58,456 nt of DNA from positions 1-58,456 of the forward strand of contig JWZX01003199.1 of the NCBI GenBank assembly GCA_001275005.1, given 5' to 3'. This DNA comes from Chrysochromulina tobinii. Its lineage: Eukaryota > Haptophyta > Prymnesiales > Chrysochromulinaceae. Below, piece after piece: positions 1-58,456 of the stretch. Position 1 is the stretch's first letter. Each line of letters starts with the position of its first letter. Made by a program: the position numbers and the translations under genes. The notes below the pieces were generated by a model. The model was given only the letters and a program-made list of their open reading frames with translations. It ran no database searches and was not told where the DNA came from.

Positions 1-159
1 TCTCTCTAAGGGGGGTGTAGTTAGTGTGCACCACAGCAGACAGTTCTGTACCGTAGTACACGTCCATCTCATTGGGGAGGTACGCTGAACCCTAGGGTGC
101 GTGCGTGTATAGGTATGGTCCGGTCACCAAAAGCAAACTTTCCTATTCGCTCACACACA

Positions 160-912
160 TCAGCCAAGACCGGGCCCCTCATGGCGTCCTAGCTCTACTG
201 GCAACAGTTTCCCATCCTCCTCATCCGCCAGGCTCGCAGGCATAGTCGCAGGGAGCGCATCCCGCGCATCCAGCAAGGACCCTTCGAAATCGGATGCCCA
301 TCGCGCCGGAAGGCGCGCGATGAGCTGCTCGGGGCCGAACTCGACCGCGCCGAAGGGCTCGTCTTCGCGGACGTGCAAGGCGCTGCCTTCGATGGAGCTG
401 ATGGCCGTCCCGATGATCCTGCCGTGCTCATGGTCTCCCGCAAAGTTGAGCTGCAGGACGTCCACTCTGGCGAGGAGGAGCCGAGGTGGATTTCCAGAGC
501 CGACCGGAGTGTAGTCGACATGCCAGGTCCCCACCTGGTACACGCACAGGTCTCCTTCTTTGAGGCGTGCAGACAAGTGCGCCAGTCCACGTCCACAGTC
601 CCGTTGCAGCTCCACGCTGCCCGAGGCTCGAACGCAAGAGGCACGCGCACGCACGTGGAAGTTCCGGTGCAGCTGAGCGCCTGGGCCATGCAAGTTCTGG
701 AGGCGGACAGCATCGACGATCAGGCATGGCCACCCTAGCAAGAGCGAGGTAACTATCGGGCGGATGGAGCTCCTCGTCATGTCTGGAGCAGAGAGCTGCT
801 TCTCGAGACGCTCGATCGCCAGCAAGCAGGCCGTACGCAAACGCACGAACCCTCTCGTCCCGTAGGGGAGAATTTCGCCACTCGAGACTGTCGCAAGACG
901 TGTGATCAACAC
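160..912 (-). CDS. Hypothetical protein, 5' end uncertain
   Basis: An open frame of 250 codons runs leftward and stops at 160. The far 5' codon at 912 is GTG, and the first ATG in frame is at 780, giving about 206 residues from there. An upstream exon is therefore possible. The C-terminal two thirds looks like folded protein, with alternating hydrophobic strands around EGDLCVYQVGTWHVDYTPVG and RVDVLQLNFAGDHEHG. I do not recognise the family. It faces the giant RNF213-like gene across roughly 300 bases, so the two may share a divergent promoter. Competing frames on both strands are more arginine- and serine-rich and look like shadows. Confidence is limited by the missing ATG and lack of a family match. 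Confidence 0.45.
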   Translation of the reverse strand: MLITRLATVSSGEILPYGTRGFVRLRTACLLAIERLEKQLSAPDMTRSSIRPIVTSLLLGWPCLIVDAVRLQNLHGPGAQLHRNFHVRARASCVRASGSVELQRDCGRGLAHLSARLKEGDLCVYQVGTWHVDYTPVGSGNPPRLLLARVDVLQLNFAGDHEHGRIIGTAISSIEGSALHVREDEPFGAVEFGPEQLIARLPARWASDFEGSLLDARDALPATMPASLADEEDGKLLPVELGRHEGPGLG

Positions 913-1228
913 CCGTCACGCTCAATGGTAGGCCAACGATGACGGTCGAGTGCACAACGATACACTGCACGACCACGCGACACCGAAAACTAAACCCCTC
1001 TCCGTTCCCACTACACATTCACACATGTGACCAGAATCCCTGAGATCTTGCTGGACCTCTAGCGAGCCCACTGAGTAGGTATCAGCTGATTACCTGACTC
1101 ATCTCGCGACAAAACGAGCTCCAAAAGCGAGTTTGTGTGCGCCGCGAAGCAAAGCGCGCGCTCGCAAGACACTTTGCTCGCGCGCTCGAGCTCTCCCCCG
1201 TTCTCGCGGAGCGGATTCTGCCAGGGAT
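913..1228. other. Divergent intergenic region
   Basis: This gap separates the leftward hypothetical gene from the first ATG of the giant rightward gene. The giant reading frame stays open upstream of that ATG, back to a TTG near 1133, but no in-frame ATG lies there, so I treat it as 5' untranslated. I see no TATA-like box or other motif that I would defend. Confidence 0.4.
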
Positions 1229-4200
1229 ATGGTCCAACACAGTTACGAGTCCTCGCCCGCGACCCCATCGGTAAGCAGGACAGCAGCTTGCGTGATAGCT
1301 CGCGCTGATGATTCTCGAGTGCTTGATTGGTTTTCCATCCTGACCGCCGCTTCGTTGGCTGCGCAGGCTAACCGGCGAGCCGTTCCACTCGACTCATACG
1401 AGGCCTTACGACACGAGTTGTCAGTCCATCTCGAGGAGAACGTGCCGTGGAACGTGCTCATAGCTTGCGTGAAGCTGCTGCCACTGCCACTCGAAGCTCG
1501 CTTCACCGCATCGCAAGCCGAACACCACGCAGCGGATCTCCATGTGCCTTCGGGCGCCAAGGACTGGAGCGATGCCGAGCTGAAAGAGTATTTTGAATCA
1601 GGAGGTATGAAGCTGCCGTCAGATGACCAGTTCTTTAAGATTCTCGGCGGTCATTGGCCAAGCTTGCAGCCTGATGACATCCGGATGTGCGCGCGGACGC
1701 TGTACCGAGCTCGTGCTGAGGGCCGGCTCGAGGAAGCCAAGCCTGCCTCCAGAGACGGCGCCCTTGATGAGCCTGCGGACACACAGGCCCCGCGGCACCC
1801 GGGGAGCGCGGGCGCTGCCTCGAGCTCGACTTCAGTGCCCATGGATCTGGACGAGCTTGACTCGCACGGCACGGCTGTGGACTCGTCCAGGACCCCTGCT
1901 GTGGAGAGCTTCTCAGGTCTGTATGCAACGATGCGTGGCCACGAAGCGTTCCGTCTTGAGGCTTTGGACCACCCCGGCGGCAATGCCGTGGGCCCCCTAT
2001 TCGTAGTCTACGCTGGCGTGCCAACACACGGATTCTTCAAGGGTGAGACTGCGAAAATGCCAACGCTCACTGGAACAGCTACCGGGAAGTGGGAGTATAG
2101 CGATCGCGGTGGACAGTGGAAGGTAAGCTGGCCAGAGAACAAAAATCCCTCCCCAGGCAGTATTGCTGTCGTTCGCGTTGACAAGTTCCGCTCAGCTTCG
2201 GCGAACACCGTCGGCGACGATGTCCGGCTACTATCGAGCGCGGTGAAAGCTCAATTTGGTGCTGTCGCGCTGCTCCTGATCCTCCCCACCGCGCCCACGG
2301 AGGAACAGCGTCTTGATCTCAGCAAGTCTGCTGATAACCTTGCCGTCCCTGTAATGGTCATCCGTGTGGACGACTCAAGAAAGATCACCAACCACGGTGA
2401 CCCGAAGAGCTTAAACGTGTTCCTCGCTGCAGACAAGAGCGCCTTGGCCAACCGGCGCGATACGCGTTGCATCAACGGGCAGCTGCAGTCGCAGCCGCCA
2501 CATCAGCTACTCGAGCAGCAGCAGCAGCAGCAACCGCAGGCCCGAGAAGGATGGAACTTGGTCAGCTTAGGACGCAATATTGTTTCTACCATTGTCAACT
2601 ATGTCTCGAATAAGCCAAAGCTCTCCGATGAGCTCAAAAAGGCGATTAAGGAGGGCGATTTCTCGCGAGTTCAAAATCTCCTCTTGGCATCTGCTGATGA
2701 TTTTCAGATCGACCTGGACACCTCGTGCTCGGTACTGGAGACTACTGCTACGCAGCTCGAAGAGCAGTACCCGTTGCTGCTGGTCTCGGCTCATCTCCTT
2801 CAGTCACGTGCGAAGAACGATAGCGCTAGCGGAGCAGAACGGCGCGCCATCGAGGTCGCATGCACAATTGCAACTAGGTACATCACCAACGGCACCTGGG
2901 TGACTCTTGGCGATCCGCCACTCTCACAAGTGGCATCGGCATCTGACCCCACCTATTGGAGAACCTTTCAAGATGTTGTTCTCTCGATCATCGAGGATGC
3001 GCCTTATTGCCACGACGTCGATGGTCTGGTAAGTTCGGCGCGAGTGCTGAAGCGGTGCTACGAGCTCAAGGCCTGCGACTCTGCGGACGCTCGAGCATTG
3101 TGGTCCAAGGTCCTGCAGAGGGTGATACGCATGCCCAATGGCAAGAGCATCCGCCTCGCGAAGGAGCTTGGAAGCGCGCTCAGCGAGTCCCACGTCGACG
3201 GACATACTGTCCATGCCTTTGATAAATCAGACCATCTCGGTCTCGTGCGAGCCTGGCGTGATGACATTCAGTCCATCGACGACTGCTGGGCGCTGCTCAC
3301 TTGTATTGGGCATCTCACTCAACCATCTCCTCAGGCTGTGCGCGAGTTCGAGGACATCTACGAGTGGGTTGCGCAACAAACGTGTGCGCAGCATGATCCA
3401 GATGTGGGTCCACTGCAACTGATTGACTTTGTTGAACGGCTCAGCCGCGTGCTCCAGCTCGGTTCTAGCCAAGTGGACTTCGCCTTGCAGAAGCTGCTCC
3501 AGGGCATGCTGTCGGCACGCAACGAGCCACGCGTCCATTATCAACGTGCAAACGTTGTCCTCCTCGGGCTTCACAAGCGCTTTCATACTTTTTGCCCGTC
3601 ACTATGGAAGGTTGCAGTCGATACGGTCACGGCTCACGTGCGGAAAACGTTCAAGTCACTTCGCCCCGATCACTTGGGTGAGTGGCTAGTGTCGGACGCC
3701 TATAAGCACGTGCGCGTTCCTCAACTTGACGGTGCCCTGGAAAGGCTTCGAGCATCCAATGACTCGACCGACTTTGATCCGTACCTCAAGCTTAAAGAGT
3801 GCATACGCCAGGCCATGCCGACCACGACTCGTGAGCATGATCTTTCGTCGGGGCTAATTTCCAGCCTGCACACGTGGCTGCGAGCCAAACCGACGAGGCT
3901 TACGTCGGGGTTTGGTGCACTTTTGAACAGTGCACCAGATCCAAATGTGGATGCGAGCTATGTTTTGCAGATAACGGATATCCTCAAGGAGACCAAAGCC
4001 AGCATTCGCGATCGCGATCCGCAGTTTCCACTTCAGCTCGCTCTCGTTCTGAGAGGCGTCACTCGGCTACCAAACCTGCGAAACCTGCTGACGCAAGGGT
4101 TGCTTCATCTCGCGGCTGAGTTCATGTGCCCTTCCACCCTCAACGTGCACGCACCAGGCTATGAGTTCCGTGATGTGATCGAATCCTTGACTCGATTACG

Positions 4201-7200
4201 CACGCCAGAGAGTCTGGCGTGCCGTGGCGTCGCAGCAAATATCCTCATCATATGTATGCAGTCCTTCGTCACCCAGACCGTGACCACCGACAATTGGGTC
4301 ACAGTCATAGCAAATGCCAATCACCGCACGGGCCAGGACTACACTTTCCTCTTTGTTGTCGTAAAGGCTGTCACTAGTGCTCTCGGCCCAGATGGAAATA
4401 TCATGGCGGACCTGGATGAGGAGCGGGCTCTTCTACACGAATTGCATGCATCCTTTGGAAGGCAGTTTGCGAGCGTTTGGGATCAAGTGCGGACTGAGTC
4501 CATCTCTCTTTGTCAACTGAAACAGATCCACCCCAATCTGCAACGAAAGGAGTACGACTTTTCCCAGAAATTGACAGCGCTCTTGCGATTGGAGTCTCCC
4601 CCCGTGGCGCAGCTTGAGCAGCAGATCAGAGATGGTGAGAGCATCCTCGTGTGGATTCTTCAGCAAAAGCAGACGGTGCGATCGATCGAGAAATGGGGCA
4701 TCGATAGGTCGCAGATTAGCGGGATCTTCGACCTCTTTGAGCGTGCTGATTCCAAAGACCACACTCTCACCGACCTTCGGCGCGCAGAAGCCTCGTTAAA
4801 GGCGTGGCTACACCCTCTTGGAGCCCCCGAACGTCAGTTCTTCGAGTACTTCAGTGGATTCGATCAACACGACGACATGGCATCACACCAACGACAGTCG
4901 GTGTTGTTCAGCCATTTCCTGGAGCAGCAGCTTCCGCCTGCCACCGACGGTGCGATTCGCACGACGCAAGCGTTAGCTGATGCGCTACGATCCGTCATCG
5001 AGCTGTTCGAGGCCCTGGTGCAAGGTCGCGGGGAAGTTCGCTTTAGCCAGCTCAGAGCTGCAGGCGAAAGGCTTCGAGAGGCAGGACGTACTCCAGACGC
5101 CGAGCTGCGTGTGATCGCTGGCTTCTTTGGAGAGCAGGCTCTGGTCGCCGATCGCGTTGAAAGCCTTCGATCAGTGCTTCAGCTCGGCCAGATAGTGGGG
5201 CCTCTGCGAAAGCTTGTCGATACGCTTGAGCAGTACACGTTCAGATGCAGTCGTGATGACGTCGCCGATGACACATACCACGTGCTGTGCGGCTACGCTG
5301 ACGGCTTGAGCGATGATCGAGACGAAGGTCTGATGCGCGGGCACTCGATGACGGACTATAATGACTTGCGTGCGAACATCCATCGATCGTTGCGTCCCTC
5401 GGGCGATCGCCGCGGTGCCGAGCAGCAGCGTGTGTCAGACCAAGAGCACGGCGAGGAGCTCGCGCTGCTCACACTGTTTGCGCAGCTCTCTGATCACGAT
5501 CGAGTGTGGCGCTTTGTTCTCGAACGCAAGTTCTTTGGCGGTGGCATGGCGCAATTCAAGGAGAAGCTCGAGCTGTTACAGAACCAAGTGACTGGCGTAG
5601 ATGCCGAACGGCTTCTCAACCAGCTGGAGGGTGCAGTGGCTTACCTCTCAGTCGTTGCAAGCCTACGTGAGCACAGCCTTTCGGAAATCCTTGCCGCGCT
5701 CTGGAGCAGCGAGCAAGTGATGCGCGAGGCCCGCCAGGCTGGGAGCGCTCGCTTTCAACAGCTTCGCGGGCTGCAGGAGCACATGGGCCGCCTTGAGGAG
5801 TGGTTCGATAAGGGTCTCGGCGGGCTCGATGCAGTCTTTGCGCAGTTCTTTTGCGTGCTCGCTACAGGATGCTTCGAATTCCACCTTGCGGACCCTCCCG
5901 GGCTCTGGCTGACTTACACGGATCATGATGTCGAACGCACGCTCAAGTCAGACGAGCTGGTTGACTTTGAACACCGTTTGGGCTTCGTGCAGAACGACGA
6001 CAAAATCACCAACCCCGTGAGTCAAGGCACCGACTACAAGTCCAACAGGTGTGCTCGATTCCTCGAGCGAGTTCAAGAGTATCGCAAGGCGTTCGCACTC
6101 ATGTGCGAGTTGTGCGCACTCGGCCATCCGGAGTACCAGTCCATTCCACGTGCGCCCGTTAATCCGGACGAGGTCTCGCAGCTCTCTGTGCAGCGCTTGA
6201 GCCGGGCTCTGAGCGCATGGAAGCGGAGGTTGGAAGAGGTATCAGCGGTGCACCCGTACTTGCGCTTCTATTCGACACGCGAGGCGCAACGTCTTCATCG
6301 GTTGCTGCTTGAAGGATGGCCATGGATTGCGGCGGATGGTTCAGCACAGGAGCTGACCTTGGCGTTGATTCCACTCTTCCAGCGGTCATCGGGTGTGTTC
6401 TCGCGTCTGCTCGATGTCGTCGAGAAAGCTCGCATCAAGCCTGCTGTCCAAGCTCTTGCAGTTGCTGATGATGATTCTGCTGTCGATGGCCCTGCACAGT
6501 GGCCTGCGATAGTAGGTGCTTTTCTTCAAACCGTTCAGCATGGCATGGGCAGCCCGCCGCTCCCCGTTCGTCCGGCCGGAAGCCCGCTTGTCCACTGGCC
6601 CGGGTTGCACGTGCACACGATCGAGCCGTCCTCTGATGCCATGCTTGCGCTCATCTATCGCATCTATCAGCGCTTACCGGAGCCTTTTGAGGTTCTCTGG
6701 TGCTCTGCGACGACCCATCTGCGAACTTTGGAGACCTTTCTTGACCGCGTTCGGCACCATGCTGCAACGGACACCAGCGCTGGGCGCTGCTTCGTGCTGG
6801 TACAGGTCGAGGCATTGGCACCGACTGCTCAGCAGGCTCTGCTGCGTCACTTGCTTGCCTCACGAGACACGGGTGTGCGCCACAATATGCACTGCTTACA
6901 GAGTGCCAGCACCTCGCTGCAGGCAGCACCATGGATTCGCCATCACAAGGGGACAGCTTCGACTGCGGCTTCCGAGAAAGATCAACTTTCCGGGTCGAGC
7001 TTACGCAAATGGGTCGTGGACGGCATGGACTTTAGAGCGGTCACATGCGTCATGGGCCCTTCAGGGAGCGGCAAGACCCATTGGATCAGGAAACGTATCC
7101 TGCAATGGATGCAAGAAGACGAGGCCCGCGCCGTATGCGTGTTCAGCATCACGGAGGCTTTCTCGCTTGAAGCCGTCTCGCAGAAGCTGCAGAGGACCAT

Positions 7201-10200
7201 CTTGAAGGAAGGCAGCTCGACTCAGCTTGCACTGTGCTTCCATCTCAACATGGGCAAATTCCGGACGTACGAGATGCATGAGTGGAAGGCACTCATGGAA
7301 AAGATCAATCGCTTCTTCTTCAGTCTGCTCGTTCTTCGCAGCGTCGAGGATTCCACTGGATTCGTCTTCAACGTACCGCCGGGCAGCCGCTGGGAAGTAA
7401 TCGTAGAGATTCCCGATCGGATCGGCCATCTTGATGAGGCTCCGGCAGACACACTGAGCCAGGATGATGGTTTATGGAAGGAGCTACCTGTGCTTGCTTC
7501 GATTGGCACGTTGCAAAGACCTGCCGATGCATTCGATCTCGATGGAGAAAATACTCGCCTCGTGTGCAAGTACCTCAAGGCATATCAAGACGGAACGATC
7601 GATGAGTTGTACACCTCAAATGGAGGCGGCTATGGCGGGCCCAAGGACGTGATCTTCGTCCTCGACGCGTCAGGCAGCATGGCGGGCGCCCCTTTTGAAA
7701 CCTGCCGTCGATGCCTTCTTGAACTCTGCAGAGGAAAGCTTCAACCTGTGGATCGTGTTGGCGTTGTCGTGTTCAACGGCAGGATCCTCTTAAACGTTCA
7801 GCCAGCGCCGTTGAGTGCCCGGCACCTGGCAAACATCGAGACCCAGTTGGTATTCGTCCAGCCGAGTGGTGGCACAGATTTGTGGGGCGCCATGTTCGAT
7901 GCTGCTGACCTTCTATGCTCGCTTCCTGATCGAAATCCGAGTTGGATGGTCAGCCTGACGGACGGCCATTCCGAAGGTGAAAACATGCAAGCGTGTACAG
8001 AACGCCTTCGCAAGCTCGATGCCTCCAACATCAACGTGCTCTCAATTACGATCAACCTTCAAGACTCTAGTCGTGATCTCATCCGACGCGTATGCGTCGA
8101 CGGTCGCATCGGTACGAATGAGATTGTTCCTGCAGATGGTGGCCTGGAGGCGATCGAGGAAGCGTGGGCTGTCGTCGGCGAGGCCATGACCGTGAGTGAG
8201 AGGGTTGAGCTAGCAGAGGTGACGGATGCTGAATGCCACGCTCTTCTTTCACACTACATGCTGCTACCTCAGAAAAGATGGTCCATGCTCAAGCAGTCTT
8301 ACTGGGTGCGTTACCTCGCGCGCCGATGCCACATCCTTCGCACGTCTGAGAAGTTCAACATGAACGATGGCTTCGAGCGATTCGGCAGCTCAACTTTGAA
8401 GATAATGATGGAAGAGGCGCATCATGCCCTGAGTGATGACTATCGCCACGACTGGGATGCAATCAATCACGAGCAATTCGTGTATTGGGAGGAAAATGGT
8501 GACTCGAAGTGGAGCCTGATCGCAACGAAGCCAAGCGAGATGAGTGTGGAGCGTAGGCAACTTCTCGACGAGCTCGAGCTTCACGTGCCATCTGCTGACG
8601 ATCTTCGCAAGCGCCGCGTGCTCGACAGTCTCCTTGCACGGGGCCTCGGCATCGATGCCGTGCTTCAAGATCGCGCCTTAGAGAGGCGACAGCGCCCGAT
8701 CGTGCGTGATGGCCAGCAATCGACGATAGACGTTGAGATCAATCTTGGGACTATCGCCGCTGTTGATGAGCACCGCTTTGTCCTGACTCTCGACTTTACG
8801 ATGAAGATGCTTTGTATGCACGAACGCATAGAATGCCGTGTGCCTTGCATTATGGAGGGCGAGACGGGTGTGAGCAAGACAGCGCTTACGCGAATGTACT
8901 TCATCCTCAAGAATCTGTCGAGCATGAGCGCGCAGATGCAAGATGTTGATAACCCGCGACTGCGAGTCACTGTGGACCAATTGCGCAATCTGGCAGCCGC
9001 TCAGCAGCCTCAGGATGCCGCCGTCGCCTTCGGGGAGATCCAGGTGGACCCGGTTGTCCGCACTCTGCAGAGTATGGCCCTGAGCCTCTTTTCCTTCTTC
9101 CTCCCTGACGCCGGCTTCCGGTCTGTGCCGCAAGAGGTCTGGAATGACGCTAAACGTCTCGCGACCTATCTTTGTGATAGTGCAGTGGACGGGTCTGCTG
9201 CGGTCAACATTCCGCCGTTTCGTGCCGCGCTCTTGATAGAGCTCAAGCAGGATCCGGGGCTCCTAGTCGACAACGGCTTGTGGCAGGCGGTGCAGACGGC
9301 GTGGAGCCCTGCCTGGCAAGATCCGATCAATGAGCGCTCAGCCGGTGACATTAGCGCCGAAGTGCTTGCTGATCTGCTGCTGTGCTACATCCGCGCAAAG
9401 ACTTCGCTGATGAGCAGCCCTGTTGGCTGGACTTTCCATCAGCTCAATGTGCACGCTGCACTCACACCTGCCGCCATTGAGACGGACCTCGCACCAATCA
9501 TCGAGCTTGGCTTCCGGCTGCAGACGGCTGCTGAGTTGCTTAACTCGCCCCGCCATCGCAACGTCAAACTTTGCATCTTCCTCGACGAAGTGAATACGAG
9601 TAGCACTATGGGCGTGTTCAAAGAGCTCATCGTCGACCGTAGGCTTGACGGTGTCGATTTGCCTGAAAACATCGTTGTCATCGCTGCGTGCAATCCAGCG
9701 CGTGAGAAGCTTGTGCATTTTTCCGCAGCGAACGCACGTCGCGAGGAGCTTGGTAAGGAATGGGCAATGGGCCACTACCAGGTTCACCCACTGCCGCTCT
9801 CGATCGAGCAGGTGACCTGGGACTACGGATCACTTAAGGCAGAGCAGGAAGCGGAGTTCATTGAGAAGCGGATGAGTGCGCTATATCGAGGCGAAGACGT
9901 GCGCTTCCCTTATCCCGAGCAACGTCAGCTTGCTGCACTAATGTGTCGCTCGCAAGATCTGACACGCGCCTTTGCACAGCAGCAGTTTGCTGGCCTGAAG
10001 GAGCGCATAATTGCCGCCTCGCCGCGACCACTCTCGACTGCTGAGCTCCAGCGCATGGATGCCGACCTCAACGCGCGCGCGAGCTCAGTCGTCTCTCTGC
10101 GAGACATCCAACGCGTGTTCGCGCTGTTCCGATTCTTCGACAATTTGCTGCAGACGCACAATGGCGAAGCTCATTTCTTCATGGAGGGCGGTGACGATCC

Positions 10201-13200
10201 TGCAAGTGCCCCCGAGCGTCGTCGCCGGTCCATGCTTCTCACAATCGGTGTGGTGTATTACCTGCGCCTCTCAACGGAGCAACGCGTTAGCTTCGAGTGC
10301 GACTTGCATCAGATGCTCCGAGATGAGCACAACTTACGGCTAGATAAAGTACTGACCGAGGCCATGGATGCGCTTATTCAGACAACCGAGCTTGAGCAGG
10401 GTATCGCACGTACCACAGGTCTCAAGGAAAACGTATTCATGGTCGTCGTGTGCACCTTGGCACGCATTCCTCTCATGATTGTACGTGCAGGCCACTTCCC
10501 TCTCCCACCGCCCCACGCCATGTGGATGGTTGCCGACTCACAGCTCTCCGCCTTCCGCAGATTGGTCCACCGGGATCCTCTAAGACACTGGCCGTCACCG
10601 TCGTGACTCAGAATGCGAAGGGCGACCAATCCAAGGCCCGGTCATTCTACCGGACGCAAAAGCGGCTTCTCAGCTTCCATTATCAGTGTAGCCGTCGCAG
10701 CACGAGCACGGAGATCGAAGCCGTGTTCAAACGAGCCGAGGACAAGCAGCAAATGACACACGGTGATACCTCGTGCTTTGTCTTCATGGACGAGGCCGGT
10801 TTACCCGAGGAGCAGCGCGAAAGCCTCAAGGTTCTTCACTACTACCTCGAAGATCACATGTCTAGGCCAGCCAAAGTCGGCTTTGTTGCCATCACCAACC
10901 ACGCACTCGACGCGGCCAAATCGAATCGCTGCGCAATTCTTCTGCGCGCGGAGCCTGACCATCGCGAGCTCATGCAGATCTGCATTGGCGGCCTCGGCTC
11001 CGAGGCAGAACAGCGGCGCCTACTCGCACAGACTGTAGTTGGCCTCGACGAGCGCCTCCCCGATGTGCTCGACAGACTCTGTTTAGCGTACCAGGATCTA
11101 ATGCGCGAGGAGCGGGAGCTCGCGTGGTTCAACACGTTCTTTGGCCTGCGTGACTTCATGCACGTCATCAGGCTGCTCGCGCGCCTGTCCAGTGGCTCTA
11201 CGATCAGCCTCGGAACCATTGTCCACGCGCTAGAGCGCAACATGAGTGGCGTAGAGGAGGCCGATCAGCTTCAGCTCATCAATTTCTGGCGTCGCCGTCT
11301 TGGTGCCGGTGACAAGCTTCGCATGGCCGAGCTCCGTAATCCATACACGCTGCTCCGCGAGAGCCTATCCGAGCAGGCACAAGCTGAGCGGCCGATAAGC
11401 CGCTACAAGCTCCTGATCGACACAACGGCCGATGATTCCATCCTTCGACTTCTGCATGCGCGGCGTGACCTCGACGTGAGTACGGACGAACACCGTGGTT
11501 CGATCATCCTCAAACTCAGTGACTTCCGTGAGGACACTAGCCTGCAGCAGGTGACGCTCGTGAGCAGCGTCAAAACAGCAGCTGAGAAGGGAGAGGTTGT
11601 TGTGCTCTCGCACACTGAACCCGTCAACGAGAGCTTTTACGATCTATTCAACCAGCATTTTCAACGGCAAGAAGACAGGCACGCGCGAGCACTCGTGAGT
11701 TTGACCGTCTCGCCAGGGGGTATTAGGATGGACATCACCGTCGGTCATGTTGCTGTCAACTCTTATCACGCCAACATAGCCGTGGGCTCGCATTCCAAAC
11801 TGTGCCGCGTCCATCAGTCGTTCCAGAGTGTGGTTCATATGCGCCTCTCCGAGCTTCGCTATGCGCCCGCCCCTTTCCTCCATCGCTTCGAGAAGTACCG
11901 ACTCTCGCATCGCAATCTGCTCGATGCGCACGTTGCGGAATATCCGAGTCGGTTCCGCAGTTTTGTCTCCAAGGTGCTCGCCAAGCTACACAGCCTTGTG
12001 GAGTGCATTGAATCGCTCAGTCTCTACGGGTACAAGGCGCAGCAAACGCTCGAGTCAATCCTCCTATATTCGGTGTCCACCCTGGGGAGCAACTTCTGCA
12101 ACGTCTTGACGCCCGCGTTTGCGACCTCGATCGCATCTGCAGCTGCAGCTGAGCTCCAGGCTGATCCAGAGGCGCTCGCGCTCCTGCAAGATGGTGTGCA
12201 GGAAATCGGCGAATCTGTTCGAGAGGCGATGCACTTCCTCCTGTCGTCCAATGAGTCAGGATCTGCAACGTCGCGGTTGGCTGTTGCGATCACTGGCCAG
12301 TGGCTGCTGCAGACTTCAGTGTCACGGCTGATCCAAGTGTGCACACCTGAAAGGCTCTACAAGCACCGCGCCGTTGTCCCCTTTGAGATGCTCGACACGT
12401 ACTTCAGGTGCCAGGAGCACTTTTCGCTGAAGCGGCTGCTGCAAGGCATGGTGAGCACACGTACTGCACAGAGGATGGTTGTCTACACGCGCACAACTGC
12501 GTCGCTATTATCCCTGCCGGCCCATGGCCTCGAGAGCTCAGAGGACGAGAGCTCAGCTTCGGAAATGCATCTGCTTGAGGCCCTCATTTGTGAGCCGTTC
12601 AGCCTTGAACTTCCTGATGGCGAAAACGAGATCATTACCCTGGCTGATTTTTCCCTCTGCCCACTGTCGCTGCTTACCACGCAAGAGGCTCTCCTGGCAT
12701 GCCTTCGCTCCTTCCGAAGCGCTGCAAGCTCAAAACGAGTACTCTTATTCTTCATCGATATGGCGGAGACGCCCACGAGCCGCGTAAATTTTGTTCGAAG
12801 TAAGGTGGACGAGCTCTGTAGCGATATGGCTTCCAACAAGTCCATCGTGGTTATCATGCATTTCCCTGCATCGAATGTCTATGTGCTGCCATGCTACGAC
12901 ACAACATTCTGTGATCAGTGGCAACCTGTGTTCCTGGACTCCATCAGCGAAGAGGCCAGTGCACTCGGTGCCCTCGACGTGAGAGAGTGGCTTAAGCTCG
13001 GCGCGTCCAATGACTACCAATCGCTCGTTGATGTAAAAGCGTGGGACCTCATGCCCGCTCTCCAGGGCTGGCTGAATACTGCGCTGACGACTGCTGCGAG
13101 CCGCATTGAGTATGCACGGGGGTGGAATGGGCAAAGTCCTGGAGACTTCAATCCAATGCAGCCAGTGCCCGTCCAAGCCCGCGTGAAGCTTCTGGAGGCT

Positions 13201-16200
13201 CTCATGTTGAAGAAGCTGAAAGACCCCCAAAACGGTGTTGAGAAGACAATCGAGCAGGTGCTGTGCACACGCTATTCGATGCTTTGGACCGACGGAGATC
13301 ATCTTATGATCAGGGATCGGGTGCAGTCCGCAACGCAGCTCCTCGCCTCTGGGCAGCTGCGTGTTTCTCTTGTGGAGGCAATCACTGGCGAGGTGCGAGA
13401 GGCTTTCTGCAATTATCTCACCCTCATGATCTGCAAGATGAACGAGCAGCTTAACTTGGACTTGCTCGACGAGATCTCGCTTTCAACGCTGGATCCTCAC
13501 GTCCAGGGTGTATTTCTTCGCTGCCTCACGCTGTTGCCCATCCCGCCCATTCCCGAGCTCAAGCTGCTCACTCAGCCGCGCCGCATTGTCGTCACAAGCC
13601 CACCTCCTCAAGCAAACTCGATGTTTCCGTTCTTTCACCTCGTCTCGGCGCTCTTTAGCCAGGCGACGGGTGAAGTGTTTGCAACTGCGGAGGGCCACAG
13701 TCTCTCTGAGAGGCACGCCGCAGCTGCAGTCGAAGATAAAATCAAAACATCCGATTCGCCACTTGCAGAAGTGGTTCGTTGGATGGCTGGTATTGACGTC
13801 ACATGCGAGCTTCCAGAAGAGCTGTGGAAGCGTTATGTGGCTCATTTTGTAAGCAAGCTGTGCTGTGGCTCGCCAATCGTTGAGCAGCGGATGGTGATTG
13901 CTTGGCTGCGCAACCGCTGCTACAGCATCGATGCAAAGCGGCCAGTGATTGCACTGCATATTGCAGCGCATCGTAACGAGGAGATGATCAAAGGCTTGGC
14001 TGCCATGCTTCGGCCGCTGAGTGTGCTCATGGAAAGCATGGGAGCAACGTCATCAGCGATGATGGAGGCGAAAATGGAAGATTTGGGGGATGCCGCCGCA
14101 ACTCGAGAGGTCGCCGCGAGTTTGCACGCCGCCATCGTGCAGGAGTTCTACAGGCAGATGGATCTTGCTGTTGCCAGCTCTGAGCAGGACCCTCAGCAGG
14201 CAGTCAAGTGGGCCAACGCATTTGGGTTGGTCGAGCTTCGTGACTTAGTCGTCGATAGCCAGGGTTCAAATATCCCCGAGAGCGCAACGAGCCTGCTCGT
14301 GATGAGCGTAGTGCACGCTGCTGCCAAAAGTGTCCGGGAGGGCGACGATTGCGCTTCCTTACGCCGTTTCGCCCAAGAGGCCAAGCTCGCCATCAATGCT
14401 CAACTGCGCCTCGAGAGCGTTTGGCGCATCACACAGCGGATCTATCCGGATCGAACGGGACTGATGCAGCGCATTTTGAAGCTTTGGTGCAGCACGGCTC
14501 AGTTTGAGTGCTCGCCGCTCAAGCCTGAGGTGCGCTCTGATGTGGGATTCTTGCTGAATACCCTTGTTCATGAGCACCAGCTACCCGAGACATTACGCAC
14601 TTATGTTGTCGAGTCCTTACTCTCGAACTCGCGGCTTGTCGGCACTCTGTGCGACTACAACGTCATGGAGCGTGATGCCGACTCGAGCAGCAGCGCCGAA
14701 GTGCTTGAGCTACTTGAGAGCCATCTCGTCGATCAGCTCGCAACAAGTCCTATTGCTGAAAGCTGGGAATGCGCGTATGTGCCCCCGTGGTTCAAGCAGG
14801 AGGGTGCGAAGCTCGATCGACCCGTCGCACACGCGTACTTCACTGTTGTACTCAAGCAACTGCTTGCCCAGCGGTCAGGAAAGCTTGAGGAGTCCATTGG
14901 CCTATACTGCAGCCTGAAGTCACAGCTCGATGGAATGATAGAAAGCCGCAGTCGTGCTGCGACGACTGTCTCTGTACGGCAAGCGCGTCTCCGAAAGTTG
15001 GAGCGTAAAGGGCCGTTGCGAGTGCCTCACTTGCGTGCTATCACCCTTGCTGCCTGCAAGCTCTTGGTGGTGCTTGACCTAGGCTCACGGCTCGCGGCTA
15101 CTGCTCGGCACGATCGCGATCCAGCGGAACCGTTGCTAGAAGGTCCAGAAGCGCAATTGATGAGCGAAGCGCCCTCACTGCAGCTCCAGGCACTTGTGGA
15201 GAGCCATCCGGACTGGGGGCATGAGCTCATGAATGCTTTAGCAGGAGAGGTCCGCAGCCGCGAGACGATGATCAAGTTCTTACGCGCACACGGCCGGCGG
15301 CTTTTACCTGCGGTCCTGAGCCAATGGTCCGAAATACCGGCGGCTGCAGAGGAGTGCGTCGGTCGGCATGCCAAGTTGGCATTTGCATTCGACCCTGACA
15401 ATGTGCTCCACACCACATACTGCTCACTAGCGGAATCAATGACTGACCGCGATTTGCTCATTGCGAAGGTCCGAGCGTTGTGCAGTGCGAGCGCGGGCGT
15501 GGACAGACACAGGCTCGACGTGATCATGATGATGTTCGCTGCAATCTATTACGAACGCAGCACAATCAACAATCATGCGGTCATGAGTGCGCTGGATGCG
15601 CTGCAGAACGAGTTAAAGTTGTCCCCAAGTGCAATGCGAGTCTTCCGTGGCTTTCTCCAGCCTGAAACTCTCATTGCTTTTCAGGAGCCCGGTATGCCGA
15701 GCGATACGCTATATGATCTGCTGAAGGCACCACCGGCGGAGCTTCAAAGCCGAGAGGATCGTGAACTGCAGTCGTGCATCATCGGCATGATCGCCCTCAC
15801 CCTCGGATCCAACGAAGCCACAACCCACCTTGCTACGCACATCCTCCAGCCAGACCGGCTTGTCAACACTTTTGGCGTTGGGAGCCAATACTCACAAGCG
15901 ATCGGGTCAGTCCATTACGACTGTGGGTGTGAGCTTACGTTTGATGGCGACGTTCCCGCGAATCGTCCGCGACGCGAACCGCTCGACCGCCACTCACGCT
16001 ACTTCGTCCTTTGGTCGTCCTTTGCGGCGCTGGGCGTGAGCTTGGTCACACAGCCGGAGTCGCAGCACACCATGCGTCGTGTGCTTTCGCTTCCGGGGCA
16101 GGGCCTTCGCGCAGGCGTCCTCAGCTTTTGTAAGGCGCCATGGCATCATTTGGGCGTGAAGCTTCAGCTCAACGCTGAGAGCCAGTGCCAGCTCGTCCTC

Positions 16201-19200
16201 CGTGCACTCGAGCATCACCGCGAGAGCTCGTTCCAAAGCCATCGCGGGTATGCCAACGTTTTCCACAGCATTCCAGCAGTGCAGATGTATGAACGCCAGA
16301 TGATGATCTCATTCCATCATGCTCGTCAGCGTCTGCCGGACTACATCGCCCTCCTTCGCCGCCGCGAGGCCGCGTCTCAGCTCTCGAGCCGACTCGACGA
16401 CTTCATCATAGAGCACCCGCCTCTGCACGTGGCAGTCCGTCCCTCAGTGCCACCCATCACGCCCAGCGTCATCTTTGAGGATGAACTCGAGCTTGTAGTC
16501 GGTAGGGACCCTACAGGAACGCGTGAATTGGCCATGCTACTCACCTTTACGCGCAAGTGCCGTCATTTGCGCTTCCTGTGGGTGCTCCCTGACTTGATCG
16601 AGTTCTACCAATTCCTGCACGTGCAGCTCGAGTACATCCTGCTTGAAGAGCAGGCCAAGCAGAAAAGCATTGGTGCGCTGCTCGAGTCGATGGCGACAAA
16701 GCGCGGTAATGAAGGCACCCGAACGCGCTTTAGCCAGAACGACGCGCGCCGCATCACCCAGCTTTGGCTTCGTGTAAAGATGGGCTTCAATCAGTTCGTG
16801 GCTGAAAATCAAGCCATCGGTGTTGGGGCGTGCGCTGCGAATCAAGAGGCTGCGGCTGCAAATGCGGCGGCACATGCGCAAGCTGCACTAGAAGCTGTCG
16901 AAGCGACCGTTGGAGGGGACGTTCATCGAGTAGCCGAGGCTGCAACGGCGGCTGCAGCTGCAGCTGCAGCTGCCCGCGCTGCTGAACAGCGGCTGACTCG
17001 AATCTCGCCTTTGGACGATTCTCATCCTATATGGCGTTTCCTGAGCACGAATGAGGATGAACTGTTCGACGACGGCGGCGTCCGCTTCAATGGCCAGGTG
17101 TTAACTTGCGACAGCCTGTTCCTTGTCATTAAGCGCATGGTTGCGATGCACAATGATTTGGTATTGGAGCTTTCCGAGCACGGTCTGGCGACTGCTCACG
17201 ACAAGAAGCCGATCAAACCGCTTGAGCTCAACACGGCAAGCGTTGCACTTGGCGACGTGCGACCTTGGGACCTGCACCTCGGCGTCGATGAAAGCAAGAG
17301 CCTCGCTCAGCAGACAGCGCAGATGGAGAGGCACTTGAAGGAGAGCCTGCTTCATTTGGATCACGCTGGAAGCTTTGCCAAGTTGGTGCAGCTCCACTGG
17401 CAACGTCAAAGCCAAACGTCAAAGACACCGTTTGATTTCGATGCTATCCGCCGAGAGGTGAATGGCCTCTACCTCGATCGGCTTGCAATAATTGAGGACC
17501 CGTCTGCCCACTTGCGCCGTGTATTTCGATTTCGACGGACGTCAGCAGGCAACGAGGCTGCCTCAGGAGACGAGGCGCTTGCTACAGCAGTTCGGTTGCA
17601 AAGCGACCTTACGCGTTTGCAGCACGCCCTGAGTGCCTCGCACACGCTAGGTGACGAGGAGACAAACGGCATGCATATCCTATACTTCCGCATGTTTCAC
17701 TCGCTCGAGCATGACCAGGTGGCCAAGCTGCTTCGTGGGCTTGACATGGTCGCCACCATTTGGATTCGAGCCGTCTCGGCTGGCGCTCATGATGAAGACG
17801 CAACGATTCGGACGCAACTCGGTGAAATGTTTCCAGATGTCAAGAGTGACGCCGAGCTACTGCAGCGCGTGCACATTGAGCTCTACGAGGAAGAGCAGTG
17901 CAACACCCTCCTGCAGGTGCGGTTCACGCAGCTCTCATTGTTGCTGAACTACCTTCGCATCTACCTTTCGTCGCAGGACTACATCTTCGCTCGCCTGCCC
18001 TTTGTGCTTAAGGCGCGGTGGGACGACGATGTCATCGTGACCCTCAATACGATCGAGCGCACGTACGACACAGACCGCTCGAATGACCGCTTACCTCTCT
18101 CTGCGGCGGCTGCGCAGCTCGAGTCAGGCATCGTTGACTACGAGCAGGTCTTCAGCTCCGAACCGGAGACGCCGCTGCATAGATTCATGGTCAACTGGGC
18201 AGGGAGCGAGCAAGCGCTGTACGAAGAGCTGCCACTGATGCGCGAGTTGCCCAAGAGAATTGCGCTGCAGCACTACGTCGAGCTGCGTAAGCTCCTGCAC
18301 CGCTGGTCGCATAGGCCTGTGACAGCGGCACCGATCGCGGAGAAGTGGGCATGGCCCTTAATATTCAACTCGCAGAAAGTTGCCAAGCCGGCAGCGACCG
18401 TTGAGCCGTCTGAGGACATTGCATCTCGCTGGGTTCTCTGGTTTGAGGACGGCGATGACCTTATAGATGCCAACACGGCAGGACAAGTAAGAGAGGTGCT
18501 GGACGAAATCATCAGCGCGCTGGCGTCAGAGGATCGCCGCATGAAGAAGCTCGAGATGAACGCCATACGTTGCCAGTTCCGCTGGCGCTATGTGCTCGGC
18601 TGTCGAAGGCGAAGGGCCGAGAAGGCTGTGGCGCAAGCAGCACTGGAGGCGGCACACTCTGCTTTCGAAAAGCTCAGAGGTGCAACTGACAAAGAGCTTC
18701 CAAGTGCGATTGCAGCTGCTAGGCCGCATGTCAGTGCGTTTGCTGAGCTGGCGGAGCTCCTACTGCAAAAGCAGGCTCGGATGGCAGAGATCAATCGCAA
18801 TTTGTCGGAGGCACGAATGAAGACGATGCGATGGTATGTACGAGTATTGGCTACTGCTGTGGGCTTCTTGATTTTGGCGATGGTCATTCCGTTGCTCATA
18901 AGCTCTGGCGACGCTGCGCTGGATTCGACGAGCCATCCTGAGCTTGAGAGCGCCACGCAGCAGGGGATCTCTATTGCTCGACTGACAGCATCGGATGATT
19001 TCCAGCTCGACTCCATCATCGAAGGCTTTGACGCAAGATTGGAAAAAGCATCCATGGAGATGAGCCATGGCCTTGATGCTGAAGAGAGCGGACCGCCTTT
19101 GGCAACTCCAGAGGTTGAGGGGCCTACTACTCAGTTGGCAGGGCCGACGGCACAGTCGATGCTGCAGCAGACGGACGCCACGGACGCAACGAGTTTGCTT

Positions 19201-19494
19201 CGCATTTTCGGGTTGATCGTGGGGCAAGGATGTGCATGGTGGTTTGTATGGAATAAGTTTTGTAACGAACGGCATGGCGATGCCCCGAAGTCGATGCTGC
19301 GACAGCTGACAAGCGTGGTGTTCATCCTTTTGCTGCTTCTCGGAGCATGGTGGTCCGTTTCGAGCGTGGTCCGCTGGGACGATCGCAAGAGTGTTCGTGA
19401 TCGCTTGAGTCACCTCGTTTCGCTCAGGGAGGCTGGACTGGTGACTGAGGAATACTATCTCGAACGTGAGAGGGAGCTCCTGCAAATGATCTGA
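1229..19494 (+). CDS. RNF213/mysterin-like giant AAA ATPase with vWA domain, about 6061 aa
   Basis: Two long frames join across a phase-0 intron at 10481-10560. I start at ATG 1229, the first ATG in frame. Family match is to RNF213 (mysterin), a dynein-like AAA protein and ubiquitin ligase of animals. Visible blocks from the N terminus: a P-loop GPSGSGKT near residue 1943; a von Willebrand A domain near 2140-2320 with the metal site DASGS; a P-loop GETGVSKT near 2544 with Walker B FLDEVNTSS and the following AACNP block, both hallmark RNF213 sequences; a second hallmark unit with GPPGSSKT near 3086, Walker B FMDEAGL and AITNHALDAAKSNR. The C terminus has two or three hydrophobic segments (from about 5843) and ends in a SHOCT-like motif, SLREAGLVTEEYY. 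I see no RING or RZ zinc finger, so ligase activity is not supported. The ATPase core is the confident part; membrane anchoring is inferred. Confidence 0.88.
1271..1366 (+). other. Possible in-frame 96-bp intron near the start of the RNF213-like gene
   Basis: The stretch begins gtaagc, contains ctgac about 25 bases before its end, and ends in ggctgcgcag. Its length is 96 bases, exactly 32 codons, and it contains no stop, so the reading frame is open with or without splicing. The signals are as good as those of the confirmed-looking intron at 10481. If removed, the protein loses 32 N-terminal residues. Confidence 0.4.
10481..10560 (+). other. Ordinary 80-bp GT-AG intron of the RNF213-like gene
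   Basis: The donor is gtacgt after codon ATT, and the acceptor is ccttccgcag. Removal is phase 0 and joins the conserved hydrophobic strand ARIPLMI directly to IGPPGSSKT, restoring the Walker A region of the second RNF213-type AAA unit. Without splicing, the upstream frame ends at 10606. This intron carries none of the decamer repeats seen in other genes of the window. Confidence 0.9.
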
Positions 19495-20147
19495 GCCAGT
19501 CATCGGGGCGGATCGAGCGTGTGCCCGTGGGCTGTGGCATGTTGAAGAGATGCCGTGCGCGCATGACCATGAGCCGTGATCGTGCAAAGGCCGAGGCGCG
19601 CGCGCGCGCGCGCGTCAAGTGTGTACTCCTGTAATTGGTATTGCTAGTGAGGTCTCTGACACTCTCTGAACTCCAAGTGGTCAACGCATCGCATGGCGTG
19701 GGGTCAGCGGGTTTTCCCTGCCGCGCCGCCCCCCTCGCGGTGCACCCACGGATTCCCACGCTTGCCGTCGGTGAGCGCCGCAGTACAGTGCCGACCATCT
19801 CGTGTCGCCCCGTTTTCACACACACACACACATGTACCGACCTGATGCGGGCGAGCTCCAGAGCTCTCCCAGTCCAACTAGGAATCCGGGATCTACCTGT
19901 GACGCCTGACGCCCCGCTGATGAGCCAACACCACACCGCTCCACATCACACTCGACACTCGACACAGGGCGGACGCGATTCCGTTCTATCTGCGACGTGC
20001 CACGCAGCGCGCACTCCATCTCACATCATGCGTCATCTGGTCACACACGGCAATGCAGTGTAGCGCTCACCACAGCGCCACGACACGTGCGCCGGCGCCG
20101 GTTGGCGGCGCAACGCGCCTCTTGCCGCAGCCGGCTGGATTTAGAAT
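19495..20147. other. Intergenic region with simple repeats
   Basis: This is the space between the convergent ends of the RNF213-like gene and the two-repeat protein gene. It holds an alternating CG run near 19591-19613 and a CA run near 19818-19831. Open frames here look random and I support no gene. Confidence 0.5.
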
Positions 20148-20963
20148 TTAGAAGCCGTAGGCGTCGCCGCCAAGGACCACGTCGCCGCCGAGCACGGCCT
20201 CCGAAGTCATACGCTGGTTGATCGAGTGCGGCACAACGCCCGCGGTCATCGGGAACTCGACCGGCGCGGTGTTGACGATGCGCACGACGTTGCCCGAGCC
20301 CGGCGTCTCGAGGATGCAGAAAAAGGGCCGGTCGAGGCCATCCTCGGTGTACAGCTCGATCACCTGCTTGTTGTTGTTCGGGCCCTGCAGCAGCTCGATG
20401 CGCGCGTTGAGCGGGCGGCCGTCGGTCTTCAGAAGAACCTCAATGCTGTCCACAGTCGGATCGAAGGGGTACGTGCGCAGGGCACCACCCTGGATGGTGG
20501 CGGACGCGGCAATGCACTCAGCCGACGGGTTGTCAACCTGATCGGCGATGACGTTGGCAGCGATCGGGAACTCGATCTGGCCAATGTTGCGGATGGCAAC
20601 GGTGTTGGGGCCGCGGGGGGTCTCAATCGTCGCGCAGAAGGGACGCAGCTGGCCATTCTCCACATACACGCGCATCTTGCACGGCGTGTTGTCGGGCCCG
20701 TGCCAGAGCTCGATGTCGGCATCGAGCGGACGGCCCTCAGTGCTGAGCACGACCTGCACCTGCTCCACCGCCGGGGAGCGGTACGACCAGGTGCGAAGCG
20801 AGCCGCCCTGGATGAGGATGGCCGAATCGGCCGACGGAGGCATACGGGTGGGCACCACGCCACCAGTGTAGCCAGTGTAGGAGCCCGGGGGCGCGCTGAC
20901 GCCGTATTGCATCATCGGGGTGCCCATGCGGAGGCCAACGGTGCCAATCATGGTTGCGAGCAT
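20148..20963 (-). CDS. Unknown protein with two tandem ~90-residue repeats, 271 aa
   Basis: I start at ATG 20963 (MLATMIGTVGLRMG). The frame stays open further upstream but without convincing protein character. The protein holds two homologous units of about 90 residues. The first runs from IQGGSLRTWSYRSPAVEQVQ to about FPIAANVIAD, the second from IQGGALRTYPFDPTVDSIEV to about FPMTAGVV. Each contains GRPL[DN]A[DR]IEL, an [HQ]GP[DN]N turn, a block with PF[FC], ETP and an EFP strand, suggesting a beta-rich fold. I do not recognise the family. Codon choice is strongly GC-ended and unlike the surrounding DNA, which fits a well-expressed gene, though that is inference. The N terminus could be a weak targeting sequence, but I would not call it. 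Confidence 0.75.
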   Translation of the reverse strand: MLATMIGTVGLRMGTPMMQYGVSAPPGSYTGYTGGVVPTRMPPSADSAILIQGGSLRTWSYRSPAVEQVQVVLSTEGRPLDADIELWHGPDNTPCKMRVYVENGQLRPFCATIETPRGPNTVAIRNIGQIEFPIAANVIADQVDNPSAECIAASATIQGGALRTYPFDPTVDSIEVLLKTDGRPLNARIELLQGPNNNKQVIELYTEDGLDRPFFCILETPGSGNVVRIVNTAPVEFPMTAGVVPHSINQRMTSEAVLGGDVVLGGDAYGF

Positions 20964-21668
20964 GTCGAAGGCTTCGTGAGAAGGGGTTCGTGTCCGGCGA
21001 GGAATCCTCATCGAAGGAGATCGAAGCTCCAAAAGGATCCTCAATTCCATCCTGCAACCCAGCATAACACAACCGTCCTGCTCATTTTCGGAGCCGTGCC
21101 GGGGCATGCCGGTCCGTCGCTCGAGACCTGTGCCAGCTGCATAACTCTTGTCACTTGTGTGAACCGCGTCCGACACATAAGAAACCCCACGCGTTACAAG
21201 TATAGTATGAAGGAACCCGCGGCCGCGCGCGCGCGCGCGCTGCGCGTAGAGAGTCCGACCCCAAAGCGGACCGTGCAACCATGCAAGATGCATTGCACCA
21301 AGCACGCCCGCCGATGGCCCATGCCAGGCAGGACGCTCCAGCTGCCGGCCCCAAGATGTCAGTGACTCTCACCCCATCGCGCGGGTCTCCACTCTCCACA
21401 TGCGCACATGACTTGGTCGGGCAACTATAGGTTGATCAGACAGCCTTCAAACTGCGCTCCGCTCCATCAGTCTTAATTACTTGCTCCATCATGCCGTGTT
21501 CGTTTACATGTATTGGGATGTCCGTCACAATCTGCTGCGAGATTGCGATCTGCCCTTTCGAACTTGCGCTTTCACCTGCCGTTACCTCAAGCCAGATCCA
21601 CGCCGTCCTGAGCACTTATCCATGCAAGGCTGTTCACGCCCGGTAAGGCCGTTCACGCCCGGTAAGGC
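20964..21668. other. Intergenic region with CG run and short direct repeat
   Basis: A CG-alternating run lies near 21224-21240. A 17-base direct repeat, gttcacgcccggtaagg, occurs twice back to back at about 21632-21667, just beyond the stop of the EF-hand gene. No supported gene. Confidence 0.45.
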
Positions 21669-23300
21669 TCACCAAGCGAGCTGCTTGTGCCTCACCCTGA
21701 TGAGTTGATTGCCCAGGCACGCTTGCATCGCCTCACACAAGGATGCCAGCGGGGCATGGCCATACGTCAACAAGTTATGCTCGCCTGCGCTCAAGAGGGA
21801 AGGAGCATACTCGCCCGTACCGGTCGCATACTGCCAAGCGTTGAAGGCCGAGTTTGCCTTTCGGTACTTGAACTTCGCGACTCCCTCGGAGAGCATCTGG
21901 ACCATCTTTCGACTCGTCAGCCAGTAATCCACAAACTTGTTGAAGCCTGCGGCGAGCTTGCGATGCAGCATGTGGCCCATGCTAGCCTGGAGCAGGTGCA
22001 GATTCCTGGCGCGGCTCTCGGCGAACAAGAGCCACGAGTTCCACCCCTTGGCCAGTTGCTGCTGGGGCAGTCGCCTCAGCGCCTGGCGGCAGATTTCGTC
22101 GATTCGCTCCGCGCGCTCCTTGCGTGCGCGGCTGCTGTCGCTCATGTCGCCCTCGGGGCTGCTCGGGGGTGTCATCTCATCGACAGTTATTTCGAGCAGG
22201 GGCATGCTGGGCTGAACGTAACCCTCGAGCTCAGCATACTGCTGTCGCACGATCCTCGCCTTCGTGGCAGCCCTCGTGCGGCAATGCTTCATGCTTGTGG
22301 TCTGCGCATCGCGCTCGTGCCGTAGCTCATCGCCCTTCTTCTGCATCGCCTTGAGGGCTGCCGTGCATTCCTTGGCATCGAGCCTTCCGCTGCCGTCCGC
22401 GTCGATCACGTGAAAGAGCTCAGCGGCCTGCATGTGTGCGGAGGCGTCGAGTAACAGCCCACTGACCATATTTAGAAAGTCGCCCTTCGTCAGACCTTCC
22501 GAGCTGCTCGCAAACTGACCCACAAAGTCCGCCGCTTTGATGCGCCGGCGCGTGCAAGCGATGCCGAGCTGCACCTCCAGATCCGCCTCCATCTCGCGCT
22601 TCAGCCGCGTAAGCTCCGCCTCCCGCCGGTTGGCATCTTCCTCGAGGCCTTCTCCCTCGGCCGCGATGACGGCGATCTCGCGCAGCCTGGTAGCTTTGGC
22701 TGACTGGAGTTTGCGCACCTCAGCCTGTTCCTTCTGAATCGCAACAGCAACAGACTTCAAATCGACCAAGATCGTTTTGAGCTCGTTCGAGCTGATCACG
22801 CCCGACTTGTCTTTGTCATGAGAGTCGAAGAACGCGTCGATCTCCTTTGTTTCGAGATCGAAAGGTTCCTTGGGCCGGTGCTTTGCAAAGAGCGCTTTGA
22901 TGCGCAAGCGAAACTCGGTCTTCAGCACGCTGCCGCTGTTTGTTGGGTCCCACGCCCGGAGCTGTGCCGGTACATCGACATTCGCTTCAGCAAGAAGCTC
23001 ACGCAGCTGCACCGCCACCCCCTGCTTGCGAGGCTTGTTGTCGCCCTCTAGCGCTTCGGCCTCGGCTATGAGCTCGCTTGAACTCAGCTTCGTGACCACC
23101 GTGATTGCAGGTGCAGCCTTGCGAACGTTCTGGAGCCCGGCGAACGTGCCTCGGATGGGAACCACAGCCGGGGGAGAGTAGGCACCCAAGGGGGCTTCCC
23201 CTTGTGGTTTGAAAGAGCGCAGCTTGGCAGATTTTTTGAAATAGCGATGGCTTTGGCGCGGCGTCCAGATGTGAGGAGCGGCTGCAGTCGGCGAAGGCAT
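21669..23300 (-). CDS. EF-hand protein with Sfi1-like tryptophan repeats, 543 aa
   Basis: The ATG at 23300 opens a single uninterrupted frame. Calcium-binding loops are visible at DSHDKDKSGVISSNEL (about residues 165-180) and DADGSGRLDAKECTAAL (about 300-317), with a degenerate one at DPTNSGSVLKTEF (about 119). Between them lies a charged coiled coil. The C-terminal third has three spaced units of the Sfi1/centrin-binding kind: LAKGWNSWLLFAES, LAAGFNKFVDYWLT and ANSAFNAWQYATG. The combination suggests a calcium-responsive cytoskeletal protein of the basal body or flagellar apparatus. That role is inferred from the motifs and from the neighbouring flagellar-type STPGR gene. No intron is needed. 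A signal peptide is absent. Confidence 0.8.
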   Translation of the reverse strand: MPSPTAAAPHIWTPRQSHRYFKKSAKLRSFKPQGEAPLGAYSPPAVVPIRGTFAGLQNVRKAAPAITVVTKLSSSELIAEAEALEGDNKPRKQGVAVQLRELLAEANVDVPAQLRAWDPTNSGSVLKTEFRLRIKALFAKHRPKEPFDLETKEIDAFFDSHDKDKSGVISSNELKTILVDLKSVAVAIQKEQAEVRKLQSAKATRLREIAVIAAEGEGLEEDANRREAELTRLKREMEADLEVQLGIACTRRRIKAADFVGQFASSSEGLTKGDFLNMVSGLLLDASAHMQAAELFHVIDADGSGRLDAKECTAALKAMQKKGDELRHERDAQTTSMKHCRTRAATKARIVRQQYAELEGYVQPSMPLLEITVDEMTPPSSPEGDMSDSSRARKERAERIDEICRQALRRLPQQQLAKGWNSWLLFAESRARNLHLLQASMGHMLHRKLAAGFNKFVDYWLTSRKMVQMLSEGVAKFKYRKANSAFNAWQYATGTGEYAPSLLSAGEHNLLTYGHAPLASLCEAMQACLGNQLIRVRHKQLAW

Positions 23301-23565
23301 TGAGCCTAGCGACGCCCGATTCCTAGTCTGCTTTCGCGATGCCGATCCTCTGCTCCTCTGTGCCGATCCTCTCCTGGATGCCTCGTGCGTCGGTCATCGG
23401 AGCACACGAGGAATCCAAGAGTTTCAAGTCTCAATTTCGCGGCCAATTTTACAAGAACTTTGATTACGAGCGTAGGGTGCGCGATCCGTCGTCCGTGTCG
23501 ACCGACTCGTCGCGTGTGTGGGTACCATCCTGACACACACTGATGAGACAGCAAGCATCTCGGTC

Positions 23566-24466
23566 TCAAAACCGTTCGTACTCGACCTCGAAGCCGCACG
23601 CACAGCGCTTGGTCCACGTGTCCTTGGCCTCATCGTACGTCTCGTCGGGCATGAAGACGTGCGTGTGCGACACAAACGCCGACTGCTGCGCTATGTGCTT
23701 TGCAGCCGCGGCTGGCCGCTTAGCCTGAGGCACGAGGATGGCTCCAGTGGCAATCAGAGGCAATCAGAGGCAATCAGAGGCAATCAGAGGTCATCAGAGG
23801 CCATCTCACCTGAGGCACGAGGATGGCTCCATCGCGCCGCGCCTGCTCACGTTCGGCCGCCTTGCGCTTGCGCGCCTCGCCCTTGACGACCCGATCACTC
23901 ATGCGGCGCTCGCGTTCGTTGAAGAGCCCTTCCGAGCTGCCCCACGCCTGCAGCGCTAGCGCCTCTACCTGCGTGCGCAGGAAGAGCTTCATGTCGCCGC
24001 CGTGCGAACGGCCCGACTGCGCGTATGGGTTGGGCCGGAGGAGGCAGCCGAGGCCGCCGCGCTCCTTGGTCAGCTGCCGATCGGTGAGAAAGTATTCGCC
24101 CTTGACTTTCGTCTTTATGATCAGCTCGTACTTGCCACCAGGGCCACGGGCCGCCTGCTGGCAGTCGTAGCACGCGCTCACTCCAAACGCTGCAAAGAAT
24201 TTCGGTTGTCCGCTCGCTTCGCCGCACTCATCGCAAATGCCCACCGTGCGCGGCGCGTGGTCATCCGGCGGCGGCGGTAGCACCATTCCCCGCTCCTGCC
24301 GCTCCAGCGCGTCCAGTGCTGCCTCACCCTCATAATCAAAGTCGTCGCTCTCCACGGGCGCCGTCACTTTCCGAGGTGGCGGTGGAACACCTCGCTGCCG
24401 GTTCACCTGCTGTGCCGGTGGTGGCTCGATGTAGTCGTCCTCGGCAAAGAAGCCGCCGCCTTGCAT
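23566..24466 (-). CDS. XPA: XPA nucleotide-excision-repair protein, 271 aa, two exons
   Basis: Exon 1 is 24466-23810 and exon 2 is 23724-23566, joined phase 0. The product is 271 residues, almost the length of human XPA (273). It has the four-cysteine zinc finger CDECG ... CYDC, then the XPA core with TKVKGEYFLTDRQLTKE, NPY and GGDMKLFLRTQVEALALQAW. The basic helix MSDRVVKGEARKRKAAE follows. Exon 2 supplies the conserved XPA tail, HTHVF ... CACGFEVEYERF, which in known XPA binds TFIIH. XPA verifies damage and positions the repair complex in the nucleus. I start at ATG 24466 (aaaATGc context). The frame upstream is open but overlaps the promoter shared with the divergent GBP-like gene, about 170 bases away. 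The intron is of the repeat-bearing type. Confidence 0.92.
23725..23809 (-). repeat. XPA intron bounded by a 23-base exon duplication
   Basis: The 85-base intron has donor GTGAGA and an acceptor ending GTGCCTCAG. A perfect 23-base direct repeat occupies 23724-23746 and 23809-23831. One copy ends the upstream exon and the other ends the intron. The copy spacing (85) equals the intron length. Between them lie five or six decamer units reading CTGATTGCCT in the sense direction. Confidence 0.9.
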
Positions 24467-24637
24467 TTTTCGTGTGAAGGCGCGATTCTTCCCGGAATCA
24501 ACACAAGACTCAACCGGAGACGTCAAAAATATGCTTCTCACGATTGTTTTCCGGCCACGCTTCCAAGAAGTCCCATCAGTGTGTTTCTATGGCTGCAAGT
24601 GGGGAAAAAGGCGAGCTTATTTCTCTCGCCACCCGCC

Positions 24638-27133
24638 ATGGCCGTGCCCTTCATCCAGGTGGATCCGTCCTCCAAGCGGCTGGTGGTCACCGAAGAGGCG
24701 CGCGCTTACCTTAGCCAGGTCTCCGGCACCGTCGGCGTCGTCGCTGTCGCAGGGGTCTACCGCACGGGCAAGAGCTACATCCTCAACCAGCTGGCGGGCA
24801 CCACGGGCTCGGGATTCGGCGTGGGCAACAGCGTGCAGGCGAAGACCAAGGGCATCTGGCTCTGGGGTGCGCCGCTGCGCCTTGCGCCGACGCCGGGCGC
24901 GCCCCAGAACCTGCTGCTGCTCGACACCGAGGGCCTGCAGTCGATCGCCCAGACCGAGGGGCATGACGCCAAGATCTTTTGCCTCGCCATCCTGCTCGCG
25001 TCCGCGTTCGTGTACAACTCAGAGAAGGCCATCAACAACGCCGCGATCGACCAGCTCTCGCTCGTCGCGCAGCTCACGCAGCGCATCCGCGTGCACGCCG
25101 AGGGCGAGGCCGCCGCCGCCAGAGCTGGTGGCGCGGACGCGCTCGCGCAGTTCTTCCCGCGCTTCACGTGGCTGCTGCGCGACTTCCAGCTCGAGCTGCT
25201 CGACGGCGATGGCGCCGCCCTCACGCCCGACGCGTACCTTGAGTCGTGCCTGCAGCCAGCGAAGGGCACGTCCGCCGCCATCCAGGAGCAGAATGCGACC
25301 CGCGCGGCGATCCGGACCCTCTTTACCGAGCGCTCGTGCATCGCGTTGCCGCACCCAACGCTCGGGACAGCGCTGCCACCCTCGGCGCTCAAGGCCCTCG
25401 ACAAGACGCCGCTCAGCGCGCTCAACGCCGACTTCGTCTCCGGCGTGCAGCAGCTCAAGAGGCGGCTCTTTGAAGGGGCACGTCCTAAGTCTCTCGGCGC
25501 GGGCGGACCAGCGCTCACTGGCCGAACGCTGCTGCAGTTGGCGGGCTCGTACTGCGAGGCGATCAACGCGGGCGCGCTCCCGACGATCTCGACGGCCTGG
25601 TCCGCCGTCATCAACCTCGAGTGCCAGCGGGCGCTCGACGAAGCAGCGAGACTATACGTCGACGGCGCGAGCGCGGCGACGCGCTCGGCGGACGCGCTGC
25701 CGGACGAGGTGCGCTGGAACGCGGAGCACGTGCGGCTTCAGGAGGCCTCGGTGCGTCACTTCCGGAGCCTCGCAATGGGCAGCGGCCCCGAGGCCGACGC
25801 CAAGGAGGCCAAGCTGCTCGAGCTCATCGGCGCGGAGAAGGGCAAGGTCGATGCACTCCTGGGAGCTCGCTCGGAGGCGTTGTGTGAAAAGCTCGTCGCG
25901 TCCCTCCTCGACCGTTTTGGGCGATGCGCGCGCGAGGCGACGGCCGCCGCCGTCGCCGCCGCCGCCGCCAGCGTGGCAGCTCCTCCTGCGGCCCCTGCTG
26001 CTGCTGCCGCTGCCTCCCCAGCGCACGCACTGCCGGCGGCGCTCGCGCAACTCCTGGCCGAGTACGATCGCTCGGCTCATGGCCCCTCGAAGGAGGCGGG
26101 GCGCGCGGCGCTCCTCACGCGCGCGGCTCCGTTGATGGCCGATGCTCTCGCCGCCGCAGAGCGCGAGCAGGCGCGTGCCGCCGCGGCCGCACAGCAGGCG
26201 GCAGTTGCGGCACGAGCCGATGCGGCGACGGCGATGAGCCGAGCGGCGAAGGCGGAGGCGGCGGCGGCGACGCACGAGCGCGACTTACGCGCCGCGCGTG
26301 AGCAGCTCGAGAGCGAGAGGGCGCGAGCTCGAGAGCGAGATCGTGAGCTCGAGAGCGAGAGAGTCAAAGGAGCCGCCGCCGCCGCCGAGCTGCGCACTCT
26401 GAGCGCCACAGCGGCCAACAAGGAGGCGACTCTCGCTTCGCTGCGAGCGGAGCTCGAGCGCACGGCGAGCACTCACCATACGGCCTCGCAGCAGGCACAC
26501 GCGCAGGCGCAGCAAATGGAGTTGCAAAGGCAGGAGGTTGTGCGCTTGACATGGGAGCTCACGACGGCGCGTACTAACCTCGAAGCCGCCACACGGGCTG
26601 CAAGCACGCAGGACGTGCGCATCGCCCAGCTCGAGGCGGAGGTGCACCGGCTGAGCAGCCAGCGCGCCGCCAGCGCCGCCGACGTCGCTTCCCTCCAGGC
26701 TCAGCTCCACGCTCGCCCACAAGCCACAGCGCCACCGCCGAGCACATCACTGCCGCCGCCGCCCGCGCCGCCCCCGCCCGCCGCGTCCTCAAAAGAGACC
26801 GCGCCCGTGTCCGCGGGGCGGAAGCGAGGCAAGGCCGCCGAACCCGCGCCCGAACCCGCGCCGCCGCCCGCGCCGCCGCCCGCGCCGCCGCCCGCACCGC
26901 CCGATGCCGATGAGGTCCCCATGGGCATCGAGGACGAGTACGAGGGGGAGATCGAGGGGGAGAAGGGCGCGCCGCCGCCCAAGCGGCGCTCGAGCGTGCA
27001 GCCCGAGCAGCTGGCGGTGCCCGTGCTGCAGGCAAAGCTCAAGCTCAAGCTAGGCAATGAGTACAAGAAGATTGTGGGGGCGACCAAGAAGAAGCCCGAG
27101 CTCCTTGCACTGTACATGCAGTACTGCACTTGA
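24638..27133 (+). CDS. Guanylate-binding-protein-like large GTPase, 831 aa
   Basis: The ATG at 24638 sits in an excellent context (cccgccATGG). The N-terminal GTPase domain is of the GBP/atlastin type: P-loop GVYRTGKS near residue 40, switch region with KTKGIWLW, G3 LLLLDTEG near 85-95, and the RD guanine motif in WLLRDFQLELLD. A helical middle follows, then a long alanine- and arginine-rich coiled coil (about residues 490-700). Next comes a proline-rich stretch, and finally a short basic helix ending KKKPELLALYMQYCT that may be SAP-like. GBPs assemble on membranes using GTP; in animals many act in cell-autonomous immunity, while others shape membranes. The role here is unknown. No introns or isoprenylation CaaX box are seen. 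It is divergently paired with XPA. Confidence 0.88.
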   Translation: MAVPFIQVDPSSKRLVVTEEARAYLSQVSGTVGVVAVAGVYRTGKSYILNQLAGTTGSGFGVGNSVQAKTKGIWLWGAPLRLAPTPGAPQNLLLLDTEGLQSIAQTEGHDAKIFCLAILLASAFVYNSEKAINNAAIDQLSLVAQLTQRIRVHAEGEAAAARAGGADALAQFFPRFTWLLRDFQLELLDGDGAALTPDAYLESCLQPAKGTSAAIQEQNATRAAIRTLFTERSCIALPHPTLGTALPPSALKALDKTPLSALNADFVSGVQQLKRRLFEGARPKSLGAGGPALTGRTLLQLAGSYCEAINAGALPTISTAWSAVINLECQRALDEAARLYVDGASAATRSADALPDEVRWNAEHVRLQEASVRHFRSLAMGSGPEADAKEAKLLELIGAEKGKVDALLGARSEALCEKLVASLLDRFGRCAREATAAAVAAAAASVAAPPAAPAAAAAASPAHALPAALAQLLAEYDRSAHGPSKEAGRAALLTRAAPLMADALAAAEREQARAAAAAQQAAVAARADAATAMSRAAKAEAAAATHERDLRAAREQLESERARARERDRELESERVKGAAAAAELRTLSATAANKEATLASLRAELERTASTHHTASQQAHAQAQQMELQRQEVVRLTWELTTARTNLEAATRAASTQDVRIAQLEAEVHRLSSQRAASAADVASLQAQLHARPQATAPPPSTSLPPPPAPPPPAASSKETAPVSAGRKRGKAAEPAPEPAPPPAPPPAPPPAPPDADEVPMGIEDEYEGEIEGEKGAPPPKRRSSVQPEQLAVPVLQAKLKLKLGNEYKKIVGATKKKPELLALYMQYCT

Positions 27134-27140
27134 GAGCCGG

Positions 27141-27300
27141 GAGGCGCACGAGGGGACCTTCACAGCGCCGTATTGAGCACCCTCGGTGAGGCGCACGAGG
27201 GGACCTTTACAGCGCCGTATTGGTCACCCACCGGGAGGCGCACGAGGGGACCTTCACAGCGCCGTATTGGTCACCCACCGGGAGGCGCACGAGGGCGTCG
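27141..27300. repeat. 47-bp minisatellite downstream of the GBP-like gene
   Basis: Units start at 27141, 27188, 27235 and 27282, each beginning gaggcgcacgagggg and spaced exactly 47 bases apart. The last is truncated. The array begins eight bases after the GBP stop codon. Confidence 0.9.
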
Positions 27301-27303
27301 ACG

Positions 27304-27530
27304 GCCCAATGGCCCATTTGGTTCGGGTGACGAAGCCCAATGGCCCACGCTTGGTTCGGGTGACGAAGCCCTGTGGCCCACGTTTGGTTCGGGTGACGAA
27401 GCCCAATGGCCCGCGCTTGGTTCGGGTGACGACGCCCTGTGGCCCACGCTGGGTTGGGTGACGAAGCCCTGTGGCCCACGCTGGGTTGGGTGACGAAGCC
27501 CTGTGGCCCACGTTGGGTTCGGGTGCGATG
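27304..27530. repeat. 32-33-bp minisatellite
   Basis: Units beginning gggtgacgaagccc start at 27325, 27358, 27391, 27424, 27456 and 27488. Spacing is 33 then 32 bases, with a partial unit at each end. Because most units are 33 bases, several frames stay open on both strands, but the translations have no protein character. Confidence 0.9.
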
Positions 27531-27919
27531 GCTGCGGCCAGGATGCGAAGTGGAAGCACGGATTAGGTGATTGGGACTGCTCTGACCATGGAACTGAATG
27601 CTGAATGTCTGAATCAGGCAGGCACTGAGAGCTGAAGATCTGCATGGATCTGGTCAAGATGTACCGTACTCGTGATTGTCTCATGGATGGTCTCTACATT
27701 TCTGTCCGGTCGCCAGTGTACGCACGCATGCTTGTGTTTGACAACTTCAGGTCGGCACGTGCCATGTGGGTTCTTTTGAGGCGTCCGAACCACCAAACTT
27801 AAAGATTAGAAACGACAGCGGGCGCCCCCTGGCCAAAGTTGTGTCCCAAAACCCGTGCGACGGCCATTTCTCTTTTAGCTGAGGCCTGCGCGGTACGCGC
27901 ACGTCACTGAGCGGCTCCG
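27531..27919. other. Upstream region of the STPGR gene
   Basis: Roughly 390 bases between the minisatellite and the STPGR start. I see no motif or exon that I can support. Confidence 0.4.
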
Positions 27920-29467
27920 ATGCCCGGGAAGGCCGACGCACCGGCTGCTGCCGAGTCAGCCAAGCCCTCTGGGCCGCAAGCTCGGGCAGAGCTTCATGCT
28001 GCTAGGAAAGCTGCGAAGGCGCTGCGCATGGCCAAGTCGCCCGGTCCGGGCGCCTACTCCCCTGCAAATGCTAGCACCCTCAAGGCGACGGGGAAGCCGA
28101 CGTCGTCGTTCACAAGCAAGACCAAACGCTTGGTCGAAAGCTTGGGCGCGTCGGCAGCCGGCGACCCCGGCTCGTACGACCCCTATACGCTGAAGGACCT
28201 GGCATCGACCTCGAAGAAGTCGTTCGCCAAATCGTTCCGCTCGGGCTCGGGCGGCTTTGGCACGCGCGACAAGCGCGAGTTGCAGATTCAGCTTACGGGC
28301 GAAAACACGCCCGGGGCGGGCGCTTACAATGGAGGCGATATGATGCGCAACGGGATGAAGGGGGCGCTCTCAGCCATGGACACAGGCGAGAAGATGCCCT
28401 CGTCAGCCTTCAAGTCGAAGTCGAAGAAGGACGTCTCGTACCACGATGAAAAGGTGCCCGGCGCAGGCGCTTACTCGCCCGCGTGGTCCGCAATCGAGCC
28501 CGTGGCCCACAACCCAGCGAACGGGATGAAGGCCAAGGGCCAGCGGTTTGAGAAGATCAAACAGGTGACGGGTGACATGGTGGGTCCTGGCGCGTACGAG
28601 TCCCATCACGAGCGTTCGCTCGCGTCGGACCTGAAGAAGTCGGTGTCGATGGCGAGCCGCGCCAACCCCGGGTTCGGCTGCCTCATGCCCGCGCACGAGC
28701 TGCCCTTCCTCGATGACGTGCAGGACGCACAGGACATGCCCGGTCCGGGAGCGTACGAGTCGAATAAGTCGACGCTCAACTCACGCCCAGGCAGCGGCCA
28801 CGCGTCCGCGTTCAAGTCGCAGACGAAGCGGATGGTGGAAGGGCTGGGCGCCGCAGCGACGGGCGACCCTGGCTCGTACGACCCGTACACCAACATGGAG
28901 CTCGCCAAGACCTCCAAAAAGAGCTTCGGGCGCTCGAACCTGGCTGGCATGGGCGACTTCGGCACACGCGACAAGCGTGAGCTGCGCCTCGAGGTCATGG
29001 GTGAGAAGACCCCTGGGCCGGGCGCGTACAATGGCGACTTGATGATGAAGAACGGCATGAAGGCCAACCTATCCGCCTTCGACTCGAGCGAAAAGTACCC
29101 CTCGTCAGCCTTCCAGTCCAAGTCGAAGAAGGACGTCTCGTACCACGATGAAAAGGTGCCCGGCCCCGGCCAGTACGCACCCAAGTTCGACGTGATCCAG
29201 CCGAAGCTCTCGCAGAACCCGGCGCACAGTATGAAGGCGAAAGGCAACCGGTTCAAAAAGAACGATGCGTTCGAGCGCGCGCAGGCGTCTGAGCCGGGCC
29301 CTGGCGCGTACGAGACAGAGATCCTGCGCACGGGCGGCCGCAGCGCGCTCTCGGCGTACGACACGGGCGAGATGATGCCATCGGCCGCCTTCGCGTCGGA
29401 CACTATCCGCGCCATGCCTTGGCCCGATGCAGGCACGGGCAAGGTTGCGGCCGCGGCCGCCAGCTAA
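27920..29467 (+). CDS. Sperm-tail PG-rich (STPGR/SHIPPO) repeat protein, 515 aa
   Basis: The ATG at 27920 opens a single-exon frame. The hallmark is the repeated PGPGAY-type motif: SPGPGAY, TPGAGAY, VPGAGAY, VGPGAY, MPGPGAY, TPGPGAY, VPGPGQY and EPGPGAY, plus two GDPGSYDPYT variants. STPGR proteins are microtubule-associated; many are inner proteins or surface components of ciliary and flagellar doublets. The protein is built from a large internal duplication of about 250 residues. The block from SFTSKTKRLVESLGASAAGD to the KSKSKKDVSYHDEKVPG region recurs as AFKSQTKRMVEGLGAAATGD to the second KSKSKKDVSYHDEKVPG, with the order of motifs kept. It is basic and shows no membrane segments. Single-exon structure contrasts with the repeat-laden genes that follow. 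Confidence 0.9.
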   Translation: MPGKADAPAAAESAKPSGPQARAELHAARKAAKALRMAKSPGPGAYSPANASTLKATGKPTSSFTSKTKRLVESLGASAAGDPGSYDPYTLKDLASTSKKSFAKSFRSGSGGFGTRDKRELQIQLTGENTPGAGAYNGGDMMRNGMKGALSAMDTGEKMPSSAFKSKSKKDVSYHDEKVPGAGAYSPAWSAIEPVAHNPANGMKAKGQRFEKIKQVTGDMVGPGAYESHHERSLASDLKKSVSMASRANPGFGCLMPAHELPFLDDVQDAQDMPGPGAYESNKSTLNSRPGSGHASAFKSQTKRMVEGLGAAATGDPGSYDPYTNMELAKTSKKSFGRSNLAGMGDFGTRDKRELRLEVMGEKTPGPGAYNGDLMMKNGMKANLSAFDSSEKYPSSAFQSKSKKDVSYHDEKVPGPGQYAPKFDVIQPKLSQNPAHSMKAKGNRFKKNDAFERAQASEPGPGAYETEILRTGGRSALSAYDTGEMMPSAAFASDTIRAMPWPDAGTGKVAAAAAS

Positions 29468-30070
29468 GCCAGCTCGCAATCGAGAGGCCTCCCATGAGCG
29501 ATAGGGACATAGGGTCAGAGGAATGGCGTGTGGACTGTCTCTTTGTGTGCGCGGGTTCCGATGAGGGCGTGCCCGTGCGCATCATGCTGTGGGGGAATGC
29601 GTGTGTCGTGCGGCATGCCCTAGTGCGGGATGTGCAAGTGGCGTTTTAGGGTGTCTCGACCGTGCAATTTGTCGTAAAACGCGCGGTCGTCCCGACACAC
29701 GCTACGGCGTACGCGCGGTCCGGCCGGGGGCGCTACATGCTCTTAAGCACACGACCGCACTCCGCACGCGGCATTCGTCTCTTTTCTGATTTCATTGCCC
29801 CTGTGGCCTGTGGGCGCGCGATTCACATCGCATGACTATGGCGCAGTTGCACATCCCTCACGTCATCGCTCATGTCCGGGACAATCGCATTGCGTTCGAT
29901 GCATCTGGATGAATCTGTGACGGCCTGTAGCTAATGTTGATATGTTCCGCCTTCATGCCACACGCACTGCGGTTCGGTCAGCCCTCATCGCATGTGCCGC
30001 TCCTAGATCGCACTTCGCGCCTTCGGTTCAAAGCCTAGAGGTCCCTGTGCTGTCGTGAACACTTATGGAT
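29468..30070. other. Convergent intergenic region
   Basis: About 600 bases between the ends of the STPGR and ankyrin/U-box genes. Short open frames here have no family resemblance. Nothing further is visible. Confidence 0.4.
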
Positions 30071-31155
30071 CTAGGCTCGAAGTGAAGGCCGACCAGCGCG
30101 GTGGCCCTTGATGGCGCCCTCGAGCTCCTTCGCCACCGCGGCGCGCACCTCCTTGTTGGGTGTGAGCCGCTTCGAATCGAGATGCAGGCCCGTGAGAGGT
30201 GACGTGTCGTGCCGCTCGAGCCATTGGGTGATCGCGTACCTGATGAGGGAGGCAATCAAGAGGTCATCAGTGGTCATCATCAGTGCCGCTCGAGCCCTTG
30301 GGTGATCGCGTACCGTTCGTAGACGTGATGGTCGCACGTCGTGACTGGGTCGACGAGCAACGCGTGAGTGATCGGGCACAGCAGCGAGGGAGACAGCTCC
30401 GGAAGCAGCGACTCGAGCATCCCTTCCATCCCTTCCGACCCTTGCGAGGCGGATTCGTCAGTTTCGTCAAGCTCGTCCTCATCGCCGTCGTCCGAGGAGC
30501 TTTCGCAACGGCTGCACGCGTTCAGCAGGAGCCTGAGACGGCGCTCGTACTCCTCCTTGGTGACGGCGAGCGCGGGGCCACCCGGCAGGCACGCGCGCAG
30601 CTCCTCAGTCGAGGCGAGGTCCCGCGGCAACGCCCCGTCACGTGTCCGCAAGTCGGGGTTGGAGCCTCGCGCGACGAGCAGCTTTACGACGGCGAGATGC
30701 GGCGCGACGCGACCGCGCCTGGGGGTGGCCGAGTCGCGGCACGCGTAGTGGAGCGGGGTGTACTGCTCGATGCCGCGTGCGTCGATATCGGCGTGATGGT
30801 CGAGCAAGAGCTTGACCACCTCGAGATGCGCTGCGCTGGCCGCGAGGTGCAGGGCGGTGTTCTTACCCTTGTTGACGGCCTTGATCAGGCTCGGCTCGCA
30901 GCGCAGGAGCATGACGCACGCCTCCAAATGGCCACGCACAGCCGCGTGGTGCAAAGGCGTGTCCATGTATGCATCCTGCGCTTCCAAAGGGCTGAGCACG
31001 AAGAGTGACTTCTTCAAGCGAACCAAGTCGCCGTCCTTAGCCGCAAGAATCATGTAGCGCGTATCACAGGATGACACGCCCGCGTAGCGGCGGGCCTTCT
31101 GCTCATCTTCAGGCGAGCTCAGCCGCGCGGCGCGCGAGCCGAGAGAGGCTCCCAT
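30071..31155 (-). CDS. Ankyrin-repeat U-box protein, probable E3 ubiquitin ligase, 336 aa
   Basis: Exon 1 is 31155-30314 and exon 2 is 30239-30071, joined in phase 2. The first ATG gives MGASLGSRAARLSS. Ankyrin repeats are clear at DTPLHHAAVRGHLEACVMLL, NTALHLAASAAHLEVVKLLL and YTPLHYACRDS ... HLAVVKLLVARG. After an acidic serine-rich linker comes a C-terminal U-box: LLCPIT.ALLVDPVTTCDHHVYER, completed only after splicing by YAITQWLERHDTSPLTG and the usual PN pair (LTPNKEV). U-boxes bind E2 enzymes and make the protein a likely ubiquitin ligase, with the ankyrins choosing the substrate. Unspliced, exon 1 reads through into a stop within the U-box, so the intron is needed. Substrate is unknown. 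Confidence 0.88.
30240..30313 (-). repeat. U-box intron bounded by a ~32-base exon duplication
   Basis: The 74-base intron starts GTACGCGATCACCC and ends CCTCCCTCATCAG. The bases after the donor are a copy, with one mismatch (codon GGG versus TGG), of the first bases of exon 2. Copy spacing is 74, the intron length. Between them lie three decamer-like units. The mismatch turns the conserved tryptophan of the U-box into glycine in the intronic copy, so that copy is the decayed one. Confidence 0.88.
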
Positions 31156-31726
31156 TTCTGTCCCCTCTACGATGTTCTTTCCCTCGGCGACCAGGACGCG
31201 CGCGGGAGGAGACGATGGTCGCAAAAATAGGACGCGCGAGGATGAATGAGTGCAAAATTAGAAAATTAAACCTGTGTGATGCCAGAAGCAAGCAAGAACT
31301 TTGAACACGGTTCGTGTCACTGAGGACCGCCGCCGCCGCGTCGCGGACGCGAATGCTGTCCATGGCTTGCCATGTTAGCGCTGCGCGAGCGTCCGAGCAC
31401 TATTCATATCTAAGCTAAGATAGAAAAATACCATAAGTCATGCCATAAGTAGAGGTGTGGCAGTTAGTGGCACCAGGTCGTGTGGAACGAGTCCTGAGAG
31501 CATTGCTGCGATGAGGCCGAGACTGCAGACAAAACATGCAAAACTATCACCACGACCGCGACGACCATGCCGAGCACACCGCCGACGACGCATGCACCCT
31601 CACTCACAAGGCGGTTCACGGCGCGCGCCCGTCCGTGCGGTTCTCGTTCTGGTGTAAGGTGAGTGAGGTGAGTAGGTGGTGAGGTCTGCAGCCGTCAGCG
31701 GCAATACCGTGTAGTGTCCGCGGCGT
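31156..31726. other. Intergenic region
   Basis: This lies upstream of the ankyrin/U-box gene and contains several hundred bases with an AT-rich patch near 31245-31275 and 31395-31450. I see no supported gene or motif. Confidence 0.4.
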
Positions 31727-33810
31727 TCATGGTCCGGATGTTCCGGTGCTCGTGCTCGGCGCGGGCGCCGCATGAACGCGCACGACCTTGACGCCGGCTG
31801 CAATGAGAGACCTTTGTAGCTCGGCGATCCGCCGCTCGGCATCCTCTCGGACCAGAGCCGCGCCCGCCTCGGCCTCCTTCGCGATTCGATCAGCCGCTTG
31901 CATCCCCCGATCGAGCTCGAGCTCCGCGCGTGAGGCCACCTGATGATGGAGGCAATTCGTGGTCATCAGAGGCTCAATCAGAGGCTCAATCAGAGGCAGT
32001 GAGAGCTCGCATCCCCAGATCGAGGTTCGAGCTCAAGCTCCGCTCGATGATGGTGGCCATCCGATAGCCATCCGATGTGATGAGGCAGGCAATCAAAGGC
32101 AATCAGCCAGCTAACAGCCACAGCAATCAGTGAGTCACTCAGGTCGGGCTCGAGACGGCGCGCGTTGATGAGGCAGGCAATCAACCAGGAACCAGCAATC
32201 AGAGGCACTCAGGTCGGGCTCGAGACGGCGCTCATGAGGGAGTACTACGCGGGAGGCGCGCCACCTGCTGCAGCAAGAGCTGCTGCTGGTCGAGCTGCGC
32301 TTGCATACTCACGCGCGCCGTCTCTAGCTGCTCGTCGAGCTCTTCTTGCATGCGCGTGCGCGCCGTCTCGAGCGCCCGCTGCAGCGCTTCGCGCTCCACC
32401 TCCAGCCGCGCCTCAAAGCTCGCGGTGAGCGTCGCCGTCACCTCCGCGGTCACCTCCGCGGTCACCGTCTCACGCGCCTCCTTCCAAGCGTGCACTGTCG
32501 CTTGCTGCCAGGCTTCCGCCTTCGCCGCGATGACTGCCTTGCTGACCATCTCGTCCTCGTGCCGCTGCCTCGCGACCTGACGCGCCTCCGCCTCGGCGTG
32601 CTCACGTTGCTGAAGGGCCTCGTCGGCCTTCTGTGCGGCACGCTGCGCGAGCTTCGCCTGCTCGGCCAGCCGGCTGACTGCCGCCTTGGCCGCCGCTGAC
32701 TCCGCCGCAGCCCTGCCCGTCGCCTCCATCGCCTCGTCCACGGCCTGGGAAGCCGAGCGCCTGGCGGCGGCGATAGCAGCCACAGCTTCCGTCTCGGTGG
32801 CCGCGAGCTCAGCCCGAAGCGCACCACACAGCGCGTCTCGCTCGGCCAAAGCGCGCTTCAGTGCGTCAGCGAGCTTCGCGGCCGCGGCGGCCTCGTTGGC
32901 CGCCATTGACTCCTTGAGCATACCTGATGAGGATGTAATGAGGATGGCCATCAGAAAACACATCGGAGGTCATCGCTCATCGGAGGTCATCGGAGGTTAT
33001 CGTAGGTCATTAGAGGCCATCAGTAGGCCATCAGAGGGCTCCTTGAGCAGAGCAGCTACAGAGCAGCCTACTCGTGCTCTCCTGCAACAGTCTCCGACTG
33101 CTCACGAGCATCGCATTCGTATCCTCGAGCTCGTGCTTGGCTTTCGTCTGGAAGCTCCGCGCGCGCTCCTCGGCAATGGAGAGGCTGCCCTCAAGCTCGG
33201 AGAGAGCGCGCGAATAGCTGGCGCGCTCGATGGCGCCGCGCTCGCTCTCCGCGCCTTTGGCCGTTAGCAGCCGCTCGAGCACACGTCGACTGTTGCCCAG
33301 TGGGAAGTCGGGCGCGAGCAACTTGCCGCCGTTGTCGAGCAAGCAGCTCAGGATTTCGGAGGAGAGCGCGGCGTTGCTCGTCTGAGCCTTGACGCCGTGT
33401 CGCAGGAGATGGCACGCTGCGTCTCGCGCGCCACCCTGCGCCAGGTCCCTACCTATCACCAAGAAGATGGTCGCGAGCTCTTCGGCGAGGTGCGCCGTCT
33501 CCGTCTGGAACTGCTGCTGGTTCGACATTTCTGCGGACGCTCGTGAGGCGGCGTCAAGATTTCGTCCGTCTGCTGAGCTCATGCTGCTGCTGTTACCCTC
33601 TCGACCAGACGTCGTGACGGCCAACCCCCACCCTGTTGGCTGAAGGCCCGCCAAGCCCAAGGGACCCAGAGTCTTGCTGTGCGGGCCAAGGCGGTCAGCG
33701 TTGAAGACCTCCACCGAGGATGACGACTTCATGACGCGCTTACCCACTTCCTTGAAGCGCAGCACCGCGGGATCAAGTGTCGCCCGCGGTGTCAATTGTC
33801 CCAAGGGCAT
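31727..33810 (-). CDS. Alanine-rich coiled-coil protein, 540 aa, three exons
   Basis: Exons are 33810-33060, 32923-32265 and 31939-31727, in phases 1 and 0. The sum is 541 codons. The N-terminal part has a helical domain with ELATIFLVIGRDLAQGGARD and ILSCLLDNGGKLLAPDFPLG. The rest is a long coiled coil rich in Ala, Glu, Arg and Gln, with blocks such as AEVTAEVTATLTASFEARLE and QQQLLLQQ. The tail ends APAPSTSTGTSGP. No catalytic motif, signal peptide or membrane segment is visible, so a structural or scaffolding role is the only reasonable inference. Both introns are repeat-bearing. Splicing joins CTG CTC T to GT ATG and CAG to GTG without disturbing the heptad-like pattern. Confidence 0.75.
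31940..32264 (-). repeat. Repeat-bearing intron 2 of the coiled-coil gene
   Basis: Donor GTGGCGCGCC, acceptor CCTCCATCATCAG, 325 bases. It contains diverged copies of the start of exon 3 (near 32006-32050, matching 31897-31935) and a 26-base direct repeat, cactcaggtcgggctcgagacggcgc (first 20 bases shown by its start), at about 32134 and 32208. Decamers such as CTGATTGCC fill the rest. Confidence 0.75.
32924..33059 (-). repeat. Repeat-bearing intron 1 of the coiled-coil gene
   Basis: Donor GTAGCTGCTC, acceptor CATCCTCATCAG, 136 bases. The 11-base word TGCTCAAGGAG occurs just after the donor and just after the acceptor. The body reads CTGATGGCCT, CTAATGACCT, CCGATGACCT and similar units. Confidence 0.78.
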
Positions 33811-33941
33811 GCTTGTCCCTGAAGACTGGTGCTCTCGAGAAAACCGCCATCACTTTTTGCGAATGCCGACGTTGCGGAGCATGCATGCACCGGCCGCACG
33901 TCACGTTGTCCAAATTAACTGAAAACTTTGGTGCGACTAAC

Positions 33942-36704
33942 CTATGAAAACGACGAGTCTCCCCATAGGGAGTCGTGGGGGCATCGGCCGCACGTGCGCA
34001 TGCAAATGTCGCGCACGAATAGAGAGTTCTTGCGCGAAGGCACCGGGCTGTCGCAGCTGAACGCGCCGTCCCGAGCACCAAACAAGCTCGTGGCGAGGCC
34101 GCCGGTGCCACTCCTGTTCCCCCCAGTGCTGCCCCCTGCGTGGTCCCCCCCGACGAGCGCCGCGCACGAGCGTGGCGCAGTCTTCCACAGCTCGTGAGCC
34201 TCGAGAGTCTTCCACGCGCGCAAGGTGGTTCGACGCATCTGCTCGGGGTACGCGTCGGCGCACGCGCTGTGCCGGTTCGCGCGCTCAAGGGACGCCTGCA
34301 GCCTCGCGGGCAGCGGCTGCGAGGCCGCCTCATCCAGAGCGCGTAGCAGCAGCTCGAGCGCATCGCCAGGTGTGTCGCCCATCCCATAATGCATTCGATG
34401 TGCATGCATGCTGATGGACTGTTGCATCTGGCGAACGCGATCAGCCGGGATGGCGCGCAGTGCGGCCGCGACGTCAATCTCGCCCGAGAGCACCTGTGAA
34501 CCAACGGCGAGCGCAGTGTGAATGAACCAAGGGCGCCCATCGACCGCCATCGGTCGCAATCAGCCGCAATCAGCCGCAATCAGCCGCAATCGGTCGTACT
34601 CGGCCGTACTGGCCGTACTCCTACGCACTCCGACGCACTCGCACCTTGCGCATATCGAGCAGCACGCTCGACGTATCGCGAAAGGGCCCCCAGTGCAGGG
34701 GCCACAGGTACTGGTATGCATGGGGTGTGAAGATGACTGGTATGCACCCGAGGGTGAGCGCGTCGACCTGCGACTTGCGGTGGTCCGCACATCAGAGGCC
34801 GTCAGAGGCCATCAGAGGCCATCAGAGGCTATCAGAGGCTATCAGAGGCAATCAGCCGCGTACCTGCGACTTGCGGTGGTCCCCGAAGCCCGGCGGCTCG
34901 AGGCAGAAGACAGACTCGCGCTTCGATCGAAGGGCGTCGACAAGTACGGTATCCATTCGATAGTGGGACACAAGCCGACAAGTCGCGTTGCCGAGCTGCA
35001 GGCATTGCTTCACGAGCAGCGAGCGCAGGCGCGACGCCTCTGGGGATCCTTCGGTCGAGCCGCCATAGCTCATGAGGTAGGGGCGCGTGCTTGCCTGATG
35101 AGGGTTGGGCGCCGTGCTGAGCGCCGTGTTGAGCGCCCATGGCCGAGGCTCACCCGCGCGCAGATGCACGCTCGACACGAGCGGTGCCGAGAAGAGCCGT
35201 TGGCGTACCTGATGAGAGAGGCAATCAGAGCCTGATGAGCTTTTGGCGCGAAGGCAGCGGTGCCGAAAGGAGCCGTTGGCGTACCATCGCGCCAAAGGTA
35301 CTCTCGCCGCTGAGGAGAGAGGCAATCAGAGCCGTTGGCGTACCATCGCGCCGAAAGTACTCTCGCCGCTGAGGAGAGAGGCAATCAGAGCCGTTGGCGT
35401 ACCATCGCGCCAAAGGTACTCTCGCCGCTGAGGAGAGAGGCAATCAGAGCCGTTGGCGTACCATCGCGCCAAAGGTACTCTCGCCGAGCAGCTCGCTATA
35501 GAGCGGCCCCGTCCTGATGGCAGGCGTCAGGGCGAGCAGCTCGGCGTTCGCGCGGCGCGACTCGACGAGCAAGTCGTACCTGATTAAGGAGGCCATCAGT
35601 CGCCATCAGTAGCCATCAGCCGCCATCAGCCGCCATCAGTCGCCATCAGCCGCCATCAGACGCAATCAGCCGCCATCAGAGGCAATCAGTCGCAATCAGA
35701 GGCCGATTCGACGAACCAGTCGTATCTGGTAGGTGGACGCGCTGTGCTGAGCACTAGCATGCAAGGCAGGTCATCAGTGGCAATCAGCGTACGCAGGCTC
35801 CGCGCCTCGACAGAAGCGCGCCGTGCTGAGCACTTGCATGCAAGGCAGGTCATCAGTGGCAATCAGCGTACGCAGGCTCCGCGCCTCGACAGAAGCCATC
35901 GAGCTCAAAGAAGTGGATGGGCACGAAGACGTGCTTCCTGGCGGTCTGTGGGGACCAGTGCTCGAGCACGTGTCGCCAGTCCTCCTCATACAACCGCTTG
36001 CACACGTGCCACAAGCGCTCCTCGTCGGCCGGGGGCATGAACTCCCACACTCTCGCGATCTCCTTAGGCGTCGCTTGGCGACTTGGAGGGAACTCGAGCG
36101 GGACAAGGAAGAGACTCGCCTCTTGAGGATCGCTCACGAGCCGACAGCGCTTCGAGCTCAGTACGCGCCCGAGCACCACGGCCCCTGTATTGTGCTGGTC
36201 TGAATAGAAGAGCCACGGCTCGTTGAGCGGCCACCCAAAGCCGACGTCCAGGAGCTGCTTGGAGCTGAACTGGGACGCGTTGTACACGAACACGGATGGG
36301 CAATCACGCTCGCCCACCGCGCTGTTCGAGGTCGACGTCGCGACGACGGCGGCGGCAGTCCTCGTGGCCGCCGCCGGAAGCTCCACAAATCCTTCACCAC
36401 GGGCAGTTGTGGCGATGGCATCGACGCTGTCGACCACTGCAGCACGTGCTGCTGCTGATGTAAAAATGGTAGTGCCCGACCGTCGGGTGAGCTTTGGAAG
36501 TGCCGTCTCCTCGCTCGCCTGTGCTTCCAGTTGCTGCTGCTGCTGCTTCTGTTGCTCCGTGAGTGAGCGCCACCGCGCGCTGTGCTTCTTGTTGCTCGCA
36601 CGATGAGGCGACTCGAACGCAAGCAGGTCCGACTGAAGGATCAGAGAGAGCGCTGCCAAGAGCACCAGAGCATAGGCAAGCAGCTCGCGGTTGGAGCACC
36701 TCAT
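33942..36704 (-). CDS. Exostosin-like (GT47) type II membrane glycosyltransferase, 656 aa, five exons
   Basis: Exons are 36704-35872, 35579-35462, 35208-34864, 34767-34645 and 34493-33942. Phases are consistent and the sum is 657 codons. An N-terminal signal anchor (LLAYALVLLAALSLILQSDL) is followed by a Gln-rich stem. The catalytic region begins CPSVFVYNAS and continues DPQEASLFLVPLEF, RPYLMSYGG, then RSKRESVFCLEPPGFGDHRKS and VDALTLGCIPVIF, which are signature exostosin blocks. The last exon has the usual VRQMQQSI region after VLSGEIDV. Such enzymes build cell-surface or extracellular polysaccharide in the Golgi; donor and product are unknown. Each intron falls inside a conserved stretch that is continuous only after splicing. 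The tail beyond about residue 580 is serine- and glycine-rich and has no match I know. Confidence 0.88.
34494..34644 (-). repeat. Repeat-bearing intron 4 of the exostosin gene
   Basis: Donor AAG then GTGCGAG, acceptor TTGGTTCACAG, 151 bases. Units read GGAGTACGGCC then CTGATTGCGG several times. The 3' end lacks the usual CCTCATCAG and uses TTCACAG. No clear exon copy is seen here. Confidence 0.65.
34768..34863 (-). repeat. Exostosin intron 3 bounded by a 20-base exon duplication
   Basis: A 96-base intron between CGCAAGTCGCAG and GTCGACGCG. The 20-base word cctgcgacttgcggtggtcc (plus strand) occurs at 34767-34786 and 34863-34882. Spacing equals intron length. One copy ends the exon and the other ends the intron. 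The interior is CTGATTGCCT, CTGATAGCCT and CTGATGGCCT units. Confidence 0.88.
35209..35461 (-). repeat. Exostosin intron 2: four-copy 59-bp array of exon-plus-intron pieces
   Basis: The unit boundary gtaccatcgcgcc (plus strand) recurs at 35281, 35340, 35399 and 35458, spaced exactly 59. In the sense direction each unit holds 25 bases copied from the end of the upstream exon (CGGCGAGAGTACC plus the following 12) and then 34 bases that look like a complete miniature intron, GTACGCC ... CTCTCCTCAG. The real acceptor appears to be CTCATCAG at 35209, just before the exon starting GTACGCCAACGGC. Confidence 0.85.
35580..35871 (-). repeat. Exostosin intron 1 with a 79-bp tandem duplication
   Basis: Donor GTACGCTG, acceptor CCTCCTTAATCAG, 292 bases. 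A 79-base segment including the end of exon 1 is tandemly duplicated (gcgcctcgacagaag at 35802 and 35881). A diverged copy of the start of exon 2 lies near 35706-35727. Between them are about a dozen decamers. Confidence 0.8.
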
Positions 36705-37470
36705 GATCGGAGGTCGGCCCGAGCGCTCAGGCCTTTGACCGCGGCCCTATACACTGGATCCTGGGCCCCAACCGGAAAGTTTCGTTCACAGCCAATGTTT
36801 ATAATTCGACACCAAACACGGATCGCTCTTCATAAGCAATGCATCTTTGAGCCCGCCATGGTGAGCAACCATCTCTCCTCGATGGGTCGGCCTCGTGTCA
36901 TCCACCTCGCAGTGATCATCACAGCGCCACAATTTCCCCAAGGATTTTCCCTACAGGTGAGCAGCCTGCTCTCCTCGATATACGGCTGCTTGGCGACGCC
37001 TCGCACTGCTTCGCCCGCCCTGTGGCCCATGTGGGTCATGTGGGAACTGTGCGATGTGGCAATCTGAAACTGAATCTCCGCAAATGCCCGCGGCCCCGGG
37101 GGGCAATTGCCGGGGGGGGCGGCGCCGACCCCGAGCAGCGTTTGACCCCTCGGCGGCCGTTTCGCAATAGAGATCATACCAATATCTGACTAACTTTAGT
37201 CTCGACTTCAAATTTTATACTAAGTTTCGTCGACTAGATCGACCCCGCGTATTTTCTCGAGACTCAACTCGAGACGGGGTCTCGCTCGGGGTGAGATGGA
37301 CCATTGGGGCGTCGAACAATGGCGACATCGCTCCACATTGTCGAGCCACGCACTGAGCTCACGCTCGATGTTTGGCATGCCCCGAAACGGCCCAGCGGTG
37401 CTTGCCACCCCCTCGGGCAACGGCAGCTGCTCCTCGCAAACTGTAGAGTCTAACGCTCCAGTCTGTGCTC
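36705..37470. other. Intergenic region
   Basis: Upstream of the exostosin start and downstream of the small secreted protein gene. A polyG/polyC-rich patch lies near 37095-37130. No exon is supported, although several frames are open. Confidence 0.4.
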
Positions 37471-37791
37471 TCACAGCTCCTCCTTCGAGCAAACGCCGTC
37501 CACACCAGGACAAAGCACTTGCTTCTCGATGTTCCACGTGTACTGCACCTTTTCATGAGGGTCATAGACATTGCTGATCTTTTGAGAATCTGCGAAGTGA
37601 GCACGGGCGAGCTGGGGGCTAGAAAAGAGTCAAGGAGATCAGGGTGGCTGCAACGGTAGCATTAGCGCACGTTCCGCTCGGAGCAGCGCCTCCAGCTCCT
37701 CCTTCTTGAACTGAGGATCCTGCTCTGCAACCGAGCTGTTCACTAACGTGGCGACGAGTACGGCCACCGAAGTAAGCATCCACCGCGGCAT
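37471..37791 (-). CDS. Small secreted protein, 79 aa, two exons
   Basis: Too short for most gene callers. Exon 1, 37791-37671, encodes a likely signal peptide, MPRWMLTSVAVLVATLV, followed by a charged segment with KKEELEALLRAE. Exon 2, 37589-37471, encodes SQKISNVYDPHEKVQYTWNI and ends CPGVDGVCSKEEL. The 81-base intron has donor GTGCGC and acceptor CTCACTTCGCAG, and the two exons sum to exactly 80 codons. The C-terminal part has two cysteines six residues apart that could form a disulphide. I do not know the family. The model rests on frame, splice signals and a plausible leader, so it is moderate at best. Confidence 0.45.
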
Positions 37792-37841
37792 GCGGCGCAA
37801 AATGCTCGTGCGGAATTTGTGTGTGAATCGGATTTGCAAGG

Positions 37842-38050
37842 TCAAGTCAAGTCAAGTCAAGTCAAGTCAGCATTTATGACGTGTCGCCTCTAGATGGATC
37901 CCCCTCCGCCATCTCCATCGACTCCCGTCCTCCACTGCTGGCTTCCGGAGCACACTCGATAGGCTTCCGTATGGTTGTCTGTTGTTTATGTATAGACTTG
38001 ACTTGACTTGATTTGCAAGTCAAGTCAAGTCAAGACAAGACAAGACTATC
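37842..38050. mobile_element. Putative non-autonomous element with (TCAAG)n inverted ends
   Basis: A run of TCAAG pentamers at 37842-37869 is mirrored by CTTGA pentamers from about 37995. Between them lie about 125 bases ending in a 27-base core, atggttgtctgttgtttatg and seven more, at 37971-37997. The same core occurs inverted at 57324-57350, again flanked by the pentamers. A further pentamer hairpin follows at 38007-38050. No coding capacity. Calling it a MITE is inference. Confidence 0.5.
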
Positions 38051-38190
38051 GGATAGTCAAGTCCAGTCTAGTCTAGTCTCAATTAAATTCAATTCCATTC
38101 ATAAAAACTATTTGAACTTATCCTTTTCACACCCCCATTTCGATGAAAATGAGGCCTTCACCCTGAAAATGAGGCCTCACTCACACCTCG

Positions 38191-39000
38191 ATGGTCCCCG
38201 AATGGTGGCGCGAATCGCTTCACATACCCGCGCCTAGGAGCTCCACTTCGCCACCGATGGAGCCCCTGCTCTCGCTCCTCGCGAATGTACGCACCGACTA
38301 CCACGCTCAAGGGCTGCGGACCGCGGCCTTAGCGGCTGATGTGCGCAGCATGGCCTTTCGGCGCGCCATGGAGCGGCTTGACAACAGCTCGCCGGCGTAT
38401 GCCTTTGCGACGCTGAGTCCGCGACAGTGGTGGCGTGCGCTGCGCCTCCTCGGAATCAGGGAGCCCAGTTTCATGGCACGGTCGGCGCTGCCTGAACGAG
38501 AGTGCGAAGCAGCGCTGGCACCAGCAAATGTGACGCAGCTTTTTGAGCAGTCCTTGCGGTGGCGCATGTTGACCGTTGGTGGGTTGAAGGGATCCGGCAT
38601 GCACCTGCATGTCGATAACCCTCCATTCAGCAGCTGGCACGTGCAGCTTCGCGGACGAAAGCGCTTCACATTGTGCCGTCCGACCCGTCCACTCAAATGC
38701 AGCTCGACAACGCTCGAGCCGCTTGCGAGCCTGTACTACCCATCCTCTTACGCGCACAGCACGCACACACTGGACGATGGGGCCATCTCGCTCTCACGCT
38801 CGCTCATCACTCCCAGCCACGCCGCTCGCACGGCCGACGCCCTCGGCCGATTCTTTGGATGCTTCCCGGTAGGCTCAGGCTCCGCACTGATCGCTGCATA
38901 TCCGATGGCTTATCCGCGCCTGTGCGCCGCGCTGCGACCGTGCTTGAGGAGGCTCGCGCTCTGGGGGCACGGGGTCGACGCTGTGGGGCGAGTAGATTAG
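38191..39000 (+). CDS. JmjC/cupin-8-like dioxygenase domain protein, 269 aa
   Basis: The frame opens at ATG 38191; a second ATG at 38257 has an even better context. The middle of the protein matches the JmjC/cupin-8 fold: RWRMLTVGG.KGSGMHLHVD, then SSWHVQLRGRKRFTLCRP. The HVD triad near residue 138 gives the first two iron ligands. LYYPSSYAHSTHTLDDG further on supplies the expected distal histidine and is followed by the usual ISLS strand. These enzymes use Fe(II) and 2-oxoglutarate to hydroxylate or demethylate proteins. The N-terminal 90 residues contain a WW pair but no known domain. No intron is needed and no targeting signal is seen. The substrate cannot be inferred. Confidence 0.75.
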   Translation: MVPEWWRESLHIPAPRSSTSPPMEPLLSLLANVRTDYHAQGLRTAALAADVRSMAFRRAMERLDNSSPAYAFATLSPRQWWRALRLLGIREPSFMARSALPERECEAALAPANVTQLFEQSLRWRMLTVGGLKGSGMHLHVDNPPFSSWHVQLRGRKRFTLCRPTRPLKCSSTTLEPLASLYYPSSYAHSTHTLDDGAISLSRSLITPSHAARTADALGRFFGCFPVGSGSALIAAYPMAYPRLCAALRPCLRRLALWGHGVDAVGRVD

Positions 39001-39786
39001 GAGGGCGGAACGCCGATACCGATTTGAGCAATGATCTCAGAACACACTCCGCCTCCAGGCGGTTATCATGGCATGTGTCGTGTGCCGGAGCGCCGGGCTA
39101 GCCCTCTTAGCTAATTAGTGTGTATTTTATTAGCTGGAACATGTACTGTGGCTAGAGTATGAAGCGGTTACGAACGGAACAATAACGCACGCCGAAGGCA
39201 AACCTCAAACTCCGTACGCTCCAAACGGACACGGGAAAGCGGCCGGAAACGTCGCGTCGTGTACGAAACGAAAGAGAGCAAGACGGCACCCCAGCGGTCG
39301 GGTTCAGCACAGGGCGCACCGCCGCGCCGTTCCTTATCCTCGTACGAGGGGCGCGGTTTGTTACAGTGCGCGTCCAGCTCATCCCGACGCAGACAACAAT
39401 CAGTCGCTCGACTCGTGTGTGAAGCGCTCCAGCCTGTGAAGAGCTCGAGAGGGAAGAGCTCGAAACTGTGAAGAGCTCGAGACTGTGAAGAGCTCGAGAC
39501 TGTGAGCTCGAGACTGTGAAGCGCAGGGCAGCCAGCATGCATGCGCATGCGCGTGTGAGCGCGAGAACGAGCAGGCATCGGAATAAGGCACAGGAAGTTT
39601 CCTCACAAGGCCGAGTAGGTTAGACGAGTTACGCGTCCGCACGGGCCGCGGTGAGCGACCCTCAGCAGTCATATGCATTCATTCATGGTCATCATTCCTG
39701 AGGCGGCTTCGGTGAGCGCAGTGCGGAGGCGAGGATGCGTGGGCGCGCGCACCTCAACTGCCGTCCGCATCAATTGTACTCCATAT
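39001..39786. other. Intergenic region
   Basis: An AT-rich patch near 39105-39145 follows the JmjC-like gene. The rest holds the 17-base minisatellite listed separately and no supported exon. Confidence 0.4.
39434..39525. repeat. 17-bp minisatellite
   Basis: Imperfect tandem units of the form gtgaagagctcgagact, about five copies, with one shortened to ten or eleven bases. No coding sense. Confidence 0.75.
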
Positions 39787-40056
39787 TCACGAAGGCCGTC
39801 GAGTCACTTTGGAGCGAACGGCTCGCCGGATAAGGCAAGTGGTCGTGAGCTGCTCGCCGCACCGTCCTGCCGGCCACATTGGATGGCCACCAGCGGTGAC
39901 TTGCTGGATGCACTCCAGGCTCCATACCATCACGGCCTTGTCTGGTCCGCGGTGCCCGCCCGACGGCCTCGCGAACGGCGTCGCCTGCCAATCGCCCGTG
40001 ATGCCGTGACGCTTCACAAATGCAGGGACTTTTGGCTTCGGGCTGCCTGCTCCGAC
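39787..40056 (-). pseudogene. MOSC-domain fragment
   Basis: In the minus frame ending at 39787 the translation runs VGAGSPKPKVPA, then KRHGITGDWQ, GGHRGPDKAVMVWSLE and GGHPMWPAGRCGEQLTTTCL. This order and spacing are those of the MOSC domain, a sulphur- or molybdenum-cofactor-handling fold: a G..GD motif, a GPD.AV strand and a PG..GE[NQ]LT motif. The second half of the domain, with its conserved cysteine and the C-terminal GD, is missing: a stop comes about 17 residues after the LT motif. There is no convincing ATG. It may be an exon of a spliced gene that I failed to complete, or a decayed copy. Confidence 0.45.
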
Positions 40057-40422
40057 ATGAAGAGCACTCCCTCGCTGTCCGGCGTGTCGCGTCGTCGCTA
40101 TCGCCTCGTCGGCCTCGCTAAGGGCTCTTAGCTCTTACCCATAGCCTCGTCGCTGGCTCCGCACGGGGCGTTCTCATGTTGGCACGTCGCTGTGTGACGC
40201 CGCCAGGAAAATCGCTCGCTACCGCGCGTTCTGGACCTCAGGTATCGAGGACTGAAGTCCTGCGGGGCGTCTTTCGACCGTGAACGAACTAGCATTCGAC
40301 TTGTGTTCGTGTTACATGTATTTTAACGCGAAGAGACAAAAAATGAAAAACCGGGTCGTCGCATGTGTCAGCTCTCACCTCAACATCGATCCGCACATCC
40401 GACGCGATCATGCGAGATTGTG
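40057..40422. other. Intergenic region
   Basis: Between the MOSC fragment and the stop of the YccV/TPR gene. Sequence upstream of the MOSC fragment remains open for some codons but without recognisable features. Confidence 0.35.
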
Positions 40423-43400
40423 TCAATCTTCATCGCCATCCTTTTCGTCGCGCAGCTGGAAGCGCAGCCCTCTGGTGAGCTTCTCCGGCCCCCCTGCAGC
40501 CTTTCGCTCCCTCGCGGGCGGCCGGCTGCTCGCCGTACTCACCTGGTCGGGGAAGCACTCAGACGCACTCAGTGGCACTCAAACTGACACAGACGCACTC
40601 AGAGGCAAAGCTATAGGCGTGGTCTCACCGACGAGAGCCAAGCGCTCGTCGAACGGCCGCGGCTCGTAAAGCGCTTGGCCGCCTCCGTCGCGCGCGCCGT
40701 CTCGAGCGCCTTGCGCACACCCTCGATGCCCGACACGACGCCCTGCGCCCACGGGTGGCGCACCAGGCACTCGTCGTACGTCTCGAGGGCCTCTGCGTAC
40801 CGGCGCAGCCCGTGCAGCGCCGCCGCGCGCGAGCGGAGCGCGCCTGATGAGGGAGGCAATCAGCGGTCATCACAGTTCATCACAGTTCATCAGAGGTCAT
40901 CAGAGGTCATCAGAGGTCATCAGAGGTCATCAGAGGCCGCGCGCGAGCAGAGCGCGCCTAATGAGGGACGCACTCAAGGACGCACTCAAGGAAGCCACAA
41001 TCAGAGTTCATCAGAGGCACTCAGAGGCACTCAGAGGCACTCAGAGGCACTCAGAGGCACTCAGAGGCGAGCAGCTTCGCGCACCGATATGTCGAGGCTC
41101 GAGGGCGAGCGATCAGACGCAATCAGACGCAATCAGACGCAATCAGAGGCGTAGGCATCTCACCGATATGTCGAGGCTCGAGGGCGAGCGCCTTCTCAGC
41201 GTCGGCCAGGGCGCGCTGATGCTTGGATTGGCGCACATGCACGTTCGCGCGGCGCGCATAGCTTTCGGCATGGGTCGCATCGAGGGCAAGCGCCGCATCG
41301 AGCTCGATCTGCGCCGCAGCGAGATCGTCGCGCTCGAGCGCCGTGTCGGCGCGCCGCGTGAGTTCCGTCAACGAGTCGGACGGGTGGGCGGCGAGAATGG
41401 TGCTGGTGAGTCGCTCGGCGGTGCTTGCCTGATGAGGGACACAATCAGAGGTCCATCAGAGGGACATCAGAGGTCCATCAGAGGTCCATCAGAGGGACAT
41501 CAGAGGGCCATCAGAGGTCCATCAGAGGGCCATCAGAGGGCCATCAGAGGTCCATCAGAGGGACATCAGAGGGACATCAGAGGTCCATCAGAGGGACATC
41601 AGAGGGACATCAGAGGTCCATCAGAGGGCCATCAGAGGGACATCAGAGGGCCATCAGAGGGACATCAGAGGTCCATCAGAGGGACATCAGAGGGACATCA
41701 GAGGTCCATCAGAGGGCCATCAGAGGGACATCAGAGGTCCATCAGAGGGACATCAGAGGGACATCAGAGGTCCATCAGAGGTCCATCAGAGGGACATCAG
41801 AGGTCCATCAGAGGGACATCAGAGGGACATCAGAGGTCCATCAGAGGCACTCAGAGGTCCATCAGAGGTCCATCAGAGGTCCATCAGAGGTCCATCAGAG
41901 GTCCATCAGAGGTCCATCAGAGGTCCATCAGAGGGACATCAGAGGCACTCAGAGGTCCATCAGAGGTCCATCAGAGGGACATCAGAGGGACATCAGAGGT
42001 CCATCAGAGGTCCATCAGAGGTCCATCAGAGGTCCATCAGAGGTCCATCAGAGGGACATCAGAGGCACTCAGAGGGACATCAGAGAGTAAATCGCTCTCG
42101 GTCTCTGTAGCTCTCGGCGGTGCTTGCCTCGGTGGAGTCGCGCGCCGTTCCGAGCAGCGCGAGGGCCGCATCCAGGTGCTGTGAACGCACTGCATCCGAG
42201 GAGGCGATGGCATGTGCTCGCAACAGCGCGCGCGCCGACTTGATGACATGAACGACGACGCCCATCGAATGCGCGTGCTCGGCCGCCATCGTCGCCGACG
42301 CGTTGCTCGAAACGGAACTAGTGCTGGCGGCGGCGGAGGCGGCGGTGGAGGCGGCGGTGGTGGTGGAGGCGGCGGCGGCGGTGGAAGCGGCGGCGGTGGT
42401 GGCGAAGGAGGAGGAGAGGGTGGAGACGGCATCATCTCCCAAAGGCAGCGGGGGCGGTTCGTCTACCGGATACCAGTACGCGAGCTGCTGCACAGGCCGG
42501 TACGTGCCACTGCGCTGATCGAAGGCTGTGAATAGGTGCGGAATGAGCTCGTGCTCGATGCGCGCCTGATGAGGGAGGCCATCAGACGCAATCAGACGTA
42601 CTCAGACGCAATCAGACGCACTCAGATGGGGAAGGAGCTCGTGCTCTACACATCGCCTCTGCCGCCGACGGGAGCTTCTCGAGATTCTCATCAGCGGCAA
42701 TCAGCGGCAATCAGTGGCAATCAGCGGCGCAATCACCTCTGCCGCCGACGGGAGCTTCTCGAGATTCTCCTGCGGAGGTGCGGGGTGCACACTCAGAGGC
42801 CGTCAGTGGCAGTCAGTGGCGCAATCAGCGTCATAATCAGTGGCAATCAGTGATGCAACCAGTGACCATCAGTGGCAATCAGTGACGCAATCAGTGGCAA
42901 TCAGTGACGCAATCAGTGGCAATCAGTGACGCGATCAGTGGCAATCGGAGACGCAACCAGTGGCAATGACCTGGGCGACGTAGCGCACGCCACGCGGGCC
43001 TCCAAGCAGAGAATAGCAGTCGCCATCATCGGGCACCATCCGGTAGAAGGGCTGCGATGGCCCTGAAGGGAGGCCGACGACCCCATCCCACTGGGAGACG
43101 TCGATCTGAGGACGCGCGTCCCAGCCAAAGACGACGGCGCGGAATCCGAACTTGCGATGGCGGAGTACCTGATGAAGGACGCAATCAGACGCACTCAGGT
43201 GCAATCTCCCAAGGGGCAGAGTACCTGATGAAGGAGGCAATCAGACGCACTCAGATGCAATCTCCCAAGGGGCGGAGTACCTGATGAAGGAGGCAATCAG
43301 ACGCACTCAGGTGCAATCTCCCAAGGGGCGGCGCACCTGACGAATCAACGCGACGAGGCAATCAGAGGCCCTCAGAGAGGCCCTCAGATGAAAGCAGCGG

Positions 43401-45580
43401 CCCTCAGCGGCCCTCACGCCCGTACTAGATGAGGGGAGCAATCAGTTGCAATCAGTTGCAATCAGTTGCAATCAGTTGCAATCAGTTGCAATCAGTTGCA
43501 ATCAGTTGCAATCAGTTGCAATCAGCGGCCCGTACCTGGCCCACATGGAACTGGATGCCCTCGCGGCCCGACTTAGCCTCGCGCTCGGCGAGGTTGGTCG
43601 CGAGATATTCCTCGATCTGGCCCACGTGCCTGATGAGGGAGGCCATCAGCTGCCATCAGCTGCCATTCGGTGCCATCAGTTGCCATGAAGTGCCATCAGC
43701 TGCCATCAGTTGCCATCAGCTGCCATCAGCTGCCATTCGGTGCCATTCGGTGCCATCAGTTGCCATCAGCTGCCATCAGTTGCCATCAGTTGCCATCAGT
43801 TGCCATCAGTTGCCATCCATTGCCATCGATCTTTCTCGATCTGGCCCACGTGCCTGATGGCGCGGTACGTGGCGCTGAGCGCCGCCCTCGAGGCCATTGC
43901 AACGTCGGGCGCCGTGCCGGGCGCGGCGGCGGCGAGGCGGAGTGTGGCGTTCACGGCGCTGCGATGGGCGTTCACGGCGCTGCGATGGGCGTTCACGGTC
44001 GCGGCGGCGGCATCGTCGCCGGCGGCGGCCTCATCAGCGCCCGACACAGCGCCGTCCTCGTCCTCGACGTCGTCGTCCTCCTCCTCCTCGTGCCCTTGCT
44101 CGGCATCCATTGCCAAGGTTGCCGGGGCGCCGTGCTGGGCGCTCGCCGCCGCCGGAGCCAACGGCCCTCCGGCCGCGCCAGACGCCGCGCCGTGCCGAGC
44201 ACTTGCATGCGCCGCGCCCTCGTGCATCGCTATCCCTGCGAGCGTCATCGCCGCCTCGGCTTGCATGCACGAGCGCACGGCGCGCCGCGAGAGCGCGCGC
44301 ACGTCGCGCAGCATGCAAGTGCTCGGCACGGCGCGGCTTGGCCCGAGGCGGCGGGCAGGGGCGGCGCTCGACACGACGCCCTCGCCGAGCAGCTCACGGG
44401 GAGAGGCGGTGGCGCCCGGGACGGCGCTCGCTCCGCGCGGGTGCAGCAGCTCGATCCCGCCGGCCTGCTCGCGCTGTGTGGAGCGGACGAGCGCTGTGTT
44501 GAGCGCATCCACGGCGTCGGCGGGAGAGCGGGCAGAGGCCACCGCAGAGGCCAGGGTTGCAGCAGCAGACGCCGCCGCTGCGCTCTCCGCCGATGCCGAT
44601 GCCGCCGCCGCCGCCGCCGCCGCCAGCCGCCGCCTCGCGAGTTCCGTGGCTTCCCGTTCGGTGGCCGCGAGCACGAAGGCACCCATGCCGGCGGAGACGC
44701 TAGAGAACGAGGCGAGCAGCGGCGCCACCTGATGAGGGACGCACTCAGCGGCAATCAGCATGCAATCAGCATGCAATCAGCATGCAATCAGCATGCAATC
44801 AGGGTTGGGCATGGGGCGAGGGCTGGGAGCCGGCTGAGGCGGAGCAGCGGGCGGTACCTGCCGCAGCAGCGCCGCCAGCGGTGGCTCGTGTCTGGAAGGC
44901 TCGAGCTCGCTCCCCGGATAGGCGAATGCGAGCTGCTCGGAGGGCACGAAGCGGCCGTGCGTGCCATCAAACGCCGGGAAGATGGCCGCGGACAGGCTCG
45001 GGTGCAGGATGCGTCGATGCGAGAGCGGCACTCGCTCGAGATTCTCCTGGGCGACGTATCGAACATCACGTGGGCCACCGAGGTGCTCGATGCAGTCGGC
45101 GAGGTCGGGGAGCATCTTGTAAAAGGGCTGCTCGGTGCCGCTCGGCAGGTTCTGCACGCCGTCCCACGAGGAGACATCCACCGCGGGCCGCCGGTCCCAC
45201 CCGATCACGACGGCGCGGAAGCCGAAGACCTTGTGTCTCAGAACTTCGCCGATCTGGTAGTGGATGCCTCGCCTGTCGGCCTTGTCCACGCGCCGCTTGA
45301 CCGTCTCCTCGCACTCGCTGTGCAGCTCGCCGAGCGCGCGGAGGGCTTGGAACGCGCCGTCCAGGGTGCCTCCCTCGTCGCGCCACGCCGCGCGCAGCAG
45401 CGCCTGCAAGCCACGCTGGTCCGTGGGCTTGAGCCGTCGCGCGAGCGCGCTCACATTGTCAGGGAGATTTCCGAGGGGCACCGTGAAGCGCGAGTGGCGG
45501 ACGGCCGGTGCCATCGTCGAGCGCCACATCGCGCGGTAGAGACTGAGCGTCACCGAGCGCTCTGCGGCTGGGATCGCCAT
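40423..45580 (-). CDS. Protein with two YccV/HspQ-like domains and TPRs, 986 aa, nine exons
   Basis: Exons: 45580-44858, 44728-43854, 43629-43536, 43168-42971, 42769-42737, 42565-42128, 41428-41164, 40843-40629, 40542-40423; phases agree and the sum is 987 codons. Two hemimethylated-DNA-binding (YccV/HspQ-like) domains are visible. The first is HYQIGEVLRHKVFGFRAVVI, GWDRRP, QPFYKMLPD and YVAQENLERV. The second is FHVGQ, VLRHRKFGFRAVVFGWDARP, QPFYRMVPD, YVAQ and ENLEKL, the last two joined only by splicing in a 33-base microexon. Each is followed by a similar module ([IL]FPAFD.. or LFTAFD.., then QLA). The C-terminal part has tetratricopeptide repeats, with exon 7 ending ALALEPRHIG and exon 8 continuing ALRSRAAALHGLRRYAEALE. 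Domains of this type bind proteins or modulate proteases in bacteria and F-box proteins; function here is unknown. All eight introns are repeat-bearing. Confidence 0.88.
40543..40628 (-). repeat. YccV/TPR gene intron 8
   Basis: 86 bases, donor GTGAGACC, acceptor CCCCGACCAG. Units are mostly CTGAGTGCC rather than CTGATTGCC. Only the hexamer GGTGAG is shared across the two junctions. Confidence 0.7.
40844..41163 (-). repeat. YccV/TPR gene intron 7, exon copies at both ends
   Basis: 320 bases, donor GTGAGATG, acceptor CCTCCCTCATCAG. A perfect 30-base copy of the end of exon 7 sits at 41082-41111 (original 41161-41190). A near-copy of the start of exon 8 plus the acceptor sits near 40939-40972. 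Arrays of CTGATGACCT and CTGAGTGCCT lie between. Confidence 0.82.
41429..42127 (-). repeat. YccV/TPR gene intron 6, a 699-bp intron almost wholly an 11-mer array
   Basis: About 58 head-to-tail units, sense CTGATG[GT][AC]CCT or CTGATGTCCCT, run from about 41446 to 42087. Four or five units are CTGAGTGCC. The donor appears to be GC (GAG then GCAAGC), the acceptor GTCCCTCATCAG. The 17-base word ctcggcggtgcttgcct (plus) lies across both junctions. Confidence 0.85.
42566..42736 (-). repeat. YccV/TPR gene intron 5 with a decayed copy of exons 5 and 6
   Basis: 171 bases, donor GTGATTGCG, acceptor GCCTCCCTCATCAG. Inside, at about 42633-42692, lies an unsplit copy of exon 5 running directly into a diverged copy of the beginning of exon 6 (GAGCACGAGCTC). 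This is how the exon would look before interruption. Confidence 0.8.
42770..42970 (-). repeat. YccV/TPR gene intron 4
   Basis: 201 bases, donor GTCATTGCC, acceptor CGCACCTCCGCAG. The body is a long run of CTGATTGCCA and CTGATTGCGTCA units. The acceptor is not of the common CATCAG form. Confidence 0.75.
43169..43535 (-). repeat. YccV/TPR gene intron 3 with two array types
   Basis: 367 bases, donor GTACGGGCC, acceptor GTCCTTCATCAG. The 3' part repeats a roughly 58-base module three times, each with a copy of the exon start plus acceptor (plus strand ggagtacctgatgaagga, at about 43163, 43219 and 43276). The 5' part is a run of about nine identical CTGATTGCAA decamers at 43440-43525. Confidence 0.82.
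43630..43853 (-). repeat. YccV/TPR gene intron 2, apparent GC-AG intron
   Basis: 224 bases. After CCATCAG the donor copy reads GCACGTGGGCCAGATCGAG, and the exon after the acceptor CCCTCATCAG starts with the same 19 bases. Matching splice positions on the two copies forces a GC donor. The interior is about 17 decamers, CTGATGGCAA or CTGATGGCAG, with variants that replace the CTGAT start. Confidence 0.8.
44185..44336. repeat. 26-base perfect inverted repeat inside a coding exon
   Basis: Arms at 44185-44210 and 44311-44336, reading ccgcgccgtgccgagcactt then gcatgc on the plus strand, are exact reverse complements about 100 bases apart in YccV/TPR exon 2. Near-copies of one arm occur in the exostosin intron 1 (35816-35840, and a diverged one at about 35738) and in the ShKT gene intron 1 (near 54582-54605). 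Confidence 0.85.
44729..44857 (-). repeat. YccV/TPR gene intron 1
   Basis: 129 bases, donor GTACCGCCCGCTGCTC, acceptor CGTCCCTCATCAG. The exon after the acceptor begins GTGGCGCCGCTGCTC, a diverged copy of the donor side. Units are CTGATTGCATG and CTGATTGCCG. Confidence 0.8.
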
Positions 45581-45723
45581 TCGAGAAAAAAGTCAAACTC
45601 TTTCATATGAAAACACACAACACGTAAGCAGCACACAGCGTGTAAAAATTCCACACCCATCATGGTGAGCCGCACTTTGTACATGTTCCGGAAGCGTCCA
45701 TTTATGGGAGCGACGAAACTGCA

Positions 45724-46662
45724 ATGGTGCCGATGGATGTACCCTCTGGCACCGCCGCCGCCTGCAATGCGGCCGCGCCAACACTCAACGCTAGCAGCAC
45801 CTTCTCGCTGCGCGAGGGCGGCGAGATGCCCATCGTCGGCTTGGGAGGAGGCATCTTTCAGGACGCCGAAAGTGCCTTCGCATCCGCCCTCGAGGTGGGG
45901 TACCGCCTGATAGACACAGCTCCCAAGTACGGCGAGTCTGAGGCCGCGCTAGGCCGCGCGTGGACGACCAGCGGCGTGCCACGGTCGGAGCTCTTCCTGA
46001 CATCCAAGGTCGGAAACGTCGGCTACGCGGCCGCGCTGCAATCGCTCGAAGCGAGCCTCGCCAAGCTTCAGACGACATACCTGGATCTGCTGCTCATGCA
46101 CTCAGCGGTGCACCAGCCCGTCGCCAAGCAGCCGCGCTCCAAGCTCCACGCTGAGAACAGGCTGGCCACATGGAAGGCGCTGCTCGAGGCGCGCGCCGCG
46201 GGCAAGGTGAGGGCGATAGGCGTGTGTAACCACTCTCCGCGGCAGATTTCGCAGTATGTGCCACTGCCAGCCGTGTGGCAGCTCGAGTACCACGCGCTTC
46301 GTCAGCATCCCGCGTGGCTGCAGTACGCCCGCGAGAAGGGCATCGCTCTGCAGGCGTACGGCGGCGGCGGCGGCGGCTGGCAGCTGTGGAAGAAGGACCC
46401 AAATTTGGACTTGCTCGGCCGAGCGCCCATTACGGCGGCCGCGAAAGCGCACGCACGCTCGCCGCACCAGATCTCACTGCGCTGGCAGATCGAGCAGGGC
46501 CTCTGCATCATCCCCAAGGCCGCCACGCGTGCGCACCAGATCGAGAATCGAATCCTGTTTGACTTTGCCCTTAGTGAATCGGAGGCCGAGGCGATCGGCG
46601 CGCTGCGCAGCGAGGGGCCTCTGTCGCTGTACGGGTTTCGGGATCCCGATGAGTACCTGTGA
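45724..46662 (+). CDS. Aldo/keto reductase, 312 aa
   Basis: A single-exon frame from ATG 45724. The N-terminal 26 residues look unstructured, and the AKR barrel then starts FSLREGGEMPIVGLGGG. The catalytic tetrad of the family is present: Asp and Tyr in LIDTAPKYGESEAALG, Lys in LFLTSKVGN and His in LLLMHS. Later blocks are GKVRAIGVCNHS, WQLEYHALRQ, the loop with QAYGGGGGG and the NADPH-phosphate region CIIPKAATRAHQIENR. Family members reduce carbonyls with NADPH in the cytosol. No clear targeting signal. The gene is followed after only 114 bases by the GT8-like gene on the same strand, unusually close but with no functional link I can see. Substrate unknown. Confidence 0.9.
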   Translation: MVPMDVPSGTAAACNAAAPTLNASSTFSLREGGEMPIVGLGGGIFQDAESAFASALEVGYRLIDTAPKYGESEAALGRAWTTSGVPRSELFLTSKVGNVGYAAALQSLEASLAKLQTTYLDLLLMHSAVHQPVAKQPRSKLHAENRLATWKALLEARAAGKVRAIGVCNHSPRQISQYVPLPAVWQLEYHALRQHPAWLQYAREKGIALQAYGGGGGGWQLWKKDPNLDLLGRAPITAAAKAHARSPHQISLRWQIEQGLCIIPKAATRAHQIENRILFDFALSESEAEAIGALRSEGPLSLYGFRDPDEYL

Positions 46663-46776
46663 CAGATCGGATCTCGCTTGAAGATAAGGGGTCCGAGATT
46701 ACAGGGAGAACCCCCCGCTCACGTGTTCACAACGCTCTCCCATTTCACGCGACAACCGCTGTCCTGCGCCACAGCC

Positions 46777-47760
46777 ATGCCGATGATCAAATACGTGCAG
46801 AATCGCAGCAACTTGACATGTGCGATCGGCCATCGACGAGTGGCCTTTGACACCCCCGACATCCTGTACCGCACCTATTGCAACTTGTCGGCCAGCCGGT
46901 GCATCTGCAGCGAAGGCTGCGGCTCCTCGTGGCTTTGTAGGCCGTCGGAATTGTGTAACACGCCGTCGCCGCCTAATGTGAGCGCCGACGACCGGCCGCT
47001 GCCACCGCGTGTCGCGCTGCTGCTCTTCTTGATGTACAACAGGTCGCTCGTCCGCACCAAGTTCCAGCACAAGCCTTGGTTGGCGTACGACCGCGAGTTT
47101 AATCGCATCAGCTGGTTCATCCGTTCGGCGGGCAAGGTGAAGACGCGGCTGCCGTTGCACGTGATCGTCGGGCCGGAGCGCGACTTAAGCAAGGAGCGCA
47201 AACTCATCCAGGAAGGGCACCGGCACAAGGTCAACGTGAGCGTGACCGAGGGACCGTTTGTAGTGCCCCCATTGTGGGCCAACCGTTACCACCGATTGAC
47301 GTTTGGCAAGATTGGTGCGCTCGCGCTGACGCAGTTCGACAAGGTGTTCGTGTTCGACAACGACATGGCGCTCGCCCACAATATCGACCACCTCGCATTC
47401 GTGCAGACGCCCTCTGCTGTGTGGCATACCTCGATGGCTCGATGGCAGTGGCGACATAATGAGTCTTGCGCGGTGACCACGGGACTGCTCGGGCTGACGC
47501 CGTCGGCTGCGGAGTTTGGGCGGGCGCTGAGGCATCTGTACTCGATGTCCAACAAGTCCACGTACGACGGCGGCGACCAGGAGTTTTGGCGCCTCTTTTA
47601 CACTTGGTATGAGCTGCCGCTTCGATACCAGGCGCACCAAGCACTCAACATGCCCGCGCGAGATTGGCACGAGATCCGCGTGATCCATTCCATCTCGGCG
47701 CTGCGCGAGGTGAATAGGATACCGAAGGACATGCGCCACCTCATCAAGTACTATTACTGA
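46777..47760 (+). CDS. GT8-like glycosyltransferase, 327 aa
   Basis: I start at ATG 46777 (cacagccATGc), the first ATG. The frame is open upstream only to a TTG just past the aldo/keto reductase stop. The N terminus has a cysteine-rich region, then PPRVALLLFLMYNRSLVRTK. The core is of the glycogenin/GT8 type: LPLHVIVGP, WANRYHRLTFGKIGALALTQ, FDKVFVFDNDMALAHNID with the metal-binding DND, and AVTTGLLGLTPSAAEFGRAL with YDGGDQEFW. A final KDMRHLIKYYY ends the chain. Such enzymes transfer sugar from a nucleotide donor with retention. There is no obvious signal anchor with this start, which is unusual for a Golgi enzyme; an unseen 5' exon could supply one. Confidence 0.78.
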   Translation: MPMIKYVQNRSNLTCAIGHRRVAFDTPDILYRTYCNLSASRCICSEGCGSSWLCRPSELCNTPSPPNVSADDRPLPPRVALLLFLMYNRSLVRTKFQHKPWLAYDREFNRISWFIRSAGKVKTRLPLHVIVGPERDLSKERKLIQEGHRHKVNVSVTEGPFVVPPLWANRYHRLTFGKIGALALTQFDKVFVFDNDMALAHNIDHLAFVQTPSAVWHTSMARWQWRHNESCAVTTGLLGLTPSAAEFGRALRHLYSMSNKSTYDGGDQEFWRLFYTWYELPLRYQAHQALNMPARDWHEIRVIHSISALREVNRIPKDMRHLIKYYY

Positions 47761-48276
47761 CTGGGCTAGCGAGTGGCTCATGGATGGTGCCGTAAGGTGC
47801 CCGTTACGCAATGCCGTTACGGCGCTTGATTGGCAGTCTCGACAGACAGGGCACTGGCCACTGTTGCGTTGCCGACGCCTGCGATGACCCGAGACACGAC
47901 GAAACGACCTGTGGGCTTACAGGTGTTTTTCCTTGGTGTTCAACACTTACCCTAAATAAGTAATGACAGCGGTCTGACACCGATCTCGCCGCCAAATTCA
48001 CACTAAGTTTTGAAGGATGTAGTACTGACAACGAGTGTGTGTCCCGTGTGTGTCCCGGCTCCCCCCGGAGTCTTTTTACCGGTACTGACAACGAGGAACT
48101 CTCCTTCTCGTACGCACGTTGAACCGCGGAGAATGCCGCTGCGCAGACACTCCCATGGAGGCCGCGATTGGCTGCTTCACGGTGACGCCCAAGCTCAAAC
48201 GTGCGGAGGCGCGCCAGAGAATCTGCGGCGTGCGGCGCTCTAAGCCCAGGACGTTACATATAGTAGACACATTCTG
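47761..48276. other. Intergenic region with a duplicated upstream motif
   Basis: The 15-base word ggtactgacaacgag or a close form occurs near 48025 and 48080. Between them the sequence gtgtgtcccggctcccc followed by gtctttttaccgg closely resembles the region just upstream of the PAP/fibrillin gene (about 56061-56120). This could be a shared promoter element. No gene is supported. Confidence 0.4.
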
Positions 48277-49601
48277 ATGTTGCCTGGCGAGGAGGACGTT
48301 GCGCCTCGCCAGCGCCGCAAGTGGGTGATCGGCACGCCGACGCACGTGCTCCCCACTGAAAGTGGGGACTATGTGCTACTCACCCGGCCGCGGCTTACGC
48401 CTCCACCTGGATCGCCACAACTGACTCCGATCCAGCCACCACCCTTGAGAGGGCGGCCCAACCAGTTGTTTTCGCCGCCTGTGGATTGGGAGCGATTGGA
48501 GTCGCGCTTGCAGCCGCTGGCTGCGCTCAATAAGGCACCGGTGGGTGCGTCCAAACCGGACCTGTGCGTGCAGTCCAGCGGCATGCGGCTCACAGCGGCG
48601 AGGTGTGCAAGCGAGGTTGTGCAGCCACGCCGCCGAATGGAAGCGTGATGCGCATGCGACGTGCACGCACGCGCGCGAGAGGAGGTCCAGCTTGCCGCAG
48701 CGCTCCGCGAGAGCGAGCGACTCGCGGTGGCGCACCGGGCGGCGCCTCTCACCGCTGCCGAGGAGGCGGCGTCGCTCGAGGTAGCGGTGCGAGCGAGCTT
48801 GCAGCTTGGACGACGCGGCGGCGCCGAACTCGTCGGCAGTGCACGCCGCGTACGCATCGCAGTTGATTGCAGAGATGGAGCCGAGCTCTCGGTGGCTGCG
48901 GGCCGAAGGTCTTCGTCGGAGGAATCGAGTGAGGCGACAAGGAGCGGTGAGGACGCGCCAGGCAACGAAGCAGTGCCAGGCAGTCAAGCGGCGCCAGGCG
49001 AGGCGGCGGAGGCAGGGCACCTAGCGGGGGCAGGGCACACAGCGGCGGCGCTCGAAGCTGTTTGCGCGAGCGCCGCGGCGCGTGCACGATAATCGCTCAG
49101 TACGGCGCGTCGCACGAAGGCGGCTGTGGAAGAGTGCTCAGTACGGCGCGTTACGCGAAGGCGACTGTGGAAGAGCGCTCAGTACGGCGCGTCGCACGAA
49201 GGCGGTTGTGGAAGAGCGCTCAGTACGGCGCGTTGCGCGAAGGTGGCTGTGGAAGAGCGCTCAGTACGGCGCGTCGCACGAAGGCGGCTGTGGAAGAGCG
49301 ACAGCTCGTCGCCGCCATCGAAGCCAGTCTGGCGTCGCGCGCGTCGTGGCGGGGCACCGCGGACTCGGACGGGCGTTACACTCGCGAGGTCACGCGGCTC
49401 GCATGCATGCAGGCGGAGGCAGCCACATGGGCATGCACAGGGGCACCCGCCAGCCATGTCGCCATCTCGAGGTACGGCGCTCAGCACGGCGCGCGTGGAT
49501 CCCGCGTGGTGGCGCCGGCGCGGGAAGCGCCCTCGGCGCGCGGGCGATTGGACGTGCCATTGCCTATTGCACGTCGCATTCTCGAGACCTCTGTCGCCTG
49601 A
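48277..49601 (+). CDS. UIM-motif protein, exon structure uncertain
   Basis: From ATG 48277 the frame gives a proline-rich start, then three ubiquitin-interacting motifs in two blocks. EEVQLAAALRESERL and SLEVAVRASLQL lie in the frame ending at 49092. VEERQLVAAIEASLAS is in the last block, which stops at 49601. All keep the acidic start, the central Ala and the Ser three or four residues on. The first block has a stop at 48646, removable by a tentative 66-base intron, 48616-48681 (gttgtg ... gcgcgagag), which keeps the frame. How the second and third blocks join across the 41-bp array at 49096-49300 I could not resolve. UIMs bind ubiquitin, so the product is probably a ubiquitin receptor or regulator. 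No catalytic domain is seen. Confidence 0.5.
49096..49300. repeat. Five-copy 41-bp tandem repeat in the UIM gene
   Basis: Five units of exactly 41 bases, each starting ctcagtacggcgcg and ending gtggaagag[tc]g, with a few substitutions. As 41 is not a multiple of three, successive units are read in different frames, giving a 41-residue super-repeat if translated. The last unit runs straight into the third UIM. Confidence 0.93.
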
Positions 49602-50099
49602 TCGCTGATGAGGGAGAGCACTAGTGACTAGATGACCCTGCCAGGGTCTTCGGTTTGGGAACCGGTCGCGCCCCGCGCGGGCGCGGGCCCGCCCCCGGTA
49701 CCGCGCGCAGTATAAATCTAAAAAACCGTAAAAGAAAAAACCGGTAAGCGGTAGGCGCGGCGGCGAGAAATCATAACATCATGCCCTCCCAGCACTGGCC
49801 GACTGTGGGGAACGCAATCGGACAACGCGACAGAAACTGATGGTATGCGGCATGAGATCGGGCATGAGACACGAGACCAGCTTTCAATATCCACACGACG
49901 AATCATATCCCCCCCGAACGAAATCCAATCACTGCGAACTTGCATCGTTCTCCGGCTGGTGCCTCGCGCCGCCTTCCACGATCGGCTTCCACATGCATGC
50001 ACAAGATAAGTCCAGTTCTTAGTTCCGTACCCCGTGCTGTGGGCTGGGCAGCGGAGCCACCAGAGGTGCACGTGCCAAGTCCCAAGACCCTGCCAGGCT
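49602..50099. other. Convergent intergenic region
   Basis: A GC-rich patch (cgcgccccgcgcgggcgcgg) lies near 49668 and an A-rich run near 49717-49745. No gene supported. Confidence 0.45.
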
Positions 50100-50969
50100 T
50101 TAGACGATGTACGTCTTCGTGGAGGGCGGCGACTTGGTCTCATATTGCAAGCGCTGGACCTGGCCAGGCATCCGCTGCCTAAAGTGGCGCTTGAGGCGCT
50201 CGAGGAGCTTTTCTGAGCGCTGCTCGAAGGCACGGCTCAGCACGATCACGACCGTCGAAGCAGGTCCTCCAGGCCCCCCGACCAGCCGCACCTCCGCAAA
50301 CATGTCGCGAGCTTGGCCCCATTGCGACGGCGAGACGTTGCAGTACTCGCAAATGGCTTTGGCGTAGTCGCTCGCCGCAAACTCCTGCAGCACTGCGTAC
50401 ACGGACTCCATCTCTGATGAGCCGCCATGCACTCTGGTCTCCCCCTGGTCGCCCGGGTGGTTCGTGATCGATGCCTCGGGCGCGTATGCGGAATCTGAAG
50501 CGCCCACTCCCGCCCGCAATCGGCTGCGCTGGGAGGCCATGAGCTGCTCGCGTACCGACAGCCCTCGCGCTGGGACTTGCTGGGGCGGCGGCCTGGCAAA
50601 CTGCTGCGGCGGCATGGCCTGCTGGGGCGGCGGCCTGGCAAACTGCTGCGGTGGCATGGCTTGTGGAGGCGGCGGCCTGGCAAACTGCTGCTGCGGCATC
50701 GAGCTCCGCGGAGGCGCGGTCACTAAAGGTGAGGCGTCTCGCGTTGGGGCAGCGTGCTGAGGGGCCATGGACGCGCCGCTTCTTGCTGCTCGAGCAGCAG
50801 CCCTGCTAGCAGCAGAGTCTGCGGAGTACCGTTGCTGCAGTATGGGATATGCCCGTGCTTGCGCTGTAGTGGTGGTCGAGCAGCTCACACTTGACTGGAA
50901 GGCCGAGGCGCAACCAGCCTGCAGCAGAGCGGCAGCGACGGCGAGCACCATCTGCAATGACCGTACCAT
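50100..50969 (-). CDS. Putative plastid-targeted protein of unknown function, 289 aa
   Basis: I start at ATG 50969. The first residues, MVRSLQMVLAVAAALLQAGC, followed by ASAFQSS, form a signal peptide with an ASAF-like cleavage site. This is the bipartite plastid leader known from algae with red secondary plastids. A basic, Ser/Ala/Arg-rich segment follows, as expected for the transit part. The middle has three tandem copies of a proline-glutamine unit, QQFARPPP.QAMPP. The C-terminal domain (about residues 180-289) is globular: MESVYAVLQEFAASDYAKAI, YCNVSPSQWGQARDMFAEVR, then STVVIVLSRAFEQRSEKLLE. I do not recognise it. Plastid location is inferred from the leader alone. Confidence 0.68.
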   Translation of the reverse strand: MVRSLQMVLAVAAALLQAGCASAFQSSVSCSTTTTAQARAYPILQQRYSADSAASRAAARAARSGASMAPQHAAPTRDASPLVTAPPRSSMPQQQFARPPPPQAMPPQQFARPPPQQAMPPQQFARPPPQQVPARGLSVREQLMASQRSRLRAGVGASDSAYAPEASITNHPGDQGETRVHGGSSEMESVYAVLQEFAASDYAKAICEYCNVSPSQWGQARDMFAEVRLVGGPGGPASTVVIVLSRAFEQRSEKLLERLKRHFRQRMPGQVQRLQYETKSPPSTKTYIV

Positions 50970-51075
50970 GTGATCGTGCGTGAGAAGATTGTCGAGACGA
51001 AGAGAAAGTGAGCACAAAAATCGTCAAAAATGATGCAGCGATGTGATCAACACAACGCGCGTTTCTCCTCACTAC

Positions 51076-52822
51076 ATGTATCACCATGGACGGAGGTGTG
51101 GCCGACACAACCTTTGTTTCGTCAGTATTACCAGCCAATTCACACCGGATGACGAGATGCTCACGACGATGTGGACCTCGGTGGCTTTGGGCCTGCATGG
51201 CGTCGTGCGACCACCGCGAGTGGTCGTGCGAGTCGCCGAGGCTGGTTTCGTCGACCACGAAAACCTCGAGCGTGGCGAGACCTGCTCGCTCGCGCTCAAG
51301 GCGTTTGATGCCTCGGACCACTTCCTCTGCGCTGGCGCCCTCGTGCGGCGGCGCAGCTCGTCGCTCGGCTACGAGGTGCACGACTGCTGGATCGCGGATA
51401 GCATCGAGAGTGGCGTGGGGCCCAATCTGCAGACGCGCGGCGCGCAGCTCATCCTCGATGCGCTATTCCTGCACCACCTGGAGGCGAGGACGCGTGGCAA
51501 TGACGTGGTGCAATTCTCTGTCTTCGCCGGCGACGGTACCGGGTGCTACGCGGCCTCGCACGTGGCCGCGCGCTCGCGCGGCTTCGTGCGCGAGTCCACG
51601 TGCGCCGATAGTGACGAACGCACCCTCACCTTTTGTGAAGACACGGGACGCCAGCGCTATGAGGAGGAGATCGCTGCTTTCGGGACGGCGGTCGAGACGG
51701 CGCCCGAGACGGCGCCCGAGACGGCGCCTGCGACGGCGCCCGAGACGGCGGCGGCAGAGGACGGTGCGGCGGCGGCAGAGGACGGTGCGGCGGCGGCGGC
51801 ACGAGTGCAGCAGCTTCGCGTCGTGCGCGGCATCCTGCAGCACTTGCGCGTCCAGACGCCGGACACGACGCTCGAAGGTGGCTCACGAGGACGTGCCCGG
51901 CGCAGTGCCCGCCACGTCGTCCGGGGCCCAACGATGTCGTCGTCGCTCCTGACGAACCTTCCAAGAGATGACGACGACTACTCGCTCCCTCCGCATCTTT
52001 TGGAAGGTTCGTCCGGTTCGTCAGGTTCGTCAGGTTCGTCAGATGACGACGACTCCTCCCTCCCTCCGCCGGACGATGACTACTCTCTTCCAATCGCGCC
52101 TACTCGCACCACCTCAATCAGCGGCACTCATGGGTCATCAGTGGCAATCACCTCAATCAGCGGCAGCCGCGGCAGCCGCGGCTTCAGCAACGTCCTTCCT
52201 CATGGTTTCATCAGTGGCTTCAGCGACGTCCTTGCGGATTTACGCTCCGATGAGTGGCAGCCGTTACGCACCTCGTCGCGTTGGCGCAACCCGTGCTTCA
52301 TTTCGTCCTTCTTCACGGTTTCGTCAGTGGCGAGCGCGTGCCATCACGGCGCGGTGCACTTTGGCGTTGGGCCGCTCCTCGTTCTCTTGTCATCTATTCT
52401 CTACTGGCAGAATCCGGTCGGGGAGATCGCCTCCACCCTGATCGTCTCTTTGTGGCCACTGATGACCACTGATTGCCACTGATTGCCGCTGAGGGTCACT
52501 GATTGCCACTGATTGCCACTGAGGGCCACTGATGACCTTTGATGGCCTCCATCATCAGGTGAAGGAGAGCGCCCGGCGCGCTGTCGACCTTGTCACCGTG
52601 CGTGTAGGCATGGCTTGCCAGATATGGTTAGCAAGCCGCTCATGCGCACCGGGCTGGGCGCCGCGGATCTTTGGCGGGTACGCACTTGGGGCGCTCTGCT
52701 ATGCCGTCGGCCGAGTGCTCACGGTGCGTGGTCATCTGCTGCCGGGCGCGTTCGTGCACTGTGGCGTGCACCTCTTCGCGAATGTAGGCAACCTGCTCAT
52801 CTTGCCGTTGGTTCGGGGCTGA
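51076..52822 (+). CDS. Two-exon protein, possible GNAT-like start and CPBP-type protease end, 534 aa
   Basis: Exon 1 runs to 52416 and exon 2 is 52559-52822, phase 0. ATG 51076 is the first; ATG 51157 (MLTTMWTS) is an alternative. The N-terminal 200 residues (HDCWIADSIESGVGPN ... AQLILDALFLHH ... GFVRES) weakly resemble a GNAT acetyltransferase. A low-complexity acidic and Ser/Gly linker follows. The C-terminal part resembles the last half of CPBP/RCE1-type membrane proteases. FGGYALGALCYAVGRVLT and LLPGAFVHCGVHLFANVGN give the HxxxN motif (HLFAN), preceded in exon 1 by ACHHGAVHFG. The EExxxR motif of that family is not visible, so activity is doubtful. The two halves may be separate genes that I have merged. 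Confidence 0.45.
52417..52558 (+). repeat. Repeat-bearing intron in a plus-strand gene
   Basis: 142 bases, donor GTCGGGGAGATCGCC, acceptor GGCCTCCATCATCAG. The exon after it begins GTGAAGGAGAGCGCC, a diverged copy of the donor side. Units read CTGATTGCCA and CTGATGACCA on the plus strand, the reverse complement of the arrays in minus-strand genes. The arrays therefore follow the direction of transcription. Confidence 0.8.
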
Positions 52823-53401
52823 ACACTGGAACTGCCAACAGTAAACGTAAGTAAACGGGTATGCCAAGGGGAAGCCCCTTGGGTATGCGAAGCTCACCGT
52901 GCACCTTGCACCTACCTTGCACCGTGGGGCTAGGGCTGGGCGAGGGCTGGGGGCTGGGCGTACCCCCTTCATCTTCCGCCATCGAGGACGGCCCGGCTAT
53001 ACCACATGGGCTATAACGGCATCCACGCCCTGTGTGCCCACGCCACAAGCACATTGTGAGCACAATGACAAATACGAGCGCATCTCCTAAAATTCATCTG
53101 ACGTGGCGGTAGATGTTGACGCCCAGCGCTTACGTTATAGTTTCGTTATAGTCCGGTCCTCCCCGCACCTCGACCTCCACCGTCTCCGCTCCACCCTCAC
53201 CACGCGACGCCGACGACGCGCGCACGATCGTGGCGTATCGTATGGTGAGTTGTATACCCCGCGTGCCCGAAAGCCGAATATGAAGAGTTTCAGTTTCGAG
53301 TTATAACGAGTTCGCGCAATCGTGCAGAACGCGCGACGCTGAACGAGCTACGCTTGTATCATTTGAACCGAACCGAATAAGCACAAGAACGCTTTTAACG
53401 G
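52823..53401. other. Convergent intergenic region
   Basis: A compact palindrome, ccaagggg-aag-ccccttgg, lies near 52864-52882, just beyond the upstream gene. Two short tandem-like runs (ccttgcacc; gggctggg) occur near 52905-52960. No gene supported. Confidence 0.4.
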
Positions 53402-55908
53402 CTAAGACAGCTTGAGGTCGCGTGACGTAGGCAACGGCATCCAACCCCCCACCTCCTCCGCGGCTCCATGTGAGCCGCCCGCCCCAGCGCCTCCCCCACG
53501 CGATCCTCCGTGGTTCATGCTCATCGGCAGCGCGGCTGGCCGGCGTGCGCCGCCGCTGACTCGGCCGCGGAGCATCCAGCCGATCAGGCTGCCGCCCACG
53601 CCGCTGATGAGCAGTGCAATCGGATCGCATCCTCCGGGCATCGACGACGGCGCTCGGCACGGCGCCGCGCTGCCGCCCTCGCCGCCCGCTCCGCCGCCGC
53701 CGCCACTAGCGCCGCCGCCGCCGCCGCCGCCATGCATTGACGCCTCGGCCTCGGCGTGTCCGTCGCCCGACACGGCGCCCATCCCGGCGCCCGTCCCGGC
53801 GTTCGTCGCCTTGGACGGTGGAGGCGGCGCACCGGTCGATGCGTCGTGTTGGGCGGCTCGAAGCTTGGAAAGCTCCGCTTGGCAATCGGCCTCCAGGGCA
53901 CGGTACACCTGCGATGGTCATCAGAGGTCATCAGAGGTCATCAGAGGTCATCAGAGGTCATCAGAGGCAATCGGCCTCCAGGGCACGGTACACCTGCAAG
54001 AGCCACAGCCACCAACGGAACTCAGTGGCACTCAGTGGCACTCAACGGCACTCGACGGTACTCAGCGGCACTCAGCGGCACTCAGAGGCATTCAGCGGCA
54101 CTCAGCGGCACTCAGAGGCATTCAGCGGCACTCAGCGGCACTCAGAGGCATTCAGCGGCACTCGACGGTACTCAACGGCAGTCAGTTTGGAAATCGGCGG
54201 CCTCGACGGCACGGTACAGCTGCCCGCCGAGCAATCCGTGGCTATCAAGAACAAGAGCAATCAGTGGCCATCAGGAACGGTCAGTGGCTATCCGAAACGC
54301 AATCAGTGGCAATCAGTGGCAATCAGTGGTCATCAGGAACGGTCAGTGGCTATCCGGAACGCAATCAGTGGCAATCAGTGGCAATCAGTGGTCATCAGGA
54401 ACGGTCAGTGGCTATCCGGAACGCAAGGCTGCACCTCCGTCAGCTTCGAGTGCTTGCCCTCAATCGCGTCCTCGAGCTGCTCCTTCTGCTCAAGCTTTCG
54501 ACGAAGGACGCCGAGCTGCGCCTGGACCTGCTGCTGCTGCGCCTCGGCGCTGGCCGTCTGTGAGGTCGCGCAGGGGAGCGAAGCGCCGTGGTGAGCACAT
54601 GCATGCGCCTCGGCGCTGGCCGTCTGTGATGTCGAGCACCACCATCCGAGCTCATCATCGATCATCAGTGGCCATCCGACGCCATCAGTGGCCATCAGAC
54701 GCACTCCGACGCACTCCGATGCACTCCGATGCACTCCGATGCACTCAGACGCACTCAGAGGCACTCAGATGCACTCAGATGCACTCAGATGCACTCCGAC
54801 GCACTCCGATGCCCTCAGCGCACAATCCGACACCCTCAGCTCGCACCTGCTCTCAATGAGGGAGGCAATCAGTGGCAATCAGAGGCCATCAGCGAGCTCG
54901 CACCTGCTCTCAATGAGGGAGGCAATCAGTGGCAATCAGAGGCCATCAGCGAGCTCGCACCTGCTCGAGCTGCGTCTTGCATGCGGCCTCGGCGCTCGTC
55001 GCCTGCTGCAGGCGCGAACGCGCCGTCGCGAGCTGCTTCTGGGCGGCGTTTGTGATCGTCTCGGCGCGCCCCTTCTCGTCAGCGAGCTCCTGCGTGCGTG
55101 CCTGCAGCTGCTCGCGCGTGTGCTGCAGCTGGACCAGGCAATGCTGTGCCTCCGTCTGCAGATGCTGGTCGTCGCTCAGATGGCGCTTATCTTCCGCGAG
55201 AGTGCCCGCTCGGCACACCTCAAGCTCGTTGTTGCACTGCTGGCGCGCGGCGCGGCAGCTGCGCACCTCGCGCAGCGCGCTCGTCAGGCCGGTTCGCGCC
55301 TGCTGCAGGATCGTGCTCGATAGAGCGCTCATATTGCCGGGCAGCCGTGCGGCGCCGTAGCGGGCATGTCCCTTGGGCTCGTCCTCGCCGGAGGAGGTGA
55401 GCTTGGGAGCGAGCAGGTCCTCGACGACGACGTCGGCGGCGCTGGCGGTGGCAGTGCTGGCGGTGGCGTTGCTGGAAGCAGTACTGCTGGCAGCAGTACT
55501 GCTGGCAGCGGTCTTGCTGGCGGTGGCGCGAGCGGGTGAAGGCGACAGTGGTGGCGGCAGCTCCTCGGGTGACGGTGAGGGCGGCGATGGCGATGGTGGT
55601 GGCGAAGGTGGCGGCCGTTCCTTGGGTATCGCCGCCGACGCTGCCGGCGCGGCAGCCGGATTCGACGCGCTGCTGCTGCTGGGCGCGGTCCGGCTCGGAA
55701 GGTCGCAGACGCCGCACGCAACTGGGCATGAGGCGAGCATGTACCTGCGGTTCTTCTCGCACTCACCGTTTGCTGCCCACGCGCCGCAATGGGGCGCCTC
55801 GTCGATGCACGGCTCGGTCGTCGGTCCGGTCGTCGGTGCGCCGATGACGATGACAGAGGCGACCAGGCAGAGAGACATCGATCGACGCCCGCCGCAGCCG
55901 AGAATCAT
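53402..55908 (-). CDS. ShKT-domain, coiled-coil, membrane protein, 525 aa, three exons
   Basis: Exons are 55908-54961, 54557-54435 and 53908-53402, all phase 0, summing to 526 codons. The N terminus has a hydrophobic leader (SLCLVASVIVIGA). It is followed by one ShKT-type six-cysteine domain, CIDEAPHCGAWAANGECEKN then YMLASCPVACGVC. This is a common extracellular module in algal and animal secreted proteins. A proline- and serine-rich region comes next, then a coiled coil that continues across all three exons (ELEVCRAGTLAEDKRHLSDD, QTASAEAQQQQVQ, YRALEADCQAELSKL). A glycine-rich stretch leads to one likely membrane span, PIALLISGVGGSLIGWMLRG. It is probably a surface or secretory-pathway protein; function unknown. 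Both introns are repeat-bearing. Confidence 0.78.
53909..54434 (-). repeat. ShKT gene intron 2 with three copies of the exon 3 start
   Basis: 526 bases, donor GTGCAGCC, acceptor ACCATCGCAG. The beginning of exon 3 (plus ggcctccagggcacggtaca then cctgc) recurs perfectly as a 32-base word about 86 bases away (about 53880-53911 and 53966-53997), and again in diverged form near 54200-54224. Decamers between include CTGATGACCT, CTGAGTGCC, CTGATTGCCA and a longer unit with CGTTCC. Confidence 0.85.
54558..54960 (-). repeat. ShKT gene intron 1 with a duplicated 57-bp module
   Basis: 403 bases, donor GTGCGAGCTC, acceptor GCGACCTCACAG. A 57-base module containing a copy of the exon 1 end, decamers and a CCTCCCTCATTGAGAGCAG acceptor-like tail is tandemly doubled at about 54839-54953. 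Near the 3' end a 26-base copy of the start of exon 2 lies at about 54604-54630. Confidence 0.83.
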
Positions 55909-56142
55909 TAGGCAAGTCTAGTCGCCGGACTGAATCGTTGCCGGCACCGCGGCCGCGTGAAGCGCGTCCAGCCACTTGAGTGCGCTCTGGAAAAAATGCG
56001 TCAAATTAGGCAAGTCAAGTCAAGTCAAGAACCGGAAATAAGACACCGGGGAGCTATCCCGCGTGTGTCCCGGCTCCCTGCCGCCCCTCATCAACCGGCG
56101 TCTTTTTTTTGTCTTTTTATCGGCCGAGAACCTGCACGATCG
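55909..56142. promoter_or_regulatory. Upstream region of the PAP/fibrillin gene
   Basis: Contains (TCAAG)n pentamers at about 56010-56030. A segment with gtgtgtcccggctccc and a T-rich stretch follows, near 56056-56120, matching the upstream region of the UIM gene near 48047-48080. A promoter role is a guess from the shared position and sequence. Confidence 0.35.
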
Positions 56143-57078
56143 ATGGCTCTGACCCAGATGTGGTTGGCGACCGCGGCCTTGACGGCCAGCTCGCGCGCAG
56201 GACCCGCGCTGATGCGAGCAGCTTCCACCGTCGTCGCACCGGTCCTCACGCAGACGGGCGTGAACACCGAGCTCAAGATGAAGATCCTCATCTCTGCCGC
56301 TGCGTTGGACCGCGGGCAGTCGTACAACCCTACTTCGTCGGATGCATATCGCGAGCGCATGGAGATCACCACGTCGCTCATGCGCGAGCTCATCGCGGCA
56401 TCTCCCCCGCTGCCCACCAACCTAGCGGCGCTCGACGGCGAATGGGAGCTCGTCTTCACCAACGTCGCGCACGGCATCTTTCGCTCGTCGCCCTTCTTCC
56501 TAGCGATTCAGGAGGCATACGCGAACGCGGGCGCCCCCGACAAGGCCGAACTCTTCTTCAAGCTGCATGAGCTGCAGACATGCTCCTGGGGCGTCTCCAA
56601 GATCGGGCGCGTCGCCCAGACAATTGATGCCGCGACTGGACGTCTCTATTCCGAGTTCGACACCAACCTTCTCTCCCTCACCGTGATTCCGATCCTGGGA
56701 TGGTTCAAGCTGCTGCCCACGTTTGGCGGGTGCGTGATCACAGCCTCGTCCGCGGCGCTCAACGGCGACAAGATCGACATGGAGGTGCTCTACACGACGA
56801 GTCGGCCTGTCCCTGGCCTCTCGGGACTGCGCCCTCTACCTGGGGACCTGGGCAAGCAGATTGCTCAATTAATCTGGAGCCTCAAAGTGCCGGTCGGGTT
56901 TGTGTGGAAGCTGCTGCCGTGGAACCAGGGGCGCGCACCCACGTGCTCCGTGAAGCTCGTCTACTTTGATGGCGACATTCGGATCGTCGAGGACCGGTCG
57001 GGCGAGCTCTTCTTGTACGCTCGGCCCGTGGCGCCGCGGCCTCTCGCGGCCAAGATTGCCGAGATCGAGGGCGCCTAG
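56143..57078 (+). CDS. PAP/fibrillin family plastid lipid-associated protein, 311 aa
   Basis: I start at ATG 56143 (MALTQMWLATAALTASSRAG); the open frame upstream has no protein character and overlaps the promoter-like region. The leader is hydrophobic then Ala/Ser/Arg-rich, compatible with organelle targeting. The PAP/fibrillin domain starts with LKMKILISAAALDRG and has the family block LAALDGEWELVFTNVA. It goes on with GRVAQTIDAATGRLYSEF, and ends in the usual KLVYFDGDIRIVEDRSGELF strand pair. Known members sit on plastoglobules or thylakoids and bind lipids or quinones under light stress. The single exon is about the usual length. Plastid location is inferred from the family. Confidence 0.87.
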   Translation: MALTQMWLATAALTASSRAGPALMRAASTVVAPVLTQTGVNTELKMKILISAAALDRGQSYNPTSSDAYRERMEITTSLMRELIAASPPLPTNLAALDGEWELVFTNVAHGIFRSSPFFLAIQEAYANAGAPDKAELFFKLHELQTCSWGVSKIGRVAQTIDAATGRLYSEFDTNLLSLTVIPILGWFKLLPTFGGCVITASSAALNGDKIDMEVLYTTSRPVPGLSGLRPLPGDLGKQIAQLIWSLKVPVGFVWKLLPWNQGRAPTCSVKLVYFDGDIRIVEDRSGELFLYARPVAPRPLAAKIAEIEGA

Positions 57079-57429
57079 GCTCGCGGGAGTGCGTGTGCCG
57101 TTGGAGAGAAGGTAGCCAGTAACCGCCATTTTGTCATTAAGCACAGTTGCTTAATACACACACTGTTGTGCTTAATACACACACTGTAATGAATACACAC
57201 ACGGCGGGCACTGTTACGTTGTGTGTATTCATATGAATGAGCTCACATCCATGAGCGGGCAGTAACAGTGCCGTAGCACCGGTTGTCGCGTCTGTAGTGT
57301 TAACGTTCAAGTCAAGTCAAGTCTATACATAAACAACAGACAACCATGACTTGACTTGACTTGACTTACGGGTAACGTTCACATCCGACGCTGTGTCCGC
57401 TCTCCACACGCACCACACGGTCGCAGCCG
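57079..57429. repeat. Intergenic region with interleaved inverted repeats and a (TCAAG)n element
   Basis: Two perfect inverted repeats interlock: tgaatacacaca at 57190-57201 with its complement at 57220-57231, and ggcactgttac at 57207-57217 with its complement at 57262-57272. A direct repeat, cttaatacacacactgt, lies just before. At 57308-57368 the pentamer run, the 27-base core shared (inverted) with 37971-37997, and the opposite pentamer run form a compact palindrome-flanked element. Confidence 0.75.
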
Positions 57430-57888
57430 ATGGATCTGATCGATCCGAGGAGTTTCGATGCGGCTGGCAAGGTGCTGTGGATGCCGTCCATAATCACCGG
57501 CCTTCTCTACGTCGTCTTATGCGCGCTGGTGTATCACAGCGTCGCAACGTCCATCGCCCAAGACAGAACCAATTTGAATCTGTCAACGTTTGCGGATATG
57601 TGGGAGAGTGTGTTCAAAATTGCGTTGCTCGCGTTCAACTACATCCTCGTCGGCGTAGCTTTCATCACGCACGCCAAGTCCCAGGTCACTGGCTTCTCGC
57701 TCGGAGGCATGGCAGGCTTCATTCTCGGCACTGGAGGAGGCTGGCTTTACTTTGTCCCAACCGGCTGGTATGCTTTCTTTATGATCAGCTCGATCTCGGG
57801 CGGGCTGATCGGTTCGAGCCTGCGATTCGGCAAACGCCCCAAGCGCGAAAAGTCGAAGGAGAAAGAGGAAGACTTGCACGGGTCCTGA
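57430..57888 (+). CDS. Four-span membrane protein of unknown function, 152 aa
   Basis: Single exon from ATG 57430. Four hydrophobic segments are visible: MPSIITGLLYVVLCALVY, FKIALLAFNYILVGVAFI, LGGMAGFILGTGGGWLYF and YAFFMISSISGGLIGS. A strongly basic and acidic tail (KRPKREKSKEKEEDL) follows and is probably cytosolic. The GGMAGFILGTGGG glycine pattern suggests close helix packing. I do not recognise the family. The tail has lysines but no exact KKxx retrieval signal. Confidence 0.65.
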   Translation: MDLIDPRSFDAAGKVLWMPSIITGLLYVVLCALVYHSVATSIAQDRTNLNLSTFADMWESVFKIALLAFNYILVGVAFITHAKSQVTGFSLGGMAGFILGTGGGWLYFVPTGWYAFFMISSISGGLIGSSLRFGKRPKREKSKEKEEDLHGS

Positions 57889-58313
57889 ACGTGCTTCTCT
57901 TCTGTGGATTGGAGCGGGTGGCCGCAGGAAGCGCCCCACGACTTGATGCAGCCTGCCTCACCCTGAGGCAAGAGGCGCGGCGAAACAGTCGTCCGCCGTC
58001 CGGGAGGAGTGTGTGCACATGGGCATGCATGTGGGATCCGGGACCGGGGCGACGCGTGTGAAACCTGAACGACCGTGCACCGTGCACCGTCGCACCGTCG
58101 CATTCGCACCTCGGAAAGCCCGGATACGATACAACATGATACCACAGTACTGTGTATGCCGAGGCGCGTGGAAGCGCGTGCTGGCCCTTTCCGTAAATCT
58201 TTCAGCACCCTAGGCAGAATTACGAACTTAGGGAAAATTCACTGAACACATACAGCTCTGACCATCTACACCTGTTTTGAAACCTCCGACGCGGGAACGA
58301 CTCCGCCCTGAAG
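57889..58313. other. Convergent intergenic region
   Basis: About 425 bases between the four-span gene and the LRR gene end. The word ccgtgcac is doubled near 58072-58086. No gene is supported. Confidence 0.4.
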
Positions 58314-58456
58314 CTACAGATGCAACATAAATCCACTGCGGTCCTTCACCGCATCTTGCAATGCTTGCTTTCCTGCATCTCCCATGCTATTGCTACCAAG
58401 CCACAGCTTGGTCAGCACCCCTGTGCCCGAGGACAGGGCACCCGCGATGGCCTTGG
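58314..58456 (-). CDS. C-terminal end of a leucine-rich-repeat protein, runs off the window
   Basis: Only 46 codons and the stop lie inside the window. The translation, ALSSGTGVLTKLWLGSNSMG then DAGKQALQDAVKDRSGF, has the spacing of an RNI-like leucine-rich repeat: A...G.GVLT.L.L..N..GD.GK.AL..AV..R.GF. The form with GD.GK.AL and a final R.GF.L.L is frequent at the end of LRR proteins in haptophytes and other algae, as far as I recall. Nothing more can be said without the rest. Confidence 0.7.
   Translation of the reverse strand, partial: KAIAGALSSGTGVLTKLWLGSNSMGDAGKQALQDAVKDRSGFMLHL

What the first reader, a model, noticed from the sequence alone, without database searches (positions are those of the whole stretch)
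23566..55908. A family of introns built from exon copies plus ~10-base arrays, in seven genes
Nineteen introns in XPA, ankyrin/U-box, coiled-coil, exostosin, YccV/TPR, CPBP-like and ShKT genes share one plan. Sense-strand units are close to CTGATTGCCN (variants CTGATGACCT, CTGAGTGCCT). There is a recurrent 3' end near CCTCCCTCATCAG, and often direct copies of the adjoining exon. Unrelated genes should not share intron sequence, so these look like introner-type elements or introns repeatedly made by one process. Removing them restores conserved domains in frame. Six host genes are on the minus strand and one on the plus, and the arrays follow transcription direction, so they are not random satellites.
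Basis: partly seen in the sequence, partly recalled or inferred. Interest (0 to 1): 0.88.

Follow-up and report, generated by a model that had tools for sequence, protein, structure and literature searches.

The report
Introns spreading by copying intron ends
In this alga-like genome many introns look as if the tail end of an existing intron was copied into a new exon, while a short piece of that exon was duplicated and became the start of the new intron, which gives a concrete and testable picture of how introns are born.

Summary
Confirmed and extended. Seven genes splice to full-length ORFs with 19 array introns; relatives support five tested junctions. One further CATCAG site in the exostosin gene is exonic. 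The genome (53 Mb, haptophyte by protein hits) holds 4604 near-matches to CTGATTGCCTCCCTCATCAG against 1 for the reversed control. Type plan: exon 1 | copy of the first 9-53 nt of exon 2 + array + CATCAG | exon 2, so the host exon donates the 5' splice site and the insert the branch-point-like units and the 3' splice site. I predicted that odd segments in some introns would be another gene's exon copy. Three of eight tested segments were found in other genes' introns; two are 62- and 70-nt copies ending exactly at the source intron's AG. So 3' parts of introns are copied between unrelated genes. Shared bases at the left junction (13 cases) and the right (4 pairs) favour microhomology-mediated template switching; target-primed reverse transcription remains open. 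The short fixed duplications of described DNA-transposon introners are not met. No RNA data. A new variant of introner-like intron gain.

The parts
23725..23809 (-). XPA intron: pure array between two 21-nt exon copies (23810-23830 and 23725-23745); acceptor AG lies in the exon copy
30240..30313 (-). U-box intron: 31-nt copy of exon-2 head + short array + CCTCCCTCATCAG
32924..33059 (-). coiled-coil gene intron 1
31940..32264 (-). coiled-coil gene intron 2
35580..35871 (-). exostosin intron 1 (compound, with a 79-bp repeat)
35209..35461 (-). exostosin intron 2 (59-bp exon+array unit, 3.7 copies)
34768..34863 (-). exostosin intron 3; exon copy GGACCACCGCAAGTCGCAG on both sides
34494..34644 (-). 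exostosin intron 4
35095..35157 (-). NOT an intron: exonic stretch ending CATCAG, coding for a motif like that of relatives
44729..44857 (-). YccV/TPR intron 1
43630..43853 (-). YccV/TPR intron 2 (GC-AG), 26-nt exon-head copy
43169..43535 (-). YccV/TPR intron 3; compound
43169..43336 (-). within intron 3: three 56-nt units related to the intron of contig C1249 (ends approximate)
42770..42970 (-). YccV/TPR intron 4
42566..42736 (-). YccV/TPR intron 5, holds a second copy of the 33-nt exon
41429..42127 (-). YccV/TPR intron 6 (GC-AG), 59 array units
40844..41163 (-). YccV/TPR intron 7, serial exon copies
40543..40628 (-). YccV/TPR intron 8
52417..52558 (+). CPBP-like gene intron (plus strand)
54558..54960 (-). 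ShKT/coiled-coil gene intron 1, 57-bp exon+array unit
53909..54434 (-). ShKT/coiled-coil gene intron 2
44777..45580 (-). first YccV domain, without introns 3-5 of the second domain (empty-site comparison)

Best explanation
Shown: thousands of places in this genome carry one 3' module (branch-point-like CTGAT units, then CCTCCCTCATCAG), and in traced cases such a module was copied from an intron of one gene into an exon of another, ending exactly at the source AG, with a duplication of the target exon (9-53 nt in the sites measured). Inferred: DNA synthesis at the target switches template at a short match between the source's exon head (GTRCG-like) and the target exon, copies the 3' end of the source intron, and returns to the target some tens of bases back through a second short match. 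The step back duplicates the exon head, whose GT or GC becomes the new 5' splice site. Only events that leave a spliceable, frame-neutral intron survive, so almost only sense copies with this geometry are seen. The same slippage then multiplies units and exon+array blocks in tandem. (CTGAT as a branch-point match, yUnAy, is recalled knowledge, not tested.)
For: Trans copies: 3 of 8 tested orphan segments match other contigs: L049 (asparaginase, C19) to C395, FtsZ gene in C107 to C1396, window YccV intron 3 to C1249, C730, C714. Reversed controls were 0 in seven of the eight searches and 1. C107/C1396 are identical over 70 nt, flanks 18/68; C19/C395 agree in 61 of 62 nt; window/C1249 108 of the last 112. 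Left junction: shared bases mean 2.23 against 0.69 expected, 13 junctions. Right junction: source and target heads share 6, 3, 5 and 4 nt, mean 4.5 against 1.63 for random pairs of these introns, P about 5e-4; against pairs that both begin GT the mean is 2.69, P about 0.006. Exon 2 begins GT in 47 and GC in 16 of 72 acceptors (five non-introns dropped from 77). Exon-head copy at score 8 or more in 52 of 77 terminal sites; 43 at 9 or more, median 22 nt, range 9-53, 16 of 43 identical. Junctions: exostosin (4) and U-box against relatives; ABC-F, asparaginase and PRP16 against solved structures. Empty sites: YccV domain 1; exostosin relatives, some on contigs up to 25.6 kb; U-box relatives P0070-P0076.
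Against: No transcripts. Two near relatives of the U-box gene (94-96%) end inside this intron; I take them for DNA, but if they came from RNA they would be unspliced messages. The seven intron-free U-box relatives lie on contigs of 1.1-3.1 kb and could be cDNA. Five of eight orphan segments found only themselves. 25 of 77 terminal sites show no copy at score 8 (some clearly decayed), and a few of the 43 are array-to-array matches (L065, L068, L080). The left-junction test uses 13 of 19 usable junctions; the right-junction test has 4 pairs read by me, its P is weaker against GT-only pairs, and for the C1249 family which unit is the source is my reading. The C714 pair was left out; it shares 6 nt and would raise the mean to 4.8. 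Several inserts (XPA, L040, L029) are pure array and do not end at CATCAG. Precise AG ends could also come from an RNA 3' end. The swapped-head controls are inflated by shared array sequence (in one search, 40 of 145 control pairs reach score 12, mostly through the shared CATCAG end).
Confidence: 0.57

Rival explanations
1. Target-primed reverse transcription: a LINE-type reverse transcriptase copies intron RNA (or unspliced pre-mRNA) at a nicked exon. The RNA 3' end gives the precise AG end, 5' truncation the variable left end, the staggered second nick the 9-53 nt duplication.
For: Variable duplications and left-junction shared bases, constant 3' end, 26 RVT_1 matches in the genome, several in long open frames.
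Against: Pure-array inserts without the 3' end (XPA, L029, L040). Right-junction sharing with the source's exon head is not needed by it unless unspliced RNA is the template. No tail or endonuclease motif was looked for.
Confidence: 0.2
2. Repair of staggered double-strand breaks that captures pieces of intron DNA, as proposed for Daphnia neointrons; filling in the overhangs duplicates the exon.
For: Exon duplicated at opposite ends of the intron, as in Daphnia (PMC4202315, passages seen); shared bases at junctions.
Against: Daphnia duplications are 4-12 bp; here median 22. Randomly captured pieces would not be expected to end at the source AG in each traced pair.
Confidence: 0.15
3. Non-autonomous DNA transposons (introners) of the described kind, degenerated into arrays.
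For: One family in many genes, one splice site carried and one taken from the target, as described for introners (PMC9860276 section 7). The ends CTGATGA...TCATCAG are complementary in some copies (U-box intron).
Against: Duplications vary from 9 to 53 nt, not the 3-9 bp described; traced inserts start at arbitrary points inside another gene's exon copy.
Confidence: 0.05
4. Ordinary old introns in which satellites grew, with exon-like pieces arising by local tandem duplication only.
For: Serial exon+array units in tandem; local duplication can make introns (PMC4974935, PMC2395259, passages seen).
Against: 62-70 nt copies in unrelated genes, thousands of copies of one 20-mer, empty sites.
Confidence: 0.02

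Closest known systems
Introners (Gozashti et al. 2022, PMC9860276; abstract, sections 7 and 8 and passages seen)
   Same: One sequence family makes introns at many new sites; the insert carries one splice site and the target gives the other; GC donors occur; a haptophyte case (Chrysochromulina sp., 4-bp duplications) is shown there.
   Different: Here 9-53 nt duplications of exon, low-complexity array body, variable left end, traceable source introns. That survey removed low-complexity families (passage of section 17), so this kind may have been filtered out.
Daphnia neointrons (PMC4202315; passages seen)
   Different: 4-12 bp repeats there; here longer, one family in thousands of places, some source introns known.
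Direct repeats near intron borders (PMC11782384; abstract only)
   Same: Reports direct repeats of 4-30 bp, mean 11.4, near the borders of 213 introns and reads them as insertion marks.
   Different: No shared insert family or source intron mentioned in the abstract.
Intron gain by tandem duplication (PMC4974935, potato RdRp; passages seen)
   Same: A duplicate of intron 3' side plus downstream exon head makes a new intron, which is close to the unit seen here.
   Different: There a single local event; here copies also move between unrelated genes.
Cryptococcus repeat expansion (PMC2395259; passages seen)
   Same: Repeat growth creating introns.
   Different: Within one repetitive gene.
Amoebophrya introner elements (PMC7789003; passages seen)
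   Same: Invasive introns with direct repeats in a protist.
   Different: 3-5 nt direct repeats, 8-20 nt inverted repeats, many non-canonical splice sites.

Membership tests
Introner (DNA-transposon type) | similar intron sequence at many unrelated sites | tested here: met
Introner (DNA-transposon type) | insertion into an exon creates the intron (empty site in relatives) | tested here: met
   (protein level; some relatives could be cDNA)
Introner (DNA-transposon type) | short target-site duplication, 3-9 bp | tested here: not met
   9-53 nt, median 22
Introner (DNA-transposon type) | terminal inverted repeats | tested here: inconclusive
   CTGATGA/TCATCAG in some; traced inserts lack a constant left end
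LINE-type retroinsertion | variable-length duplications and 5' truncation | tested here: met
LINE-type retroinsertion | constant 3' end of the copied RNA | tested here: inconclusive
   12 of 19 window introns end (C/A)ATCAG; others do not
LINE-type retroinsertion | mobilising reverse transcriptase | tested here: inconclusive
   26 RVT_1 matches, no link to these introns
Double-strand-break-repair neointron (Daphnia) | exon bases repeated at the opposite intron end | tested here: met
Double-strand-break-repair neointron (Daphnia) | repeat length 4-12 bp | tested here: not met
Spliceosomal intron | removed from mRNA | not testable with these tools
   no transcripts; frames and motifs restored

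The most novel reading that the evidence does not exclude
A self-propagating class of spliceosomal introns that needs no transposase: the replicating unit is the intron's own 3' half (branch-point array plus 3' splice site), moved by template switching guided by 5'-splice-site-like exon sequence, and every new host exon makes its own 5' splice site by being duplicated. Antisense copies are tolerated only as in-frame coding inserts (one case, L029).
Probability: 0.42. Interest if true: 0.93.

Novelty: new variant of a known kind. Interest (0 to 1): 0.86.

Why it matters
How introns arise in bulk is a long-standing question, and usually neither the source nor the junctions of a new intron can be read. 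Here donor introns, recipient exons, both junctions and empty sites can be read together, in a genome with thousands of candidate copies, so competing models of intron gain make countable predictions. It also points to a class that surveys filtering low-complexity introns could miss.

Tried and rejected
Random satellites: rejected (strand agreement; 20-mer with conserved end). Exostosin 35095-35157 as an intron: rejected. Element carried by phages: the one viral-contig match was a chance match in a phage-like reading frame. Strict lariat-tail insertion starting at the branch point: not supported, because inserts begin before or far upstream of a CTGA unit. Transcript evidence through protein databases: the exostosin search gave no near-identical hit; the U-box search gave near relatives (94-96%) whose ORFs run into the same intron and stop there, and I could not tell whether those records are DNA or RNA. 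18S identification: not answered. Orphan segments without a second place. In the ten paper searches no listed title or abstract start described this; the Emiliania genome paper is not held, and I only recall that it mentions repeats in introns; the first Micromonas/Aureococcus introner work is also known to me only from recall and citations.

Weak points of my own tests: the codon score is crude (labels some known sense introns antisense or unclear). L029 is not among its 87 clusters. The 120, 126 and 131 sites come from slightly different motif rules and locus sets. In one search I entered 70 of the 100 sites listed (those on contigs with several hits). Acceptor sites were chosen by a motif, so the last 9 bases of the composition are fixed by selection. 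The FtsZ match to solved structures ends two residues past the junction and so says little about it.
Full report
What was checked. The window is contig C2040 of a 53.15-Mb, 2253-contig genome. Among named hits of its guanylate-binding protein the best are Prymnesium parvum and Emiliania huxleyi, so I take it as a haptophyte; an rRNA search did not complete. TRF shows the 10-11 bp arrays only between about 23.7 and 55 kb. Splicing at the array introns gives full-length ORFs for all seven genes, 19 introns in all. One correction: the stretch 35095-35157 in the exostosin gene, which I too first spliced out, is exonic, because relatives code for a similar motif there.

Are they introns? No RNA is available, so this rests on protein. 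In the exostosin gene the four real junctions fall where most of 11 relatives align without a gap; some of these relatives lie on contigs of 9-26 kb. In the U-box gene removal restores VYER|YAITQWLERH, and seven relatives at 41-54% identity have one continuous frame there, on contigs of 1.1-3.1 kb that could be cDNA; two near relatives at 94-96% run into the same intron and stop. If those two came from RNA they would be unspliced messages; I could not tell. The first YccV domain, uninterrupted, aligns without gaps over 146 residues to the second domain after removal of introns 3-5. Elsewhere in the genome, spliced fragments of an ABC-F ATPase, an asparaginase and a PRP16-type helicase match solved structures through the junction, the asparaginase with a small gap close by; an FtsZ match ends two residues past its junction.

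The plan of the intron. Of 72 terminal acceptors (77 less five that are not introns), exon 2 begins GT in 47 and GC in 16. The reason is that the intron starts with a copy of the head of exon 2. In 43 of 77 terminal sites a copy at score 9 or more was found, 9-53 nt long, median 22, identical in 16 of 43, a few of the 43 being array-to-array matches; at score 8 or more it is 52 of 77. With swapped heads 7.1% reach 9 against 72 of 120 observed. After the copy comes the array and then the conserved end CTGATTGCCTCCCTCATCAG, of which 4604 places with up to 3 mismatches exist against 1 for the reversed pattern. A second form (XPA, L031, L040) has a pure array between exon copies that bring their own AG. 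Exon+array units also repeat in tandem (window 35270, 43159 and 54838; L032, L033 and L040).

Copying between genes. I noted as a prediction that unexplained segments between exon copy and array might be the exon copy of a source intron in another gene. Eight segments were searched. Three have other places: L049 to C395, C107 to C1396, and the window's YccV intron 3 to C1249, C730 and C714. Five have none. Reading the loci: the C107 insert is identical to the C1396 intron end over 70 nt and unlike it outside (18 of 68); its first bases, AACTCCG, belong to the exon of the C1396 gene. The C19 insert agrees with the C395 intron end in 61 of 62 nt and carries a piece of that gene's exon. The window and C1249 agree in 108 of the last 112 intron bases. 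In each pair the copied stretch ends at the AG. This shows trans copying and a precise right end, and, where the source's exon is included, direction.

Mechanism. At the left junction the exon and the array share more bases than expected (mean 2.23 against 0.69, 13 of 19 usable junctions). At the right junction the exon heads of source and target share 6, 3, 5 and 4 bases, mean 4.5 against 1.63 for random pairs of these introns and 2.69 for pairs that both begin GT, P about 0.006. Both fit template switching with a return some tens of bases back. Target-primed reverse transcription explains the left end, the duplication and the precise AG, and the genome has 26 reverse-transcriptase matches; pure-array inserts and right-junction sharing speak less for it. 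I give template switching about 0.57 with the rest open. Sense orientation is best explained by selection: sense arrays of the five units tested have stops in every frame and their complements have none. L029 fits this: an array lies antisense to a 366-aa open frame, between two copies of a 21-nt stretch at 503-523 and 560-580, in frame; the frame has a weak CysS_C match just under the curated cut-off. This is a single case.

Comparison. Introners of the described DNA-transposon kind have 3-9 bp duplications and often inverted repeats; splice sites may come half from the element and half from the target, and a haptophyte example exists (PMC9860276, section 7). The duplication length here does not meet that definition, and that survey removed low-complexity families. 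Daphnia neointrons show exon repeats of 4-12 bp; direct repeats of 4-30 bp near intron borders have been reported more widely (PMC11782384, abstract); a potato gene gained an intron by duplicating intron 3' side plus exon head; Cryptococcus gained introns by repeat growth. The combination found here, trans copying of intron 3' ends with long exon-head duplication in a genome with thousands of candidate copies, was in no title or abstract start of the ten search listings, which cover open-licence papers only.

Noticed in passing
window 1133-19494: Two giant open frames (3157 and 3014 aa; VWA and AAA matches, possibly midasin-like) in a part where TRF lists no 10-11 bp arrays, next to the intron-rich part.
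   Followed up: no
L029 503-580: Array antisense to a 366-aa open frame, in frame, between two copies of a 21-nt stretch: apparently an insertion kept as coding sequence.
   Followed up: partly
window about 37960-38060 and 57300-57370: An approximately 40-bp sequence ending in GTCAA repeats occurs in inverted orientation at two places (read).
   Followed up: no
window 35738-35896, 44200-44330, 49480-49500: A short phrase like GCATGCAAGTGCTCAGCACGGCGC recurs inside introns and coding sequence of several genes; it may be another dispersed repeat (read).
   Followed up: no
window 27137-27525: Two neighbouring minisatellites of 47 and 33 bp beside the guanylate-binding protein gene.
   Followed up: no
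L063, L045: Other array units (GGAGCTCTGC; GTGACGAACCCCTC) inside or beside introns of the same kind, so the unit is not always CTGAT-based.
   Followed up: no
genome, e.g. C2236:14348: 26 reverse-transcriptase matches, several in frames of more than 2000 aa without stops.
   Followed up: no
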